Below, piece after piece: positions 1-54,525 of a DNA stretch of 54,525 nucleotides. Made by a program: the position numbers and the translations under genes. Numbering within the stretch: position 1 is the stretch's first letter; each line of letters opens with the position of its first letter. A model generated the notes under the pieces. The model was given only the letters and a program-made list of their open reading frames with translations, did not search any database and was not told the origin of the DNA. Location: positions 1 to 54,525 of the forward strand of contig JAABQX010000006.1 of the NCBI GenBank assembly GCA_011391215.1, written 5' to 3'. Source of the stretch: Rhodocyclaceae bacterium (GTDB taxonomy: Bacteria > Pseudomonadota > Gammaproteobacteria > Burkholderiales > Rhodocyclaceae).

Positions 1-1284
1 GGCACGCCACCGCGTCTGGATGGCAAGACCATCGATTATTCGGTGATGCAGGAACAGCCGGGTGATGAGCCGGTTCCCGTGTTTTCCTATCTCGGCGCTG
101 CGGTTCAGCATCCCCGCCAGGTGTCGTGCTGGATCACCCACACCAATCCGCGTGCCCATGAGATCATTCGCGGTGGGCTGGATCGTTCGCCGATGTTTAC
201 CGGCGTGATTGAAGGGGTCGGGCCACGCTACTGCCCGTCGATCGAGGACAAGATTCACCGCTTTGCCGGCAAGGATAGCCATCAGATCTTCCTTGAACCC
301 GAAGGGCTGACTACGCATGAAATCTACCCGCAGGGTATTTCGACCAGCCTGCCCTTTGATGTGCAGCTGGATCTGGTACGCTCGATTCGCGGCATGGAAA
401 ACGCCCATATCACACGTCCGGGTTACGCCATCGAATACGATTACTTCGACCCGCGTGGCCTGAAAGCGACGCTCGAAACCCATGCCATCGGCGGCCTGTT
501 CTTCGCCGGCCAGATTAATGGCACCACGGGTTACGAAGAGGCTGCCGCGCAGGGTTTGCTGGCCGGCATCAATGCCGCATTGCAGGCCAGCGGAAAAGAG
601 GGGTGGTGGCCGCGCCGCGATCAAGCTTATTTGGGGGTGCTGGTCGATGACCTGATTACGCGGGGCGTGACCGAGCCGTACCGGATGTTTACCAGTCGCG
701 CCGAATTTCGCTTGAGCCTGCGCGAGGATAATGCCGACTTGCGTCTGACGGAAATCGGCAGGGGTCTGGGGCTGGTGGATGATATCCGCTGGAATGCCTT
801 CAATCGCAAGCGGGATGCCATCGCCGATGAAGTCGAGCGCCTCAAGCATGTCTGGATCAACCCGAATGTCGTGGCGCTGCACGAGGTCGAGCGTGTGCTG
901 GGGAAGCCGATCGAGCGTGAATATTCGCTGTTCGAACTGCTGCGTCGTCCAGAGATCAGCTACCAGGCGGTAATGAGTTTGCCGGGTGCGGGAATGGCGA
1001 TTGCTGCCGGCAACGTGGTCGAGCAAGTCGAGATTCAGGCCAAGTATCAGGGTTACATCGAGCGGCAGAAAGAGGACGTGGCAAAAATGGCGTCGCTGGA
1101 GAGTCTGGTAATTCCTGCAGATCTTGATTATTCACGACTGAATGCTCTTTCCATCGAGGTGCGGCAACGCTTGGCTCAGTATCGTCCGCAGACCATCGGC
1201 CAGGCCGGTCGCATGCAAGGCGTTACGCCGGCGGCGATTTCCATCCTGCTGGTGCATCTGAAAAAACTGCGAGGGCGTACATGA
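1..1284 (+). CDS. mnmG: MnmG (GidA), tRNA uridine-34 carboxymethylaminomethyl enzyme, 3' part
   Basis: This FAD-dependent subunit works with MnmE to install the carboxymethylaminomethyl group on wobble uridine 34 of certain tRNAs. The reading frame is already open at base 1, so the N-terminal FAD-binding part (roughly 200 residues of a usual ~630) lies outside the window. The visible 427 residues contain the family block [20 protein letters not shown], the segment [20 protein letters not shown], and a helical C-terminal MnmE/tRNA-binding region ending in [11 protein letters not shown]. The stop TGA overlaps the ATG of rsmG (ATGA), so the two are translationally coupled. The mnmG-rsmG-parAB order is typical of origin-proximal DNA. 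Confidence 0.97.
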
Positions 1285-1901
1285 AGCTGACGGAGGGTAT
1301 CGCCGCCCTTGACTTAGTGTTGCCGTCAGGCACCAAGGAGAAACTGGACAACTATGTGCAATTGTTGACCAAGTGGAACCGCACCTACAATCTGACGGCG
1401 ATCCGTGATCCGGACGAAATGGTGACGCACCATCTGCTCGACTCCTTGGCTGTGTTACCGCTATTGGAAAAGTCGGTGCCGGCGGGACGGCAAGAGAGAA
1501 GGTTTGCCGATGTCGGTAGCGGCGCCGGCTTGCCCGGTCTGGTCTTGGCGATTGCCCGGCCGGACTGGAGGATTACTTCGATCGAGACCGTCGAGAAAAA
1601 AGCCGCCTTTCAGCGTCAGGTGAAGATCGAGTTGGGGTTGGCTAATGTGAGCATTCACTGTGCCCGTGTCGAAGACGTAGCAGAGAAGTTTACAGATACC
1701 ATCTCCCGCGCCTTCGCCAGCCTGGCTGACTTTGTCCGGTTTGCCGGCCATCTATCTTCCCGCCTGTGGGCGATGAAGGGTGTGTATCCTGCTGATGAGA
1801 TTGCGGCGTTGCCTGTCGGCTGGCAGGTGGCGGCGAGTCACGAACTTAGCGTGCCCGGCCTTAGCGCACAACGCCATTTGCTTCAACTGGAGAGAACCTG
1901 A
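1281..1901 (+). CDS. rsmG: RsmG (GidB), 16S rRNA guanine-527 N7-methyltransferase
   Basis: This SAM-dependent enzyme methylates G527 of 16S rRNA. The 206-residue protein has the N-terminal segment [20 protein letters not shown], the [12 protein letters not shown] helix, and the SAM-binding loop [10 protein letters not shown] at about residues 75-84. Between PLLE and RFADVGSG there are about 8 more residues (KSVPAGRQ) than in the E. coli protein as I remember it. These are encoded exactly by a copy of the dispersed 24-bp repeat (1468-1491), so the gene looks intact but carries an in-frame insertion in a surface linker. The start overlaps the mnmG stop, and parA follows after 2 nt. Confidence 0.96.
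1468..1491 (+). repeat. Dispersed 24-bp core repeat, copy 1 (inside rsmG)
   Basis: This copy reads AAAAGTCGGTGC followed by CGGCGGGACGGC and differs from the consensus at two positions. It is in sense orientation and is translated as KSVPAGR(Q). It is the only copy seen in the first 10 kb. Confidence 0.85.
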
Positions 1902-1903
1902 CG

Positions 1904-2698
1904 ATGCATATTTTTGCCATAGCCAACCAGAAAGGCGGGGTCGGCAAGACGACTACCTCGGTGAATCTGGCTGCCGCGCTGGCACAAGCCGGCAAGCGTG
2001 TGCTGCTGGTCGATCTCGATCCGCAGGGCAACGCCACCATGGGTTGCGGCATCGAAAAGCGTGGGCTGACACGCTCGGTTTACCAGTTGCTGGTCGGATT
2101 GAAGCCCCTGTCGGAAGTGCGCCAGACTTCCCCTGCCGCAGCCTTCGACGTATTGCCGGCAAATCGGGATCTTGCCGGTGCCGAAGTGGAGCTGGTCAAT
2201 CTGGATTTGCGCGAGATGCGCCTGAAGGGAGCGCTGCACGAGCATCGTTATGATTACGACTTTGTCCTGATCGACTGCCCGCCTTCATTGTCGATGTTGA
2301 CCTTGAATGGCCTGTGCGCCGCGCATGGCGTGATCATTCCGATGCAGTGCGAGTACTACGCGCTGGAGGGTTTGTCCGATCTGGTGAATACCATCAAGAA
2401 AGTGCATGCCAACCTGAATCGCGACCTCAAGATCATCGGCCTGCTGCGCGTGATGTTCGATCCGCGCTCGACGCTGTCGAATCAGGTGTCGGCGCAACTG
2501 GTAGAACATTTTGGTGACAAGGTGTTCAAGACGCTGGTGCCGCGCAATGTACGTCTGGCCGAAGCGCCCAGCTACGGCATACCGGGGGTATTGTTCGACA
2601 AGAATGCCAAGGGAGCGCAAGCCTATCTGGCCTTTGCGCAGGAAATGATCGAGCGCGTCAAGACTTGGGAACAGGAAAGGGAGAAGGCTGCATCATGA
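1904..2698 (+). CDS. parA: ParA/Soj chromosome partitioning ATPase
   Basis: This MinD/ParA-family ATPase binds DNA cooperatively and, with ParB, segregates the origin region. The 264-residue protein starts with the deviant Walker A motif KGGVGKTT (residues 10-17, with the signature Lys10 as well as Lys15), followed by the switch DLDPQGNATMG and the Walker B-like DFVLIDCPPSL. The C-terminal segment RNVRLAEAPSYGIPGVLFD is characteristic of chromosomal Soj-type ParA. It lies 2 nt after rsmG and its stop overlaps the parB start. Confidence 0.97.
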   Translation: MHIFAIANQKGGVGKTTTSVNLAAALAQAGKRVLLVDLDPQGNATMGCGIEKRGLTRSVYQLLVGLKPLSEVRQTSPAAAFDVLPANRDLAGAEVELVNLDLREMRLKGALHEHRYDYDFVLIDCPPSLSMLTLNGLCAAHGVIIPMQCEYYALEGLSDLVNTIKKVHANLNRDLKIIGLLRVMFDPRSTLSNQVSAQLVEHFGDKVFKTLVPRNVRLAEAPSYGIPGVLFDKNAKGAQAYLAFAQEMIERVKTWEQEREKAAS

Positions 2699-3543
2699 TG
2701 CAACGCAAAAAAGGCTTGGGACGTGGGCTGGAAGCCCTCCTCTCGGGCAACGACGGTGAGGCAGACCCGCAGCGTCAGGGCACCCTGCCGATCGGCGATC
2801 TGCAGCCGGGTAAATACCAGCCGCGCACCCGCATGGATCCAGGTTCGCTTGAGGACCTGGCTGCATCGATCAAGGTGCAAGGGCTGATCCAGCCGATTTC
2901 CGTACGCCCGGTGGCCAATGGGCGCTTCGAAATCATCGCCGGCGAACGGCGTTGGCGCGCCTCGCAGATCGCCGGTCTCACCGAGGTGCAGGTACTGATA
3001 CGCGACATTCCAGACGATGCGGCGCTGGCGATGTCGCTGATCGAGAACATCCAGCGCGAGGATTTGAATCCTCTCGAGGAAGCCGCCGGTCTGCAGCGCC
3101 TGATCGATGAATTCGGCATGACCCACCAGCAGGCTGCCGATGCCGTCGGGCGCTCACGCTCGGCCGCAAGCAATCTGCTGCGTTTGTTGCAACTGGCCAA
3201 ACCGGCGCAGGATCTGCTGATGGCCGGTGACATCGAGATGGGCCACGCCCGTGCGTTGCTGGCAGTGCCAAAAACCGAACAAGGCCGGTTGGCTGCCGAG
3301 GTGGCCGACAAAGGCTATTCGGTGCGCGATACTGAACGACGCGTTGCCCGCGAACTCAAACCGCCTGTCCCCAAACTTGGCCAGGAAAAAAACCGTGATC
3401 TGGTTCGTCTGGAAGAGGATATAGCAGATTCCATAGGTGCTACAGTGAAAGTGAGCGCTAACCGTAAAGGTGCGGGTTCCTTGGTAATCCGTTTTGGTAG
3501 CCTCGATCAGCTTGACGGGATATTGAAGCGCTTGCGCGGGTGA
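2695..3543 (+). CDS. parB: ParB/Spo0J centromere-binding protein
   Basis: This CTP-dependent DNA clamp nucleates on parS sites and stimulates ParA. The start at 2695 (ATG overlapping the parA TGA) gives 282 residues beginning MMQRKKGLGRGLEALLSG, the conserved ParA-stimulating N-terminus; a start further upstream would add an unrelated leader. The ParB nuclease-fold core includes the arginine-rich GERRWRAS loop and SLIENIQREDLNPLEEA. A helix-turn-helix (MTHQQAADAVGRSRSAASNLLRLL) and a C-terminal dimerisation region follow. No complete parS palindrome was found in the window. Confidence 0.96.
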   Translation: MMQRKKGLGRGLEALLSGNDGEADPQRQGTLPIGDLQPGKYQPRTRMDPGSLEDLAASIKVQGLIQPISVRPVANGRFEIIAGERRWRASQIAGLTEVQVLIRDIPDDAALAMSLIENIQREDLNPLEEAAGLQRLIDEFGMTHQQAADAVGRSRSAASNLLRLLQLAKPAQDLLMAGDIEMGHARALLAVPKTEQGRLAAEVADKGYSVRDTERRVARELKPPVPKLGQEKNRDLVRLEEDIADSIGATVKVSANRKGAGSLVIRFGSLDQLDGILKRLRG

Positions 3544-3581
3544 GGTCGACAGCAATAAAATGTTGCGACGCGGTAGAAATA

Positions 3582-3610
3582 TTGACTTATCTGCCCATTC
3601 ATTTTATATT
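3582..3610 (+). promoter_or_regulatory. Sigma70-type promoter of the atp operon
   Basis: TTGACT (3582-3587) and TATATT (3605-3610) are separated by exactly 17 bp in the AT-rich gap between parB and atpI. This is the only good promoter in the gap and points into the nine-gene atp operon. Confidence 0.7.
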
Positions 3611-3696
3611 TATACCCTTTGTACGGTAGCGCGTCGCGGTGCAATGGTGACTGGCGACATGAAAGAAAACGATGCGTAAGAAAGGCTTCCCGGGGC

Positions 3697-4044
3697 ATGC
3701 TGAAGGTCCTCTTGCTCCAGGTGGTGGTGATACTGGCGGTAGCGGCGGGAGCCGGTTTTCTGGCAAAATCGGAGGGTGCCTTGGCGGCCTCATTGTCAGC
3801 CTTGGCTGGTGGAGGTGCATACTTTCTTCCAAACTTGCTGTTCGTGCTGCGTTTGCGACTGGCAGTTTTGACTCAACAGGCCGGGGCGGTGAGTTTTCTG
3901 GTCGGCGAAGCCGTGAAGTTGTTTGCCGTGATTGCGTTGCTGATGTTCTTGCCGCGCATGATCGAAGTCAATTGGCCGGTGCTTATCGCCGGATTGTTTG
4001 CTGTGCTGTTCGTTAATCTTTTTGCACTTTTGCTGAAGACTTGA
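3697..4044 (+). CDS. atpI: AtpI, ATP synthase assembly/associated membrane protein
   Basis: This small hydrophobic protein is encoded first in many atp operons and assists assembly of the c-ring or ion supply; it is not part of the mature enzyme. The ATG at 3697 gives 115 residues starting [20 protein letters not shown], with four predicted membrane helices including [20 protein letters not shown]. The frame is open further upstream to 3619, but that leader is arginine-rich and unlike AtpI, so the later start was chosen; the exact start is uncertain. atpB begins 4 nt after the stop. Confidence 0.85.
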
Positions 4045-4048
4045 AAAC

Positions 4049-4882
4049 ATGGCCACTGCGCACGCGCCAACTGCATCCGAATACGTCAGCCACCATCTGA
4101 CTCATCTGACAAACATCAAGCAGACTTCGCTGGTCGATTTGTCGGTCATCGACATCGACAGCATGTTCTTCTCGATAGCGCTAGGTCTGCTGGCGGTGTT
4201 CGTTATGGCACGCCTGGCAGCGCGGGCGACCGCCGGGGTGCCCGGCCGTTTTCAGGCCGCTGTTGAGATCATGGTCGAAATGGTCGCTGATCAGGCCAAG
4301 GGCATTGTTCATTCCCCCGAGTCGCGCAAATTCGTTGCCCCGGTCGCATTGACTGTGTTCATTTGGATTTTCCTGATGAATGCCATGGATCTCCTGCCGG
4401 TTGACCTTCTGCCCATGCTTGCGGCGGCGGTCGGTATCCACTACGCGCGGGTCGTGCCGACAGCCGACCTGAATGTCGCGCTCGGCATGTCGCTCGCCGT
4501 GCTGCTGATTTGTATTTATTACAACATCAAGATCAAGGGCTTCGGTGGCTGGATACATGAACTCTTCACCGCGCCCTTCGGCAACCATTTCCTGCTTTAC
4601 CCGATCAACTTTGCCATGCAGATGATCGAGTTTGTCGCCAAGACTGTATCTCACGGCATGCGGCTTTTCGGCAACATGTACGCCGGCGAGCTTATTTTCA
4701 TGCTGATCGCAATGATGGGTGCAGCCTGGGCGGGAACATTTGGCAGTGGGTTGCTTTGGGTGGGCGGTATTTTTGCCGGTACCATCTGGGCGATCTTCCA
4801 TATCCTGATCATTACCCTGCAAGCCTTCATCTTCATGATGTTGACGCTGGTGTATATCGGTCAGGCGCACGAGAGCCACTAA
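4049..4882 (+). CDS. atpB: ATP synthase Fo subunit a
   Basis: Subunit a forms the proton half-channels next to the c-ring. The 277-residue protein has several long hydrophobic helices and the essential arginine in [16 protein letters not shown] (near residue 205), equivalent to E. coli Arg210. The C-terminal [20 protein letters not shown] helix supplies the conserved Gln. It sits second in a canonical atpIBEFHAGDC operon. Confidence 0.97.
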
Positions 4883-4927
4883 TTAGTCTGTAATCTCAAT
4901 CTCCCTTTTTCAACCTTCATTTTTTAA

Positions 4928-5191
<264 letters not shown>

Positions 5192-5225
5192 GCGGCGCCC
5201 CTTCAAGCCGAAAGGAGCGACAACC

Positions 5226-5696
5226 GTGAATCTGAACGCAACGCTATTCGCCCAGCTGGTTGTGTTCTTCATTCTGGCGTGGTTCACGATGAAATTCGTG
5301 TGGCCGCCCATCATGAAGGCACTTGACGAGCGCGTGTCCAAAATCGCCGATGGTCTGGCGGCAGCGGATAAGGCGAAATCCGATCTGGCACTGGCCGAGC
5401 GCCGTGCCACCGATGAGATGCGCAAGGCGCGCGAATCGGCCAACGAACTACGTGCCGGCGCCGAGCGTCAGGGCTCGCAGATCCTTGACGAAGCACGTAC
5501 CGAAGCAGCCCGCATCATTGCTGCCGCGCGCACTGCTGCCGAGGGTGAGGCGGATGTCGCGGCACAGCGCGCAAAGGAAGTTCTGCGCGATCAGGTGGCT
5601 TTGCTGGCCGTTGCTGGTGCCGAACGAATCCTCCGCAAGGAGATTAATGCTGCTGTCCATGCTGATCTGATCAGCCAGTTGAAAGCGGAGCTCTGA
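5226..5696 (+). CDS. atpF: ATP synthase Fo subunit b
   Basis: Subunit b is the peripheral stalk: one N-terminal membrane helix (NATLFAQLVVFFILAWFTMKF) followed by a long charged coiled coil that reaches F1. It has 156 residues, the usual length. Translation starts at GTG (5226), supported by the ribosome binding site AAAGGAG at 5211-5217 and by alignment with the family start. Confidence 0.96.
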   Translation: MNLNATLFAQLVVFFILAWFTMKFVWPPIMKALDERVSKIADGLAAADKAKSDLALAERRATDEMRKARESANELRAGAERQGSQILDEARTEAARIIAAARTAAEGEADVAAQRAKEVLRDQVALLAVAGAERILRKEINAAVHADLISQLKAEL

Positions 5697-5702
5697 TCCG
5701 TC

Positions 5703-6236
5703 ATGGCCGAAAACGTCACCATCGCACGTCCCTATGCCGAAGCTGCTTTCGAACTGGCCAAGGCGGGTGGTGCATTGCCTGCCTGGCAGGGTACGCTGTC
5801 ACGCATGGCCGTCGGCGCGGCTGATAGCCAGATGGTCGCATGTATTGCCGATCCCCGGATCTCGCCGGCGGCACTAACCGAATTGTTTCTCGGTGTGGCG
5901 GGCGATTTGACTACCGAGCAGCGCAATTTCACCACTGTCCTTGTCGATAATCGTCGTCTTGGTGTGCTGCCCGAAATCAGTGCCCTCTTCGACGAACTCA
6001 AGAATGCCCATGAGGGATCTCACGAGGTGGTGGTCAGTTCAGCTTTCCCGCTCGACGAGGCACAACTTGCCCATCTGGTTGTCGATCTTGAAGGTAAATT
6101 CGGCTACAAGATCAAGGCCACCATCGAAATTGCGCCGGAACTGATTGGTGGTGTCCGCATTGCCCTGGGCGACCAGGTTATCGACGCTTCCGTCCGTGGC
6201 AAATTGAATGCCATGGCGGTCTCGCTCAAGAACTAG
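5703..6236 (+). CDS. atpH: ATP synthase F1 subunit delta
   Basis: Subunit delta links the top of F1 to the b-subunit stalk. The 177-residue protein begins [20 protein letters not shown] and ends with the conserved [20 protein letters not shown] segment. It starts 6 nt after atpF, and atpA follows 10 nt after its stop. Confidence 0.97.
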
Positions 6237-6246
6237 GAGTTTTTCA

Positions 6247-7785
6247 ATGAACCTCAATCCCTCCGAAATCAGCGACCTGATCAAGAGCCGGATCCAGAAC
6301 ATGCAGCTCGCCCCCACCGCCCGTAACGAGGGCACGGTGGTGACGGTGACTGACGGCATCTGCCGCATCCACGGTCTGGCCGACGTGATGCAGGGAGAGA
6401 TGCTCGAATTCCCGGGCAATACCTTCGGCTTGGCGCTTAACCTCGAGCGTGACTCTGTGGGCGCCGTGGTGCTGGGCGATTACGAGCACATTACAGAAGG
6501 CGACACGGTCAAATGTACCGGCCGCATTCTTGAAGTGCCGGTCGGCCCTGAGCTGCTCGGTCGCGTAGTGAATGCACTAGGCGAGCCGATCGACGGCAAG
6601 GGCCCGATTGAAGCCAAGCTGTCTGACAAGATCGAGAAAGTCGCCCCCGGTGTTATCTGGCGCAAGTCTGTTTCCCAGCCAGTCCAGACGGGTCTCAAGT
6701 CGGTCGACGCGATGGTGCCGATCGGTCGCGGCCAGCGCGAACTGATCATTGGCGACCGCCAGACCGGCAAGACGGCCGTCGCGGTCGATGCCATCATCAA
6801 CCAGAAGGGCAAGGACCTGTTCTGTATCTACGTCGCCGTGGGCCAGAAGGCTTCGACGGTCATGAACGTGGTGCGCAAGCTCGAAGAGTCCGGTGCGATG
6901 GAATACACCATCGTCGTTGCCGCCATGGCTTCCGAATCCGCTGCGATGCAGTTCATCGCCCCCTACTCCGGCTGCACGATGGGCGAGTACTTCCGCGATC
7001 GTGGCCAGGATGCCCTGATCATTTATGATGACCTGACCAAGCAGGCTTGGGCGTATCGTCAGATTTCCCTGTTGTTGCGTCGCCCGCCAGGTCGCGAAGC
7101 TTATCCGGGTGATGTGTTTTATCTCCACTCCCGCCTGCTTGAGCGCGCCGCGCGCGTCTCCGAAGCTTGGGTGGAAAAACTTACCAACGGTGAAGTAAAA
7201 GGCAAGACCGGTTCGTTAACTGCACTGCCGGTGATTGAAACGCAGGCCGGCGACGTTTCTGCCTTCGTGCCAACCAACGTTATTTCGATTACCGATGGCC
7301 AGATCTTCCTCGAAACTGACTTGTTCAACGCTGGTATACGCCCCGCCATCAACGCCGGTGTTTCGGTGTCGCGCGTCGGTGGTGCTGCCCAGACCAAAGC
7401 GATCAAGAAGCTCGGTGGCGGCGTGCGTCTCGCACTTGCCCAGTACCGCGAACTCGCTGCCTTTGCCCAGTTTGCCTCTGACCTCGACGATGCCACGCGC
7501 AAGCAGCTGGAGCGTGGTCGTCGTGTTACCGAACTGATGAAGCAGGCGCAATATGCCCCGCTCCAAGTCTGTGAGATGGCGGTTTCGCTCTACGCGGTGA
7601 ACCAGGGCTACCTCGATGATGTCGATGGTGAACGCATCCTCGCTTTCGAAGCGGCGCTGCATCAGTACATGCGCCAGCAATACGGTTCGCTGATGGACAA
7701 GATCGAGGCAACCAAAGATCTGGACAAGGAAGGCGAAGCCGAATTGGCTACCGCTGTCGCCGCGTTCAAGAAAACCTGGGCTTGA
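6247..7785 (+). CDS. atpA: ATP synthase F1 subunit alpha
   Basis: This non-catalytic nucleotide-binding subunit of F1 has 512 residues from the ATG at 6247 ([19 protein letters not shown]); the frame extends upstream but only through the end of atpH. The P-loop GDRQTGKT is at about residue 172, and the arginine-finger region [20 protein letters not shown] is conserved. The ATG is preceded by AGGAG. Confidence 0.98.
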
Positions 7786-7805
7786 TCCTTTAGGAGAATA
7801 GCGCC

Positions 7806-8690
7806 ATGGCAGGCGGCAAGGAAATTCGTACCAAGATCAAGTCGGTCCAGAACACCCGCAAGATCACCAAGGCCATGGAGATGGTGGCCGCATCCAAAAT
7901 GCGCAAGGCGCAGGACCGGATGCGCGCCGCCCGCCCCTACAGCGAGAAGATCCGTCACTTGGCGGCCAACCTCGCCTCGGCTAACGTTACAGAATATCGG
8001 CACCCATTCCTGGGCAAGAACAAGGCGGATGAAGCACCGAAACGTGTCGGCGTGGTGGTGGTGACGACCGACAAGGGCCTCTGCGGCGGCCTCAACACCA
8101 ACGTGCTGCGGCAAGTACTGAATGCCCTGCGGCAATGGGAAGCAGCCGGGGCGAAGGATATCCGTGCCACCTGTCTTGGCAACAAGGGTCTGGGCTTCAT
8201 GCAGCGCCTTGGCGCCAACGTGATTTCGCAAGCCGTGTTTCTGGGCGACACACCACACCTCGAAAAAATGATCGGGCCGATGAAGGTCATGATCGACGCC
8301 TTCCAGAAGGGCGAACTCGACGTTGTGCACATCGCCTATACCCGCTTCATCAACACCATGCGCCAGGAACCGGTGATGGAGCAGTTGTTGCCCCTGACGG
8401 GCGAGCGGCTCGGTACGCCGGAAGGTTCATGGGATTACCTCTACGAACCGGATGCGCGCGTCGTGATTGACGATCTGTTGATCCGTTATGTCGAAGCGCT
8501 GATCTACCAGGCGGTGGCTGAGAACATGGCCTCGGAACAAAGTGCACGGATGGTGGCCATGAAGGCGGCGACAGATAATGCCGGTGTGGTTATCAAGGAA
8601 ATGCAGCTGATTTACAACAAGGCCCGTCAGGCGTCGATTACCAAAGAAATTTCCGAGATCGTCGGCGGTGCCGCCGCGATTGAGGGTTAA
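7806..8690 (+). CDS. atpG: ATP synthase F1 subunit gamma
   Basis: This is the central rotor shaft of F1. The 294-residue protein begins [20 protein letters not shown] and ends with [16 protein letters not shown]; these two helices form the coiled-coil rotor. AGGAG sits 7 nt before the start. The gene order alpha-gamma-beta-epsilon is standard. Confidence 0.98.
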
Positions 8691-8705
8691 CGATTTAGCG
8701 TTTAA

Positions 8706-10112
<1,407 letters not shown>

Positions 10113-10135
10113 GCACCCTAGCAAAAGGTCACACC

Positions 10136-10558
10136 ATGACAATGACCGTTCACGTAGATGTCGTCAGTGCGGAGGAGTCGATCTTCTCCGGCTTGGCCGA
10201 GTTTGTCGTCTTGCCCGGCGAAGCCGGCGAGCTTGGCATCCTGCCTGGCCACATGCCGTTGATGACGCGCATCAAGCCGGGTGCCGTGCGCCTCAAGCTG
10301 CCACAGCAGGATCAGGAAGAGTTGATCTTTGTTGCCGGAGGCATCCTCGAGGTGCAGCCGGGGCTGGTTACCGTGCTGGCTGACACGGCGATTCGCGGCA
10401 AGGATCTTGACGAGGCGAAAGCACTGGACTCCAAGCGCAAGGCCGAAGAAGCGATGACTGAAAGGAGCGCAGAAATGGATTACGCGCGCGCGCAGGCGGA
10501 GCTGGCTGAAGCAGTGGCCCAACTTGCCGCAATCCAGAAGTTGCGTCGTAGCAGGTAA
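10136..10558 (+). CDS. atpC: ATP synthase F1 subunit epsilon
   Basis: Epsilon joins gamma to the c-ring and can inhibit ATP hydrolysis through its C-terminal helices. The start at 10136 ([19 protein letters not shown]) gives 140 residues: a beta-sandwich with [18 protein letters not shown], then two C-terminal helices. The frame is open upstream but there it overlaps atpD. It is the last gene before an intrinsic terminator. Confidence 0.96.
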
Positions 10559-10590
10559 GCAAGCGGGTTATTTCAGATAGTGGACCGCAA

Positions 10591-10619
10591 AGGGCAGCCT
10601 TGGCTGCCCTTTTCTTTTA
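10591..10619 (+). terminator. Intrinsic terminator of the atp operon
   Basis: A perfect 9-bp stem (AGGGCAGCC and GGCTGCCCT) with a two-base TT loop is followed by a T-rich tail. It lies 32 nt after the atpC stop. Confidence 0.9.
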
Positions 10620-10628
10620 TGCGCGTAA

Positions 10629-10652
10629 AAAAATCGGCTGTGGCGAGACGGC
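10629..10652 (+). repeat. Dispersed 24-bp core repeat, copy 2 (diverged, between convergent genes)
   Basis: AAAAATCGGCTG followed by TGGCGAGACGGC differs from the consensus at four positions. It sits just after the atp terminator and before the ubiJ stop, in the atpC/ubiJ convergent gap. Confidence 0.7.
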
Positions 10653-10669
10653 GGGTATGATTTATGTAG

Positions 10670-11236
10670 TCACGCAAGCGGTTTGGCGCGGCTCTCGAGA
10701 CGTAACAAATCGGCGTTCAGGCGCATGATGTCTGTACGAAATGCGCCGAATTCATGCACAGGGATTAGCAGTGGATTTTCCTGCGACAGATATTCGGCAA
10801 GGTTTTCGGCCAGGTTAACTGCTGCTTGTTTCTGCCAGGCAGCAAAGCGGCCAGCACCCTGTACCAGGCGATGCGCGGCAATGTCACCCACTACTCTGGA
10901 AAGATCCTCCTCGGCATCCCAGCGCAACTGACGGAAGACGAAAGACAGTTCGGTGGCGAATTCGGCATTGCCATCCACGCTGGCAAGGGCCATTACCTTT
11001 TCCAAACCCTGCGGCAACAGAAATGGCGTGTCGGCCGGCAGGCGGATGGTGACATCTGTTGCGGTCGGGTCGGGGTTTTGCTGCACCCGGCCATCGGCAT
11101 TGATTTCAAATGCAAAAACGATTGGCGGCATTTCGATCCGGGCGCGCCGGCCGGCAAACGGCTTAAGCCGGGCCTGTGCCCAATGGGCGCCGCCCAGGAG
11201 GTGGTCGAGGGCGGCGAGGAAAACTTGTTCGAGCAT
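10670..11236 (-). CDS. ubiJ: UbiJ-like ubiquinone biosynthesis accessory protein (SCP2 domain)
   Basis: UbiJ is an SCP2-type lipid-binding factor needed for aerobic ubiquinone synthesis. The ATG at 11236 gives 188 residues (MLEQVFLAALDHLLGGAHWA) and overlaps the stop of the Tim44-like gene as ATGA, which favours this start over one 33 nt upstream. The N-terminal SCP2 fold (IVFAFEINADGRV, ATDVTIRLPAD) is followed by a helical tail with the LRWDAEEDLSRVVGDIAAHRL segment typical of UbiJ. Proximity to ubiE supports the call. Identification is from family resemblance only. Confidence 0.85.
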   Translation of the reverse strand: MLEQVFLAALDHLLGGAHWAQARLKPFAGRRARIEMPPIVFAFEINADGRVQQNPDPTATDVTIRLPADTPFLLPQGLEKVMALASVDGNAEFATELSFVFRQLRWDAEEDLSRVVGDIAAHRLVQGAGRFAAWQKQAAVNLAENLAEYLSQENPLLIPVHEFGAFRTDIMRLNADLLRLESRAKPLA

Positions 11237-12123
11237 CAGCTGATCTGCTGAATACCGGCCACCAGCCAACCACGGCTGCCATCGAGGGGTTTGGTCAGGT
11301 GCCAGATTTCATCAAACGGTGCAGCGGCAGCACCGCTCTCTTCGCTTAGCAGGCCGTGAAAGCGCACGCTGGCGATGTGCTGATTATTTTCTGTCACGAC
11401 CTCGAGCAGGCTGGCATCGAGGTCGACAACATCGGTCTGCTGCGGGGTGCGGCCACGCTCCTCATATTGCAACTGCACCTCGGCGAAGATCTCGGGCCCG
11501 GTAAAGCTCTTGATATCGTCCATATCGCCACGGTCATTGGCGGCTTGCAGGCGCACAAAATTGAGCTTTGCTTGACGCAGGAAGCCCGTGCTGTCGAAAT
11601 CTGCAGGAATATTGGCTGAAGTTGCCGGTGTCGCCGTCCCGCCAGCGCCGACTTCTGCTGCATCAAAGTGCATGGGTTCGACGCGCTGCGCGCCGGCTCC
11701 AGCACCCGCATATTGCATTGCGCTCTGGGGCTCTTTCTTACGGAGCAGCAGGCGGACGACAAAGATTGCCGCCATGACCAGAAGGGCAATCATCAGGAAG
11801 TTGGCGACACCTTCACCCATGCCGAAATGTGAGAGCAGGGCGGCCAGGCCGATGCCGGCTGCGAGACCCGCGATAGGGCCGAGCCAGCTACGCTTGCCGG
11901 CGGCTTGCGCAGCTGCAGCCGGTGCAGCGCCGGGTGCCGCCTGCTGGGTGGGGGCGGTCGCCGACTTGGGCGGCACGGCGGACGACTGCGCCGGCGTGGT
12001 ACTGCGCGACATGCCGAAGGACTTGCTACCGCCCAGCCGTTTTGCTTCGGCATCGGAAGAAACAATGCCGAGACTGGTGAAAGTGACGAATGCAGCAATC
12101 AAGGTAATAAGAGTACGTTTCAT
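11236..12123 (-). CDS. Tim44-like domain membrane protein
   Basis: The 295-residue protein has an N-terminal signal peptide (MKRTLITLIAAFVTFTSLGI), an Ala/Pro-rich linker, two short membrane segments (WLGPIAGLAAGIGLAALLS and ANFLMIALLVMAAIFVVRLL), and a C-terminal Tim44-like domain (FLRQAKLNFVRLQAANDRGD to the end). Bacterial Tim44-domain proteins are inner-membrane proteins of unclear role. A copy of the 24-bp repeat encodes EVGAGGTA in the linker between the membrane part and the domain. It lies between ubiE and ubiJ, separated by 11 nt and by a 1-nt start/stop overlap respectively, so it is probably co-transcribed with them. Confidence 0.88.
   Translation of the reverse strand: MKRTLITLIAAFVTFTSLGIVSSDAEAKRLGGSKSFGMSRSTTPAQSSAVPPKSATAPTQQAAPGAAPAAAAQAAGKRSWLGPIAGLAAGIGLAALLSHFGMGEGVANFLMIALLVMAAIFVVRLLLRKKEPQSAMQYAGAGAGAQRVEPMHFDAAEVGAGGTATPATSANIPADFDSTGFLRQAKLNFVRLQAANDRGDMDDIKSFTGPEIFAEVQLQYEERGRTPQQTDVVDLDASLLEVVTENNQHIASVRFHGLLSEESGAAAAPFDEIWHLTKPLDGSRGWLVAGIQQIS
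11633..11656 (-). repeat. Dispersed 24-bp core repeat, copy 3 (inside Tim44-like gene)
   Basis: In minus orientation, sense to the gene, it is read as EVGAGGTA in the linker before the Tim44-like domain. It matches the core almost perfectly; the poly-A end is AGAAG. Confidence 0.88.
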
Positions 12124-12134
12124 AGAGTCTCCGT

Positions 12135-12869
12135 TCAGATTTTGTAACCACGGTGCAGCGCAACGACGCCCGCCGTCAGGTTGAAGTAGTCGACACGACC
12201 CAGGCCGCTTTGTTCCATCATGCCCTTCAGTGTCTCCTGATTCGGGTGCATGCGGATGGATTCTGCCAGATAGCGGTAGCTGTCGGAATCATTAGCAATT
12301 TTCTGGCCAAGCCAAGGCAAGACTTTGAACGAATAAAAATCGTAAGCGGGGGCCAACGGCTCCCAGACTTTCGAGAATTCAAGAACCAGCAGGCGACCGC
12401 CCGGGCGCAGCACGCGGCGCATCTCAGTGAGTGCCTGCTCCTTGTGCGTCATGTTGCGCAGCCCGAACGCCACGGTAACGACATCGAAGTAATTATCCGG
12501 AAAAGGCAGTTTCTCGGCATCGCACTGCGCTAATGGGCCAAGCTTGCCCTCATCGAGGAGGCGGTCGCGACCGCGCGACAGCATGGCATTGTTGATATCG
12601 GTGAGCCAGACTTCACCCGTCGCCCCGACCTTTTTGCGGAAGGCGGAGGCCAGGTCACCGGTACCCCCGGCAATGTCGAGCACCCGTTCACCCGAGCGCG
12701 CACCGGCGATCTGCAGGGCAAAGAGCTTCCAGAACCGGTGCAGGCCGGCCGACATCACGTCATTCATTAGGTCGTATTTGTCGGCGACTGAGGAAAAAAC
12801 GCCTTTGACGCGACCAGCCTTCTCGCCTTCGGGGACGTTTTCGAAGCCGAAGTGTGTTTCTGCCATCAA
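12135..12869 (-). CDS. ubiE: UbiE, demethylubiquinone/demethylmenaquinone C-methyltransferase
   Basis: This SAM-dependent C-methyltransferase acts in ubiquinone (and menaquinone) synthesis. The 244-residue protein has the UbiE signatures [20 protein letters not shown] and [20 protein letters not shown] motif [13 protein letters not shown], and ends [16 protein letters not shown], as expected for the family. It starts 17 nt after the upstream DUF971 gene and is followed by the Tim44-like gene and ubiJ. Confidence 0.97.
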
Positions 12870-12886
12870 ATTTATCCTAATAGAAG

Positions 12887-13312
12887 TTAGTGCTTGCTAC
12901 CGCAACTACCACCTGTTTTTGGAGGCAGGGTGGTCGAGTCTACGTCCCGACTGGCACCAGCCCCTTCAAGACGGGTTAGGTAATCCGCCCATAGCTCATC
13001 CTTGTTCACGCCGAGGCGGTGGAGCAAGTCCCAGGAGTAAATGCCGGTATCGTGGCCATCGGAGAAAAACGGTTGGACCGCATAATTGCCGACCGGTTCG
13101 ACCGCCTTGATATCGACATTGCGCTTGCCGGTTTGCAGGGTTTCCTGCCCGGGGCCGTGGCCGCGCACCTCGGCGGATGGCGAAAAAACGCGCAAGAATT
13201 CGAAAGACAGGCGAAAATTGCTGCCGTCGGCAAAAGAAAGCTCCATCTCGCGCGACTTCTGGTGCAATTTGATTTCGGTGGGGTGCGGGGTGTTTTTGTC
13301 GAGTCCGGCCAT
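12887..13312 (-). CDS. DUF971 family protein
   Basis: This 141-residue protein contains the DUF971 domain, related to the N-terminal zinc/iron-binding part of gamma-butyrobetaine hydroxylase, with [20 protein letters not shown], the segment [14 protein letters not shown] and [12 protein letters not shown]. Family members often sit beside ubiE in betaproteobacteria. The C-terminus carries a CGSKH tail that could bind metal (inference). Its start is divergent from phoB. Confidence 0.88.
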
Positions 13313-13406
13313 GATGTCGTGTGAGGATCTGATTTGAGGTCAGTACCATATTGGGGCCGTCTATCATAGCGCAAGGCACGCCGTATTCATGGAAGGCCGG
13401 CGGGTG

Positions 13407-13440
13407 CTGTCACAAAACTATCATTTGCCTGCAATAGACT
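13407..13440 (+). promoter_or_regulatory. PHO box and -10 element upstream of phoB
   Basis: CTGTCACAAAACTATCAT (13407-13424) matches the E. coli-type PHO box: two CTGTCA-like 7-mers separated by a 4-base A-rich spacer. TAGACT (13435-13440) lies about 10 bp further down, as expected when PhoB replaces the -35 contact. This predicts autoregulation of phoBR under phosphate limitation. Confidence 0.82.
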
Positions 13441-13472
13441 TGATGCACCCATGACAGACAAAACTATTTACC

Positions 13473-14165
13473 ATGCCCGCCTCCATACTGGTCGTTGAAG
13501 ACGAACCGGCGATCCAGATGCTGATTGCCACCAATTTGCGACGCCATGGACATCTGGTTGTTGCAGCGCTGGATGCAGAAACGGCCCTGCGGCAAATCAA
13601 CGTAGCTTTGCCTGACCTGATACTTCTCGACTGGATGCTGCCCGGCATGAGCGGACTCGATTTTGCGCGTCGCCTGCGTGCCGATGCGCGCACGAGAAAT
13701 GTGCCGATCATCATGCTAACGGCGCGCGGCGAAGAGCGCGACAAGGTAACGGGGCTTGAAAGCGGTGCCGATGATTACGTCACCAAGCCATTTTCACCGC
13801 GCGAGTTGCTGGCGCGCATCCAGGCCGTGCTCAGACGTGGCCGGCCGCAGGCGACCGAGGATGCCGTCGAGGCGGATGGGCTGAAGCTCGATCCCTCAGC
13901 GCACCGCGTTTTCGCGGCGGGTAGTCAGGTCAATCTCGGCCCCACCGAATTCCGTCTGCTGCATTTCCTGATGACGCATCCCGAACGGGTGCATTCGCGC
14001 GATCAATTGCTCGACCAGGTGTGGGGTGATCACGTGTTTGTCGAGGAGCGTACCGTCGATGTGCATATCCGCCGCCTGCGTGCGGCGCTGGAAGATTCGG
14101 GGCTTGACCGGCTGGTGCAGACCGTGCGTGGCAGCGGCTATCGATTTTCTGTTGCGGAAGACTGA
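13473..14165 (+). CDS. phoB: PhoB phosphate regulon response regulator
   Basis: This OmpR-type response regulator has a receiver domain (phosphorylated Asp53 in [13 protein letters not shown]; acidic pocket VVEDEP; Lys in TKPFSPREL) and a winged-helix C-terminal domain ending [18 protein letters not shown]...[10 protein letters not shown]. The length of 230 residues is standard. A PHO box precedes it and phoR follows almost without a gap, so the pair is one autoregulated operon. Confidence 0.95.
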
Positions 14166-14168
14166 TTG

Positions 14169-15479
14169 ATGCTGGCCGGCTTAATGTGGGCGAGTGGCCT
14201 GCTTTGCGTGGTGGGTCTGCCGGTATGGTTACTCTGGGGGCCGCTGGCTTCTGCTGTTGCCCTGGCTACCGTTGCCCTGCTACTCCTGGCGCGCCATGAA
14301 CGACAACTTGCCAGGCTGACAGCGTGGGCCACGCAACCTATCGGCACGCCCGTGCCACAGTCGAGCGGCCGTTGGTCGGATGCGTTCCTGGCCTTGCACC
14401 GCCGGGCGCGCCAGGCGTCGAAGCAGCGCGAGGAGTTGCACGAAATGGTCGAGCGCTTTCGTCTCGCCACCGAGGCGCTACCTGAAGGCGTATTGATTCT
14501 TGACGAGGGGCGCATTATCGAGTGGATGAACTCGCGTGCCGAGTTGCTGCTCGGCCTCGACCAGCAGCAGGATATCGGCGTGCCGGTCACTCACCTGATG
14601 CGCGAGCCGGAATTAATAGCTTTTCTCGACCAGCAGCAAAAAAGTGACGAGCCGCTTCCGCCCCTGGTGATGCGTCCGCTGCGGAATCCCGGCCATGTCC
14701 TGCATATCCGTGGCGCACCGTTTTCCGCAGGCCGAACCCTGCTACTGGTTGAGGACCTGACGCAGCTGGACCGGCTGGAAAGCGTACGGCGTGATTTTGT
14801 CGCCAATGTATCGCATGAGATGCGTACCCCCCTGACGGTGGTACAGGGATTTCTGGAGACCGCAAGAGACAGCATCGTCAATACTGAACATCCGACGCCA
14901 TCCGACGAGATCGTGCAGTTTCTCGACATGGCGCTCGATTACGCGCATCGTATGCAAACCCTGATCGAAGATTTGCTGACGTTATCGACACTGGAAACCG
15001 ATGCGCCGCCGCAGGAAGAGAGCGTGGATGTTGCCACTCTGCTTGCCTCGGTGCATGAAGAAACACAAGCGCTTTCGGGCGGACGCCATGAACTGGTGAT
15101 CGAAAATAGTGGTCCGCAGTCTTTGCTGGGGAGCAGCCGCGAACTGCACAGTGCGTTCAGCAACCTCGCCAGCAACGCCGTGCGTTACACGCCGGACGGT
15201 GGTTGCATTACCTTGCGCTGGCAAAAAATCAATGGCAGCGGCGCAGTCTTCGAGGTTGCGGATACCGGCATTGGCATTGACTCCCACCACTTGCCACGCC
15301 TCACCGAGCGTTTTTATCGCGTGGATCGTGGCCGCTCGCGCGACAGTGGCGGAACCGGGCTTGGCCTGGCGATCGTCAAGCATGTGCTGGAACGTCACCA
15401 GGCGACCCTGTCGATCAAGAGTGCGCCGGGCGTTGGTAGTACCTTTACGGCCCAGTTTCCGGCACGTCGCGTGAGTTGA
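14169..15479 (+). CDS. phoR: PhoR phosphate sensor histidine kinase
   Basis: The ATG at 14169 gives 436 residues; a TTG immediately before it (14166) is also possible. An N-terminal hydrophobic stretch (GLLCVVGLPVWLLWGPLASA and following) anchors it. A PAS-like region (EALPEGVLILDEGRIIEWMN) follows, then the HisKA box VANVSHEMRTPLTVVQGFLE (His near 216) and the HATPase N, G1 and G2 boxes ending DSGGTGLGLAIVKHVL. It lacks a large periplasmic sensor, as PhoR does. It ends 17 nt from the convergent hprK stop. Confidence 0.94.
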   Translation: MLAGLMWASGLLCVVGLPVWLLWGPLASAVALATVALLLLARHERQLARLTAWATQPIGTPVPQSSGRWSDAFLALHRRARQASKQREELHEMVERFRLATEALPEGVLILDEGRIIEWMNSRAELLLGLDQQQDIGVPVTHLMREPELIAFLDQQQKSDEPLPPLVMRPLRNPGHVLHIRGAPFSAGRTLLLVEDLTQLDRLESVRRDFVANVSHEMRTPLTVVQGFLETARDSIVNTEHPTPSDEIVQFLDMALDYAHRMQTLIEDLLTLSTLETDAPPQEESVDVATLLASVHEETQALSGGRHELVIENSGPQSLLGSSRELHSAFSNLASNAVRYTPDGGCITLRWQKINGSGAVFEVADTGIGIDSHHLPRLTERFYRVDRGRSRDSGGTGLGLAIVKHVLERHQATLSIKSAPGVGSTFTAQFPARRVS

Positions 15480-15496
15480 ACGCGCGTGAACGACAG

Positions 15497-16450
15497 TTAA
15501 TTGGGGTCGTTGTCTTCCAGCGCCTGTTGCTGACGCTGTAGAAATTCTTCCATGCTGTCGATGCCGCGCAGCAGCAGAATTGTCGAGCGTACCGCCGCTT
15601 CGAGCAGCACTGCGAGGTTGCGACCGGCGGCGACCGGTAGCACGACCTTGCGTACCGGTACACCAAGTATGTTCTCGGTCAGTGCGTCGAGCGGCAGGCG
15701 CGCCATTTCCGGTACAGTGGCATTGGGACGTTGCAGGTGAACAATCAGCTTGAGGCGCATCTTGCGCCGGCAGGCGGTTTCGCCGAAGACCGTGCGGATG
15801 TTGAGCAGGCCGAGACCGCGCACCTCGATGAAATCCTTGAGCAGTTCGGGGCAGCGGCCTTCGAGTGCGTCCAAGGCGATGCGTGAAACCTCGACCACAT
15901 CGTCGGCGACCAGGCCATGGCCGCGGGTGATCAGCTCAAGGCCGAGCTCGCTCTTGCCGACCCCGGAATCGCCGGTGACAAGGACGCCGATGCCCAATAC
16001 ATCCACGAAGACACCGTGCAGGGTGATGCTTTCTGCCAGTTGTCGCGAGACATAGACGCGCAGCGAATCGATGACTTGTGCGGTGGCTAATGGCGTGGTG
16101 AACAGCGCGGTGTCACTGGCCTCGCAGGCACTGCGGATTTCATCGAGGACATCGCAGTCGTCGGCGACGATCAGCGCAGGCGGGCGCGCACCGATAATCT
16201 GCGAAAAATGGTGTTCGCCCTTACCGGCGCCATCCTTGGTGTGGCGCTTGAACCAGAGGATTTCCGGCGAGCCGAGCACCTGCACACGATCCGGGTGGAT
16301 CAGGTTGAGGTGGCCGATCAGGTCGGCCGGCGAAACGTCGTCGCGATTGACCGCGATCGGGCGGTTGAGCGTGCCGCCGATCCAGGTGAGTTGCAGCCGT
16401 TCGCGATTACGCTCGAACAGCTGCGCGACGATCAGCTGGCCGACTGCCAC
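15497..16450 (-). CDS. hprK: HprK, HPr(Ser) kinase/phosphorylase
   Basis: This enzyme reversibly phosphorylates HPr on serine and in betaproteobacteria is linked to the nitrogen-type PTS. The 317-residue protein has the P-loop GDSGVGKS (near residue 158) and the signature EVRGLGLLNIRTVFGETAC. Its start overlaps the end of ptsN by about 19 nt, indicating translational coupling; a GTG two codons in is an alternative start. It is the last gene of the long minus-strand run. Confidence 0.95.
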   Translation of the reverse strand: MAVGQLIVAQLFERNRERLQLTWIGGTLNRPIAVNRDDVSPADLIGHLNLIHPDRVQVLGSPEILWFKRHTKDGAGKGEHHFSQIIGARPPALIVADDCDVLDEIRSACEASDTALFTTPLATAQVIDSLRVYVSRQLAESITLHGVFVDVLGIGVLVTGDSGVGKSELGLELITRGHGLVADDVVEVSRIALDALEGRCPELLKDFIEVRGLGLLNIRTVFGETACRRKMRLKLIVHLQRPNATVPEMARLPLDALTENILGVPVRKVVLPVAAGRNLAVLLEAAVRSTILLLRGIDSMEEFLQRQQQALEDNDPN

Positions 16451-16893
16451 TGCGTGAAGAGGGTATGCACCGCCGCCACATCCGGCGCGGCGATCAGTTG
16501 TTCGCGGAACGCTTTGTCGCTGAACATCTGGGCCAACTCGGAAAGCAGTTGCAGATGATGTTCGGTGGCAGCTTCGGGTACCAGTAGAACAAAGACGAGT
16601 CCAACAGGCTGGCCGTCAGGCGCATCGAACTGCACGGGTGTCGCCAGGCGCAGAAAGGCACCCTGCGCCTGCTTGAGACCCTTGATGCGGCCGTGCGGAA
16701 TGGCGATGCCCAGCCCGAGGCCGGTCGAGCCCATTTTTTCGCGGGCGAACAGTGCGTCGTAAACGGCGCTTCTGGCAATGCCGTGATGGTTTTCAAAGAG
16801 CAGGCCGGCCTGCTCGAAGACGCGCTTCTTGCTGCTCGCATCAAGATCGACGACAACATTGTCGACGGTCAAAAGTTTGGCTATGAGGTTCAT
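16432..16893 (-). CDS. ptsN: PtsN, EIIA-Ntr phosphotransferase regulator
   Basis: This is the nitrogen-PTS phosphoacceptor, with 153 residues. The phosphorylated histidine is His67 in LGLGIAIPHGRI. Its position between hpf and hprK, downstream of rpoN, is the classical rpoN-hpf-ptsN arrangement; it is thought to tune potassium, nitrogen and phosphate responses. A 140-bp gap separates it from hpf. Confidence 0.96.
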   Translation of the reverse strand: MNLIAKLLTVDNVVVDLDASSKKRVFEQAGLLFENHHGIARSAVYDALFAREKMGSTGLGLGIAIPHGRIKGLKQAQGAFLRLATPVQFDAPDGQPVGLVFVLLVPEAATEHHLQLLSELAQMFSDKAFREQLIAAPDVAAVHTLFTQWQSAS

Positions 16894-17033
16894 CGTGGTG
16901 GGGGGATCGCCCAGGCACCCTTAATAAATTTGCCGTGGAGGGTTTCCCAGCAGCGGTGGCGAAGTATATACCTCGTCCCGCCGCTGGCAAATGGGGGAAA
17001 TTTGTTACCTCATTTGCGCTATTTTTGAACGAA

Positions 17034-17351
17034 TCAGCTTTCCTCGACTTGTGGGCGCTCGCGGACGTGGTCGGAAACCTTGTCCTTATGTTTGAGCACC
17101 TGCCGGTCAAGCTTGTCGACCAGCTTGTCGATGGAAGCGTAGAGATCGGCATCGCTACTGTCGGCATAAATGTCCTTGCCTTTGACGTGCAGCGTGATCT
17201 CGGCTTTCTGCACGAGCTTTTCCACCGTGAGAATCACATGGACGCTGGTGACGTGGTCGAAATGACGGAGGACCTTGTCTACCTTCCCGGTGACATATTC
17301 ACGTAGCGCGGGGGTGACTTCGACATGGTGTCCAGTGATATTGAGGTTCAT
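17034..17351 (-). CDS. hpf: Hpf, ribosome hibernation promoting factor (short form)
   Basis: This 105-residue protein of the HPF/YfiA family binds the 30S decoding region in stationary phase. It begins MNLNITGHHVEVTPALREYV and contains the basic helix VDKLDRQVLKHKDK. Its length shows it is the short type that acts without the C-terminal dimerisation domain. It is 10 nt downstream of rpoN. Confidence 0.96.
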   Translation of the reverse strand: MNLNITGHHVEVTPALREYVTGKVDKVLRHFDHVTSVHVILTVEKLVQKAEITLHVKGKDIYADSSDADLYASIDKLVDKLDRQVLKHKDKVSDHVRERPQVEES

Positions 17352-17361
17352 GATGTCTCCT

Positions 17362-18822
17362 CTAGAGTGTTTTGCGTAGATTAACCGGCGGTATGCTCAG
17401 GGATTCCCGGTACTTGGCGACGGTGCGCCGCGCAACGACAATCCCTTGCTCGCCGAGGATTTCCGCGATGCGGGCGTCGGAGAGCGGCTTTTGACCGTTC
17501 TCGGCGCCCACCAGCTGCTTGATCAGCGCTCGGATCGCGGTGGATGACGCCGCGCCGCCCGTGTCGGTGGCGACGTGGCTGCCAAAAAAATATTTGAGTT
17601 CATAGACGCCGCGCGGACTGGCCAGATACTTTTGCGTCGTCACGCGCGAAATGGTTGATTCGTGCAATTCCACGGTTTCCGCGATTTCGCGCAAGGTCAG
17701 CGGCCGCATCGCCACTTCACCGTGATCAAAGAAGGCGCGCTGGCGATCGACGATGGCCTGCGAAACGCGCGCGATGGTATCGAAACGCTGCTGCACGTTC
17801 TTGATCAGCCACTTGGCTTCCTGCAGCTGGCCGGCGAGGTTGCTACCGCCGTTGCTGCGCTGCTGGCGCAGGAGACTGGCATACAGCCGGTTGATGCGCA
17901 GGCGCGGCATGGCCTCCTGGTTGAGATTGACGACCCAACTGCCGCGCAGCTTGCGCACGACAACATCGGGCACGATGTAGCGCGTGTCGAGTGCGGCAAA
18001 CTGCGCGCCGGGGCGCGGATTGAGCGAGCGGATCAGCGTTTGCGCATCGCGCAAGGCCTCGTCTTCGCAACCCAGCGCCTTCTTGATCTTTGCGTAATCG
18101 CGGTTCGCCAGTTGTTCCAGATGGTTGGCGACGATGGCCGTGGCCAGGGTATTGTCGGCGGAAGGCGGCAGATTGGCCAGCTGTAGCAACAGGCATTCAC
18201 GCGGGTTACGTGCACCGACACCCGGCGGATCGAGGCTTTGCAGATGCTTGAGCGCGATGGACAGGTCTTCCAGCACCTCGTCCGACTCGCCGGCGAAGTC
18301 TTCGGGCAAGACGTCGACGAGTTCTTCGAGTGTCTGTGCCAGATACCCGTCATCGTTGAGCGCCTCGACCAGAAATGCCACGCGCAAGCGATCACGCCCT
18401 GACAACTGGCTCAGGGCCAACTGGCTGATCAAATGATCGCGCAGGCTGGTCGCGGCAGCCTGCAACTCGCCGGCATCGGCATCGCTCTCGTCGTTCGGGT
18501 CGCGCGGGTTGCGCTGGCTGCCGGAAGCCGGCCAGTCCATGCCATCGTGCCCCCACTCGGGCTCGGCGGCATACTCGCGCTCTTCCTGAGCCGGTGCGGA
18601 GGGCTGCTCATCTTTCTGGGTATGGGAAAGCGCGTCGCCGGCACCGGAAAACAAGGCGGCTTCCCCGGCCTCATCGCGTTCCAGCAAGGGATTTTCCTGC
18701 AGAGCCTGCTCGATTTCCTGGTTGAGTTCCAGCGAAGACAGTTGCAACAGGCGAATCGACTGCTGCAACTGCGGCGTCAGCGCGAGATGTTGCGAAAGCC
18801 TGAGCTGGAGCGTTTGTTTCAT
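17362..18822 (-). CDS. rpoN: RpoN, RNA polymerase sigma-54 factor
   Basis: This is the alternative sigma factor for enhancer-dependent transcription. The 486-residue protein has the glutamine/leucine-rich region I (LRLSQHLALTPQLQQSIRLL), an acidic region II, the core-binding domain, a helix-turn-helix (LREIAETVELHESTISRVTT), and the RpoN box ARRTVAKYRESL near the C-terminus. Its ATG overlaps the lptB stop (TAA). Confidence 0.97.
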   Translation of the reverse strand: MKQTLQLRLSQHLALTPQLQQSIRLLQLSSLELNQEIEQALQENPLLERDEAGEAALFSGAGDALSHTQKDEQPSAPAQEEREYAAEPEWGHDGMDWPASGSQRNPRDPNDESDADAGELQAAATSLRDHLISQLALSQLSGRDRLRVAFLVEALNDDGYLAQTLEELVDVLPEDFAGESDEVLEDLSIALKHLQSLDPPGVGARNPRECLLLQLANLPPSADNTLATAIVANHLEQLANRDYAKIKKALGCEDEALRDAQTLIRSLNPRPGAQFAALDTRYIVPDVVVRKLRGSWVVNLNQEAMPRLRINRLYASLLRQQRSNGGSNLAGQLQEAKWLIKNVQQRFDTIARVSQAIVDRQRAFFDHGEVAMRPLTLREIAETVELHESTISRVTTQKYLASPRGVYELKYFFGSHVATDTGGAASSTAIRALIKQLVGAENGQKPLSDARIAEILGEQGIVVARRTVAKYRESLSIPPVNLRKTL

Positions 18823-19565
18823 TACATCTTGAAGTGCTCACCGAGATACACGCGGCGTACGCTTTCATTATTGATGATTTCTTCAGGATGTCCAGCCGCC
18901 AATACTTCGCCCTCATTGATAATGGTGGCACGGTCGCAGATGCCGAGGGTTTCACGCACGTTGTGGTCGGTGATCAACACGCCGATACCACGTTCCTTGA
19001 GGAACCGGATGATCTTCTGGATGTCCAGCACGGCGATCGGGTCCACGCCGGCGAAAGGTTCGTCGAGCAGGATGAAGCGCGGCGAAGTTGCCAGCGCGCG
19101 GGCGATTTCGACGCGGCGGCGCTCGCCACCCGACAAGGCTGCTGCCCGCTGGTCGCGCAGATGGGTGATGTGCAGTTCTTCGAGGAGCTCATCCAGCCGG
19201 GTTTCCAGCGAGGGTGCGTCGTAGTCCTGCAACTCCAGTACCGCGCGGATATTTTCGCTTACTGTCAGCTTGCGGAACACCGAGTTTTCCTGCGGCAGGT
19301 AGGAAAGCCCCAACTTTGCACGGCTGTGAATCGGCATGTGGGTTAGCCGGGTTTCCTTGCCGCCCTTGTCGCTGTCGGTAATGACGATATCGCCGCCATC
19401 GGAGGCGATCAAACCGACGATCATGTAAAAACAGGTGGTCTTGCCGGCACCGTTGGGGCCGAGCAGTCCGACCACCTCGCCCCCATCGACGTGCATGCTG
19501 ACATCCTTGACGACGGTACGCGCACGAAATTTCTTGTAGAGGTTGTGGGCGGAGAGCGTGGTCAT
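18822..19565 (-). CDS. lptB: LptB, lipopolysaccharide export ABC transporter ATPase
   Basis: This cytoplasmic ATPase of the LptB2FGC machine extracts LPS from the inner membrane. The ATG at 19565 ([20 protein letters not shown]) gives 247 residues and overlaps the recX stop as ATGA, so the longer open frame is not needed. The P-loop [12 protein letters not shown], signature [15 protein letters not shown], Walker [14 protein letters not shown] and the LptB tail [20 protein letters not shown] are present. The usual neighbours lptC and lptA are absent here; recX occupies that place. Confidence 0.96.
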
Positions 19566-19990
19566 GCCTCGATCTCTTTTAGTAATTTGCGGATGACGTC
19601 GGAGGAAAATCCGCGCCCTTGCAGAAAGCGCGCCTGCTTCGCCCATTCACGGGCGTCGGCCGGCGCTGCGGCAAACTTATTTGTCCAGACTTCGTGGGCC
19701 CGTTCCATTTCATCCGGCAGGTCGACGAGCCCGGATTCGATCAACTCTGTAGCCACGCCTTTAGTGCGCAGCGACTGGCGCAGGCGCGCCGCCCCCAAGC
19801 GGGCAGACTGGCTGCGCACGTAGCTTTCGGCGAAACGGGCGTCGGATTGCAGGCCGGTCCTGGCAAGTTCGTTCAACACGGTGTCGATTTCTTCGGATGT
19901 GCCATGGGGCGACAGCTTGCGGATCAACTCGACGCGGGTGTGTTCGCGTCGTGCCAGGAGACTGATCGCGCGCTGTCGCAAACTGCTCAC
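19562..19990 (-). CDS. recX: RecX, regulator of RecA
   Basis: This 142-residue RecX-family protein modulates RecA filament growth. It has the repeating three-helix pattern [40 protein letters not shown] and [16 protein letters not shown]. Its start overlaps the recA stop and its stop overlaps the lptB start, so recA-recX-lptB are coupled. Confidence 0.94.
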
Positions 19991-21015
19991 TCGGCCTCGG
20001 CCGCCTTGGAAACTGCCGCCATGGCTACCACGCCGACGGCGGTGCGAATCTTGTTCTCGATCTCGCGGGCGATGTCGGCATGCTCGCGCAGGTATTCGCG
20101 CGCATTGTCCTTGCCCTGGCCGATTTTTTCGCCGTTGTAGGCATACCAGGCGCCGGATTTGTCGATGAACTTGTGCTCGACGCCCAATTCGACGATTTCG
20201 CCCTGCCGTGAAATCCCTTCGCCATACAGAATGTCGAAATGCGCTTCGCGGAACGGCGGCGCCACCTTGTTCTTGACGACCTTTACCTTGGTTTCGTTGC
20301 CGATCACCTCGTCGCCCTTCTTGATGGCGCCGGTACGGCGGATGTCCATGCGTACCGAGGCGTAGAACTTGAGTGCGTTACCGCCGGTGGTAGTTTCGGG
20401 GCTGCCAAACATCACGCCGATCTTCATGCGGATCTGGTTGATGAAGATCACCAGCGTATTGGTGCGCTTGATATTGGAGGTGAGCTTGCGCAGTGCCTGC
20501 GACATCAGGCGGGCCTGCAGGCCGGGCAGCTGGTCGCCCATCTCGCCTTCGATTTCAGCCTTGGGCGTCAGCGCCGCCACCGAGTCGATGACGATCAGGT
20601 CGACACCGCCCGAGCGCACCAGCATGTCGGTGATTTCCAGCCCCTGCTCGCCCGTATCGGGCTGCGAGATCAGCAGGTCGGGCACATTCACGCCCAATTT
20701 GGCCGCGTAACCAGGGTCGAGGGCATTTTCCGCATCGATATAGGCGGCGGTACCGCCAGCCTTTTGGACTTCGGCGACGATATGCAGACACAGCGTGGTC
20801 TTGCCGGAGGATTCCGGGCCATAAATTTCCACCACTCGCCCGCGTGGCAGGCCGCCGATGCCCAGCGCAATATCCAGCCCGAGCGAACCGGTCGAGACGG
20901 TCTGGATGTCATCGGTCGCCAGGCCTTCACCCATCTTCATGATGGAGCCCTTGCCGAACTGCTTTTCGATTTGTGCGAGGGCCGCTTGCAGGGCCTTGCT
21001 CTTGTTCTCGTCCAT
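19987..21015 (-). CDS. recA: RecA recombinase
   Basis: This is the strand-exchange and SOS-coprotease ATPase. The 342-residue protein begins [20 protein letters not shown] and has the P-loop [10 protein letters not shown], the L2-region pattern [21 protein letters not shown] and the C-terminal acidic tail. No LexA box (CTGT-N8-ACAG) is visible in the 26-bp gap upstream, so expression may come from a promoter further up the run. Confidence 0.98.
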
Positions 21016-21041
21016 GATGTTCCTTCTAAAGGTTGTGCGGA

Positions 21042-21551
21042 TTATGGCATGTTTCTTGCGCAGTCAATCAGGCCATTCAATGCATAAATTACCGATTGAC
21101 GCCGGATCGCTTCGCGATCACCTGCAAAAAGTCGGCGCTGGCAGGACGGCGTTTCAATCAGCCCGTTATTGCGCAAACACCAACCGAAGCATACGGTCCC
21201 TACAGGCTTATCAGGTGAGCCACCCGTCGGGCCGGCTACCCCGGTGATAGCCAATGAAATCAAGGCATTGGAATTTTTTAATGCCCCGCTGGCCATTTCA
21301 CCCGCCGTTTCGACGCTGACTGCACCGAATTTATCTATAGTGTCCATATGAACACCTAGCATAGCCGTTTTTGCCTCATTTGTATAGGTCACGAAGCCGC
21401 GCTCAAACCACGCCGAGCTTCCCGGCGTGTGGGTGATGACTTGTGCCGCCCAGCCGCCGGTGCAGGATTCTGCGGTCGCGATCATCAGGCCGCGCGCGCG
21501 GCAGATCGCACCAACTTCTTCCGAGAGTGCCAGCAGTGCCGCATCCATCAA
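21042..21551 (-). CDS. pncC: PncC/CinA C-terminal domain, nicotinamide-nucleotide amidase
   Basis: This enzyme deamidates nicotinamide mononucleotide to nicotinate mononucleotide in the NAD salvage cycle. The 169-residue stand-alone domain has the [20 protein letters not shown] and [19 protein letters not shown] signatures. Near the C-terminus, just before [12 protein letters not shown], a copy of the dispersed repeat is read as PSCQRRLF and lengthens the loop by several residues relative to E. coli relatives as I remember them. The start overlaps the pgpA stop. Confidence 0.93.
21127..21150 (+). repeat. Dispersed 24-bp core repeat, copy 4 (inside pncC)
   Basis: AAAAGTCGGCGC followed by TGGCAGGACGGC has one mismatch to the core. 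It is antisense to pncC and translated as PSCQRRLF, just before the conserved FAGDRE motif. Confidence 0.88.
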
Positions 21552-22051
21552 AACAGCCGCTCGATCAATGCCTTGAAGATGGCCAGCGTCAATATCGTGT
21601 AGGCGGCGGCAATCACATCGTCCATCATCACGCCGAGGCCATTCTTCACCTGGCTATCGAAATAATCTGCCGGCGCCGGCTTGGTAATGTCGTAGAGGCG
21701 GAACCACAAAAATGCGGCGAGCTGCCACGTCCAGACGTCCGGCGTCAGGAACAGCACAGCCCAGAACGGCACGATCTCGTCCCAGACAATGCTGCCGTGG
21801 TCGACGACGCCTAGGTTACGGCCGGTGATCTGGCAAGCTGTTACGCCCATGGCGAAGCACAGCAGAAGAATCACCGCGAAGGTCGCGTCATCGGGAAACC
21901 AGTCGCGCATGAAGGAATAGGTCAGCCAGGCGAACAGGGTGCCGGCCGTGCCGGGCGCGAAAGGCGACAGCCCGCTGCCGAAGCCGCAGGCAATCAGGTG
22001 GGCGGGGTGACGCAGCAGGAAGGAAAGCGGCGGCGCGGGGAGTTTGGCCAT
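21548..22051 (-). CDS. pgpA: PgpA, phosphatidylglycerophosphatase A
   Basis: This membrane enzyme dephosphorylates phosphatidylglycerophosphate to phosphatidylglycerol. The ATG at 22051 (MAKLPAPPLSFLLRHPAHLI) gives 167 residues; the frame extends further upstream into thiL. Family motifs include ACGFGSGLSPFAPGTAGTL, the acidic segment DEIVPFWAVLF and MMDDVIAAAYT, with hydrophobic helices between them. It sits 10 nt after thiL and overlaps pncC by 4 nt. Confidence 0.94.
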   Translation of the reverse strand: MAKLPAPPLSFLLRHPAHLIACGFGSGLSPFAPGTAGTLFAWLTYSFMRDWFPDDATFAVILLLCFAMGVTACQITGRNLGVVDHGSIVWDEIVPFWAVLFLTPDVWTWQLAAFLWFRLYDITKPAPADYFDSQVKNGLGVMMDDVIAAAYTILTLAIFKALIERLF

Positions 22052-22061
22052 GATGGCGAGC

Positions 22062-23030
22062 TTATCCGAAGTGGTCGTAACCGCGTCGGGTAACTTCGAA
22101 TGCCTGACCGGCGGCATCCCGCACCGTCAATGCGCCCGGTGTGCCGGCTGCGATATTGCCCAGGTAGGTGAGCGGCAGCGCCAAGGTTATGGCCAATGCC
22201 GCGATCTCGGCATGGCGCGACGCGGGTGCGGTAAAGACCAGTTCATAGTCGTCGCCGCCGGAAAGGTAGCAGTTGTCCTCAAAAGTCGGCGCTGGCAGGA
22301 CGGCGTCAGCCGCTCCTGCCGCGTGAATGGGGACGGCAAGCGTCAGCGTCGCGGCTACGCCGGAGGCCTCTAATATGTGTCCGAGGTCGGCGAGCAAGCC
22401 GTCGGAAACATCGATGGCGGCTGTCGCGATTCCCCGCAGCGCCAGCCCGAGCGCCACGTGCGGCTGCGGACGGTGCAAGGCCGCCAGGCAATCAGACAAT
22501 AGCGGTTCGGCCAAAACGATGCGTCCTTGCAGGTGCGCCAAGCCGAGTGCGGCGCGACCGGGTGTGCCGGACACCCAGATTTCGTCGCCGGGTTGCGCGC
22601 CCGAACGCAGCAACGCGGTGCCTGCCGGTACTTCGCCGAAGATCGTCACGCAGAAATTACGCGGCCCCTGCGTCGTATCGCCGCCGATGACATCGATGCC
22701 GAACGTGTCGGCACAGGTGAAGAATCCGTGCGCAAACTTTTCGATCCAGCTTTCGGTAGCGGCAGGCAGAGCAACGGCCAGCAGCGCCCAGCGGGGTTGC
22801 GCGCCCATCGCGGCCAGGTCCGAGACATTTACCGCCAGCGTTTTCCAGCCGAGATCCTCGGCATCGGCGTTGGCGAGAAAATGCGTGCCGGCGACCAGCA
22901 TGTCGGTGGAGATGACCAGTTCGCAGCCGGCGCCCGGTCGCACGATGGCGCCGTCGTCGCCCACGCCGAGCACGGTATGCCGGGTAGGTCGCTTGAAATG
23001 GCGGTCGATCAGGGCAAACTCGGAAGGCAT
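22062..23030 (-). CDS. thiL: ThiL, thiamine-monophosphate kinase
   Basis: This enzyme phosphorylates thiamine monophosphate to thiamine diphosphate. The 322-residue protein has VGDDGAIVRPGAGCELVIST, the GGDTTQGPRNFCVTIFGEVP motif and LSGGDDYELVFTAP. In the segment before LSGGDDYE the sequence [19 protein letters not shown] is encoded by a composite repeat (33-bp unit plus 24-bp core, 22281-22337). The conserved catalytic regions are intact. nusB ends 27 nt upstream. Confidence 0.94.
   Translation of the reverse strand: MPSEFALIDRHFKRPTRHTVLGVGDDGAIVRPGAGCELVISTDMLVAGTHFLANADAEDLGWKTLAVNVSDLAAMGAQPRWALLAVALPAATESWIEKFAHGFFTCADTFGIDVIGGDTTQGPRNFCVTIFGEVPAGTALLRSGAQPGDEIWVSGTPGRAALGLAHLQGRIVLAEPLLSDCLAALHRPQPHVALGLALRGIATAAIDVSDGLLADLGHILEASGVAATLTLAVPIHAAGAADAVLPAPTFEDNCYLSGGDDYELVFTAPASRHAEIAALAITLALPLTYLGNIAAGTPGALTVRDAAGQAFEVTRRGYDHFG
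22281..22304 (+). repeat. Dispersed 24-bp core repeat, copy 5 (inside thiL)
   Basis: AAAAGTCGGCGC followed by TGGCAGGACGGC has one mismatch to the core. It is antisense to thiL and translated as AVLPAPTF. It is directly joined to a 33-bp extension unit. Confidence 0.9.
22305..22337 (+). repeat. 33-bp extension unit attached to the core repeat (thiL copy)
   Basis: This 33-bp segment directly follows the core and ends with GGGGACGGC. On the gene strand it encodes an 11-residue AVPIHAAGAAD. Two similar 33-bp units follow the core in dsbD (42742-42807). Confidence 0.8.
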
Positions 23031-23057
23031 GCCGCCGGATAGTTATTTCGAGAGGTT

Positions 23058-23525
23058 TTAGTGTGGCCGCAATTCATGCGGCCTTAACTGTGGCGCCAGC
23101 TTGTCGAGCACGCCATTCACGAACTTGTGGCCGTCGGTGCCGCCATAGGACTTGGTCAGCTCGATGGCTTCGTTGATGATGACGCGGTAGGGTGTTTCCG
23201 GATGCTGCTTGAGTTCGCAGGCGGCGATCAGCAGGATGCCGCGTTCGATCGGCGAGACTTCCGCCCAGGGGCGCGCGATGTGCGGTTCGAGCAGCACCTG
23301 CAAGGCGGCCTCCTCCTGCAGAACGCCTTCAAGCAGGGCATCGTAGAGCTCCCGATTGGCCCGTTCGAAGCCGGCGACCGATTCTGCCTGGGTAATGATG
23401 GCCGCCGCATCCTGGCCGCCGACCAGATATTGATACAGCCCCTGCACGACGAACTCGCGCGCACGGTGGCGTGGTGACGGCGATTTGCCGCCGGGTTTTA
23501 CTGGCGGGGTTGGCGTACTGTTCAC
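23058..23525 (-). CDS. nusB: NusB, transcription antitermination factor
   Basis: This RNA-binding factor acts with NusE in rRNA antitermination. The GTG at 23525 overlaps the ribH stop (GTGA) and gives 155 residues: a short Pro/Lys-rich leader, then [20 protein letters not shown] and the family segment [20 protein letters not shown]. The ending is [20 protein letters not shown]. The same frame stays open far upstream through ribH, but that part is only overlap with the other frame. ribH-nusB linkage is widely conserved. Confidence 0.94.
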
Positions 23526-24046
23526 TTCACGGCTTTCAGCAGATTGGCCATCTCGACGGCGCACTGGGCCGCTTCCATGCCTTTCTGGTTCATACGCACC
23601 AAGGCCTGGTCGTCGTTTTCCACGGTGAGTACCGCATTGGCGATGGGGATGCCGGTAGTCAGCTGCACGTCGGTGACGCCGCGCGCCGATTCGTTCGAAA
23701 CGATTTCGAAGTGGTAGGTCTCGCCGCGAATCACGCAGCCCAGCGCGACCAGCGCATCGAACTTGCCGCTTTGCGCCATGGTTTGCAGTGTCAGAGGAAT
23801 TTCCAGCGCGCCGGGCACGCTGACCAGCGTAACCGCAGCGGGGGCCACGCCGAGACGCTTGAGCTCGTGGCAGCAACCCGACAGCAGGCCTTCGCCCACA
23901 TCCTGATTGAAGCGTGCCATGACGATGCCGACGCGCAAGCCGGTACCGGCCAGATTGGTGTCGATCTCGCGCAGGTCGGTGCAGCGTCCGTTCGCCAGGT
24001 TTGTGTTGGCGGTTGCCGATGTTGCAGAGTTCGGGGTAAAGCTCAT
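23522..24046 (-). CDS. ribH: RibH, 6,7-dimethyl-8-ribityllumazine synthase
   Basis: This enzyme condenses the pyrimidine intermediate with dihydroxybutanone phosphate to form lumazine. The 174-residue protein has [34 protein letters not shown] and [20 protein letters not shown]. It has an N-terminal extension of about 30 residues before the family core. Its start overlaps the ribBA stop and its stop overlaps the nusB start. Confidence 0.96.
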
Positions 24047-25143
24047 GAGGCGACTCCTTCGGGTGACAGATAGCCGCAGACTTCGAGGCCGAAGCCGGCC
24101 ATGCTCGGCATCTTGCGCGGACTAGCCAGCAGGCGCATCTTGCCGACGCCCAGTTCGCGCAGAATCTGCGCGCCGATGCCATAAATGCGCGGGTCCCATT
24201 TCACGGCCTGGCGTCCATCCTCTGCCTGCAGGGTACCCAGCAGATCTTTTCCCGATTCGGCGCGATGCAACAGCACGATCACGCCGCAGTTCGCCCTGGC
24301 GATAGCCTGCATCGCCTGGTCGATACTGAAGGTATGGCGGCGGCTCTTGCAGTCGAGGAAATCGAGCACCGATATTGGCTCATGGACCCGCACCAAAGTT
24401 TCCAGCTCGGGTCGAATTTCACCCAGTGTCAGCGTCAGATGCACATCCCCGCTGGTGCGGTCGGCGAAGGCGCGCAGGCGGAAGTTGCCGTGAGCGCATT
24501 CCACTGCCTTGTCCGCCACGCATTCGACGAGCTTCTCGTTTTCGGAACGGTACTGGATCAGGTCGCGGATCGTGCCGATGCGCAGGCCATGCTCCTGGGC
24601 AAAGATCAGCAGGTCGGGCAGGCGCGCCATCGTGCCGTCGTCCTTGAGAATCTCGCAGATCACGGCGGCCGGTTCGCAGCCCCCTATCTGTGCGAGGTCG
24701 CAACCCGCCTCGGTATGGCCGGCGCGTACCAGCACGCCGCCCTTTTGCGCCATCAACGGAAAGATGTGGCCGGGCTGGACGATGTCGGCCGGCTTGGCGT
24801 GTTTCGCCACGGCGGCCTGTACCGTGCGTGAGCGGTCGTGGGCCGAGATGCCGGTGGTCACGCCTTCGGCCGCTTCGATGGAAACGGTGAAGGCGGTGCC
24901 GTGTTGCGCCTTGTTATCGCGCACCATCAGCGGCAATTCGAGCTGGCGGCAACGGCTTTCGGTGAGCGTCAGGCAGATCAGTCCGCGGCCAAACTTCGCC
25001 ATGAAATTGATCGCCTCGGGAGTCACATGCTCGGCAGCGAGGACGAGATCGCCTTCATTTTCGCGATCCTCTTCGTCGACGAGGATGACCATTTTGCCGG
25101 CACGCATGTCGGCCACGATGTCTTGAATGGGGCTGATGCTCAC
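24043..25143 (-). CDS. ribBA: RibB-type DHBP synthase with degenerate GTP cyclohydrolase II domain
   Basis: The N-terminal half is 3,4-dihydroxy-2-butanone-4-phosphate synthase, with [34 protein letters not shown] and [13 protein letters not shown]. The C-terminal half resembles GTP cyclohydrolase II, but the zinc-cysteine motif expected after RVHSE is replaced by [19 protein letters not shown]. It is therefore unlikely to have cyclohydrolase activity and a separate ribA is expected elsewhere. The GTG at 25143 was chosen because it is preceded by GGAG and gives the family start [10 protein letters not shown]; an ATG at 25173 in the same frame is the alternative. Confidence 0.92.
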
Positions 25144-25218
25144 AATGAAGGCTCCGTTTGATAAGGGGCGCATTTTACGCCGGTCGGCCGATAATCCGGC
25201 CAGCTGACGGCCCCCGCT

Positions 25219-28200
25219 TTATTCGTTGGACGGGGAGGCGTGCCGGGCGAAGCGTTCGAAGTCATCGGCAGGCAAGGGCCGGCCGAACAAATACCCTTGA
25301 TAGGCGTGGCAGCCGAAGCTGGCAAGAAACTCTCTCTGCGCTTCAACCTCAACGCCTTCGGCGATGACGCCCAGCCCAAGACTTTGCGCCAGCGCCACGA
25401 CGGTCCTGGCAATCGCCGCATCGTTCGGGTCCGTGAGTACGTCCCGCACAAAAGACTGATCGATCTTCAATTGATCCAGCGGAAGGCGCTTCAGGTAAGC
25501 CAGGGAGGAATACCCGGTACCGAAGTCATCCAGCGAGAAACCGACGCCCCTGGTCTTCAGCGCATGCATCTTTTCGATCACTTCCTCCACATTGGCGACC
25601 AGCAGGCTCTCGGTCAGTTCCAGTTTCAGCCGCTGCGGGTTTGCCCCGGTTTCCGTGAGGACCGCCAGCACCTGGGCGACGAAGTCGGTCTGGCGGAACT
25701 GTCGGGCGCTGACGTTGACCGCAACCGTGAGGTGCGCTAGGTCGGGTTGCGTGGCCCATGCTGCCAATTGGCGGCAAGCCGTTTCCAGCACCCAGTGCCC
25801 CAAGGGCAGGATCAATCCGGTTTCCTCCGCAAAGGGAATGAACTCGAGCGGTGACACCATGCCCCGTTGGGGGTGCTGCCAGCGCACCAGGACTTCAGCA
25901 CCCGTCAATTGACTTCCCGCCACCTGGGCCTGGTAGTGGAGCAGGAACTGCTGCTTCGCGATTGCTTCGCGCAGGTCCGTTTCCAGGTGGGCGCGTTTCA
26001 TCACTACGACTTCCATCTCCGGATCGAAGAAATGCAAGGCATTGCGCCCGGCTTCCTTCGACTTGTACATGGCGAGGTCGGCCTGCTTCAGCAGGCCATC
26101 GATCCCGGTCTGTTCACCGCTGAACAGGATGACGCCGATACTCGGCGAGCTGTGCCAATGGGCATTGCCGAGTTGATAGGGCTGGTTGAGCGTGGCGAGA
26201 ATCTTTTCACCGACGGTTTCGGTCTGGTTCGCGGCAGCGCTGTCACTCGTGCTCAAGTTTTCCAGCATCACCACGAATTCATCTCCCCCCAGCCGGGCGA
26301 CAGTATCTCCCGCACGCACACAGGTGGTCAGGCGCTGCGCAACCTGCTGCAGCAGCAAGTCGCCCATGTCATGGCCAAGGGTGTCGTTGACGGTCTTGAA
26401 GTTATCCAGGTCGACCAGCAGCAGTGCACCGTAACTGCCGCTGCGCGCATTGGCGGCCATCGCCTGTTTCAATCGATCCAGCAGGAGTGTCCGGTTGGGC
26501 AGACCGGTCAGTTGGTCGTAGAAAGCCAGCTCGTTGATCTTGTCTTCTGCCGCCTTGCGCTCCGTGATGTCGGAATAAATCCAGATACTGCCTTCTTGCG
26601 GATGGGCGGGATCAATTGCCCGGCCGCTCAACGAGCCCCAGAACAGGCTGCCATCCTTGTGCCGCAGGGGCAGTTCCTCGTTGTAGCTCTTGCCTTCTGC
26701 CGCCGCCTGATAGGCGACCTTGCCGATCCGCTCGAAGGCTTCGCGGGATTCGTAGAACCGTTCTGAAGACTCGCCAATCAATTCGCCAGGAGCGTATTGA
26801 AAGATTTCCTCAAGCCGCCGGTTGCAGGTGACGACGCGCCGCTGCTTGAGGTAAACGATGCCGACCAACGCGTTGCTCAAGATCGTTTCGTTTTCCGTCA
26901 GCAGCTTGCGGATTTCCTCCTCCCGTTGCTTGCGCTCCGTGATGTCGTGGGCAATGCCGATGAAGCCTGTCGTCTCGCCACTGGCGCCGCGCACCTCCGA
27001 CACCGAGAGCGATACCGGCAGGCGGCGGCCGTCCTTGCTCACAAAGGTCCATTCGCGGTTGCTGACTTTGCTGTCACCGTCCCGGACGTGACGCAACGGC
27101 ATCACTAACACATCGAAACCCGGTTGCACCGTTTCACCAAACTCGGCAGAAAGTTCCGCCGCACGGCCGGCAACTTCGCTGGCGTCATGGAAAATCGCCG
27201 GGGTAGATTTGCCGACGAGCTCGTCTGCCGTATAGCCGAGCAAGCTTTCAGCCGCCGCGTTGAAGCTGCGGATGGTGCCGGTGAGGTCGGTCGAGATGAT
27301 GGAGTAGCTCGCACCCGCGAGGATTGACTGCAGCGATGCAGTCACACCATACAGTTCGTGCTCGTCCAGTATTTGCCGCTGGCGGGCAAGGCGGTAGATG
27401 GCGTAGGCGGCGAGGAGATAGCCGAGCAGCCACAGCGTGGGCGTAAAAACGGCTGCCCAACCGGCTTGAGTGGCGTTCGCCAGCGGCCGCATGGTCACGG
27501 CGTAAAGCCCATAGTTGTCGAGCCGGCTGTAGGCGGCCAGCATCGGTACGCCGTCCAGAATAAGTTCGGCGGTGCCTACGGCGGCAGGTAGTTGCCGCAG
27601 GCCATCGAGTAGCGGAGCAGGGGCTGGCTTGCCGTACAGGCGTTCGAGCAGTGCGTCGCTGTGCGGGCCGGGCAGCGGGTGCTGATACTGACGGTAACCG
27701 TCGTTGCGCACCAGCAGGACCGTGACATCCGGCCCTGTCGCCAGTTGTGCCCAGGCCGCGTTGCCACCTTCGATGCGGTAGCCGGCGGTCATTACCACCA
27801 GCGGCTTGCCGAAGGCGTCGTAAAACGGCTGGCGGATGGGGATCACCCACTCACCGAGCTGCTTCTGGAAATAGGGTCGTCCTACCTGCATGGCTTTGGC
27901 TTCGAGCACTGCGTTGAAGCTGTCACGGCTATCCGCGCTTGCCATCAGGTTGGGCAGTACCTGGCCTGCGGGAACGCGACTGATCAGCAGCAGTTGACCA
28001 TCGGCTCGGGCGAACCCGAATCCTGCCATGCCCGGATCGGTGCGCTGCATTTTTTCGATAAACTCGCGGCCGTTCTCGGGTTGCTCCAGCGCACCGAGCA
28101 GCAGCAGGCCCTCGCCGATAGCTTTCAGCATCACTGAGTGTGTCGCCATGGTGGCGCGTACGGCCTGAGTCAGCAGTTTGTTCTCGTAAGCCAACCCGCT

Positions 28201-28329
28201 TTCCAGCCCACGCCGGACCTCGCGCCAGTTGCTGATGGCCGAGTAGCCATACGCAACCAAGGCAAGCAAAGCCAGCACGCTGAAGAGAATTCGCAGTGCA
28301 CTGCTGCGCGGCTGGATGGGTGCTGTCAT
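25219..28329 (-). CDS. Membrane sensor with PAS-PAS-GGDEF-EAL domains
   Basis: The 1036-residue predicted cyclic-di-GMP enzyme has an N-terminal membrane helix (LRILFSVLALLALVAYGYSA), a periplasmic cache-like region, a second helix (FTPTLWLLGYLLAAYAIYRL) and two PAS domains each followed by a linker. A GGDEF domain with intact RLGGDEFVV lies near residue 680, with an inhibitory RxxD site (RAGD) five residues before it. The EAL domain (about 785-1030) has EVLVRWQHP in place of EAL, but DDFGTGYSS, LKIDQSFV and VIAEGVE are kept, so phosphodiesterase activity is plausible. No partner gene indicates the signal sensed. Confidence 0.93.
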   Translation of the reverse strand: MTAPIQPRSSALRILFSVLALLALVAYGYSAISNWREVRRGLESGLAYENKLLTQAVRATMATHSVMLKAIGEGLLLLGALEQPENGREFIEKMQRTDPGMAGFGFARADGQLLLISRVPAGQVLPNLMASADSRDSFNAVLEAKAMQVGRPYFQKQLGEWVIPIRQPFYDAFGKPLVVMTAGYRIEGGNAAWAQLATGPDVTVLLVRNDGYRQYQHPLPGPHSDALLERLYGKPAPAPLLDGLRQLPAAVGTAELILDGVPMLAAYSRLDNYGLYAVTMRPLANATQAGWAAVFTPTLWLLGYLLAAYAIYRLARQRQILDEHELYGVTASLQSILAGASYSIISTDLTGTIRSFNAAAESLLGYTADELVGKSTPAIFHDASEVAGRAAELSAEFGETVQPGFDVLVMPLRHVRDGDSKVSNREWTFVSKDGRRLPVSLSVSEVRGASGETTGFIGIAHDITERKQREEEIRKLLTENETILSNALVGIVYLKQRRVVTCNRRLEEIFQYAPGELIGESSERFYESREAFERIGKVAYQAAAEGKSYNEELPLRHKDGSLFWGSLSGRAIDPAHPQEGSIWIYSDITERKAAEDKINELAFYDQLTGLPNRTLLLDRLKQAMAANARSGSYGALLLVDLDNFKTVNDTLGHDMGDLLLQQVAQRLTTCVRAGDTVARLGGDEFVVMLENLSTSDSAAANQTETVGEKILATLNQPYQLGNAHWHSSPSIGVILFSGEQTGIDGLLKQADLAMYKSKEAGRNALHFFDPEMEVVVMKRAHLETDLREAIAKQQFLLHYQAQVAGSQLTGAEVLVRWQHPQRGMVSPLEFIPFAEETGLILPLGHWVLETACRQLAAWATQPDLAHLTVAVNVSARQFRQTDFVAQVLAVLTETGANPQRLKLELTESLLVANVEEVIEKMHALKTRGVGFSLDDFGTGYSSLAYLKRLPLDQLKIDQSFVRDVLTDPNDAAIARTVVALAQSLGLGVIAEGVEVEAQREFLASFGCHAYQGYLFGRPLPADDFERFARHASPSNE

Positions 28330-28421
28330 AAGGATAGGAAATGCAATGGCCTTGGCAGAGTATCGCTGACGCTGGGCGCTACAGTCAATTGCTGATTTAG
28401 CACGGGAAAGTGTCGGAACCC

Positions 28422-28442
28422 GCCGTCCCGCCAGCGCCGACT
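28422..28442 (-). repeat. Dispersed 24-bp core repeat, copy 6 (intergenic, 3' of the FAH-family gene)
   Basis: GCCGTCCCGCC followed by AGCGCCGACT is a perfect core without the full A/T tail. It lies 44 nt downstream of the FAH-family stop. Confidence 0.85.
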
Positions 28443-28486
28443 AATGGAGGCCCCCTCATTCGAGGCAAATGCCGGTACTGGATCGG

Positions 28487-29254
28487 CTAACGGAAGATAT
28501 TGGTCAGATTGCCGATGCCGTCAATCGCCACTTCGACCGTATCGCTCTCTCGTAGCGGCCCCGCGCCAACCGAGGTACCGCAGGCGATGACATCACCGGG
28601 TTCCAGCGTCATGTCATGTGAAATCCGGCTGACGATCTCCGCCGGTGAGAAGAACATGTCGCTCACCGGATAGTTCTGGCGCTCTTCGCCGGAGATGACG
28701 GCACGCACGTGTAATTGCGCGGGGTCGAGACCTGTGGCGATAACGGGGCCGAATACGCCGAAGCTGTCGAAACCCTTGGCCCGTGTCCAATGCACGAAGG
28801 CCGGGTCGAGCCGCATCAGGTCGCGCGCGGTGACGTCATTCACACAGGTGTAGCCGAAGATCGCCGCCGCCGCCGCCGCCGCGTCGATGGTGGAAACACG
28901 CCGGCCGATGACGATGCCGAGCTCTGCTTCGAATACTACCGCCCCCGCGTAACCCGCCGGGCGGCGGATGGTGTCACCGTGCGCGGCGAAGCAGTTGTTG
29001 CTCTTGAGGAAATAGAGCGGATGCGCGGGGCGTTGCAAACCCTCTTTCTCGGCACGCTCATGGAAGTTGTTCTACAGCCCGATCATCTTGCTTGGCCGAC
29101 AGGGCGTGAGGATGCGCACGGCATCCAGCGGGTAATGACGCTGCGTCGGTTGCGGGTCGGCAAACATGTCGCCGCTCCATGTGGTGACCGTCGCGTTTTC
29201 GAGGGTGCCGAAATGTTCCGTGCCATCAGCGGCGAAGCGTAGCCAGAAGGTCAT
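28487..29254 (-). pseudogene. Fumarylacetoacetate hydrolase family gene with in-frame TAG
   Basis: The gene starts at the ATG at 29254 (MTFWLRFAADGTEHFGTLEN), overlapping the flavoprotein stop as ATGA. After PSKMIGL an amber TAG (29072-29074) stands where family members have Trp (IGLWNNFH, from memory). The same frame then continues without any shift through NNFHERAEKEG, the metal-site region VVFEAELGIVIG, NDVTARDLM, and GDVIACGTSVGAGPLR to the normal C-terminus. A single TGG-to-TAG change therefore explains the break; without it the protein would be 255 residues. FAH-family enzymes hydrolyse or decarboxylate C-C bonds of acylpyruvate-like substrates. Sequencing error or readthrough cannot be excluded. 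Confidence 0.8.
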
Positions 29255-30516
29255 GATCGAGGAATGTGTCCGGGTAAAAGAGGCGGTTGAGTTGCTTTGA
29301 GATAGTCGAGCACGCCTCGAGCGGCGACGCGACCGCTGGCCAGGCAAGCGGTGAGCAGGTAGCCACCGGTCGGCGCTTCCCAGTCGAGCATTTCGCCGGC
29401 ACAGAAAACGCCGGGCAGCTTGTGCAGCATTAACGCATCCGTCAGTTCGTCAAAACGCACGCCGCCGGCCGTGCTGATGGCTTCGTCGATGGGGCGCGGG
29501 GCACTTAGCGTGAGCGGCAACGCCTTGAGCAATGCCGCGAGTTGCGCGGGATCATCCAGTTGTGCGGCGCTGGCGACTTCGCGCAGCAGGCCCGCCTTGA
29601 CGCCTGTGATGCCGGCGCGGCGGCGCAGGTGGTTGGCCAGCGAATCGCGCCCGCGAGGTTGCTGCAGGTCGGCGGTCAGGCGCGCCAATTCGCGGCCGGG
29701 CGCCAGGTCGATGCTGAGGGTGGCGTGACCGTTCCGTTCGATGGCATCGCGCAGCGGCGCGGAAAGTGCGTAGATCAGGCCGCCTTCGACTCCATGGCGT
29801 GTGACGATGAACTCTCCCTGCCGGCTGATGTTGCCGAAGCTGGCTGTCACGCCCTTGACGGGCTGGCCGGCGAAGCGGTTGCGCAGGTGTTCGCTCCAGG
29901 CGCAATCGAAGCCGCAATTGGCCGGGCGCAGCGGGGCGCTGTCGATACCGCGCGCGGCGAGCAGCGGCAGCCAGGCGCCGTCGGAACCGAGCCGCGCCCA
30001 GCTGCCGCCGCCCAGCGCCAGTACCACGATTGCCGTCTCGCCAGCGCCGACTTTTCTTTCACCATCGGGCGTGGCAAAGCGCAGCGTACCCTCCTCCGTC
30101 CAGCCCAGCCAGCGGTGTCGCGGATGAAAGCGCACGCCCTGCTCCCCCAGTCTCCGCAGCCAGGCGCGCAGCAGCGGTGCGGCTTTCATGCTCCTGGGAA
30201 AGACGCGGCCGGAACTGCCGACGAAGGTTTCGACGCCGAGACTATGCGCCCAATCGCGCAAGGCTTGCGGGCCGAAGTCACTCAGCCAGTGGGCGACGTT
30301 TTCCCGTTGCGGGCCATAGCGCCGGAGGAAGTCTGCAGCCGGTTCGGCATGCGTGAGATTAAGTCCGCCGATGCCGGCACGCAGCAGCTTGCGGCCGACC
30401 GAGGGCATGGCGTCATAGATATCGACCACGATTCCGGCGGCGCTGATGACTTCTGCCGCCATCAGCCCGGCGGGGCCGGCGCCGATGATCGTGACGGGCG
30501 GTGAGCTTGCGATTAT
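29251..30516 (-). CDS. HI0933/PP_4765-type FAD flavoprotein lacking a normal start codon
   Basis: This NAD(P)/FAD-dependent oxidoreductase belongs to the family with GRKLLRAGIGGLNLTHAEPA and GGVRFDELTDALM. The essential FAD loop TIIGAGPAGLMAAEV is encoded upstream of the first ATG (30462). Between that loop and the preceding in-frame TAA (30523-30525, the stop of the PH-domain gene) there is no ATG, GTG or TTG; ATA at 30514-30516 stands where a start is expected. Either a rare start is used or ATG mutated to ATA. A copy of the 24-bp repeat is read as KVGAGETA before IVVLALGGGSWARLG. The substrate is unknown. Confidence 0.72.
   Translation of the reverse strand: MIASSPPVTIIGAGPAGLMAAEVISAAGIVVDIYDAMPSVGRKLLRAGIGGLNLTHAEPAADFLRRYGPQRENVAHWLSDFGPQALRDWAHSLGVETFVGSSGRVFPRSMKAAPLLRAWLRRLGEQGVRFHPRHRWLGWTEEGTLRFATPDGERKVGAGETAIVVLALGGGSWARLGSDGAWLPLLAARGIDSAPLRPANCGFDCAWSEHLRNRFAGQPVKGVTASFGNISRQGEFIVTRHGVEGGLIYALSAPLRDAIERNGHATLSIDLAPGRELARLTADLQQPRGRDSLANHLRRRAGITGVKAGLLREVASAAQLDDPAQLAALLKALPLTLSAPRPIDEAISTAGGVRFDELTDALMLHKLPGVFCAGEMLDWEAPTGGYLLTACLASGRVAARGVLDYLKATQPPLLPGHIPRS
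30032..30055 (-). repeat. Dispersed 24-bp core repeat, copy 7 (inside flavoprotein gene)
   Basis: GCCGTCTCGCC followed by AGCGCCGACTTTT has one mismatch to the core. It is sense to the gene and translated as KVGAGETA. Confidence 0.88.
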
Positions 30517-30522
30517 TTGCGC

Positions 30523-30924
30523 TTACCGGTTTTTTCTGCGGTGTTCATCAATCAGGTCCCGAACCTGTTGCGGATGCGGGATGCCTGCCACCGAAATTTC
30601 GATGCCTTCCTGGCCGGAAGTCGAAATGGCAATGGTGCCGACATCGAACAGGCGCTGGAAAAAGCTTTGGTCAAGCTGCACGTTGCGAATGTCGGTGTGA
30701 AAAACCTCGTTCGTGTATTTGGAAAGAATCCCCTTGCGCAGTGTGATGCGCTCGTTCGTAACCGTGAGCTTGGTGCCAAGTGTTTGCACCCACCAGACCA
30801 GCAGGATGACCAGTCCGAGCCCGAATGCGGCGATCAGGATGACGCTGAGGATGAACAGGAAGGGGTGATTCCTGAACATCGCGGGATGTTCTTCATACAG
30901 GACTTGTTCTTCCATTTGTTCCAT
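30523..30924 (-). CDS. PH-domain (YdbS/DUF304-type) membrane protein
   Basis: The 133-residue protein has one long hydrophobic segment (FLFILSVILIAAFGLGLVIL) and then a bacterial pleckstrin-homology-like domain (LTVTNERITLRKGILSKYTN, VFHTDIRNVQLDQSFFQRLF, DVGTIAISTSG). The family is membrane-associated and of unknown specific function. Its TAA is in the same frame as the downstream flavoprotein, with no gap between the two frames. Confidence 0.85.
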   Translation of the reverse strand: MEQMEEQVLYEEHPAMFRNHPFLFILSVILIAAFGLGLVILLVWWVQTLGTKLTVTNERITLRKGILSKYTNEVFHTDIRNVQLDQSFFQRLFDVGTIAISTSGQEGIEISVAGIPHPQQVRDLIDEHRRKNR

Positions 30925-30960
30925 TTGGCTCTCCGGGCAGAATTTGCAGGCGCGATGATT

Positions 30961-33900
30961 TTACTGCTGTGCCGGCGGCTCCTTCTCGGCGGTAATTTCG
31001 CTGGCCAACTCGCTGGCAACTGAGGGCGCGCCTTCCATCCAGGCTTCCGGCGCACGGCGCAAATCGAGCGTTAGCGGGTAATCGGGATTGCGGCCTTCGC
31101 GACGGAGGTGCATGGCTCCGGGCGTGTGGCCGTGGTTCCAGAAACGCGCGACGCGGCGGGCTTCGGCTTCATTGGCATTCACCGGGAAGGTGTCGTAGTT
31201 ACGGCCGCCGGGATGGGCGACATGGTAGGTGCAGCCGCCGATCGAACGGCCGCTCCAGCTATCTACCAGGTCGAATACCAGCGGTGCCTGCACGTCGATG
31301 GTCGGGTGCAGGCCGGAGGGCGGGCACCAGGCACGGTAGCGCACGCCGGCGACAAACTCGCCGCGTGTGCCGGTGGGCGTGAGCGGCAGCGGCCGGCCGT
31401 TGCAGGTGACGATATGGCGCGTGTCGTGCATGTGGCGCACCTTGACCTGCAGGCGTTCGACCGAGGAATCGACGTAGCGTGCCGTCCCGCCGGCGCCGAC
31501 TTCTTCGCCGAGCACATGCCAGGGTTCGATGGCCTGACGCAGTTCGATCTCGACGCCGTGATAAACGACGGTGCCGAAGCGCGGAAAACGGAATTCGAGG
31601 AAGGGCGCGAACCAGTCGAATTCGAAGGCATAGCCGGCACGCTGCAGGTCCAGCACTACGTCGCGCATGTCCTGCGCCACGTAATGCGGCAGCATGAAGC
31701 GGTCGTGCAGTTCAGTGCCCCAGCGCATCAGGCTGCCCTGATAGGGTTTCTGCCAGAAGCGCGCGACCAGCGCGCGCAACAGCAACATCTGCAACAGCAA
31801 CATCTGCGCGTGCGGCGGCATCTCGAAGCCGCGGAACTCGATGAGGCCGAGCCGGCCGGTGGCGCTGTCGGGCGAATACAGCTTGTCGATGCAGAACTCG
31901 GCGCGGTGCGTGTTGCCGGAGAGATCGATGAGCAGGTTACGCAGCAGGCGATCCACCAGCCAAGGCTGCAGTGACTCTTCACCGGCTTTGAGTTTTTCCG
32001 CCATTTGCTGGAAAGCGATTTCCAGCTCGTAAAGGCTTTCGTGACGTGCCTCGTCGACGCGCGGCGCCTGGCTGGTGGGGCCGATGAACAGGCCGGAGAA
32101 CAGGTAGGAGAGCGCGGGGTGATGTTGCCAGTAAGTGATCAAACTCATCAGCAGGTCGGGCCGGCGCAGGCAGGGCGAGTCGGCGGGGGTGGCCGCGCCC
32201 AGCGTGACGTGGTTGCCGCCGCCGGTGCCGGTATGGCGGCCGTCGAGCATGAACTTTTCGGTACCGAGGCGGGTCAGGCGTGCTTCCTCGTAGAGTGTCT
32301 GGGTGTTCTCGACCAGTTGTGTCCAGGCACTCGTGGGATGGATGTTCACTTCGATCACGCCGGGGTCGGGCGTGATGCGGAATTCCTTGAGGCGTGGATC
32401 GGACGGCGGCGTGTAGCCTTCGAGTCGCAGCGGCAAGTCGAGCGCGGCGGCAGTGGTTTCGATGGCGGTTAGCAGAGTAATGAAGTCTTCCAGCAAGGGG
32501 ATCGGTGGCAGGAAGACGCACAGAATGCCGTCGCGCACTTCGGCGCAGAGGGCGGTATGCACGATTTCCTTGGGTGCGTAGCTGTCTTTGAGCTTCGATT
32601 TGGGCGGACTTGCTGTTGTGGTATCGGGCAGTGCATCGGGCGTATCGAAGGGATCGCGGCCGACCTCCTCTTCTTTCTCGCCGGGGGCCACCCAGGGCAG
32701 CGAGGCCAGCGGCAGGCGCAGGCCGAGCGGCGAATCGCCGGGAATCAGGTACAGATGTTCACGCTTCAATGGCCACGGGCTGGAACGAAAGCGTATGGAA
32801 AAGTCGGCGCTGGCGGGACGGCGCCCCTTGTTTGTCGGGGCGGGCGGCAGGGCTTTCAGCGGCAGCACATAGCCCGCTGCCGCGCCAAGCCCACGCTCGA
32901 TCAGCTTGGCAACGCGCCGGCGCTCGTCAGGGGCTTTCAGATCGAACTTGAGCGGATCGAAATTCTCCGGCCAGCGCTGTTCCTCGTCGATGATGCGGGT
33001 GACGTCCTCGAAGGCGGGGATGACGAAGTTTTCGTCGATCCCGAGTTCCTGCGCCAGGTGTTGAATGAAGGTTTTGGCGTCTTCCGCCGTCTGCGCGCCG
33101 GCGCCGTCCGTCGTCACCAGCAGCTTGCGGTTGTTCCACAAGGGCTTGCCGTCGGTACGCCAGTAGCAGCCGAGCGCCCAGCGCGGCAGCGGTTCGCCGG
33201 GATACCACTTGCCCTGGCCGTAATGTAGCATCGCGCCCGGCGCGAAATGGCCTTGCAGGCGGTTGAGCAGGTCGCCCGCCAGTTCGCGCTTTTTGTCTGA
33301 GAGCGCAGTGAAATTCCACTCCGGTCCCTCCATATCGTCGATTGAGACGAAAGTCGGCTCGCCGCCCATGGTCAGGCGCACATCGTGTTTAGCCAGTTCG
33401 GCATCGACCTGGTGGCCGAGGTCGAGCAGCGCCTGCCATTGCGCTTCGGTGTAGGGCTGGGTGACGCGTGGATCTTCGTGGATGCGCGTGACCTGCATGG
33501 CGAAGTCGAAGTGTGTCTCGCAGACTTCGGTACCGCCGATCACCGGCGCGGCCGAGGACGGCATGGCCGTGCAGGCGAGCGGAATGTGGCCCTCGCCGGC
33601 CAGCAGGCCCGAGGTCGGGTCGAGGCCGATCCAGCCGGCGCCGGGGATGAACACTTCTGTCCAGGCGTGCAGGTCGGTGAAGTCGTGGTCGGTGCCCGAG
33701 GGGCCGTCGAGCGCCTTGACATCGGCCTTCAGCTGGATCAGATAGCCCGAGGCGAAGCGCGCCGCGAGGCCGAGATGACGCAGCGCCTGCACCAGCAGCC
33801 AGGCCGAATCGCGACAGGAGCCGCGCTTCAGCGTCAGCGTTTGTTCCGGTGTCTGCACACCGGCTTCGAGGCGCACGATGTAACCGACATCACCCTGCAC

Positions 33901-34365
33901 GCGCTGGTTGATGCCGACCAGCATGTCGATGGTGCGCATTTCCGCGCCGAGCAGTTCCGTCCGCGTGCGCGCCAGCCAGTCGGCCAACAGGGGCGTGGCG
34001 GGGTCGACTTCGAGATAGGGCCCCAACTCGCGCTTCAGGCCTTCCGGATATTGAAAGGGAAACTTCTCTGAAGCTTCGTCGATGAAAAAATCGAAGGGGT
34101 TGATCACCGTCATGTCGGCCACCAGGTCGACGGTAATTTCCAGGGCTGCCGCCTTTTCCGGGAAGACCAGGCGCGCCACCCAGTTGCCGAACGGATCCTG
34201 CTGCCAATTCAGAAAATGGCCGGCGGGTGCGATGTTCAGCGAATAGCTGTGGATGGGGGTGCGGCTGTGCGCGGCAGGGCGCAGTCTGATCTCGTGCGGC
34301 CAGAGACTGACGGCGCGATCAAAACTGTAGCGGGTGGTGTGCCGCAGGGCGACTCGGATGGACAT
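30961..34365 (-). CDS. Transglutaminase-like protease fused to DUF2126 (Anbu cluster)
   Basis: The 1134-residue protein has an N-terminal bacterial transglutaminase-like beta-propeptide and a papain-fold domain with a predicted triad of Cys184 (LKRGSCRDSAW), His233 (DLHAWTEVF) and Asp249. A very long DUF2126 domain follows (GGEPTFVSIDDMEGPEWNF, GGGNHVTLGAATPADSPCLR, YVDSSVERLQVKV, HPGGRNYDTFPVNANEAE). Such proteins accompany Anbu, ATP-grasp and alpha-E genes, as here. Two copies of the 24-bp repeat lie inside, translated in different frames as EVGAGGTA and RRPASADF. The ATG is at 34365; Anbu is upstream on the same strand. Confidence 0.92.
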   Translation of the reverse strand: MSIRVALRHTTRYSFDRAVSLWPHEIRLRPAAHSRTPIHSYSLNIAPAGHFLNWQQDPFGNWVARLVFPEKAAALEITVDLVADMTVINPFDFFIDEASEKFPFQYPEGLKRELGPYLEVDPATPLLADWLARTRTELLGAEMRTIDMLVGINQRVQGDVGYIVRLEAGVQTPEQTLTLKRGSCRDSAWLLVQALRHLGLAARFASGYLIQLKADVKALDGPSGTDHDFTDLHAWTEVFIPGAGWIGLDPTSGLLAGEGHIPLACTAMPSSAAPVIGGTEVCETHFDFAMQVTRIHEDPRVTQPYTEAQWQALLDLGHQVDAELAKHDVRLTMGGEPTFVSIDDMEGPEWNFTALSDKKRELAGDLLNRLQGHFAPGAMLHYGQGKWYPGEPLPRWALGCYWRTDGKPLWNNRKLLVTTDGAGAQTAEDAKTFIQHLAQELGIDENFVIPAFEDVTRIIDEEQRWPENFDPLKFDLKAPDERRRVAKLIERGLGAAAGYVLPLKALPPAPTNKGRRPASADFSIRFRSSPWPLKREHLYLIPGDSPLGLRLPLASLPWVAPGEKEEEVGRDPFDTPDALPDTTTASPPKSKLKDSYAPKEIVHTALCAEVRDGILCVFLPPIPLLEDFITLLTAIETTAAALDLPLRLEGYTPPSDPRLKEFRITPDPGVIEVNIHPTSAWTQLVENTQTLYEEARLTRLGTEKFMLDGRHTGTGGGNHVTLGAATPADSPCLRRPDLLMSLITYWQHHPALSYLFSGLFIGPTSQAPRVDEARHESLYELEIAFQQMAEKLKAGEESLQPWLVDRLLRNLLIDLSGNTHRAEFCIDKLYSPDSATGRLGLIEFRGFEMPPHAQMLLLQMLLLRALVARFWQKPYQGSLMRWGTELHDRFMLPHYVAQDMRDVVLDLQRAGYAFEFDWFAPFLEFRFPRFGTVVYHGVEIELRQAIEPWHVLGEEVGAGGTARYVDSSVERLQVKVRHMHDTRHIVTCNGRPLPLTPTGTRGEFVAGVRYRAWCPPSGLHPTIDVQAPLVFDLVDSWSGRSIGGCTYHVAHPGGRNYDTFPVNANEAEARRVARFWNHGHTPGAMHLRREGRNPDYPLTLDLRRAPEAWMEGAPSVASELASEITAEKEPPAQQ
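31481..31503 (-). repeat. Dispersed 24-bp core repeat, copy 8 (inside transglutaminase/DUF2126 gene)
   Basis: GCCGTCCCGCC followed by GGCGCCGACTTC is sense to the gene and read as [11 protein letters not shown] just before YVDSSVERLQV. Part of this match may be native, since relatives as I remember them have a GGT-xRYVDSS segment here. Confidence 0.7.
32799..32822 (+). repeat. Dispersed 24-bp core repeat, copy 9 (inside transglutaminase/DUF2126 gene)
   Basis: This is a perfect core, antisense to the gene and read as [10 protein letters not shown]. It lies in the linker between the ALPPAPTNK segment and SSPWPLKREHLY. Confidence 0.92.
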
Positions 34366-34453
34366 GGGGAACGACCGCGAAAGAAGTTGATCTTGAACCC
34401 ATGCAATGAACGTGCCGCCTTGGTATCGCGTGGCGGTACGCGGCGGATTATTC

Positions 34454-35233
34454 TTAGCCCGAAGGGAAATTGACGACCCGGCTTGGCTCCATCGAACTCT
34501 TTTCGGGAGATTCCCAGTCGAAGCGCGGCAGGTTCTGCAATGCGTTCATCAAACCTTCGTTCCAGCGTTCCGACAACTGGCGGGCAAAGGGGTCATCCTC
34601 GCTGAAATAAATGCGCCGGCCGGCGGTGAGGCTGTCGCGCTCGTAGATCAGCATTTCGACCGGCGGGCCGACCGTCAGGTTGCTGCGGATGGTCGAATTC
34701 ATTGACACCAGCGCGCAGCGGGCGGCGGGAGCCAGCGCCACGTCGCGCTTGATGACGCGATCGAGGATCGGCTTGCCGTACTTGATCTCGCCGATCTGCA
34801 GGAAAGGATGCTCCCTCGATTCGTGGATGTAGTTGCCCTGCGGATACACCATGAACATTTCCGGCGCCTGCCCGACGAGTTGCCCGGCGAGGATGAAGGT
34901 CGCTTCGAAATTGGTGGTGCCGGTGTCGCGCGTCGAATGCAGCTTTTGCACCTGCGTGCTGATCATGCCGAGGTAGTCGGCCGCCTCCTGCATGTTGCAG
35001 ACCGACAGCAGGTTCGGTGTCAGTGCTGCGGCGATGTCGCTGTTAATCTTCTTGACGACGGCCTGCGTCGTGGCGAGATTGCCGGCCGAGAGCAGTACGA
35101 ACATCCGGTTACCCGGCCAGACGAAATTGTGCATCTTCGAATAGACGCTGACATTGTCGGTGCCTGCGTTGGTGCGCGAATCCGAACAAAGGACAAGGCC
35201 TTCATTGACGTTGATGGCGAGGCAATAGGTCAT
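34454..35233 (-). CDS. Anbu, proteasome-type ancestral beta subunit (BPH) peptidase
   Basis: The 259-residue protein has the Ntn-hydrolase fold of proteasome beta subunits. After removal of Met the N-terminus would be Thr2 (MTYCLAINVNEGLVLCSDSR), the expected nucleophile. The fold motifs SDSRTNAGTDNVS, VLLSAGNLATTQAVV and RCALVSMNSTIRSNLTVGPP fit Anbu rather than HslV, and there is no HslU gene nearby. It is divergent from the ATP-grasp/alpha-E pair across an 85-bp gap and precedes the transglutaminase gene, the conserved Anbu neighbourhood. Confidence 0.92.
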   Translation of the reverse strand: MTYCLAINVNEGLVLCSDSRTNAGTDNVSVYSKMHNFVWPGNRMFVLLSAGNLATTQAVVKKINSDIAAALTPNLLSVCNMQEAADYLGMISTQVQKLHSTRDTGTTNFEATFILAGQLVGQAPEMFMVYPQGNYIHESREHPFLQIGEIKYGKPILDRVIKRDVALAPAARCALVSMNSTIRSNLTVGPPVEMLIYERDSLTAGRRIYFSEDDPFARQLSERWNEGLMNALQNLPRFDWESPEKSSMEPSRVVNFPSG

Positions 35234-35318
35234 GGCTCGAGTGCCTTAAAGGAATAGTTTGAATTGTATGCGCTTGCGATCACTTGCGGGCTGGCGCGTT
35301 TGTTGCGTAGCCGCATGC

Positions 35319-36770
35319 ATGTCTATCGAACTTCACAACTATCCGCAGCCCGCCACCTACGACGAGTTGATTGATGATCAACTTCAACCCCGTCCGGCGG
35401 CACGTACGCTGTTCGGCTATCTCGACCGGCTCGGCACCACCGAGCTGATGGCGCGGCGAGAGGCTGTCGACGCCGCCATCATGGCGATGGGCATTACCTT
35501 TACCGTGTATAGCGAGGCGGGCAACATCGACCGCGCCTGGCCTTTCGATCTCGTGCCGCGCACCATGTCGCTCAAGGAATGGAAGCGCATCGATGCCGGT
35601 TTGAAGCAGCGCCTGACCGCGCTCAATCTCTTCATCAACGATCTCTACAACGACCAGAAAATCGTCAAGGACGGCGTGTTTCCGATTGAAGTGCTGGAGG
35701 GCTCGAAGAACTTCCGCGCGCAATGCAAGGGCATGACGCCCCGTTTTGGGGTGTGGGCGCATGTTTGCGGCACTGATCTGGTGCGCGATAGCGATGGCAC
35801 CGTGTATGTGCTGGAAGACAACCTGCGCGTGCCGTCCGGCGTTTCCTACATGCTGGAAAACCGCGAGCTGATGAAGCGGCTGTTTCCCGAACTCTTCAAG
35901 TCGAGCGATATCCTGCCGATCGACGACTACCCGACGCAGCTGTTTGACACGCTCGCTGCGTTGTCGCCCCGTCCCGGTGACCGCCCCGTCGTTGTCGTGC
36001 TGACGCCGGGTATCTACAACTCGGCCTATTTCGAGCACAGTTACCTCGCGCAGAAAATGGGCGCGATTCTCGTCGAAGGTTCTGATCTGGTCGTGCAGGC
36101 CGACGACTGCGTTTATATGAAGACGATTTCCGGTTTGCGGCGAGTCGATGTGATTTATCGCCGCATCGACGATGATTTCCTCGATCCCGAGGCCTTCCGG
36201 CCCGACTCGGCTCTTGGTGTGCCCGGCCTGATGCGCGCCTGGCGCGCCGGCAATGTCGGCATCGCCAACGCGCCCGGCGCCGGCGTGGCCGACGACAAGG
36301 TGGTGTATACCTTCGTGCCGCAGATCATCAAGTACTACCTCGACCAGGAGGCGATCCTGCCCAACGTGCCGAGCTTCATGTGCATGGTTGCAGACCAGCG
36401 CGACCACGTCCTGGCCAATCTCGACAAGCTGGTGGTCAAGCCGGCCAACGAGTCGGGCGGCTACGGCATGCTGATCGGCCCGCGCGCCGCGCCTGAAGAA
36501 CGCGCCAAGTTCGCCGATCTGATCCGCGCCAATCCGCGCAACTACATGGCGCAGCCGACGCTGTCGATTTCCACCGCGCCGACGCTGATCGACGACAAGC
36601 TGGCGCCGCGCCATCTCGACCTGCGCCCCTTCGTGCTGCAGTCGGACAAGCTGTATGCCACGACCGGCGGCCTGACGCGCGTGGCGTTGCGCGAAGGTTC
36701 GCTGGTGGTCAATTCATCCCAGGGTGGCGGCAGCAAGGACACCTGGATCATCAATACCGGGGAAGCATGA
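35319..36770 (+). CDS. Circularly permuted ATP-grasp protein (Anbu cluster)
   Basis: The 483-residue protein belongs to the circularly permuted ATP-grasp type 2 family (formerly DUF404/DUF407), proposed to form peptide-like amide bonds. Segments such as RFGVWAHVCGTDLVRDSDGT, YVLEDNLRVPSGVSYMLENR, DDFLDPEAFRPDS and KPANESGGYGMLIGP match the family's ATP- and metal-binding parts. The ATG at 35319 (MSIELHNYPQPATYDELIDD) fits family length; the open frame begins 60 nt earlier with a cysteine-rich leader judged non-coding. No strong ribosome binding site is visible, so the start is uncertain. It overlaps the alpha-E gene by 4 nt. Confidence 0.9.
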   Translation: MSIELHNYPQPATYDELIDDQLQPRPAARTLFGYLDRLGTTELMARREAVDAAIMAMGITFTVYSEAGNIDRAWPFDLVPRTMSLKEWKRIDAGLKQRLTALNLFINDLYNDQKIVKDGVFPIEVLEGSKNFRAQCKGMTPRFGVWAHVCGTDLVRDSDGTVYVLEDNLRVPSGVSYMLENRELMKRLFPELFKSSDILPIDDYPTQLFDTLAALSPRPGDRPVVVVLTPGIYNSAYFEHSYLAQKMGAILVEGSDLVVQADDCVYMKTISGLRRVDVIYRRIDDDFLDPEAFRPDSALGVPGLMRAWRAGNVGIANAPGAGVADDKVVYTFVPQIIKYYLDQEAILPNVPSFMCMVADQRDHVLANLDKLVVKPANESGGYGMLIGPRAAPEERAKFADLIRANPRNYMAQPTLSISTAPTLIDDKLAPRHLDLRPFVLQSDKLYATTGGLTRVALREGSLVVNSSQGGGSKDTWIINTGEA

Positions 36771-37720
36771 TGCTGTCGCGCGTTGCCGAAAACCTCTACT
36801 GGATGGGTCGCTACCTCGAGCGCGCCGAGAACACTGCGCGCTTCATCAACAGCACAACACAGGTGCTGCTCGACCTGCCGCGCGATGCCGCGTTCGGCTG
36901 GGATGTACTGCTCAAAGTCGCCGGAGTTGATCATGAGTTTGCCACTCGCTACCAGCGGGCCGATGAAGACAGCCTGATGCCCTTCCTCATCGAGGACGAA
37001 AAAAATCCCAGCTCGATCCTGTCGAGCATCCACAATGCGCGCGAAAACGCCCGCACCGTGCGCGAAGTGCTGCCGATGGAACTCTGGGAGCGCATCAACA
37101 GCCTCTACCTGTATATCCGTGAGAATGCCGCACGCGCCAAACAGGGACGCGGCCCGCGCAACGAAGTGCTGCTCGGCGTGATCGGCCGGCGCGAGTCGAT
37201 CATCGGGCTGCTTACCGGCTCGATGAGCCGCGACATCGCCTACCAGCTCATCAAGCTGGGCCGCAATCTCGAACGGGCGGACATGACCACGCGCATCGTC
37301 GACGTCAATTCGGCGGTACAACTGCCCGCCGACCCCGCCCTGGCTTCACTCACCTCGCTGCGCATGTGGATCAGCTCGCTGAACGCCTTGTCGGCCTACC
37401 AGATGTACCGCAACCACGTCGGCGTACATGTGCGCGCCAACGACGTTGTCAATTACCTGCTCAAGAACCCCCACTTCCCGCGCACCGTGCTGCATTGCCT
37501 GGCCGAAATCGAAGGCTGCCTGTCAGTGCTGCCCGACCACGGCGCGGCGATGAAAAAGGTGCGCCAGGCCTGGCGCCGCGTTGAGGCTATGCAACTCGAT
37601 GACCTCAAGCCGGTGGTGCTGCACGAATATCTCGATCAGGTGCAGAGAGATCTGGGAGACGTCCACAGTGCGGTGGCCAGGCAGTACTTCCATTTGCACC
37701 ACCAGGCAAGCGAGCAATAA
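36767..37720 (+). CDS. Alpha-E domain protein (Anbu cluster)
   Basis: The 317-residue all-helical alpha-E (DUF403) protein has the typical start MLSRVAENLYWMGRYLERAE and LLTGSMSRDIAYQLIKLGRN. In known clusters it accompanies the circularly permuted ATP-grasp enzyme. It is translated from ATGA overlapping the ATP-grasp stop. Its TAA is followed by AAGTCGGCGG, a partial match to the dispersed core repeat. Confidence 0.92.
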   Translation: MMLSRVAENLYWMGRYLERAENTARFINSTTQVLLDLPRDAAFGWDVLLKVAGVDHEFATRYQRADEDSLMPFLIEDEKNPSSILSSIHNARENARTVREVLPMELWERINSLYLYIRENAARAKQGRGPRNEVLLGVIGRRESIIGLLTGSMSRDIAYQLIKLGRNLERADMTTRIVDVNSAVQLPADPALASLTSLRMWISSLNALSAYQMYRNHVGVHVRANDVVNYLLKNPHFPRTVLHCLAEIEGCLSVLPDHGAAMKKVRQAWRRVEAMQLDDLKPVVLHEYLDQVQRDLGDVHSAVARQYFHLHHQASEQ

Positions 37721-37776
37721 AAGTCGGCGGCTGCTGCGCCTCGATGCGCGAGGGAGCGGGCCTGCCGGTCATTTGC

Positions 37777-38364
37777 TCAGGCGTTCAACATGCGCTCGAC
37801 GTAACGGGCGATCAGGTCGACTTCGAGATTGACACGCGATCCCGCTGCCAGGCGCTTGAGCGTTGTCGCCTCAACGGTGTGCGGAATCAGGTTGATCGAA
37901 AACGTGCTGCCCTTCACTTTGTTGGTGGTGAGAGACACGCCATCGACGGTGATCGAACCCTTGCGCGCGATGTACTTTGCGAGGTTTTTCGGTGCCTTGA
38001 TGACCAGTTTATGCGATTCACCGATCGGCTCGAATTTGGTCACCGCGCCGACGCCATCGACATGGCCGGAGACGAGATGGCCACCGATGAAGTCGGAAAG
38101 CCGCATCGCCTTCTCGAGATTCACCTCGCCGCCGAGCAGATCGAGCCCGACCGTGCAATTCAGCGTTTCCTTCGAAACATCGACCTGATAACTGCTTTTC
38201 TTTTTGGCGATAACGGTCAGGCAGACGCCGCCATGGGCGATTGAGTCACCCAACGCCACATTGGCGAGTTTGAGGCTGGGCGCCTCGACGGTGATGCGCA
38301 GGCCCTGTTCCAGAGGCTGCAGGTGGGTGATCTTGCCGGTGGTGGCGACGATGCCTGTGAACAT
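37777..38364 (-). CDS. ribE: RibE, riboflavin synthase alpha chain
   Basis: This enzyme dismutates two lumazine molecules to riboflavin. The 195-residue protein has the start MFTGIVATTGKITHLQPLEQ and two tandem lumazine-binding barrels, the first with SIAHGGVCLTV and the second with SITVDGVSLTTNK. It lies alone, 14 kb from ribBA-ribH, so the riboflavin genes are split. Confidence 0.95.
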   Translation of the reverse strand: MFTGIVATTGKITHLQPLEQGLRITVEAPSLKLANVALGDSIAHGGVCLTVIAKKKSSYQVDVSKETLNCTVGLDLLGGEVNLEKAMRLSDFIGGHLVSGHVDGVGAVTKFEPIGESHKLVIKAPKNLAKYIARKGSITVDGVSLTTNKVKGSTFSINLIPHTVEATTLKRLAAGSRVNLEVDLIARYVERMLNA

Positions 38365-38493
38365 GATGGAGTCCTGGAAAAATGAAAATTAAGAATTGCT
38401 GTGCCAAACAGCTTACCTACTTTGTCACGTTTGATGGTCATTGCCTTGTCGGCCGTTACGCGCAAAGCTTGTTACATGCAAACGTCAGGAGTG

Positions 38494-38967
38494 TCAGCGC
38501 TGGTAAGTGCCCATCAGGCGATTCATGCCGATGACGTGAGACTCGACCTGGGTCATCAGTTGCCACAGGGTCAGACCCGGTTTCAGGTTGAGTTCCTTGT
38601 CCAGCGCCATCAGGACGAAGAAGTAGTGATGGATGCCGTGGCCGGGTGGAGGCATGGGCCCGCCATAGCCGGGGTTGCCAAAATCACTGACACCCTCTGT
38701 GCCGGCAGCGGCACCCTCTGCTAATTCGCAGATGGTAGCAGGCAGGTTGTACCGTACCCAATGAACAAAGCCATAGCTACCGGGCAAGGCCAGCGGAGCG
38801 TCGGGGTCATGGCAGATTAACGCATAGGATTGGGTGCCTGCGGGGGCGTCAGACCACTTCAGGTGGGGCGACAGGTTCTCGCCTTCCATGCTGCAGCGCT
38901 TGGGAATGGCCCCTTGCGGCGGGAATGTGTTGGACAGTAATTGCATCGGTGACAGTGCGAATCCCAT
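38494..38967 (-). CDS. YbhB/YbcL family (PEBP-like) protein
   Basis: The 157-residue protein is of the phosphatidylethanolamine-binding/Raf-kinase-inhibitor-like fold, with GENLSPHLKWSDAPAGTQSY, LICHDPDAP and GSYGFVHWVRYNLPA followed by GYGGPMPPPGHGIHHYFFVL, the ligand-pocket motif. No signal peptide is seen. Its physiological ligand in bacteria is unknown. Confidence 0.92.
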   Translation of the reverse strand: MGFALSPMQLLSNTFPPQGAIPKRCSMEGENLSPHLKWSDAPAGTQSYALICHDPDAPLALPGSYGFVHWVRYNLPATICELAEGAAAGTEGVSDFGNPGYGGPMPPPGHGIHHYFFVLMALDKELNLKPGLTLWQLMTQVESHVIGMNRLMGTYQR

Positions 38968-39004
38968 GCTTGCATCTCCTCATTGTGTTGCCGGTTATCC
39001 AGAA

Positions 39005-39028
39005 AAAAATCGGCGTTGGCGGGACGGC
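39005..39028 (+). repeat. Dispersed 24-bp core repeat, copy 10 (intergenic)
   Basis: AAAAAATCGGCG followed by TTGGCGGGACGGC matches the core with about two mismatches. It lies 38 nt upstream of the PEBP-like gene start, in the divergent gap 38968-39284 (317 bp). Nothing else recognisable is in that gap apart from the ribosome binding site GGAGG (39273-39277) of the next gene. Confidence 0.8.
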
Positions 39029-39284
39029 GGTATCAATTGCTTATCCCGCAAAAACGCCACGAGACCCAATATCCTTCAATGCTACAGCTGCTGCTAAGTT
39101 TCTACGAGTGATCGACGTCAGTCACCCCATAGCAGCCGCCCGCTCATTGTTGCCCTTGCCACGCCCTGCGTTCTGATGAATAATTTCCCGGCATCCGACA
39201 TCGCTATGAAATTTTCGATGTTGTTTTACCTGCACCGCTGCTACATTCGGACATAAATGAATATTAACTAGTGGAGGAACGATC

Positions 39285-39689
39285 ATGAAAATGCGCTTGA
39301 TGGCTTTGTCGGTTCTGGCCTGTAGCAGTTTGCTGTCACTGTCGCCGCCTGCGGTGGCATACGGCGGTGGCCCGTGGGGTGGTGGCGCCCCATGGGATCG
39401 TTTTGATGGTCCGTGGAATGGCGGCGGTGGCCCGTGGAACAGGGGCGGTTCGTACGGCCCGTGGGGTGGTGATGCTCCGTGGGATCGTTTTGACGGTCCG
39501 TGGAACAGTTTTGACGGCCCGTGGAATAGCGGCGGTGGTCCGTGGAACAGGGGCGGTTCGTACAATCGACGTGGCCCGTGGGGTGGTGATGCCCCGTGGG
39601 ATCGGGTTGATGGCCCGTGGAACAGTTTTGACGGCCCATGGAACAACCGTGGCCGACGTGGCCGTAGCTTCAGCCCATTCAACTGGTAG
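39285..39689 (+). CDS. Secreted Gly/Trp/Pro-rich repeat protein (sulfur-globule-protein-like)
   Basis: The 134-residue protein has a signal peptide (MKMRLMALSVLACSSLLSLS, cleaved after AVA) and a mature part of near-perfect tandem modules built from GPWNxxDGPWN, GGGPWNRGGSY and GDAPWDRFDGPWN. A strong GGAGG lies 7 nt before the ATG. The composition resembles glycine/proline/tryptophan-rich sulfur globule proteins of purple sulfur bacteria, but this is resemblance in composition only. It could be any structural or surface protein. The DNA shows corresponding imperfect tandem repeats. Confidence 0.75.
   Translation: MKMRLMALSVLACSSLLSLSPPAVAYGGGPWGGGAPWDRFDGPWNGGGGPWNRGGSYGPWGGDAPWDRFDGPWNSFDGPWNSGGGPWNRGGSYNRRGPWGGDAPWDRVDGPWNSFDGPWNNRGRRGRSFSPFNW
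39378..39659 (+). repeat. Imperfect tandem coding repeats (GPWN/APWDRFD modules)
   Basis: Units such as GGTCCGTGGAAC and GGTGATGCCCCGTGGGATCG recur in the secreted protein gene. The block GDAPWDR(F/V)DGPWNSFDGPWN occurs twice nearly identically at DNA level, so the locus is prone to repeat expansion and contraction. Confidence 0.75.
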
Positions 39690-40199
39690 GCATCCACTTT
39701 CCCCGCCAGGTTTTGCCGCCTGGTGGGGGTCGGATTAGCGAACTGTGGAGTCGGCCGTCAAGTCGCTCGCCCCCAAACGCAGAATGAGTGCTTAGACTGT
39801 TTGGACTTACAGCTTTTCAAGCGATCCTGCAGCAGCGCGCCCACTGCTGCTGATCAGGTTTTTCGCGCCACTGGCTCCTGTGCAGCTTGGATTCAACCGG
39901 TGAGTGTTAATGACTGAAGAAAATTATCCGTGCAACGAGGCTTGCTGAAAATGGTTTTCTGAAAGGCCGCTCCTCTGTCCATTGCGGCCACGCGCCGGGA
40001 CTCAGGCGGAACTTAGGGTGCTATTTGTTTCCAAATCCTGACGCATGCTGGCCCAGAATCGGCGATTGACTATGGCACCCGGCGTCAGCCATACTCCTCC
40101 GAAAGCCCATTGGATCTCTTATCCTTCTTTCGCATTTCTTCACATCTCGAAATGCTGGCAGCCAACCTTGACGTGTTCAACTACCAATCCACCCCCGTC
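39690..40199. other. Gene-free stretch of about 510 bp with a possible stem-loop
   Basis: No convincing gene is seen. CCCGCCAGG (39702-39710) can pair with CCTGGTGGG (39719-39727) around an 8-base loop just after the secreted-protein gene; there is no T-tract, so it is only a possible terminator or mRNA end. The rest has no recognisable feature; a short open frame at 39723-39917 has no family resemblance. Confidence 0.4.
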
Positions 40200-40622
40200 A
40201 TGACGACGCACACCATCGCCTTCGCCTTGTTGCTCGCCGCGACCAGCGTCCACGCCGAAGCGGCCCGACTGACCGTGCACATCAAGGATGTCCGCGAGGC
40301 GACGGGCAACCTGCGCGTCTCGCTCTTCCGCGACCCCGAGAGTTTCCGCAAGGAAGACCGTGCGTTGAAGGTGATCAGCATGCCTGCCGTCAAGGGTGAG
40401 ACGAAGGTGACTTTCGACGGCATAGAGCCGGGAAAATACGCGCTGATGGCCTATCATGACGAAAATGGCGACGGAAAGCTGAACCTACGGCTCGGCATGT
40501 TCCCGACCGAAGGCTATGCACTTTCGAATAACCCGAAGGTCATGGGACCGCCGAAGTTCGCCGACAGCATCTTCGACGTTGCCGCGCCGGAAACCGAGAG
40601 CAGCCTCGTCATCGCCTACTGA
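40200..40622 (+). CDS. DUF2141 family secreted protein
   Basis: The ATG at 40200 gives 140 residues: a signal peptide (MTTHTIAFALLLAATSVHAE) and a DUF2141 beta-sandwich with LTVHIKDVREATGNLRVSLF, GIEPGKYALMAYHDENGDGK and EGYALSNNPKVMGPPKFADS. The family is periplasmic or extracellular and of unknown function. The same frame is open for 90 nt upstream, but the signal peptide fixes the start. Confidence 0.88.
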   Translation: MTTHTIAFALLLAATSVHAEAARLTVHIKDVREATGNLRVSLFRDPESFRKEDRALKVISMPAVKGETKVTFDGIEPGKYALMAYHDENGDGKLNLRLGMFPTEGYALSNNPKVMGPPKFADSIFDVAAPETESSLVIAY

Positions 40623-40780
40623 AGCTACACTGCCGCGGTCGACGGTAGGATAAGCGTCCAGGGGTGATTTACATCGCCATGAAGGACTGAGGGGGGCTCG
40701 ATCTGGTTATCGATGGACATGACGGCTTGCTCAGTCAGTGGCTGACGTAACGGGTTCCAGAAGTCCCTGTGCCAACTTTG

Positions 40781-41164
40781 TCATTCCGGCGTGAGTTCCA
40801 ACACTGCCTGCATCTCTTTTTCGCTCGCGGAGTATCTCAGGACGGCATGGACATCAAACAGTTCCCTCAGCTTGAGCACATGAGGTTCGTCGCTAGGCTG
40901 TGTGAAGACGATGACTTTTGCCTTTGGCGCGAATCGCTGCAGGGTCGCTAGGGTGACATCCAGGTTCGACAGATTCGTGCCAGCATAGTTGTTGGCCCAG
41001 CCGTAAATAAAATCGCCCACGAAAAAGTCGGGGGTCTGTTTGTGCAGTGCCTTGTGTAAGTTACGCGCACTGGAGAATGGGGCTTCGAAGATGCCGAGGC
41101 GCTGATACAGCGCAGCGAAGTTCGGGTGGAAGGGTGACTCGACGAGAGAAAACAGGATTTTCAT
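40781..41164 (-). CDS. Conserved-looking hypothetical protein, 127 residues
   Basis: I do not recognise this family. The protein starts MKILFSLVESPFHPNFAALY and alternates hydrophobic strands and helices (FFVGDFIYGWANN, KAKVIVFTQPSDEPHVLKLR, FDVHAVLRYSASEKEMQAVL). This would suit a small alpha/beta, receiver-like fold, although the aspartate arrangement of a response regulator is not clear. It is alone between a DUF2141 gene and dsbD, with its own start and no overlap. Codon use is similar to its neighbours. Confidence 0.6.
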   Translation of the reverse strand: MKILFSLVESPFHPNFAALYQRLGIFEAPFSSARNLHKALHKQTPDFFVGDFIYGWANNYAGTNLSNLDVTLATLQRFAPKAKVIVFTQPSDEPHVLKLRELFDVHAVLRYSASEKEMQAVLELTPE

Positions 41165-41355
41165 GCGATGTGCGATAGCAGATGAGGTGGTTGGCCAATC
41201 TTAGCGCCATTCGCCTATCGGACGGCATAGAAGAGCCGGCGACTGAACCTGGGAAAAGTCTTTCTCCGCCTCACAGACAGGAATTCAGATACTCCGAAAC
41301 CGCCGCATTTACGACGTTGGCAGGAGAAGCCTGAATGGCTCTTGTGGGTGGTGAA

Positions 41356-41403
41356 AAAAGTCGGCGTGACCGAAGGAAATCCCCGTGGGACTGGCGGGAC
41401 GGC
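41356..41403 (+). repeat. Dispersed core repeat, copy 11, split by a 24-bp insertion
   Basis: The left half AAAAGTCGGCG (41356-41366) and right half CTGGCGGGACGGC (41391-41403) are perfect but separated by 24 nt (41367-41390). It lies between the hypothetical gene and the dsbD stop, 6 nt from the latter. Confidence 0.8.
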
Positions 41404-41409
41404 GCAGGT

Positions 41410-43260
41410 TTATTTCTGCGCATTTTCCAGTACGCCGAGAAATTGTGCTGCTGGCTGATAGCCTACCACACGCTGGCCCGTAATTTCCTGGCCGGCCTTG
41501 TCGAAAAAGATGATGCCGGGCGGGCCGAACAGGCCGAAGCGCTTGAGCAGCGCTTTGTCATCCTCGTTGTTGGCGGTGACATCTGCCTTGAGTAGCGTGA
41601 ATTCCTTCATCTTCGCAGCGACCGTCGGGTCGGCGAAGGTGAACTTTTCCATCTCCTTGCAGCTCACGCACCAGTCGGCATAGAAGTCGAGCATCACCGG
41701 TCGGGTAGCGTTGGCGAGGCGGGCATCAAGTTCGGCGACCGTCTTGACCTTTTCAAAAGTCGGCGCTGGCGAGACGGCGGCGGCGTTCGCGCCACGCAGG
41801 AAAGCCAAAGGTTGCAGCGGGTCGCGTCCGCCGCCAAGCAGGCCGAGCAGCATTGCCGCACCGGTGAGCAACAGCGCCACGCCGATGCCTTTCCAGAAGC
41901 GTTGCCAGCCGCCGGCGTGCGGGGGCAGCGGGTCGAGCGCATGCAGGTAGATCGCCGGCACGATCAGCAGTGACGCCCAGCCGAGCATGATCGTCCAGCT
42001 CGGCAGCACCGGCGAGATCAGCCAGAGTGCGGTGGCGAGCAGCACGACGCCGAAGAACTTCTTGACGGCTTCCATCCACGGGCCCGCCTTGGGCAGGAAA
42101 GAGCGCGAAAACACACCGACCACCAGTAGCGGCGCACCCATGCCGAGGCCCATGGCGAAGAGTGCTGCGCCGCCGAGCACGGCATCTTTGGTCTGGGCGA
42201 TGTAGAGCAGCGCGCCGGCGAGTGGTGCGGCGACGCAGGGGCCGACGATGAGCGCCGACAAGGCACCCATCAGCGCGATGGCAGCCAGCGAGCCGCCCTG
42301 CTGGTTGGCTGTGTCGGAGAGCTTCGATTGCAGTGCGGCGGGCAATTGCAGTTCATAGAAGCCGAACATCGAGAACGAGAGCACGACGAAGACGAGTGCG
42401 AAGCTGCCGAGTACCCAGGCGTTCTGCAAGGCGGCCGACAGTAGCGTACCGGAGAAGCCGGCCGCGACGCCGACGAGGGCGTAGGTGATCGCCATGCCCA
42501 GCACATAGGCGAGCGAGAGCACGAAGGCGCGCAGGTGTGTGACGGCATGGCCGTGATTGACGATGATGCCGGAGAGAATCGGGATCATCGGGAACACGCA
42601 GGGCGTGAGCGAGAGCAGCAGCCCGAAGCCGAGGAAGGTAAAAATCGCGACCCAGAAACCGCTACCTTTGAGCAGCCTGGCGATCTGGCCGCTCTCGTCT
42701 CCTGCATCGCCCGTGGATAAAGTCGGCGCTGGCGGGACGGCAACAGCCGGATCCGCCACGTTGAAGGGGACGGCGCTAGCCGGGCCCGCCGTGTTGATGG
42801 GGACGGCGCCGGGGGAAGAAGCCGGCGCGCTGCTCATTGCCGCCAGCGTGATTTTGGCCTCCTGCGTCATGGGCGGATAGCAGATGCCGCCATCCCAGCA
42901 ACCCTGCGAGTCGGCCTTTAGCGTGAAAGCGCCGCTGCCAGCAACGACGGGGATGCGTACGACCAGTTGCGTGCGGTAAGTTTCGACCTTGCCGAAGAAC
43001 TCGTCTTCCTTTTCCTTGCCCGGCGGGATCTCCGGCGTGCCGAGCTGCACCGTGGCAGGATCCACAGCGAAGGCGATCTTGTTCTTGTAGAGGTAGTAGT
43101 CGGGCGTGATGTCCCAGCGTGCCTCGATGGTTTTATCGTCCAGCGCACGGGCCGAGAAGCGGAAGGCCTTTTCGGGGTCGAGCGGTTCGGCGGCAAGGCT
43201 GAATTGGCTGGCAAGGACGAACCAGAGCAGGGTAAGCAGGCGCAACGGCTGGATAGACAT
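41410..43260 (-). CDS. dsbD: DsbD, thiol:disulfide interchange protein
   Basis: DsbD carries electrons from cytoplasmic thioredoxin to periplasmic thiol proteins. The 616-residue protein has a signal peptide, an N-terminal domain with CWDGGICYPP, eight predicted membrane helices with the redox cysteines in LTPCVFPMIP and VGPCVAAPLAGAL, and a C-terminal thioredoxin domain with DWCVSCKEME. Two linkers carry repeat elements: AVPPAPTL plus two 11-residue AVP units before the membrane part, and AVSPAPTF before the thioredoxin domain. The ATG at 43260 is preceded by AGGA; an ATG two codons upstream is possible. cutA lies 7 nt upstream. Confidence 0.95.
   Translation of the reverse strand: MSIQPLRLLTLLWFVLASQFSLAAEPLDPEKAFRFSARALDDKTIEARWDITPDYYLYKNKIAFAVDPATVQLGTPEIPPGKEKEDEFFGKVETYRTQLVVRIPVVAGSGAFTLKADSQGCWDGGICYPPMTQEAKITLAAMSSAPASSPGAVPINTAGPASAVPFNVADPAVAVPPAPTLSTGDAGDESGQIARLLKGSGFWVAIFTFLGFGLLLSLTPCVFPMIPILSGIIVNHGHAVTHLRAFVLSLAYVLGMAITYALVGVAAGFSGTLLSAALQNAWVLGSFALVFVVLSFSMFGFYELQLPAALQSKLSDTANQQGGSLAAIALMGALSALIVGPCVAAPLAGALLYIAQTKDAVLGGAALFAMGLGMGAPLLVVGVFSRSFLPKAGPWMEAVKKFFGVVLLATALWLISPVLPSWTIMLGWASLLIVPAIYLHALDPLPPHAGGWQRFWKGIGVALLLTGAAMLLGLLGGGRDPLQPLAFLRGANAAAVSPAPTFEKVKTVAELDARLANATRPVMLDFYADWCVSCKEMEKFTFADPTVAAKMKEFTLLKADVTANNEDDKALLKRFGLFGPPGIIFFDKAGQEITGQRVVGYQPAAQFLGVLENAQK
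41755..41778 (+). repeat. Dispersed 24-bp core repeat, copy 12 (inside dsbD, before thioredoxin domain)
   Basis: AAAAGTCGGCGC followed by TGGCGAGACGGC has one mismatch to the core. It is antisense to dsbD and read as AVSPAPTF in the linker between membrane and thioredoxin domains. Confidence 0.92.
42718..42741 (+). repeat. Dispersed 24-bp core repeat, copy 13 (inside dsbD, periplasmic linker)
   Basis: TAAAGTCGGCGC followed by TGGCGGGACGGC is a perfect core apart from its first base. It is antisense to dsbD, read as AVPPAPTL, and directly followed by two 33-bp extension units. Confidence 0.92.
42742..42807 (+). repeat. Two tandem 33-bp extension units (dsbD)
   Basis: The units at 42742-42774 and 42775-42807 each end in GGGGACGGC and on the gene strand encode AVPFNVADPAV and AVPINTAGPAS. 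They match the single unit in thiL in length, sequence, position after the core, and reading frame. Confidence 0.85.
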
Positions 43261-43267
43261 GGGCATC

Positions 43268-43594
43268 CTAGGGAGCAAGAGGCGTGGTTTCCGTGGTGAC
43301 CCAGGCCAGGTAATCCGGCAGGCCGTGTTTGATTGGGACTGCGACGATCTCGGGAAGTTCGTAGGGATGTTGTGCGCGGATGGCTGTTTCCAGTGCCGCG
43401 TAACGTTCCGCGGTGGTCTTGATGAGAACGGGTACTTCGCTGGCGTCCTCTATTTTCCCCTGCCAGCGATAGACTGATTGGCAGGGACCGAGGATATTCA
43501 CGCAGGCCGCCAGCCGCGCCTCGACCAATGCACCGGCCAGTGCGCGCGCACTGGCGGCATCCGGCAGATTGGTGAGCACAAGCAGGGTCTCCAT
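43268..43594 (-). CDS. cutA: CutA1 divalent-cation tolerance protein
   Basis: This 108-residue trimeric CutA1-family protein has LVLTNLPDAASARALAGALV, the cysteine-containing strand RLAACVNILGPCQSVYRWQG, and the C-terminal AIRAQHPYELPEIVAVPIKH and YLAWV motifs. The cutA-dsbD order is a known gene pair (dsbD was once called cutA2). It is divergent from the ClpX-like gene. Confidence 0.95.
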   Translation of the reverse strand: METLLVLTNLPDAASARALAGALVEARLAACVNILGPCQSVYRWQGKIEDASEVPVLIKTTAERYAALETAIRAQHPYELPEIVAVPIKHGLPDYLAWVTTETTPLAP

Positions 43595-43637
43595 GCTGCT
43601 ATTCTAGCGTCCGTCTCCTGTTTGCCAGTCCATCGCC

Positions 43638-44698
<1,061 letters not shown>

Positions 44699-44705
<7 letters not shown>

Positions 44706-45985
44706 TGCACACCGACCAGTTCGGCATCAGTTTCGGCCAGCCGGTCGACGAGGATATTCAGGAAGGCGCGGTTGAAGCTCAGCTGGCAGCTTTCCGAGGC
44801 GCTGCCGAGGGCATTGGCCTTGATCTTGAGCAGCGTCACCGGTGTATTGGCCACGACCGTCGCCGTACGGGTGATAGCGCCCTGGCGGATGTAGCACATC
44901 TCACCGAAGCAGCTGCCGGCCGGCTTGACGCCGAGGTCGCGGCCGGCCTTGGTGACACGCACCTCGCCGGCGGCGATGATAAAGAAGAAATTACCCTCGT
45001 CGCCCTCGTTGACCAGATGGGTACCGGCCGGCACGCGCCCCCAGACGCTGATGCGCAGGACTTCCCACAACTCCACTTCGCTGAACGTCTCGAAAAATGG
45101 TAGTTCGCGCAGGGTGTTGAACTTTTCCGTCTCGGTAATTGATTCCTGCGGCAGGTCGAGCGAAGCCAGCCGCGCCAGGTCACGCGCGAATTCGTGCCAG
45201 TTCTGGTAGCGGGCGGCACGATCTTTCTGCATGGCTTTTCCCACCACCAGTACCAGCCGTTGCGGCACGCCAGGTCGCAGGCTGCGCAGGTCGAACGGCG
45301 CTTCGTTGAGAATCTTGTGGGTGAGGGCGTAATTGCTGTCCGCCTCGAAGGGCAGGCGCCCGGTGAGCAGCTTGAACATCACCACGCCGAGCGAATAGAT
45401 GTCGGTCTGCAGATTCAAGGCATCCATGCGGATCTGTTCCGGCGACATGTAGGAGGGCGAGCCGACGCCCGCCACCTGCGTCTCGTCGCTCTTCGCCAGC
45501 ATGGCCGCACCGAAGTCGGCGATCTTCACGTCGCCATCCTGGCCCAACATGATGTTGGCAGGCTTGATGTCGCGGTGGATGACGCCGTTGCGGCTGGCGA
45601 AGTCGAGCGCCAGCGCGCACTTGAAGGCAATTTCGACCACGCGTTCCATCGGCAGCAGGTGGTCGGGCTGGCCGTATTGCTCGAGTGTTTCGCCCTCCAC
45701 AAACTCCATCACGATGTAGGTATTTTCCGCGCCACGCGCCGCGTCGTAGATGCCGACGATGTGCGGGTGGTTGAGCCGGCCGGCGAGCGAAGCCTCGGTG
45801 GCGATCAGTTTGCGGAAAGTGGCGCCATGCTCGGGGTCGGCGAGGAAGTCGGTGCTGAAATGCTTGATGGCGACCTGCCGCTCGGTAAAGGCATCGTAGG
45901 CAAGATAGACGCTGCTGGTTGCCCCGCGCCCGAGCAGGCGCACGATCTCGTACTTGTCGATGTAGGCGGGCAGGCTAATGTCCAT
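44699..45985 (-). CDS. Serine/threonine protein kinase with C-terminal cNMP-binding domain
   Basis: The 428-residue protein has an N-terminal Hanks-type kinase: glycine loop LGRGATSSVYLAYD, Lys41 (VAIKHF), catalytic HRDIKPAN (Asp139), DFG (157-159) and the SPSYMSPEQIRMDALNLQTD activation segment. The C-terminal cyclic-nucleotide-binding fold (about residues 295-420) contains FFETFSEVELWEVLRISVWG, AGTHLVNEGDEGNFFFIIAA and GSCFGEMCYIRQGAITRTAT. The phosphate-binding cassette reads FGEMCYIRQGAITRTA, close to the classical FGE...RxA form, so ligand binding is possible. No transmembrane segment is seen. The target is unknown; the convergent ClpX-like gene is the nearest candidate partner. Confidence 0.92.
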
Positions 45986-46043
45986 GGCTGTATGCGCATA
46001 CCCTATTGGTATTCGCCGCGGCCGTCAATACGGCGATGATTGC

Positions 46044-46067
46044 GCCGTCCCGCCAGCACCGAGTTTT
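46044..46067 (-). repeat. Dispersed 24-bp core repeat, copy 14 (intergenic, upstream of kinase)
   Basis: GCCGTCCCGCC followed by AGCACCGAGTTTT has two mismatches to the core. It lies about 58 nt upstream of the kinase start, in the divergent gap before the DUF2934 gene. Confidence 0.82.
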
Positions 46068-46254
46068 TCAACACAATAGGCCATAACCTGCCGCCGGAGT
46101 AACCCAAATATCACGCCGAGGAGCGCCCGGTTAACTCTCGATAGCCGACGCCAGGAACGAAAGTAATTGGCCTCCTATCCGAGACTCACGAGAGGGTCTA
46201 GACTCGTATTGTGTTGGAGCAAGCTAGCCCATAACGATTTTTCGAGGAGATATC

Positions 46255-46464
46255 ATGACCAACAAGTCCGACAAGAAGCAATCTGCCCGCAAAGTCGAGT
46301 CCGATCATCTCAAGCGCGATGATCATCTCCGCCAAGAACACATCCGGCAGGAGCACATCGCTACGGCAGCCTACTATAAGGCACATGCACGCGGTTTCGT
46401 GCACGGCCACGACCTGCAAGACTGGTTGCAGGCCGAAGCGGAATACGAAGCCAAGAAGAAGTAA
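46255..46464 (+). CDS. DUF2934 family small protein
   Basis: This 69-residue charged protein ends YYKAHARGFVHGHDLQDWLQ and AEAEYEAKKK, the DUF2934 motif in which an aromatic/Arg-Gly helix is followed by DW. It has a His/Arg/Gln-rich N-terminal half. GAGGAG lies 8 nt before the ATG. Function is unknown; such genes often lie in accessory DNA. Confidence 0.8.
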   Translation: MTNKSDKKQSARKVESDHLKRDDHLRQEHIRQEHIATAAYYKAHARGFVHGHDLQDWLQAEAEYEAKKK

Positions 46465-46677
46465 GCAGCCCTGCAGGTTTGGGGTGTTACGGAATCTGCC
46501 GCTCACAAACTGGTGCTTGCGGTAGTTATGGTCATTATGTTGTCAGAAGGCAGCGGTAGGCTGGGTTCTGTGTCTGTCGCTCAACATTGTTTGCACTAGG
46601 AGCAAGCTTAAGCTAGAAAGAGAAAGAGCATATTAGCGGCCTGAACTTATCTGCGCACCCCTTTGAAGGAGGCGAAT

Positions 46678-47088
46678 ATGAAAAAGGACAAATTGATTCT
46701 GTTAGCTTTGGCTGTCTCTTTGCCTGTCTTGTCTGCTGACAAACTTGATATCGGCAAGGTTGAGTACGATCAAAGTTGTGCTTCGTGTCACGGCCTAGAT
46801 GGGAAGGGAAAGGGGCCGTTCTCAGAGGCTATGCAGTTGACGGTGCCTGATATCTCTACACTTGCCAAACGTAATGGGGGAGTCTTCCCTGTTTCACGTG
46901 TTTATGACGTCATTGATGGCCGAGAAGCAGTAAAGGCTCACGGAACGCGAGACATGCCCATCTGGGGCAAGCACTATTCCGTCAGCGCAGCACCAAGGTA
47001 TGACGACTACGCTTACAACCCTGAAGCAGCGGTAAGAGGAAGGATTCTGTCGTTGATCGATTATCTGTATCGGCTACAGAGTAAATAA
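46678..47088 (+). CDS. Small periplasmic cytochrome c
   Basis: The ATG at 46678, preceded by GAAGGAGG, gives 136 residues: a signal peptide (MKKDKLILLALAVSLPVLSA), the heme-attachment motif CASCH (34-38) and a likely axial methionine in DMPIWG (Met93). It is a class I-type monohaem cytochrome. Codon use is less GC-rich than its neighbours (many third-position A/T), which suggests a different origin. It is isolated between a DUF2934 gene and pgm, so its redox partner is not shown. Confidence 0.9.
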   Translation: MKKDKLILLALAVSLPVLSADKLDIGKVEYDQSCASCHGLDGKGKGPFSEAMQLTVPDISTLAKRNGGVFPVSRVYDVIDGREAVKAHGTRDMPIWGKHYSVSAAPRYDDYAYNPEAAVRGRILSLIDYLYRLQSK

Positions 47089-47141
47089 TGCCCGCAAAGG
47101 GATGGCTTCAGCGGTTGAGATCGTAAATGCCAATGTCAACC

Positions 47142-47164
47142 GCTGTCCCGCCAGTGCCGACTTT
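47142..47164 (-). repeat. Dispersed 24-bp core repeat, copy 15 (at the pgm stop codon)
   Basis: GCTGTCCCGCC followed by AGTGCCGACTTT has two mismatches to the core. On the pgm strand it begins within the stop codon (TGA then AAGTCGG), so gene end and element are fused. Confidence 0.88.
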
Positions 47165-48798
47165 CAGGCTAATGCAGCCGTGACGATCTGTTGCGCCTCG
47201 GCGACGATCTGCTGCAAGTGCGCTTCGCTCTTGAAGCTTTCGGCGTAGAGTTTGTAGATGTCTTCCGTGCCGGACGGGCGGGCGGCGAACCAGCCATTTT
47301 CCGTCGTCACCTTGAGGCCGCCGATCGGTGCATCGTTGCCGGGCGCGCGGGTCATGCGTGCGGTAATGGTCTCGCCGGCCAGTGTGGCGGCGGCAACTTT
47401 CTCGCCGGTGAGCTGTTTGAAGGCGGCCTTCTGCGCCGGGCTGGCCGGTGCATCGATGCGGATGTAATAGGGCGTGCCGTATTTCGCGGCCAATTCCTGA
47501 TAGTGGCGGCCGGGGTCCTTGCCGGTAACGGCGGTGATCTCGGCGGCGAGCAGGCCGAGGATAATGCCGTCCTTGTCCGTGGTCCACGCCGATCCATCCA
47601 GCCGCAGGAAACTCGCACCAGCACTTTCTTCACCGCCGAAGCAGAAATCGCCTTCGAGCAACCCGCTCGAGAACCACTTGAAGCCGACTGGCACCTCAAG
47701 GAATTTACGGCCAAGGCCATTCACCACGCGGTCGATCAGACCGGAGGACACCAGCGTTTTGCCGACGGCAGCAGATGTCGGCCATTGCGGGCGATGGGTG
47801 AGCAGGTAGTTGATCGACACCGCGAGGTAATGGTTGGGGTTCATCAGGCCGATGGATGATGTGACGATACCGTGGCGATCAACATCGGCGTCGTTGCCCC
47901 AGGCGATGTCGAACTTGTCCTTGAGCCCGACCAGGCTGGCCATGGCGTAGGGGCTCGAGCAGTCCATGCGGATCTTGCCGTCGTGGTCGAGCGTCATGAA
48001 GCTGAACGCGCCATCGACCTTGGGATTGACCACCTCGATGTTCAGGCCATAGTACTTGGCAATCGGTAGCCAGTAGGCGACTGCCGCGCCGCCCATCGGG
48101 TCGACGCCGATGCGCAGATTGGCCTGCTTGATCGCCGCCATGTCGATGACTTCGCCGAGCGCTGCGATGTAGGGCGTCATCAGATCGACCGCCTTCGTCG
48201 TCGGCGCGGCGAGCGCCTGTGCATACGGCATGCGCTTGACGTCCTTGTTGCCAGCCGCCATCAGCGCATTGGCGCGCTGTTCGATCCAGCCGGTGACATC
48301 GGTATCGGCCGGGCCGCCGTGCGGCGGGTTGTATTTGATGCCGCCATCCTGCGGCGGGTTGTGCGACGGCGTGATGACGATGCCGTCGGCGCGCGGCGCG
48401 GTCTTGTCAGTGTTGTGGGCGAGGATGGCGCGCGAGATCACCGGCGTCGGTGTGTAGCCGCCGTCAGCCTGTAAATGAGTGATTACGCCGTTGGCGGCGA
48501 GTACTTCGAGCGTCGTCTGCTGCGCGGGGGCGGAGAGTGCGTGGGTATCCATGCCGAGGAACAGCGGGCCGGTGATGCCCGCCCCGGCGCGGTATTCGGC
48601 GACGGCCTGGGCGATGGCCAGAATGTGCGCTTCATTGAAGCTGCCGTGGAGCGCACTGCCGCGATGCCCGCTGGTGCCGAAGGCGACGCGCTGGGTTGGC
48701 TGGGTGACATCCGGGGTGTTACGGTAAGCCGCCAGCAGCGCGGGAATATCGGTGAGACTGGTTTGCGGGGCCGGTTGGCCTGCGAGGGGGTGGGTCAT
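47164..48798 (-). CDS. pgm: Phosphoglucomutase, alpha-D-glucose specific
   Basis: This enzyme interconverts glucose-1-phosphate and glucose-6-phosphate. The 544-residue protein has the N-terminal [20 protein letters not shown], the phosphoserine loop [20 protein letters not shown], the metal loop [10 protein letters not shown] and [11 protein letters not shown]. Its length matches E. coli Pgm. The gene ends within a copy of the dispersed repeat. It is divergent from the coiled-coil gene. Confidence 0.97.
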
Positions 48799-48882
48799 CG
48801 TCTATCTCCTTTTTTTGCCTGAACTAGCAGGCTTTACATGCCGCTATTCTAGCCTCCGCCTCGCGTTGAGGCGCGTTAGTCT

Positions 48883-49785
48883 ATGGAGCCGATAATTGTT
48901 TTTCCCGCCATGAATCAGTCTTTTACACTCGATGAACACCGCACCGCCCAAGCGAATGCGCTGGCACGCGCCGGTACTGACGAACGTGCGCGGGTGGAAG
49001 CCGAGCGGCGCTGTGATGCATTGAACGATCTGCTGGATGCCGCCGAACAGCGTGCGCAAGCGGAGCACTTGGCCAGGGAGCAGGCGCTGGCCCGCGCCAG
49101 TGCCGAGGCGCAGGCGCGCCAGCTGGCAATCGAGAAGACACGTTACGAACAGGCGGCGGATGCGGCGCTGCATGCCCGGCGGGAAGCCGAAGCGCGGGCG
49201 ACTGTCGAGGCGCAACGCAAGGAGCAGGCGTTGGCCGAACTTGCCACGGCAACTGCGGTGCGGGAAAAGCGCGAAGCGGAACTCGAGGTGCTGGCACGCG
49301 AAAAAGCGGCGGCGGAACGCGGTGCGCTGGCGGCGGCGCATCAGCGCCTCCAGTCCGAACAGGCGGCCGAAATGTTGGCCCTCGCCAGGATCGCTGCAGA
49401 ACAGGAAGCCGCCCGTGTGCTGACTGAACGACTAACCGTCGAGCATGAAGCAGCCGCGGCCGCTGAAGCCAGGCAGTTGGCTGAAAACGAGGCGCGCGCG
49501 GCGCAAGCCGAACGCTTGATGCTAGAGCAGCAGTGGGCAAATATACCGCGTGTCGCCCGACCGGTGACAGCCGGGCAGTCGCGCGGCGGGTCGCGCACAC
49601 TGACGGCTGTGCTGGCCATCGGTTGTGGCGTCGTCGGCACGCTGACGGGTACGTGGTTGGGTGAAAATCAGCTCGGCGGAAATCATCCCGGCGCTACCAG
49701 ACCGGCACTCTCGGGCGATGGTTCTTTGAAGCTGGAAACCCGCCTGTCGCAGCAACCGCAGCCCCTCGTGCGACCCAGCCGATAA
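48883..49785 (+). CDS. Ala/Glu-rich coiled-coil protein with one C-terminal membrane helix
   Basis: I do not recognise a family. The 300-residue protein is mostly one long alpha-helical coiled coil (about residues 18-215, rich in A, E, R and Q), then a short linker, one membrane helix (TAVLAIGCGVVGTLTGTWLG, 240-259) and a 40-residue polar tail. The arrangement suggests a cytoplasmic coiled coil tethered to the inner membrane. An internal ATG at 48910 is an alternative start. The radical SAM gene follows 2 nt after its stop, so the two are very likely co-translated. Confidence 0.7.
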   Translation: MEPIIVFPAMNQSFTLDEHRTAQANALARAGTDERARVEAERRCDALNDLLDAAEQRAQAEHLAREQALARASAEAQARQLAIEKTRYEQAADAALHARREAEARATVEAQRKEQALAELATATAVREKREAELEVLAREKAAAERGALAAAHQRLQSEQAAEMLALARIAAEQEAARVLTERLTVEHEAAAAAEARQLAENEARAAQAERLMLEQQWANIPRVARPVTAGQSRGGSRTLTAVLAIGCGVVGTLTGTWLGENQLGGNHPGATRPALSGDGSLKLETRLSQQPQPLVRPSR

Positions 49786-49787
49786 AA

Positions 49788-51683
49788 ATGACTCAGCGCG
49801 TTCTGTCGGTCATCCCGCCGATGACGCAACTCAACACCCCGTATCCGTCGACGGCGTATCTGACAGGATTCCTGCGGTCGCGGGGCGTGACGGCGGTGCA
49901 GGAAGATCTCGCCCTCGCCCTTGTTCTGGAATTGCTTTCACCTGCAGGGTTACGGGCCATCCGTGATTGCATTCACGCGCTGCCGAAAGCGCGCCGCTCA
50001 CCGGCTGTCAAAGCCTTTGATCAGCAGTTCGAGCGTTATCTCGGGACGATTGCCCCCGTGGTAGCTTTTTTGCAGGGGCGCGACCCCAGCCTGGCGTTTC
50101 GCATCGCCGGACGCAATTTCCTGCCGGAAGGGGCGCGCTTCGCGTCCCTCGATGTCTACGTCGATGATGAAGGTGGAGATCCGCTCTCATGGGCCTTCGG
50201 CGCGCTCGGCATCCAGGATCGCGCACGGCACTTCGCCACGCTGTATCTGAACGATGTTGCCGATGTGCTGCGCGAAGCGGTCGATGCGCGCTTCGAGTTC
50301 GTGCGCTATGCCGAATCCCTGGCACAAAGCCAGGCGACGTTCGAGCCGCTCGCCCAGGCATTGGCGGCGGCGCCCACTTTGGTTGATCGCACCCTGCACG
50401 CACTGACGCTGGCGGCTGTCGAACGGCATGCGCCCAAACTGGTTCTGGTCTCGGCACCGTTTCCCGGCAACGTTTATGGCGCGTTCCGCATCGCTCAAAC
50501 ACTCAAGGCGTACGATCCGTCGCTGATTACCGTGTTGGGTGGCGGCTTTGTGAATACCGAGTTGCGTGAGCTCGCCGAGCCAAGGGTTTTCGACTACTTC
50601 GATTACGTGATGCTCGACGACGGTGAGCGCCCACTCCTGGCTTTGCTCGAACATCTGCAAGGCGAGCGACCCGTTGAGCAATTGGTGCGCACCTTCTTGC
50701 GTGAGCATGGTCAAGTGCGTTATGTCGATGCCGGGGAGCCGGACATCCCCTTCGCCGCGGTCGGCACCCCCACTTGGGACGGTCTGCCGCTTGACCGTTA
50801 CCTGTCGTTGCTGGACATGCTCAATCCCATGCATCGGCTCTGGTCGGACGGGCGCTGGAACAAGCTTACCGTTGCGCACGGCTGCTACTGGAAGAAATGC
50901 AGCTTCTGCGATACCTCGCTCGACTACATAGCACGTTACGATGCCGCCGCCGCGACGCTGCTGGTGGATCGCATCGAGGCAGTCATCGCCGAGACCGGGC
51001 AGACCGGCTTTCATTTCGTCGATGAAGCTGCCCCGCCGAAAGCGCTGGCGGCACTGGCCGAGGAACTGCAGCGGCGCAATCGGGCGATTTCCTGGTGGGG
51101 CAACATCCGCTTCGAGAAATCCTTTACGCCCGACCTCTGCCAGCGCTTGGCCGATAGTGGTTGCATTGCCGTTTCCGGCGGGTTGGAGGTGGCATCCGAC
51201 CGCCTGCTCAAGTTGATGCAGAAGGGCGTCTCGGTCGAACAGGTGGCGCGCGTTACCCGTTCTTTCAGCGACGCCGGTATCCTCGTGCATGCCTACCTGA
51301 TGTACGGTTTCCCAACCCAGACCGTGCAGGACACCGTCGATGCGCTCGAATATGTGCGTCAGTTATTCGATGCTGGCTGCATTCAGTCGGGCTTTTTCCA
51401 TCGCTTCGCCTGCACCGTGCATTCGCCCGTCGGCCAGCATCCGGAGCAGTATGGTGTGACGCTGCAGACCTTGCCGCAGATAACTTTTGCAAAAAACGAT
51501 GTCGGCTTCATCGATCCGGGCGGCGTCGACCACACGGCGCTCGGCGTCGCCCTCAACAAGGCGCTCTACAATTACATGCACGGTCTCGGTCTTGAGGAAA
51601 ATGTACGCAGCTGGTTCGAGATGAATGTCCCCAAAAGTCGCGTGCCGCGCCACTTCATCAGCCGCGCGCTTGAGTCCGCCTGA
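49788..51683 (+). CDS. B12-binding-type radical SAM protein
   Basis: The 631-residue enzyme has an N-terminal cobalamin-binding-like domain (LVLVSAPFPGNVYGAFRIAQ and VLGGGFVNTELRELAEP, but without the DxHxxG base-on motif), then a radical SAM domain with Cys366, Cys371 and Cys374 in GCYWKKCSFCD. This is CX4CX2C, not the canonical CX3CX2C. The remainder has the barrel motifs FHFVDEAAPP and AVSGGLEVASDRLLKLMQKG and a C-terminal extension. The N-terminus SVIPPMTQLNTPYPSTAYLT is typical of the B12-binding radical SAM class. The substrate is unknown; the upstream coiled-coil protein is probably a partner. Confidence 0.88.
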   Translation: MTQRVLSVIPPMTQLNTPYPSTAYLTGFLRSRGVTAVQEDLALALVLELLSPAGLRAIRDCIHALPKARRSPAVKAFDQQFERYLGTIAPVVAFLQGRDPSLAFRIAGRNFLPEGARFASLDVYVDDEGGDPLSWAFGALGIQDRARHFATLYLNDVADVLREAVDARFEFVRYAESLAQSQATFEPLAQALAAAPTLVDRTLHALTLAAVERHAPKLVLVSAPFPGNVYGAFRIAQTLKAYDPSLITVLGGGFVNTELRELAEPRVFDYFDYVMLDDGERPLLALLEHLQGERPVEQLVRTFLREHGQVRYVDAGEPDIPFAAVGTPTWDGLPLDRYLSLLDMLNPMHRLWSDGRWNKLTVAHGCYWKKCSFCDTSLDYIARYDAAAATLLVDRIEAVIAETGQTGFHFVDEAAPPKALAALAEELQRRNRAISWWGNIRFEKSFTPDLCQRLADSGCIAVSGGLEVASDRLLKLMQKGVSVEQVARVTRSFSDAGILVHAYLMYGFPTQTVQDTVDALEYVRQLFDAGCIQSGFFHRFACTVHSPVGQHPEQYGVTLQTLPQITFAKNDVGFIDPGGVDHTALGVALNKALYNYMHGLGLEENVRSWFEMNVPKSRVPRHFISRALESA

Positions 51684-51691
51684 CGCCGCAG

Positions 51692-51715
51692 GCCGTCCCG
51701 CCAGTGCCGACTTTT
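51692..51715 (-). repeat. Dispersed 24-bp core repeat, copy 16 (between convergent genes)
   Basis: GCCGTCCCGCC followed by AGTGCCGACTTTT has one mismatch to the core. It lies between the radical SAM stop (51683) and the HD-protein stop (51732). Confidence 0.9.
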
Positions 51716-51731
51716 TACGGCGGGATACGCC

Positions 51732-53087
51732 CTAAAAATCCGCTTCCAGCCGCTTTAACTCCGCTGACCGGGAGAGCGCGATACGCGCGCATGCGCTGGC
51801 CACCGAGCGGACCAATGCGGGCTGCAAGCTAGCCAGAAACTGGCGGGGTGTTTGTGCGCCGGAAAACATCTTTTTGGCTTGCTCCAGGGCACGGACGGTA
51901 GCTGTCTGACCCTCGTAACGGTAGACGTAGGCGGTCAGGGGCGAGACAGTCAGGTCATGTGCGGATTCTCTTGCGCGGCCTTTTTCAAATATGGCGAGCA
52001 GGGCCGGATCTGTCGGCTGGCCATCACCGTCAAGCGGCGGCAGGAAACTTTCCACCCGATCCGGAATGCCGTAGGGACTGCGGATATCGCCGAGCAACAT
52101 GGCGACCGGACAATCCCCCCCCGTCTCGAGGGCGAGCGCTTCGATCAAGGCAATCGAGACGATCTTGGCACCTAGGTACGCGACCGAAAACGCCAGGTTT
52201 TTTCTGGTTGCGGCCTGCAGGGCTGCAAAATCCTGGGCATTCGGCGTTCCCAGGTAGCTGTGAAATACATGATCCGGATTCAGGGTGGCGAGGAATTTTT
52301 CCATGCGCATCAATGCAACCCGATATTCGCTGATCGAATACACGCCGACGACTGCCAGGGGGGCGTTCGACTCCTCGATCAGTTGCCAGGTGGTGGCCAG
52401 GAAATGCCCCGGATCGGCCAGGGAAAAACTGACAACATCGCGATTGGCCATGAGCACGGCATCGATGACCATGCGGCGGATGTCGGACTCGTCCAGTCCC
52501 GCATACAGCAATTGATTGACGGTGGCCACACGCTCCGCTGCCCGTTCAAAGGGCGATTGGCCGGCCGGGCAAGGACCCCGGAACGGCACCGTGGCTTCGA
52601 TGCAGCTGGCAATATAAATAAGGTCGGCCACGCTGAGATAGGGTTGCAGCAGTCGGGTGCCGACGATGGCACTCAGGAATTCGTTCATGCCGCCGAACAG
52701 CGGCAACGTGTCTCCGGCCTTGAAGCCAAACAGGCCGGCACACAGCTGAGTGCAGAGGTCGTCTTTTTGCAGTGGCAGCAGCACGACCTGGTCATTCCTG
52801 ACTTCAACCACCGCTGTCAGAAGGTCTTTGGCTTTTGCAGGGAAGCCGCCATCGAGCTGGTAATAAACAATGTCATGAAACAGCACGGCCAGCGTCTGCC
52901 GGGAGTTCATGCCTGCGGCCATGTCGAACAAGTGTGCCGAGGTATGGTATTTTCTCTGGCCCTGTTCCATCGAGTGATGGACCAGGGTTGCCAGCCGCTC
53001 GACATCCTTCATAGGCACCTGAATCGACAGATCCTGGAAGGCGTCTGAAAACATCCGCAGAATCCGGTTGATGATGGCAATCGTCAT
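51732..53087 (-). CDS. HD-superfamily domain protein, 451 residues
   Basis: The ATG at 53087 (MTIAIINRILRMFSDAFQDL) was chosen because upstream sequence in the same frame is unlike coding DNA and overlaps the divergent GIY-YIG gene. The N-terminal part has the metal-binding pattern RKYHTSAHLFDMA and LAVLFHDIVYYQ, as in small HD-type predicted phosphohydrolases. The remaining ~350 residues, including LAFSVAYLGAKIVSIALIEA and TAYVYRYEGQTATVRALEQA, are not recognised. Function is unknown; substrate class (nucleotide or phosphate ester) is inference from the fold only. Confidence 0.75.
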   Translation of the reverse strand: MTIAIINRILRMFSDAFQDLSIQVPMKDVERLATLVHHSMEQGQRKYHTSAHLFDMAAGMNSRQTLAVLFHDIVYYQLDGGFPAKAKDLLTAVVEVRNDQVVLLPLQKDDLCTQLCAGLFGFKAGDTLPLFGGMNEFLSAIVGTRLLQPYLSVADLIYIASCIEATVPFRGPCPAGQSPFERAAERVATVNQLLYAGLDESDIRRMVIDAVLMANRDVVSFSLADPGHFLATTWQLIEESNAPLAVVGVYSISEYRVALMRMEKFLATLNPDHVFHSYLGTPNAQDFAALQAATRKNLAFSVAYLGAKIVSIALIEALALETGGDCPVAMLLGDIRSPYGIPDRVESFLPPLDGDGQPTDPALLAIFEKGRARESAHDLTVSPLTAYVYRYEGQTATVRALEQAKKMFSGAQTPRQFLASLQPALVRSVASACARIALSRSAELKRLEADF

Positions 53088-53164
53088 GAATGAAGCACCT
53101 CGAGCAGTGAAGTTACCCTCGATTCTAAAGATTCGATCTGCGCCGGATCGGTGAAAATAGCAGC

Positions 53165-53752
53165 ATGGCGCACCCTCTCTGGCACCTTTACCTTCTGGAA
53201 TGCGCGGACGGCTCACTCTACACAGGCATCACCATTGACGTCCAGCGGCGTTTTCGCGATCATTTAAATGGCAAAGCTGCGCGTTATACCCGTTCCCACA
53301 AAGCCCTGCGCTTGGTAGCATGCAGCCCTGTCGGCTCGCGCTCGGAGGCGCTGCGGGCCGAAATGGAAATCAAGCGATTGCCGAAGGCAAAGAAGTTCGC
53401 CGCCGTACAATTGCTTGCCCGATTATTTACCCATGACTCTCAAAGGAATGACAACATGAATAAATCCGAACTCATCGAAGCCGTTGCCAAGTCTGCTGAA
53501 CTCTCCAAGGTCGATGCCGAGAAGGCCCTGTCGGCCGTGATCGCTACTGTCGTCAAGGCAGTGGCCAAGGGCGACACGGTAACCCTGGTCGGCTTCGGCA
53601 CCTTCAAGTCATCCAAGCGCGCCGCGCGTACCGGCCGCAATCCAGCCACCGGCGCCGCGCTGAAGATCGCCGCTACCACTGTGCCGCGCTTTACGGCTGG
53701 CGCCACCTTCAAGGCTACCGTTGCCGGCAAGAAGGCTGCGAAGAAGAAGTAA
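53165..53752 (+). CDS. GIY-YIG nuclease-domain frame continuous with HU
   Basis: The first ~85 residues are a UPF0213/YhbQ-type GIY-YIG domain (HLYLLECADGSLYTGITIDV, RRFRDHLNGKAARYTRSHKA, EMEIKRLPKAKKFAAV). Such proteins normally end shortly after this point. Here no stop codon occurs: the frame runs through LFTHDSQRNDN directly into MNKSELIEAV of HU, giving a potential 195-residue fusion. HU also has its own ribosome binding site and start at 53457, so both a fusion and free HU could be made. It may be a true fusion or the stop may have been lost. Confidence 0.75.
   Translation: MAHPLWHLYLLECADGSLYTGITIDVQRRFRDHLNGKAARYTRSHKALRLVACSPVGSRSEALRAEMEIKRLPKAKKFAAVQLLARLFTHDSQRNDNMNKSELIEAVAKSAELSKVDAEKALSAVIATVVKAVAKGDTVTLVGFGTFKSSKRAARTGRNPATGAALKIAATTVPRFTAGATFKATVAGKKAAKKK
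53457..53752 (+). CDS. hupB: HU-type nucleoid protein
   Basis: The 98-residue histone-like protein starts MNKSELIEAVAKSAELSKVD and has TLVGFGTFKSSKRAARTGRN followed by PATG, the DNA-intercalating proline arm, and a lysine-rich tail ending GKKAAKKK. The ATG at 53457 is preceded by AAAGGA at 53440-53445. The same frame is open into the upstream GIY-YIG domain. An intrinsic terminator follows. Confidence 0.95.
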
Positions 53753-53774
53753 AGCGGAGAAATAAGGCAGGCAC

Positions 53775-53805
53775 CGGTACCCTGCTGAAGCGGGGTACCG
53801 TTTTA
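53775..53805 (+). terminator. Intrinsic terminator after hupB
   Basis: CGGTACCC (53775-53782) pairs perfectly with GGGTACCG (53793-53800), with a 10-base loop and a TTTTAT tail. Confidence 0.88.
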
Positions 53806-53853
53806 TCTGCAATTGATTTTTCCGGGGCGTTGCACGTATGAACTGCTTGCAAC

Positions 53854-53877
53854 GCCGTCCCGCCAGCGCCGACTTTT
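53854..53877 (-). repeat. Dispersed 24-bp core repeat, copy 17 (at ferritin-like stop codon)
   Basis: This is a perfect core. On the ferritin-like gene strand the stop TAA overlaps the A-tract of the element (TAAAAGTCGG), so the element supplies part of the stop codon. Confidence 0.93.
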
Positions 53878-54391
53878 ACACGCCGCCGCCGCGGTGGATT
53901 GTCTCGTAGTAGAGCTTTTCCAGTTCTAGCTTGTGCTTGGTTTCTTCGCTGGACAGATAGACGAACAGGTCGCGGATCGGACCGGCAGGCGTGGTGTTCG
54001 CGAGTTCGCCATAATGTGTCATCGCGGCATGCTCGCGACCCATGGCGTATTGCAACACGCTCTGGTCGTCTGGGTGGTCGCCCAGATTCGGCAGGTGCAG
54101 GCAGTCGGAAAATTTGCTGTCGCTGGTCGTGCGCTCGATCTCGACCTTGATCTGCTCAGCGATGTCGGCACGTTCGGCGAGTTTGGCGAGCAGGTCAAAA
54201 TGCCCTTGTTCTTCCGCCGCCAGTTCTTCAACCAGATAGCGGATGCGCTTGCTGACTTTCGGGATCAGGCCGGTATAAAAATCGCGTGCACTGGCCTCGA
54301 AGTCGTTGGCGACTTCGAGGATTTCGCGCAGTGTTGTTTTGCTGCGCAGGCGCTCGATGCGATTAGCGGTTCCTTGTCCGGGTTGTGTCAT
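53876..54391 (-). CDS. Ferritin-like diiron protein
   Basis: The 171-residue four-helix protein has ferritin/rubrerythrin-type metal motifs: FEASARDFY, EEQGHFDLL, REHAAMTHY and SEETKHKLELE, that is Glu plus two Glu-x-x-His pairs for a diiron site. There is no rubredoxin cysteine domain. Its start overlaps the stop of an upstream GltD-like oxidoreductase gene (ATGA), suggesting an oxidative-stress or electron-transfer operon (inference). Confidence 0.88.
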   Translation of the reverse strand: MTQPGQGTANRIERLRSKTTLREILEVANDFEASARDFYTGLIPKVSKRIRYLVEELAAEEQGHFDLLAKLAERADIAEQIKVEIERTTSDSKFSDCLHLPNLGDHPDDQSVLQYAMGREHAAMTHYGELANTTPAGPIRDLFVYLSSEETKHKLELEKLYYETIHRGGGV

Positions 54392-54525
54392 TTTGCTTGC
54401 TCCAGCGCAATCAGCGTCGCGTGAATACTTGCCGCAACACGATGTCCGTCGGCCACGGCGGTTACCACATCCGGCCCACGTACCATGTCACCTGCCGCCC
54501 AAAGCCATGCTTCGCTGGTGCGTCC
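54388..54525 (-). CDS. C-terminal end of a GltD-like NAD(P)/FAD oxidoreductase (partial)
   Basis: The 45 visible residues contain AWLWAAGDMVRGPDVVTAVA and the tail ADGHRVAASIHATLIALEQA, the second nucleotide-binding AGD motif at the end of glutamate-synthase-small-subunit-like oxidoreductases. The rest lies beyond the window. Its stop overlaps the start of the ferritin-like gene. Confidence 0.75.
   Translation of the reverse strand, partial: GRTSEAWLWAAGDMVRGPDVVTAVADGHRVAASIHATLIALEQAK

What the first reader, a model, noticed from the sequence alone, without database searches (positions are those of the whole stretch)
1468..53877. Dispersed 24-bp repeat family, about 17 copies in 54 kb, in and between genes
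A core with left half AAAAGTCGGCG and right half CTGGCGGGACGGC recurs at 1468, 10629, 11633, 21127, 22281, 28422, 30032, 31481, 32799, 39005, 41356, 41755, 42718, 46044, 47142, 51692 and 53854, in both orientations. No transposase or obvious palindrome accompanies it. Copies are sparse in the first 20 kb and frequent after 28 kb. This density is far above chance for a 24-mer. I do not know a described family with this sequence. It could be a non-autonomous mobile element, an uptake or recombination signal, or a protein-tolerated selfish repeat.
Basis: seen in the sequence. Interest (0 to 1): 0.87.

Follow-up and report, generated by a model that had tools for sequence, protein, structure and literature searches.

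The report
Probable DNA-uptake tags in Rhodocyclaceae
Hundreds of copies of one 24-letter DNA word are spread evenly through these environmental bacteria, with a different spelling in different genera, much like the self-recognition tags that some bacteria use when taking up DNA from their own kind; the role in uptake is inferred, not shown.

Summary
The repeat is real. The own genome has 534 copies (reversed control: 1). Of 12 sampled same-genus genomes, 11 have 311-728 and one has none. In a family sample, 15 of 150 genomes (6 genera) have at least 200.

It is not an inserted element: where an ortholog lacks the motif it is replaced in place (gap of 18 or more: 0 of 355 comparisons). Sites are kept between two species (51 of 53; 44 of 49 in reverse) and change less than their flanks. 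Genera carry fixed-length variants ('dialects'). Copies show no replichore strand bias, use several reading frames, are enriched between genes and are spaced more evenly than chance (0 of 5000 simulations, two genomes).

These are hallmarks of DNA uptake sequences, which a 2025 paper says are known only in Neisseriaceae and Pasteurellaceae. Best reading: an independent, long, bipartite uptake-sequence system in Rhodocyclaceae. Against it: no uptake experiment, no receptor found, competence genes do not separate motif-rich from motif-free genomes, and depletion in accessory DNA was not seen. A second palindromic element often sits inside the motif.

The parts
1468..1491 (+). motif copy, 2 mismatches, inside predicted gene 1281-1901 (sense)
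10629..10652 (+). motif copy, 4 mismatches, intergenic (convergent genes)
11633..11656 (-). motif copy, 1 mismatch, inside predicted gene 11236-12123 (sense)
21127..21150 (+). motif copy, 1 mismatch, called intergenic; kept in orthologs of G003, G012, G001, G009, G010
22281..22304 (+). motif copy, 1 mismatch, inside predicted gene 22062-22973 (antisense)
28422..28445 (-). motif copy, 2 mismatches, intergenic
30032..30055 (-). motif copy, 1 mismatch, inside predicted gene 29251-30462 (sense)
31481..31504 (-). motif copy, 2 mismatches, inside predicted gene 30961-34365 (sense); replaced in place without gap in G001 and G012
32799..32822 (+). perfect motif copy inside predicted gene 30961-34365 (antisense); the G008 ortholog carries the motif split by a 24-bp insert
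39005..39028 (+). motif copy, 2 mismatches, intergenic
41356..41403 (+). split motif: left half 41356-41366, insert 41367-41390, right half 41391-41403
41755..41778 (+). motif copy, 1 mismatch, inside predicted gene 41410-43266 (antisense); kept in 10 of 12 aligned genomes including two other genera
42718..42741 (+). motif copy, 1 mismatch, inside predicted gene 41410-43266 (antisense)
46044..46067 (-). motif copy, 2 mismatches, intergenic
47142..47165 (-). motif copy, 3 mismatches, at the edge of predicted gene 47164-48798
51692..51715 (-). motif copy, 1 mismatch, intergenic between convergent genes
53854..53877 (-). perfect motif copy at the 3' edge of predicted gene 53876-54391

Best explanation
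The motif is a DNA uptake sequence of an independent, third system, in Rhodocyclaceae. Shown: a 24-bp bipartite motif (AAAGTC ... ACGGC at fixed spacing, variable middle) occurs hundreds of times per genome in about ten genera, in genus-specific variants, kept in place by something acting on the DNA sequence itself. Inferred: a type IV pilus-borne DNA receptor binds the motif on free DNA, so fragments carrying it are taken up and recombined preferentially; this biased import, perhaps with selection, creates and restores copies at permissive places and keeps about one per transferred fragment. A change of receptor specificity would give a new dialect, and loss of specificity would let the copies decay.
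For: Copy number: 534 in the own genome, control 1; 311-728 in 11 of 12 sampled same-genus genomes; at least 200 in 15 of 150 family genomes. No insertion footprint: 0 of 355 comparisons with a gap of 18 or more; 29 of 31 facing sequences in motif-free G006/G025 are in-place replacements, the other 2 have gaps of 8-17. Stringent conservation: 51 of 53 and 44 of 49 aligned sites kept between G001 and G012; motif identity 0.90, flanks 0.83, all aligned DNA 0.87. Dialects: G030 AAAGTCAGTCC...ACGGC with constant spacing in 21 instances; G064 GTCGACG in 25 of 26 listed matches; other genera. DNA-level, not RNA or peptide: 78 sense, 88 antisense, six frames; 30% of sites fully intergenic where 11% of bases are non-coding. 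No strand bias by GC skew: 18/19 and 22/22. Even spacing: CV 0.62 and 0.64, null mean 1.04 and 1.03, 0 of 5000 each; pairs closer than 1 kb 4 and 10 against 19.8 and 22.7 expected. All 26 motif- or dialect-bearing genomes in the panel have ComEC. Published DUS show the same: 97% identity against about 85% around, permissive regions (PMC2397512 sections 8 and 11), dialects (PMC3630211 passages).
Against: No uptake, binding or transformation data. Competence and pilus genes do not separate motif-rich from motif-free genomes: ComEC in 42 of 43, ComP_DUS-type pilin in 39 of 41, MshL in 103 of 150 over cut-off. GspH/FimT matches are missing in motif-rich G065, G064, G030 and G000. Depletion from accessory DNA, expected for uptake sequences, was not seen: 2.06 against 3.01 per 10 kb in G001, 3.59 against 3.03 in G012. 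Inverted pairs, common for DUS, are absent: 3 pairs within 100 bp among 333 sites, all same-strand. The motif is about twice as long as known cores. In Neisseria most DUS are intergenic (PMC2397512); here most are in genes.
Confidence: 0.7

Rival explanations
1. A chromosome-maintenance or recombination signal (Chi-like, FtsK-guiding, or the binding site of a nucleoid-structuring protein) kept by selection on the DNA itself.
For: Same evidence of DNA-level constraint, even spacing and high copy number; no receptor identified and no visible depletion from accessory DNA.
Against: No strand bias relative to GC skew (leading 18/19, lagging 22/22), unlike Chi or FtsK signals as recalled; copies found in 18 of 20 stretches around a complete chromosome (G099), so no ori or ter clustering; genus-by-genus dialects and absence from a same-genus genome, G006, are odd for a core chromosome function.
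Confidence: 0.17
2. A small mobile or copied repeat (REP, MITE or similar) inserted at many places.
For: High copy number, both orientations, defined length. A different palindromic element does behave like an insertion in the same genomes.
Against: 0 of 355 comparisons with an insertion-sized gap; sites shared between species at 51 of 53 positions; not a palindrome and folds no better than shuffles (z 0.36); dialects change at orthologous positions in place.
Confidence: 0.05
3. A peptide- or RNA-level feature (linker peptide, terminator, small RNA target).
For: Common in-frame readings recur ([21 protein letters not shown]), and 24 of 67 intergenic copies with two called neighbours lie between convergent genes.
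Against: Sense and antisense equal (78/88) and six frames used; inverted pairs absent; no unusual folding.
Confidence: 0.03
4. A restriction-modification, defence or other DNA-marking site, or an unknown function.
For: Only that the cause of the constraint is not shown directly.
Against: 24 bp bipartite site with even spacing has no recalled parallel among such systems; not tested here.
Confidence: 0.05

Closest known systems
Neisseriaceae DNA uptake sequence (DUS), receptor ComP
   Same: Hundreds to thousands of copies, both orientations, much better conserved than flanks, permissive places, genus- and species-level dialects (PMC2397512, PMC3630211; sections and passages read).
   Different: Motif is 24 bp and bipartite against up to about 13 continuous nt; about 1 per 3-5 kb; most copies in genes; no inverted pairs. 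The shared GCCGTC 6-mer (reverse strand) may be chance.
Pasteurellaceae uptake signal sequence (USS), proposed receptor ComN/PpdA
   Same: Discontinuous motif with phased segments, two dialects by subclade, arises in place by mutation (PMC1626085 and PMC12616744, passages).
   Different: Sequence differs (extended Hin-USS AAAGTGCGGTCAATTTT; the motif starts AAAGTCGG, one base short of AAAGTGCGG, possibly chance); different class of host; longer GC-rich second half.
Chi and FtsK-orienting (KOPS) signals
   Same: Short, numerous, DNA-level signals inside genes.
   Different: Those are about 8 bp and strand-biased by replichore (recalled); no bias here.
REP / MITE repeats
   Same: Dispersed, many copies.
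   Different: No insertion footprint, no palindrome, orthologous persistence.

Membership tests
DNA uptake sequences (DUS/USS class) | Strong genome-wide over-representation, both strands | tested here: met
   534 against control 1 in own genome; 15 of 150 family genomes with at least 200.
DNA uptake sequences (DUS/USS class) | More conserved than surrounding DNA at orthologous positions | tested here: met
   0.90 against flanks 0.83; 51 of 53 and 44 of 49 aligned sites kept; 16 of 69 and 26 of 75 sites unaligned and set aside.
DNA uptake sequences (DUS/USS class) | Absent sites are replaced in place, not clean insertions | tested here: met
   0 of 355 comparisons with gap of 18 or more (comparisons with flank identity under 0.60 dropped; pairs not independent).
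DNA uptake sequences (DUS/USS class) | Lineage-specific dialects with a conserved core | tested here: met
   anchors AAAGTC and ACGG kept in the dialects examined, except g74, which ends ACGCC in several listed copies.
DNA uptake sequences (DUS/USS class) | Located in permissive regions | tested here: met
   Flank identity 0.83 against 0.87 overall; 65% in genes where 89% is coding.
DNA uptake sequences (DUS/USS class) | Depleted in accessory or foreign DNA | tested here: inconclusive
   Not depleted in unaligned blocks of G001/G012; exact motif in only 40 stretches of the viral collection, no expectation computed.
DNA uptake sequences (DUS/USS class) | Competence machinery present | tested here: met
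   ComEC in 42 of 43 genomes, including all 26 motif- or dialect-bearing ones in the panel; not specific, motif-free genomes have it too.
DNA uptake sequences (DUS/USS class) | Specific receptor pilin that tracks the motif | tested here: inconclusive
   ComP_DUS 39 of 41, GspH 39 of 43, MshL 103 of 150 over cut-off; none separates motif-rich from motif-free.
DNA uptake sequences (DUS/USS class) | Motif raises DNA uptake or transformation | not testable with these tools
   Needs an experiment.
Neisseriaceae DUS | 12-mer ATGCCGTCTGAA or a described dialect | tested here: not met
   Consensus differs over its whole length apart from GCCGTC.
Pasteurellaceae USS | AAGTGCGGT or ACAAGCGGT core | tested here: not met
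   Consensus AAAGTCGGCG....
REP/MITE mobile repeat | Clean empty sites, terminal inverted repeats or hairpin | tested here: not met
Chi/KOPS | Strand bias by replichore | tested here: not met
   18/19 and 22/22 by GC-skew sign in 20 stretches of G099.

The most novel reading that the evidence does not exclude
Rhodocyclaceae hold a third, independently evolved self-DNA recognition system for transformation, with the longest and only clearly bipartite uptake motif, dialects in about ten genera, and a palindromic parasite element that inserts into the motif itself.
Probability: 0.55. Interest if true: 0.9.

Novelty: new variant of a known kind. Interest (0 to 1): 0.8.

Why it matters
Uptake sequences are stated to be known in two bacterial families only (PMC12616744 passage), both with many host-associated members. 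A third, unrelated case in environmental bacteria would show that self-biased DNA uptake evolves repeatedly outside the mucosa, give a new set of dialects (with gains and losses inside single genera) for testing how receptor and motif co-evolve, and warn genome readers that 8-residue stretches such as KVGAGGTA or AVPPAPTF in these proteins are imposed by DNA, not by protein function.

Tried and rejected
Insertion element: rejected, no empty-site gaps. Peptide or RNA role: rejected by frames and strands and folding. Chi/KOPS-type signal: rejected by strand symmetry. A hidden dialect in G006: no over-represented 12-mer of this kind in 289 kb; G025 instead has a REP-like CTGTGGGAGCGGC word. Receptor by gene presence: ComP_DUS, GspH, ComEC and MshL profiles do not discriminate. 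A hint that MSHA minor pilins track the motif within the genus did not hold up: several motif-rich genomes show one or no GspH match and MshL is widespread. Depletion in accessory DNA: not seen. Paper searches for the motif letters (0 papers) and for uptake sequences with Rhodocyclaceae, Rhodocyclales, Sulfuritalea or Burkholderiales (0 papers; 1, on Neisseria meningitidis by its title) found no earlier report; broader searches were seen as listings.
Full report
OBSERVATION. The window contains 16 copies of AAAAGTCGGCGCTGGCGGGACGGC with at most 4 mismatches, 8 on each strand, and none with 5 or 6; 60 order-3 Markov sequences gave none at 4 or fewer. The coordinate 41356 is a split copy. The own genome (G000, 2.33 Mb held, 76% complete) has 534 matches with at most 3 mismatches to the 23-mer against 1 for the reversed control.

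DISTRIBUTION. Among the 12 other same-genus genomes, 11 have 311-728 copies and G006 has none. In a family sample of 150 genomes, 15 have at least 200 (genera g1, g10, g17, g46, g54, g72), two have 30-37 (G042, G064) and the other 133 have at most 18. With a looser bipartite pattern, AAAGTC-N12-ACGGC, over 395 family genomes, counts are high in about ten genera (g1, g10, g17, g19, g46, g54, g72; lower in g31, g53, g74), with drops inside genera: in g1, 16 of 19 genomes have 149 or more, while G005, G273 and G006 have 27, 10 and 2; in g19, 13 of 16 have 177 or more, and three have 48, 24 and 5. G005 drops because its variant ends ACGGT (8 sites). Outside the family, among 386 of the 399 genomes of the order sample, the highest count is 18 (G475) and the others have at most 8. 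The window's own genus is unnamed here. The viral collection gave 40 stretches with an exact copy.

ANATOMY. Information is high over positions 0-22, with weaker positions 15-17, and no shared flank beyond one base on either side. In G030 the 21 instances found by AAGTCAGTCC all keep ACG at the same distance, and 20 of 21 keep each of the next two bases GC. In G064, 25 of the 26 listed matches read GTCGACG. G083 reads CTGGtga-ACGGCG, G099 ends ACGGCA. So two anchors, AAAGTC and ACGG(C), stand at a fixed distance around a middle that differs by genus; g74 copies often end ACGCC.

NOT AN INSERTION. Orthologous regions from 12 relatives were compared. Of 88 sites, 56 had spanning alignments. After dropping comparisons with flank identity under 0.60, 355 site-by-genome comparisons remained: motif kept in 215 of 311 (motif-rich), 2 of 13 (G064) and 0 of 31 (motif-free G006 and G025); a gap of 18 or more in 0 of 355; gaps of 8-17 in 27; in-place replacement otherwise. 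These comparisons are not independent. Site 41755 is kept (19-24 of 24 identical) in 10 of 12 aligned genomes, including G065 and G064 of other genera, and absent in G006 and G025; site 31481 is replaced without any gap in G001 and G012.

CONSERVATION. Over about 230 kb of G001 and G012 (87% identical where aligned), 51 of 53 aligned G001 sites and 44 of 49 aligned G012 sites face a motif with at most 5 mismatches; 16 of 69 and 26 of 75 sites could not be aligned and were set aside. Motif identity is 0.90, flanks 0.83. The motif is thus conserved inside locally fast-changing DNA, as described for DUS (PMC2397512, sections 8 and 11 read).

PLACEMENT. Of 254 sites in 1.02 Mb from 8 genomes, 166 lie in predicted genes, 12 at gene edges and 76 between genes, while 89% of bases are called coding by a simple codon-based caller of mine; 78 are sense and 88 antisense, over six frame-orientation classes, two of them rare (3 and 1). 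In 20 stretches of the one-contig genome G099, strands are equal in positive-skew (18/19) and negative-skew (22/22) stretches; two of the 20 stretches have no copy. Spacing is more even than a null that keeps the genic/intergenic split: CV 0.62 and 0.64 against 1.04 and 1.03, 0 of 5000 simulations each. Only 3 of the neighbouring pairs among 333 sites lie within 100 bp, all on the same strand.

MECHANISM. The simplest cause that gives in-place origin, strong upkeep, dialects, strand symmetry, permissive placement and mutual repulsion is sequence-biased DNA uptake followed by recombination. Shown: the pattern. Inferred: the receptor, the bias and the drive. ComEC is present in 42 of 43 genomes tested, including all motif- and dialect-bearing ones, and ComP_DUS-type and GspH-type pilins are widespread, but no profile separates motif-rich from motif-free genomes; MshL is found over its cut-off in 103 of 150. 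The own genome showed no ComP_DUS or GspH match, being incomplete.

RESULTS AGAINST. Unaligned, probably accessory, blocks are not depleted of motifs. No receptor was found. A paper passage states that uptake sequences in H. influenzae are unevenly distributed around the chromosome (PMC7811141, passages), so even spacing is not a fixed hallmark; I recall reports of regular spacing but did not check them. Papers disagree on origin: mutation in place for USS (PMC1626085 abstract passage), recombination for DUS (PMC2397512 section 9).

KNOWN OR NEW. [quoted passage not shown] My searches of the held library found no report of this motif or of uptake sequences in Rhodocyclaceae; subscription papers and preprints are not held. 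I therefore call it a new variant of a known kind, by comparative evidence only.

A NESTED ELEMENT. At 41356 the motif is split by TGACCGAAGGAAATCCCCGTGGGA. Of 22 distinct contexts of TGACCG-N-AGG-N-AATCCC in loci held, 10 have the insert directly after the left motif half, 1 has it inverted in the motif, 2 have it in the g74 dialect at a later position, 1 keeps only a right half, and 8 are not in a motif (many loci were fetched because they hold motifs, so the share is biased). At window site 32799 the motif is intact, while the G008 ortholog is split. In 74 of 150 family genomes the pattern occurs (at most 1 mismatch), up to 59 copies, including motif-poor genomes. Its mechanism is open.

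Noticed in passing
window 41367-41390; L180 near 3301; L020 near 1563; L323 near 2705: A 24-27-bp imperfect palindrome, TGACCG-N-AGG-N-AATCCC..., that often sits inside the 24-bp motif and also occurs apart from it; up to 59 copies per genome in the family sample.
   Followed up: partly
G025 stretches L249-L258: A motif-free relative has a REP-like over-represented word, CTGTGGGAGCGGCGGCC.
   Followed up: no
L321 (G001), L401 (G099), L402 (G002): MSHA-type minor pilin clusters (name given from recall of the gene order and signal peptides), possible carriers of a DNA receptor.
   Followed up: partly
G038, G075, G102, G475: Motif-poor genomes with a few exact or near-exact copies, some close together on one contig: possible marks of DNA received from motif-rich relatives.
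   Followed up: no
window 39369-39652: A repeated block of about 80-96 bp rich in GGCCCGTGG, in overlapping open frames.
   Followed up: no
motif sequence: The motif start AAAGTCGG differs by one missing base from the Pasteurellaceae AAAGTGCGG, and its reverse strand shares GCCGTC with the Neisseria DUS; either may be chance.
   Followed up: no
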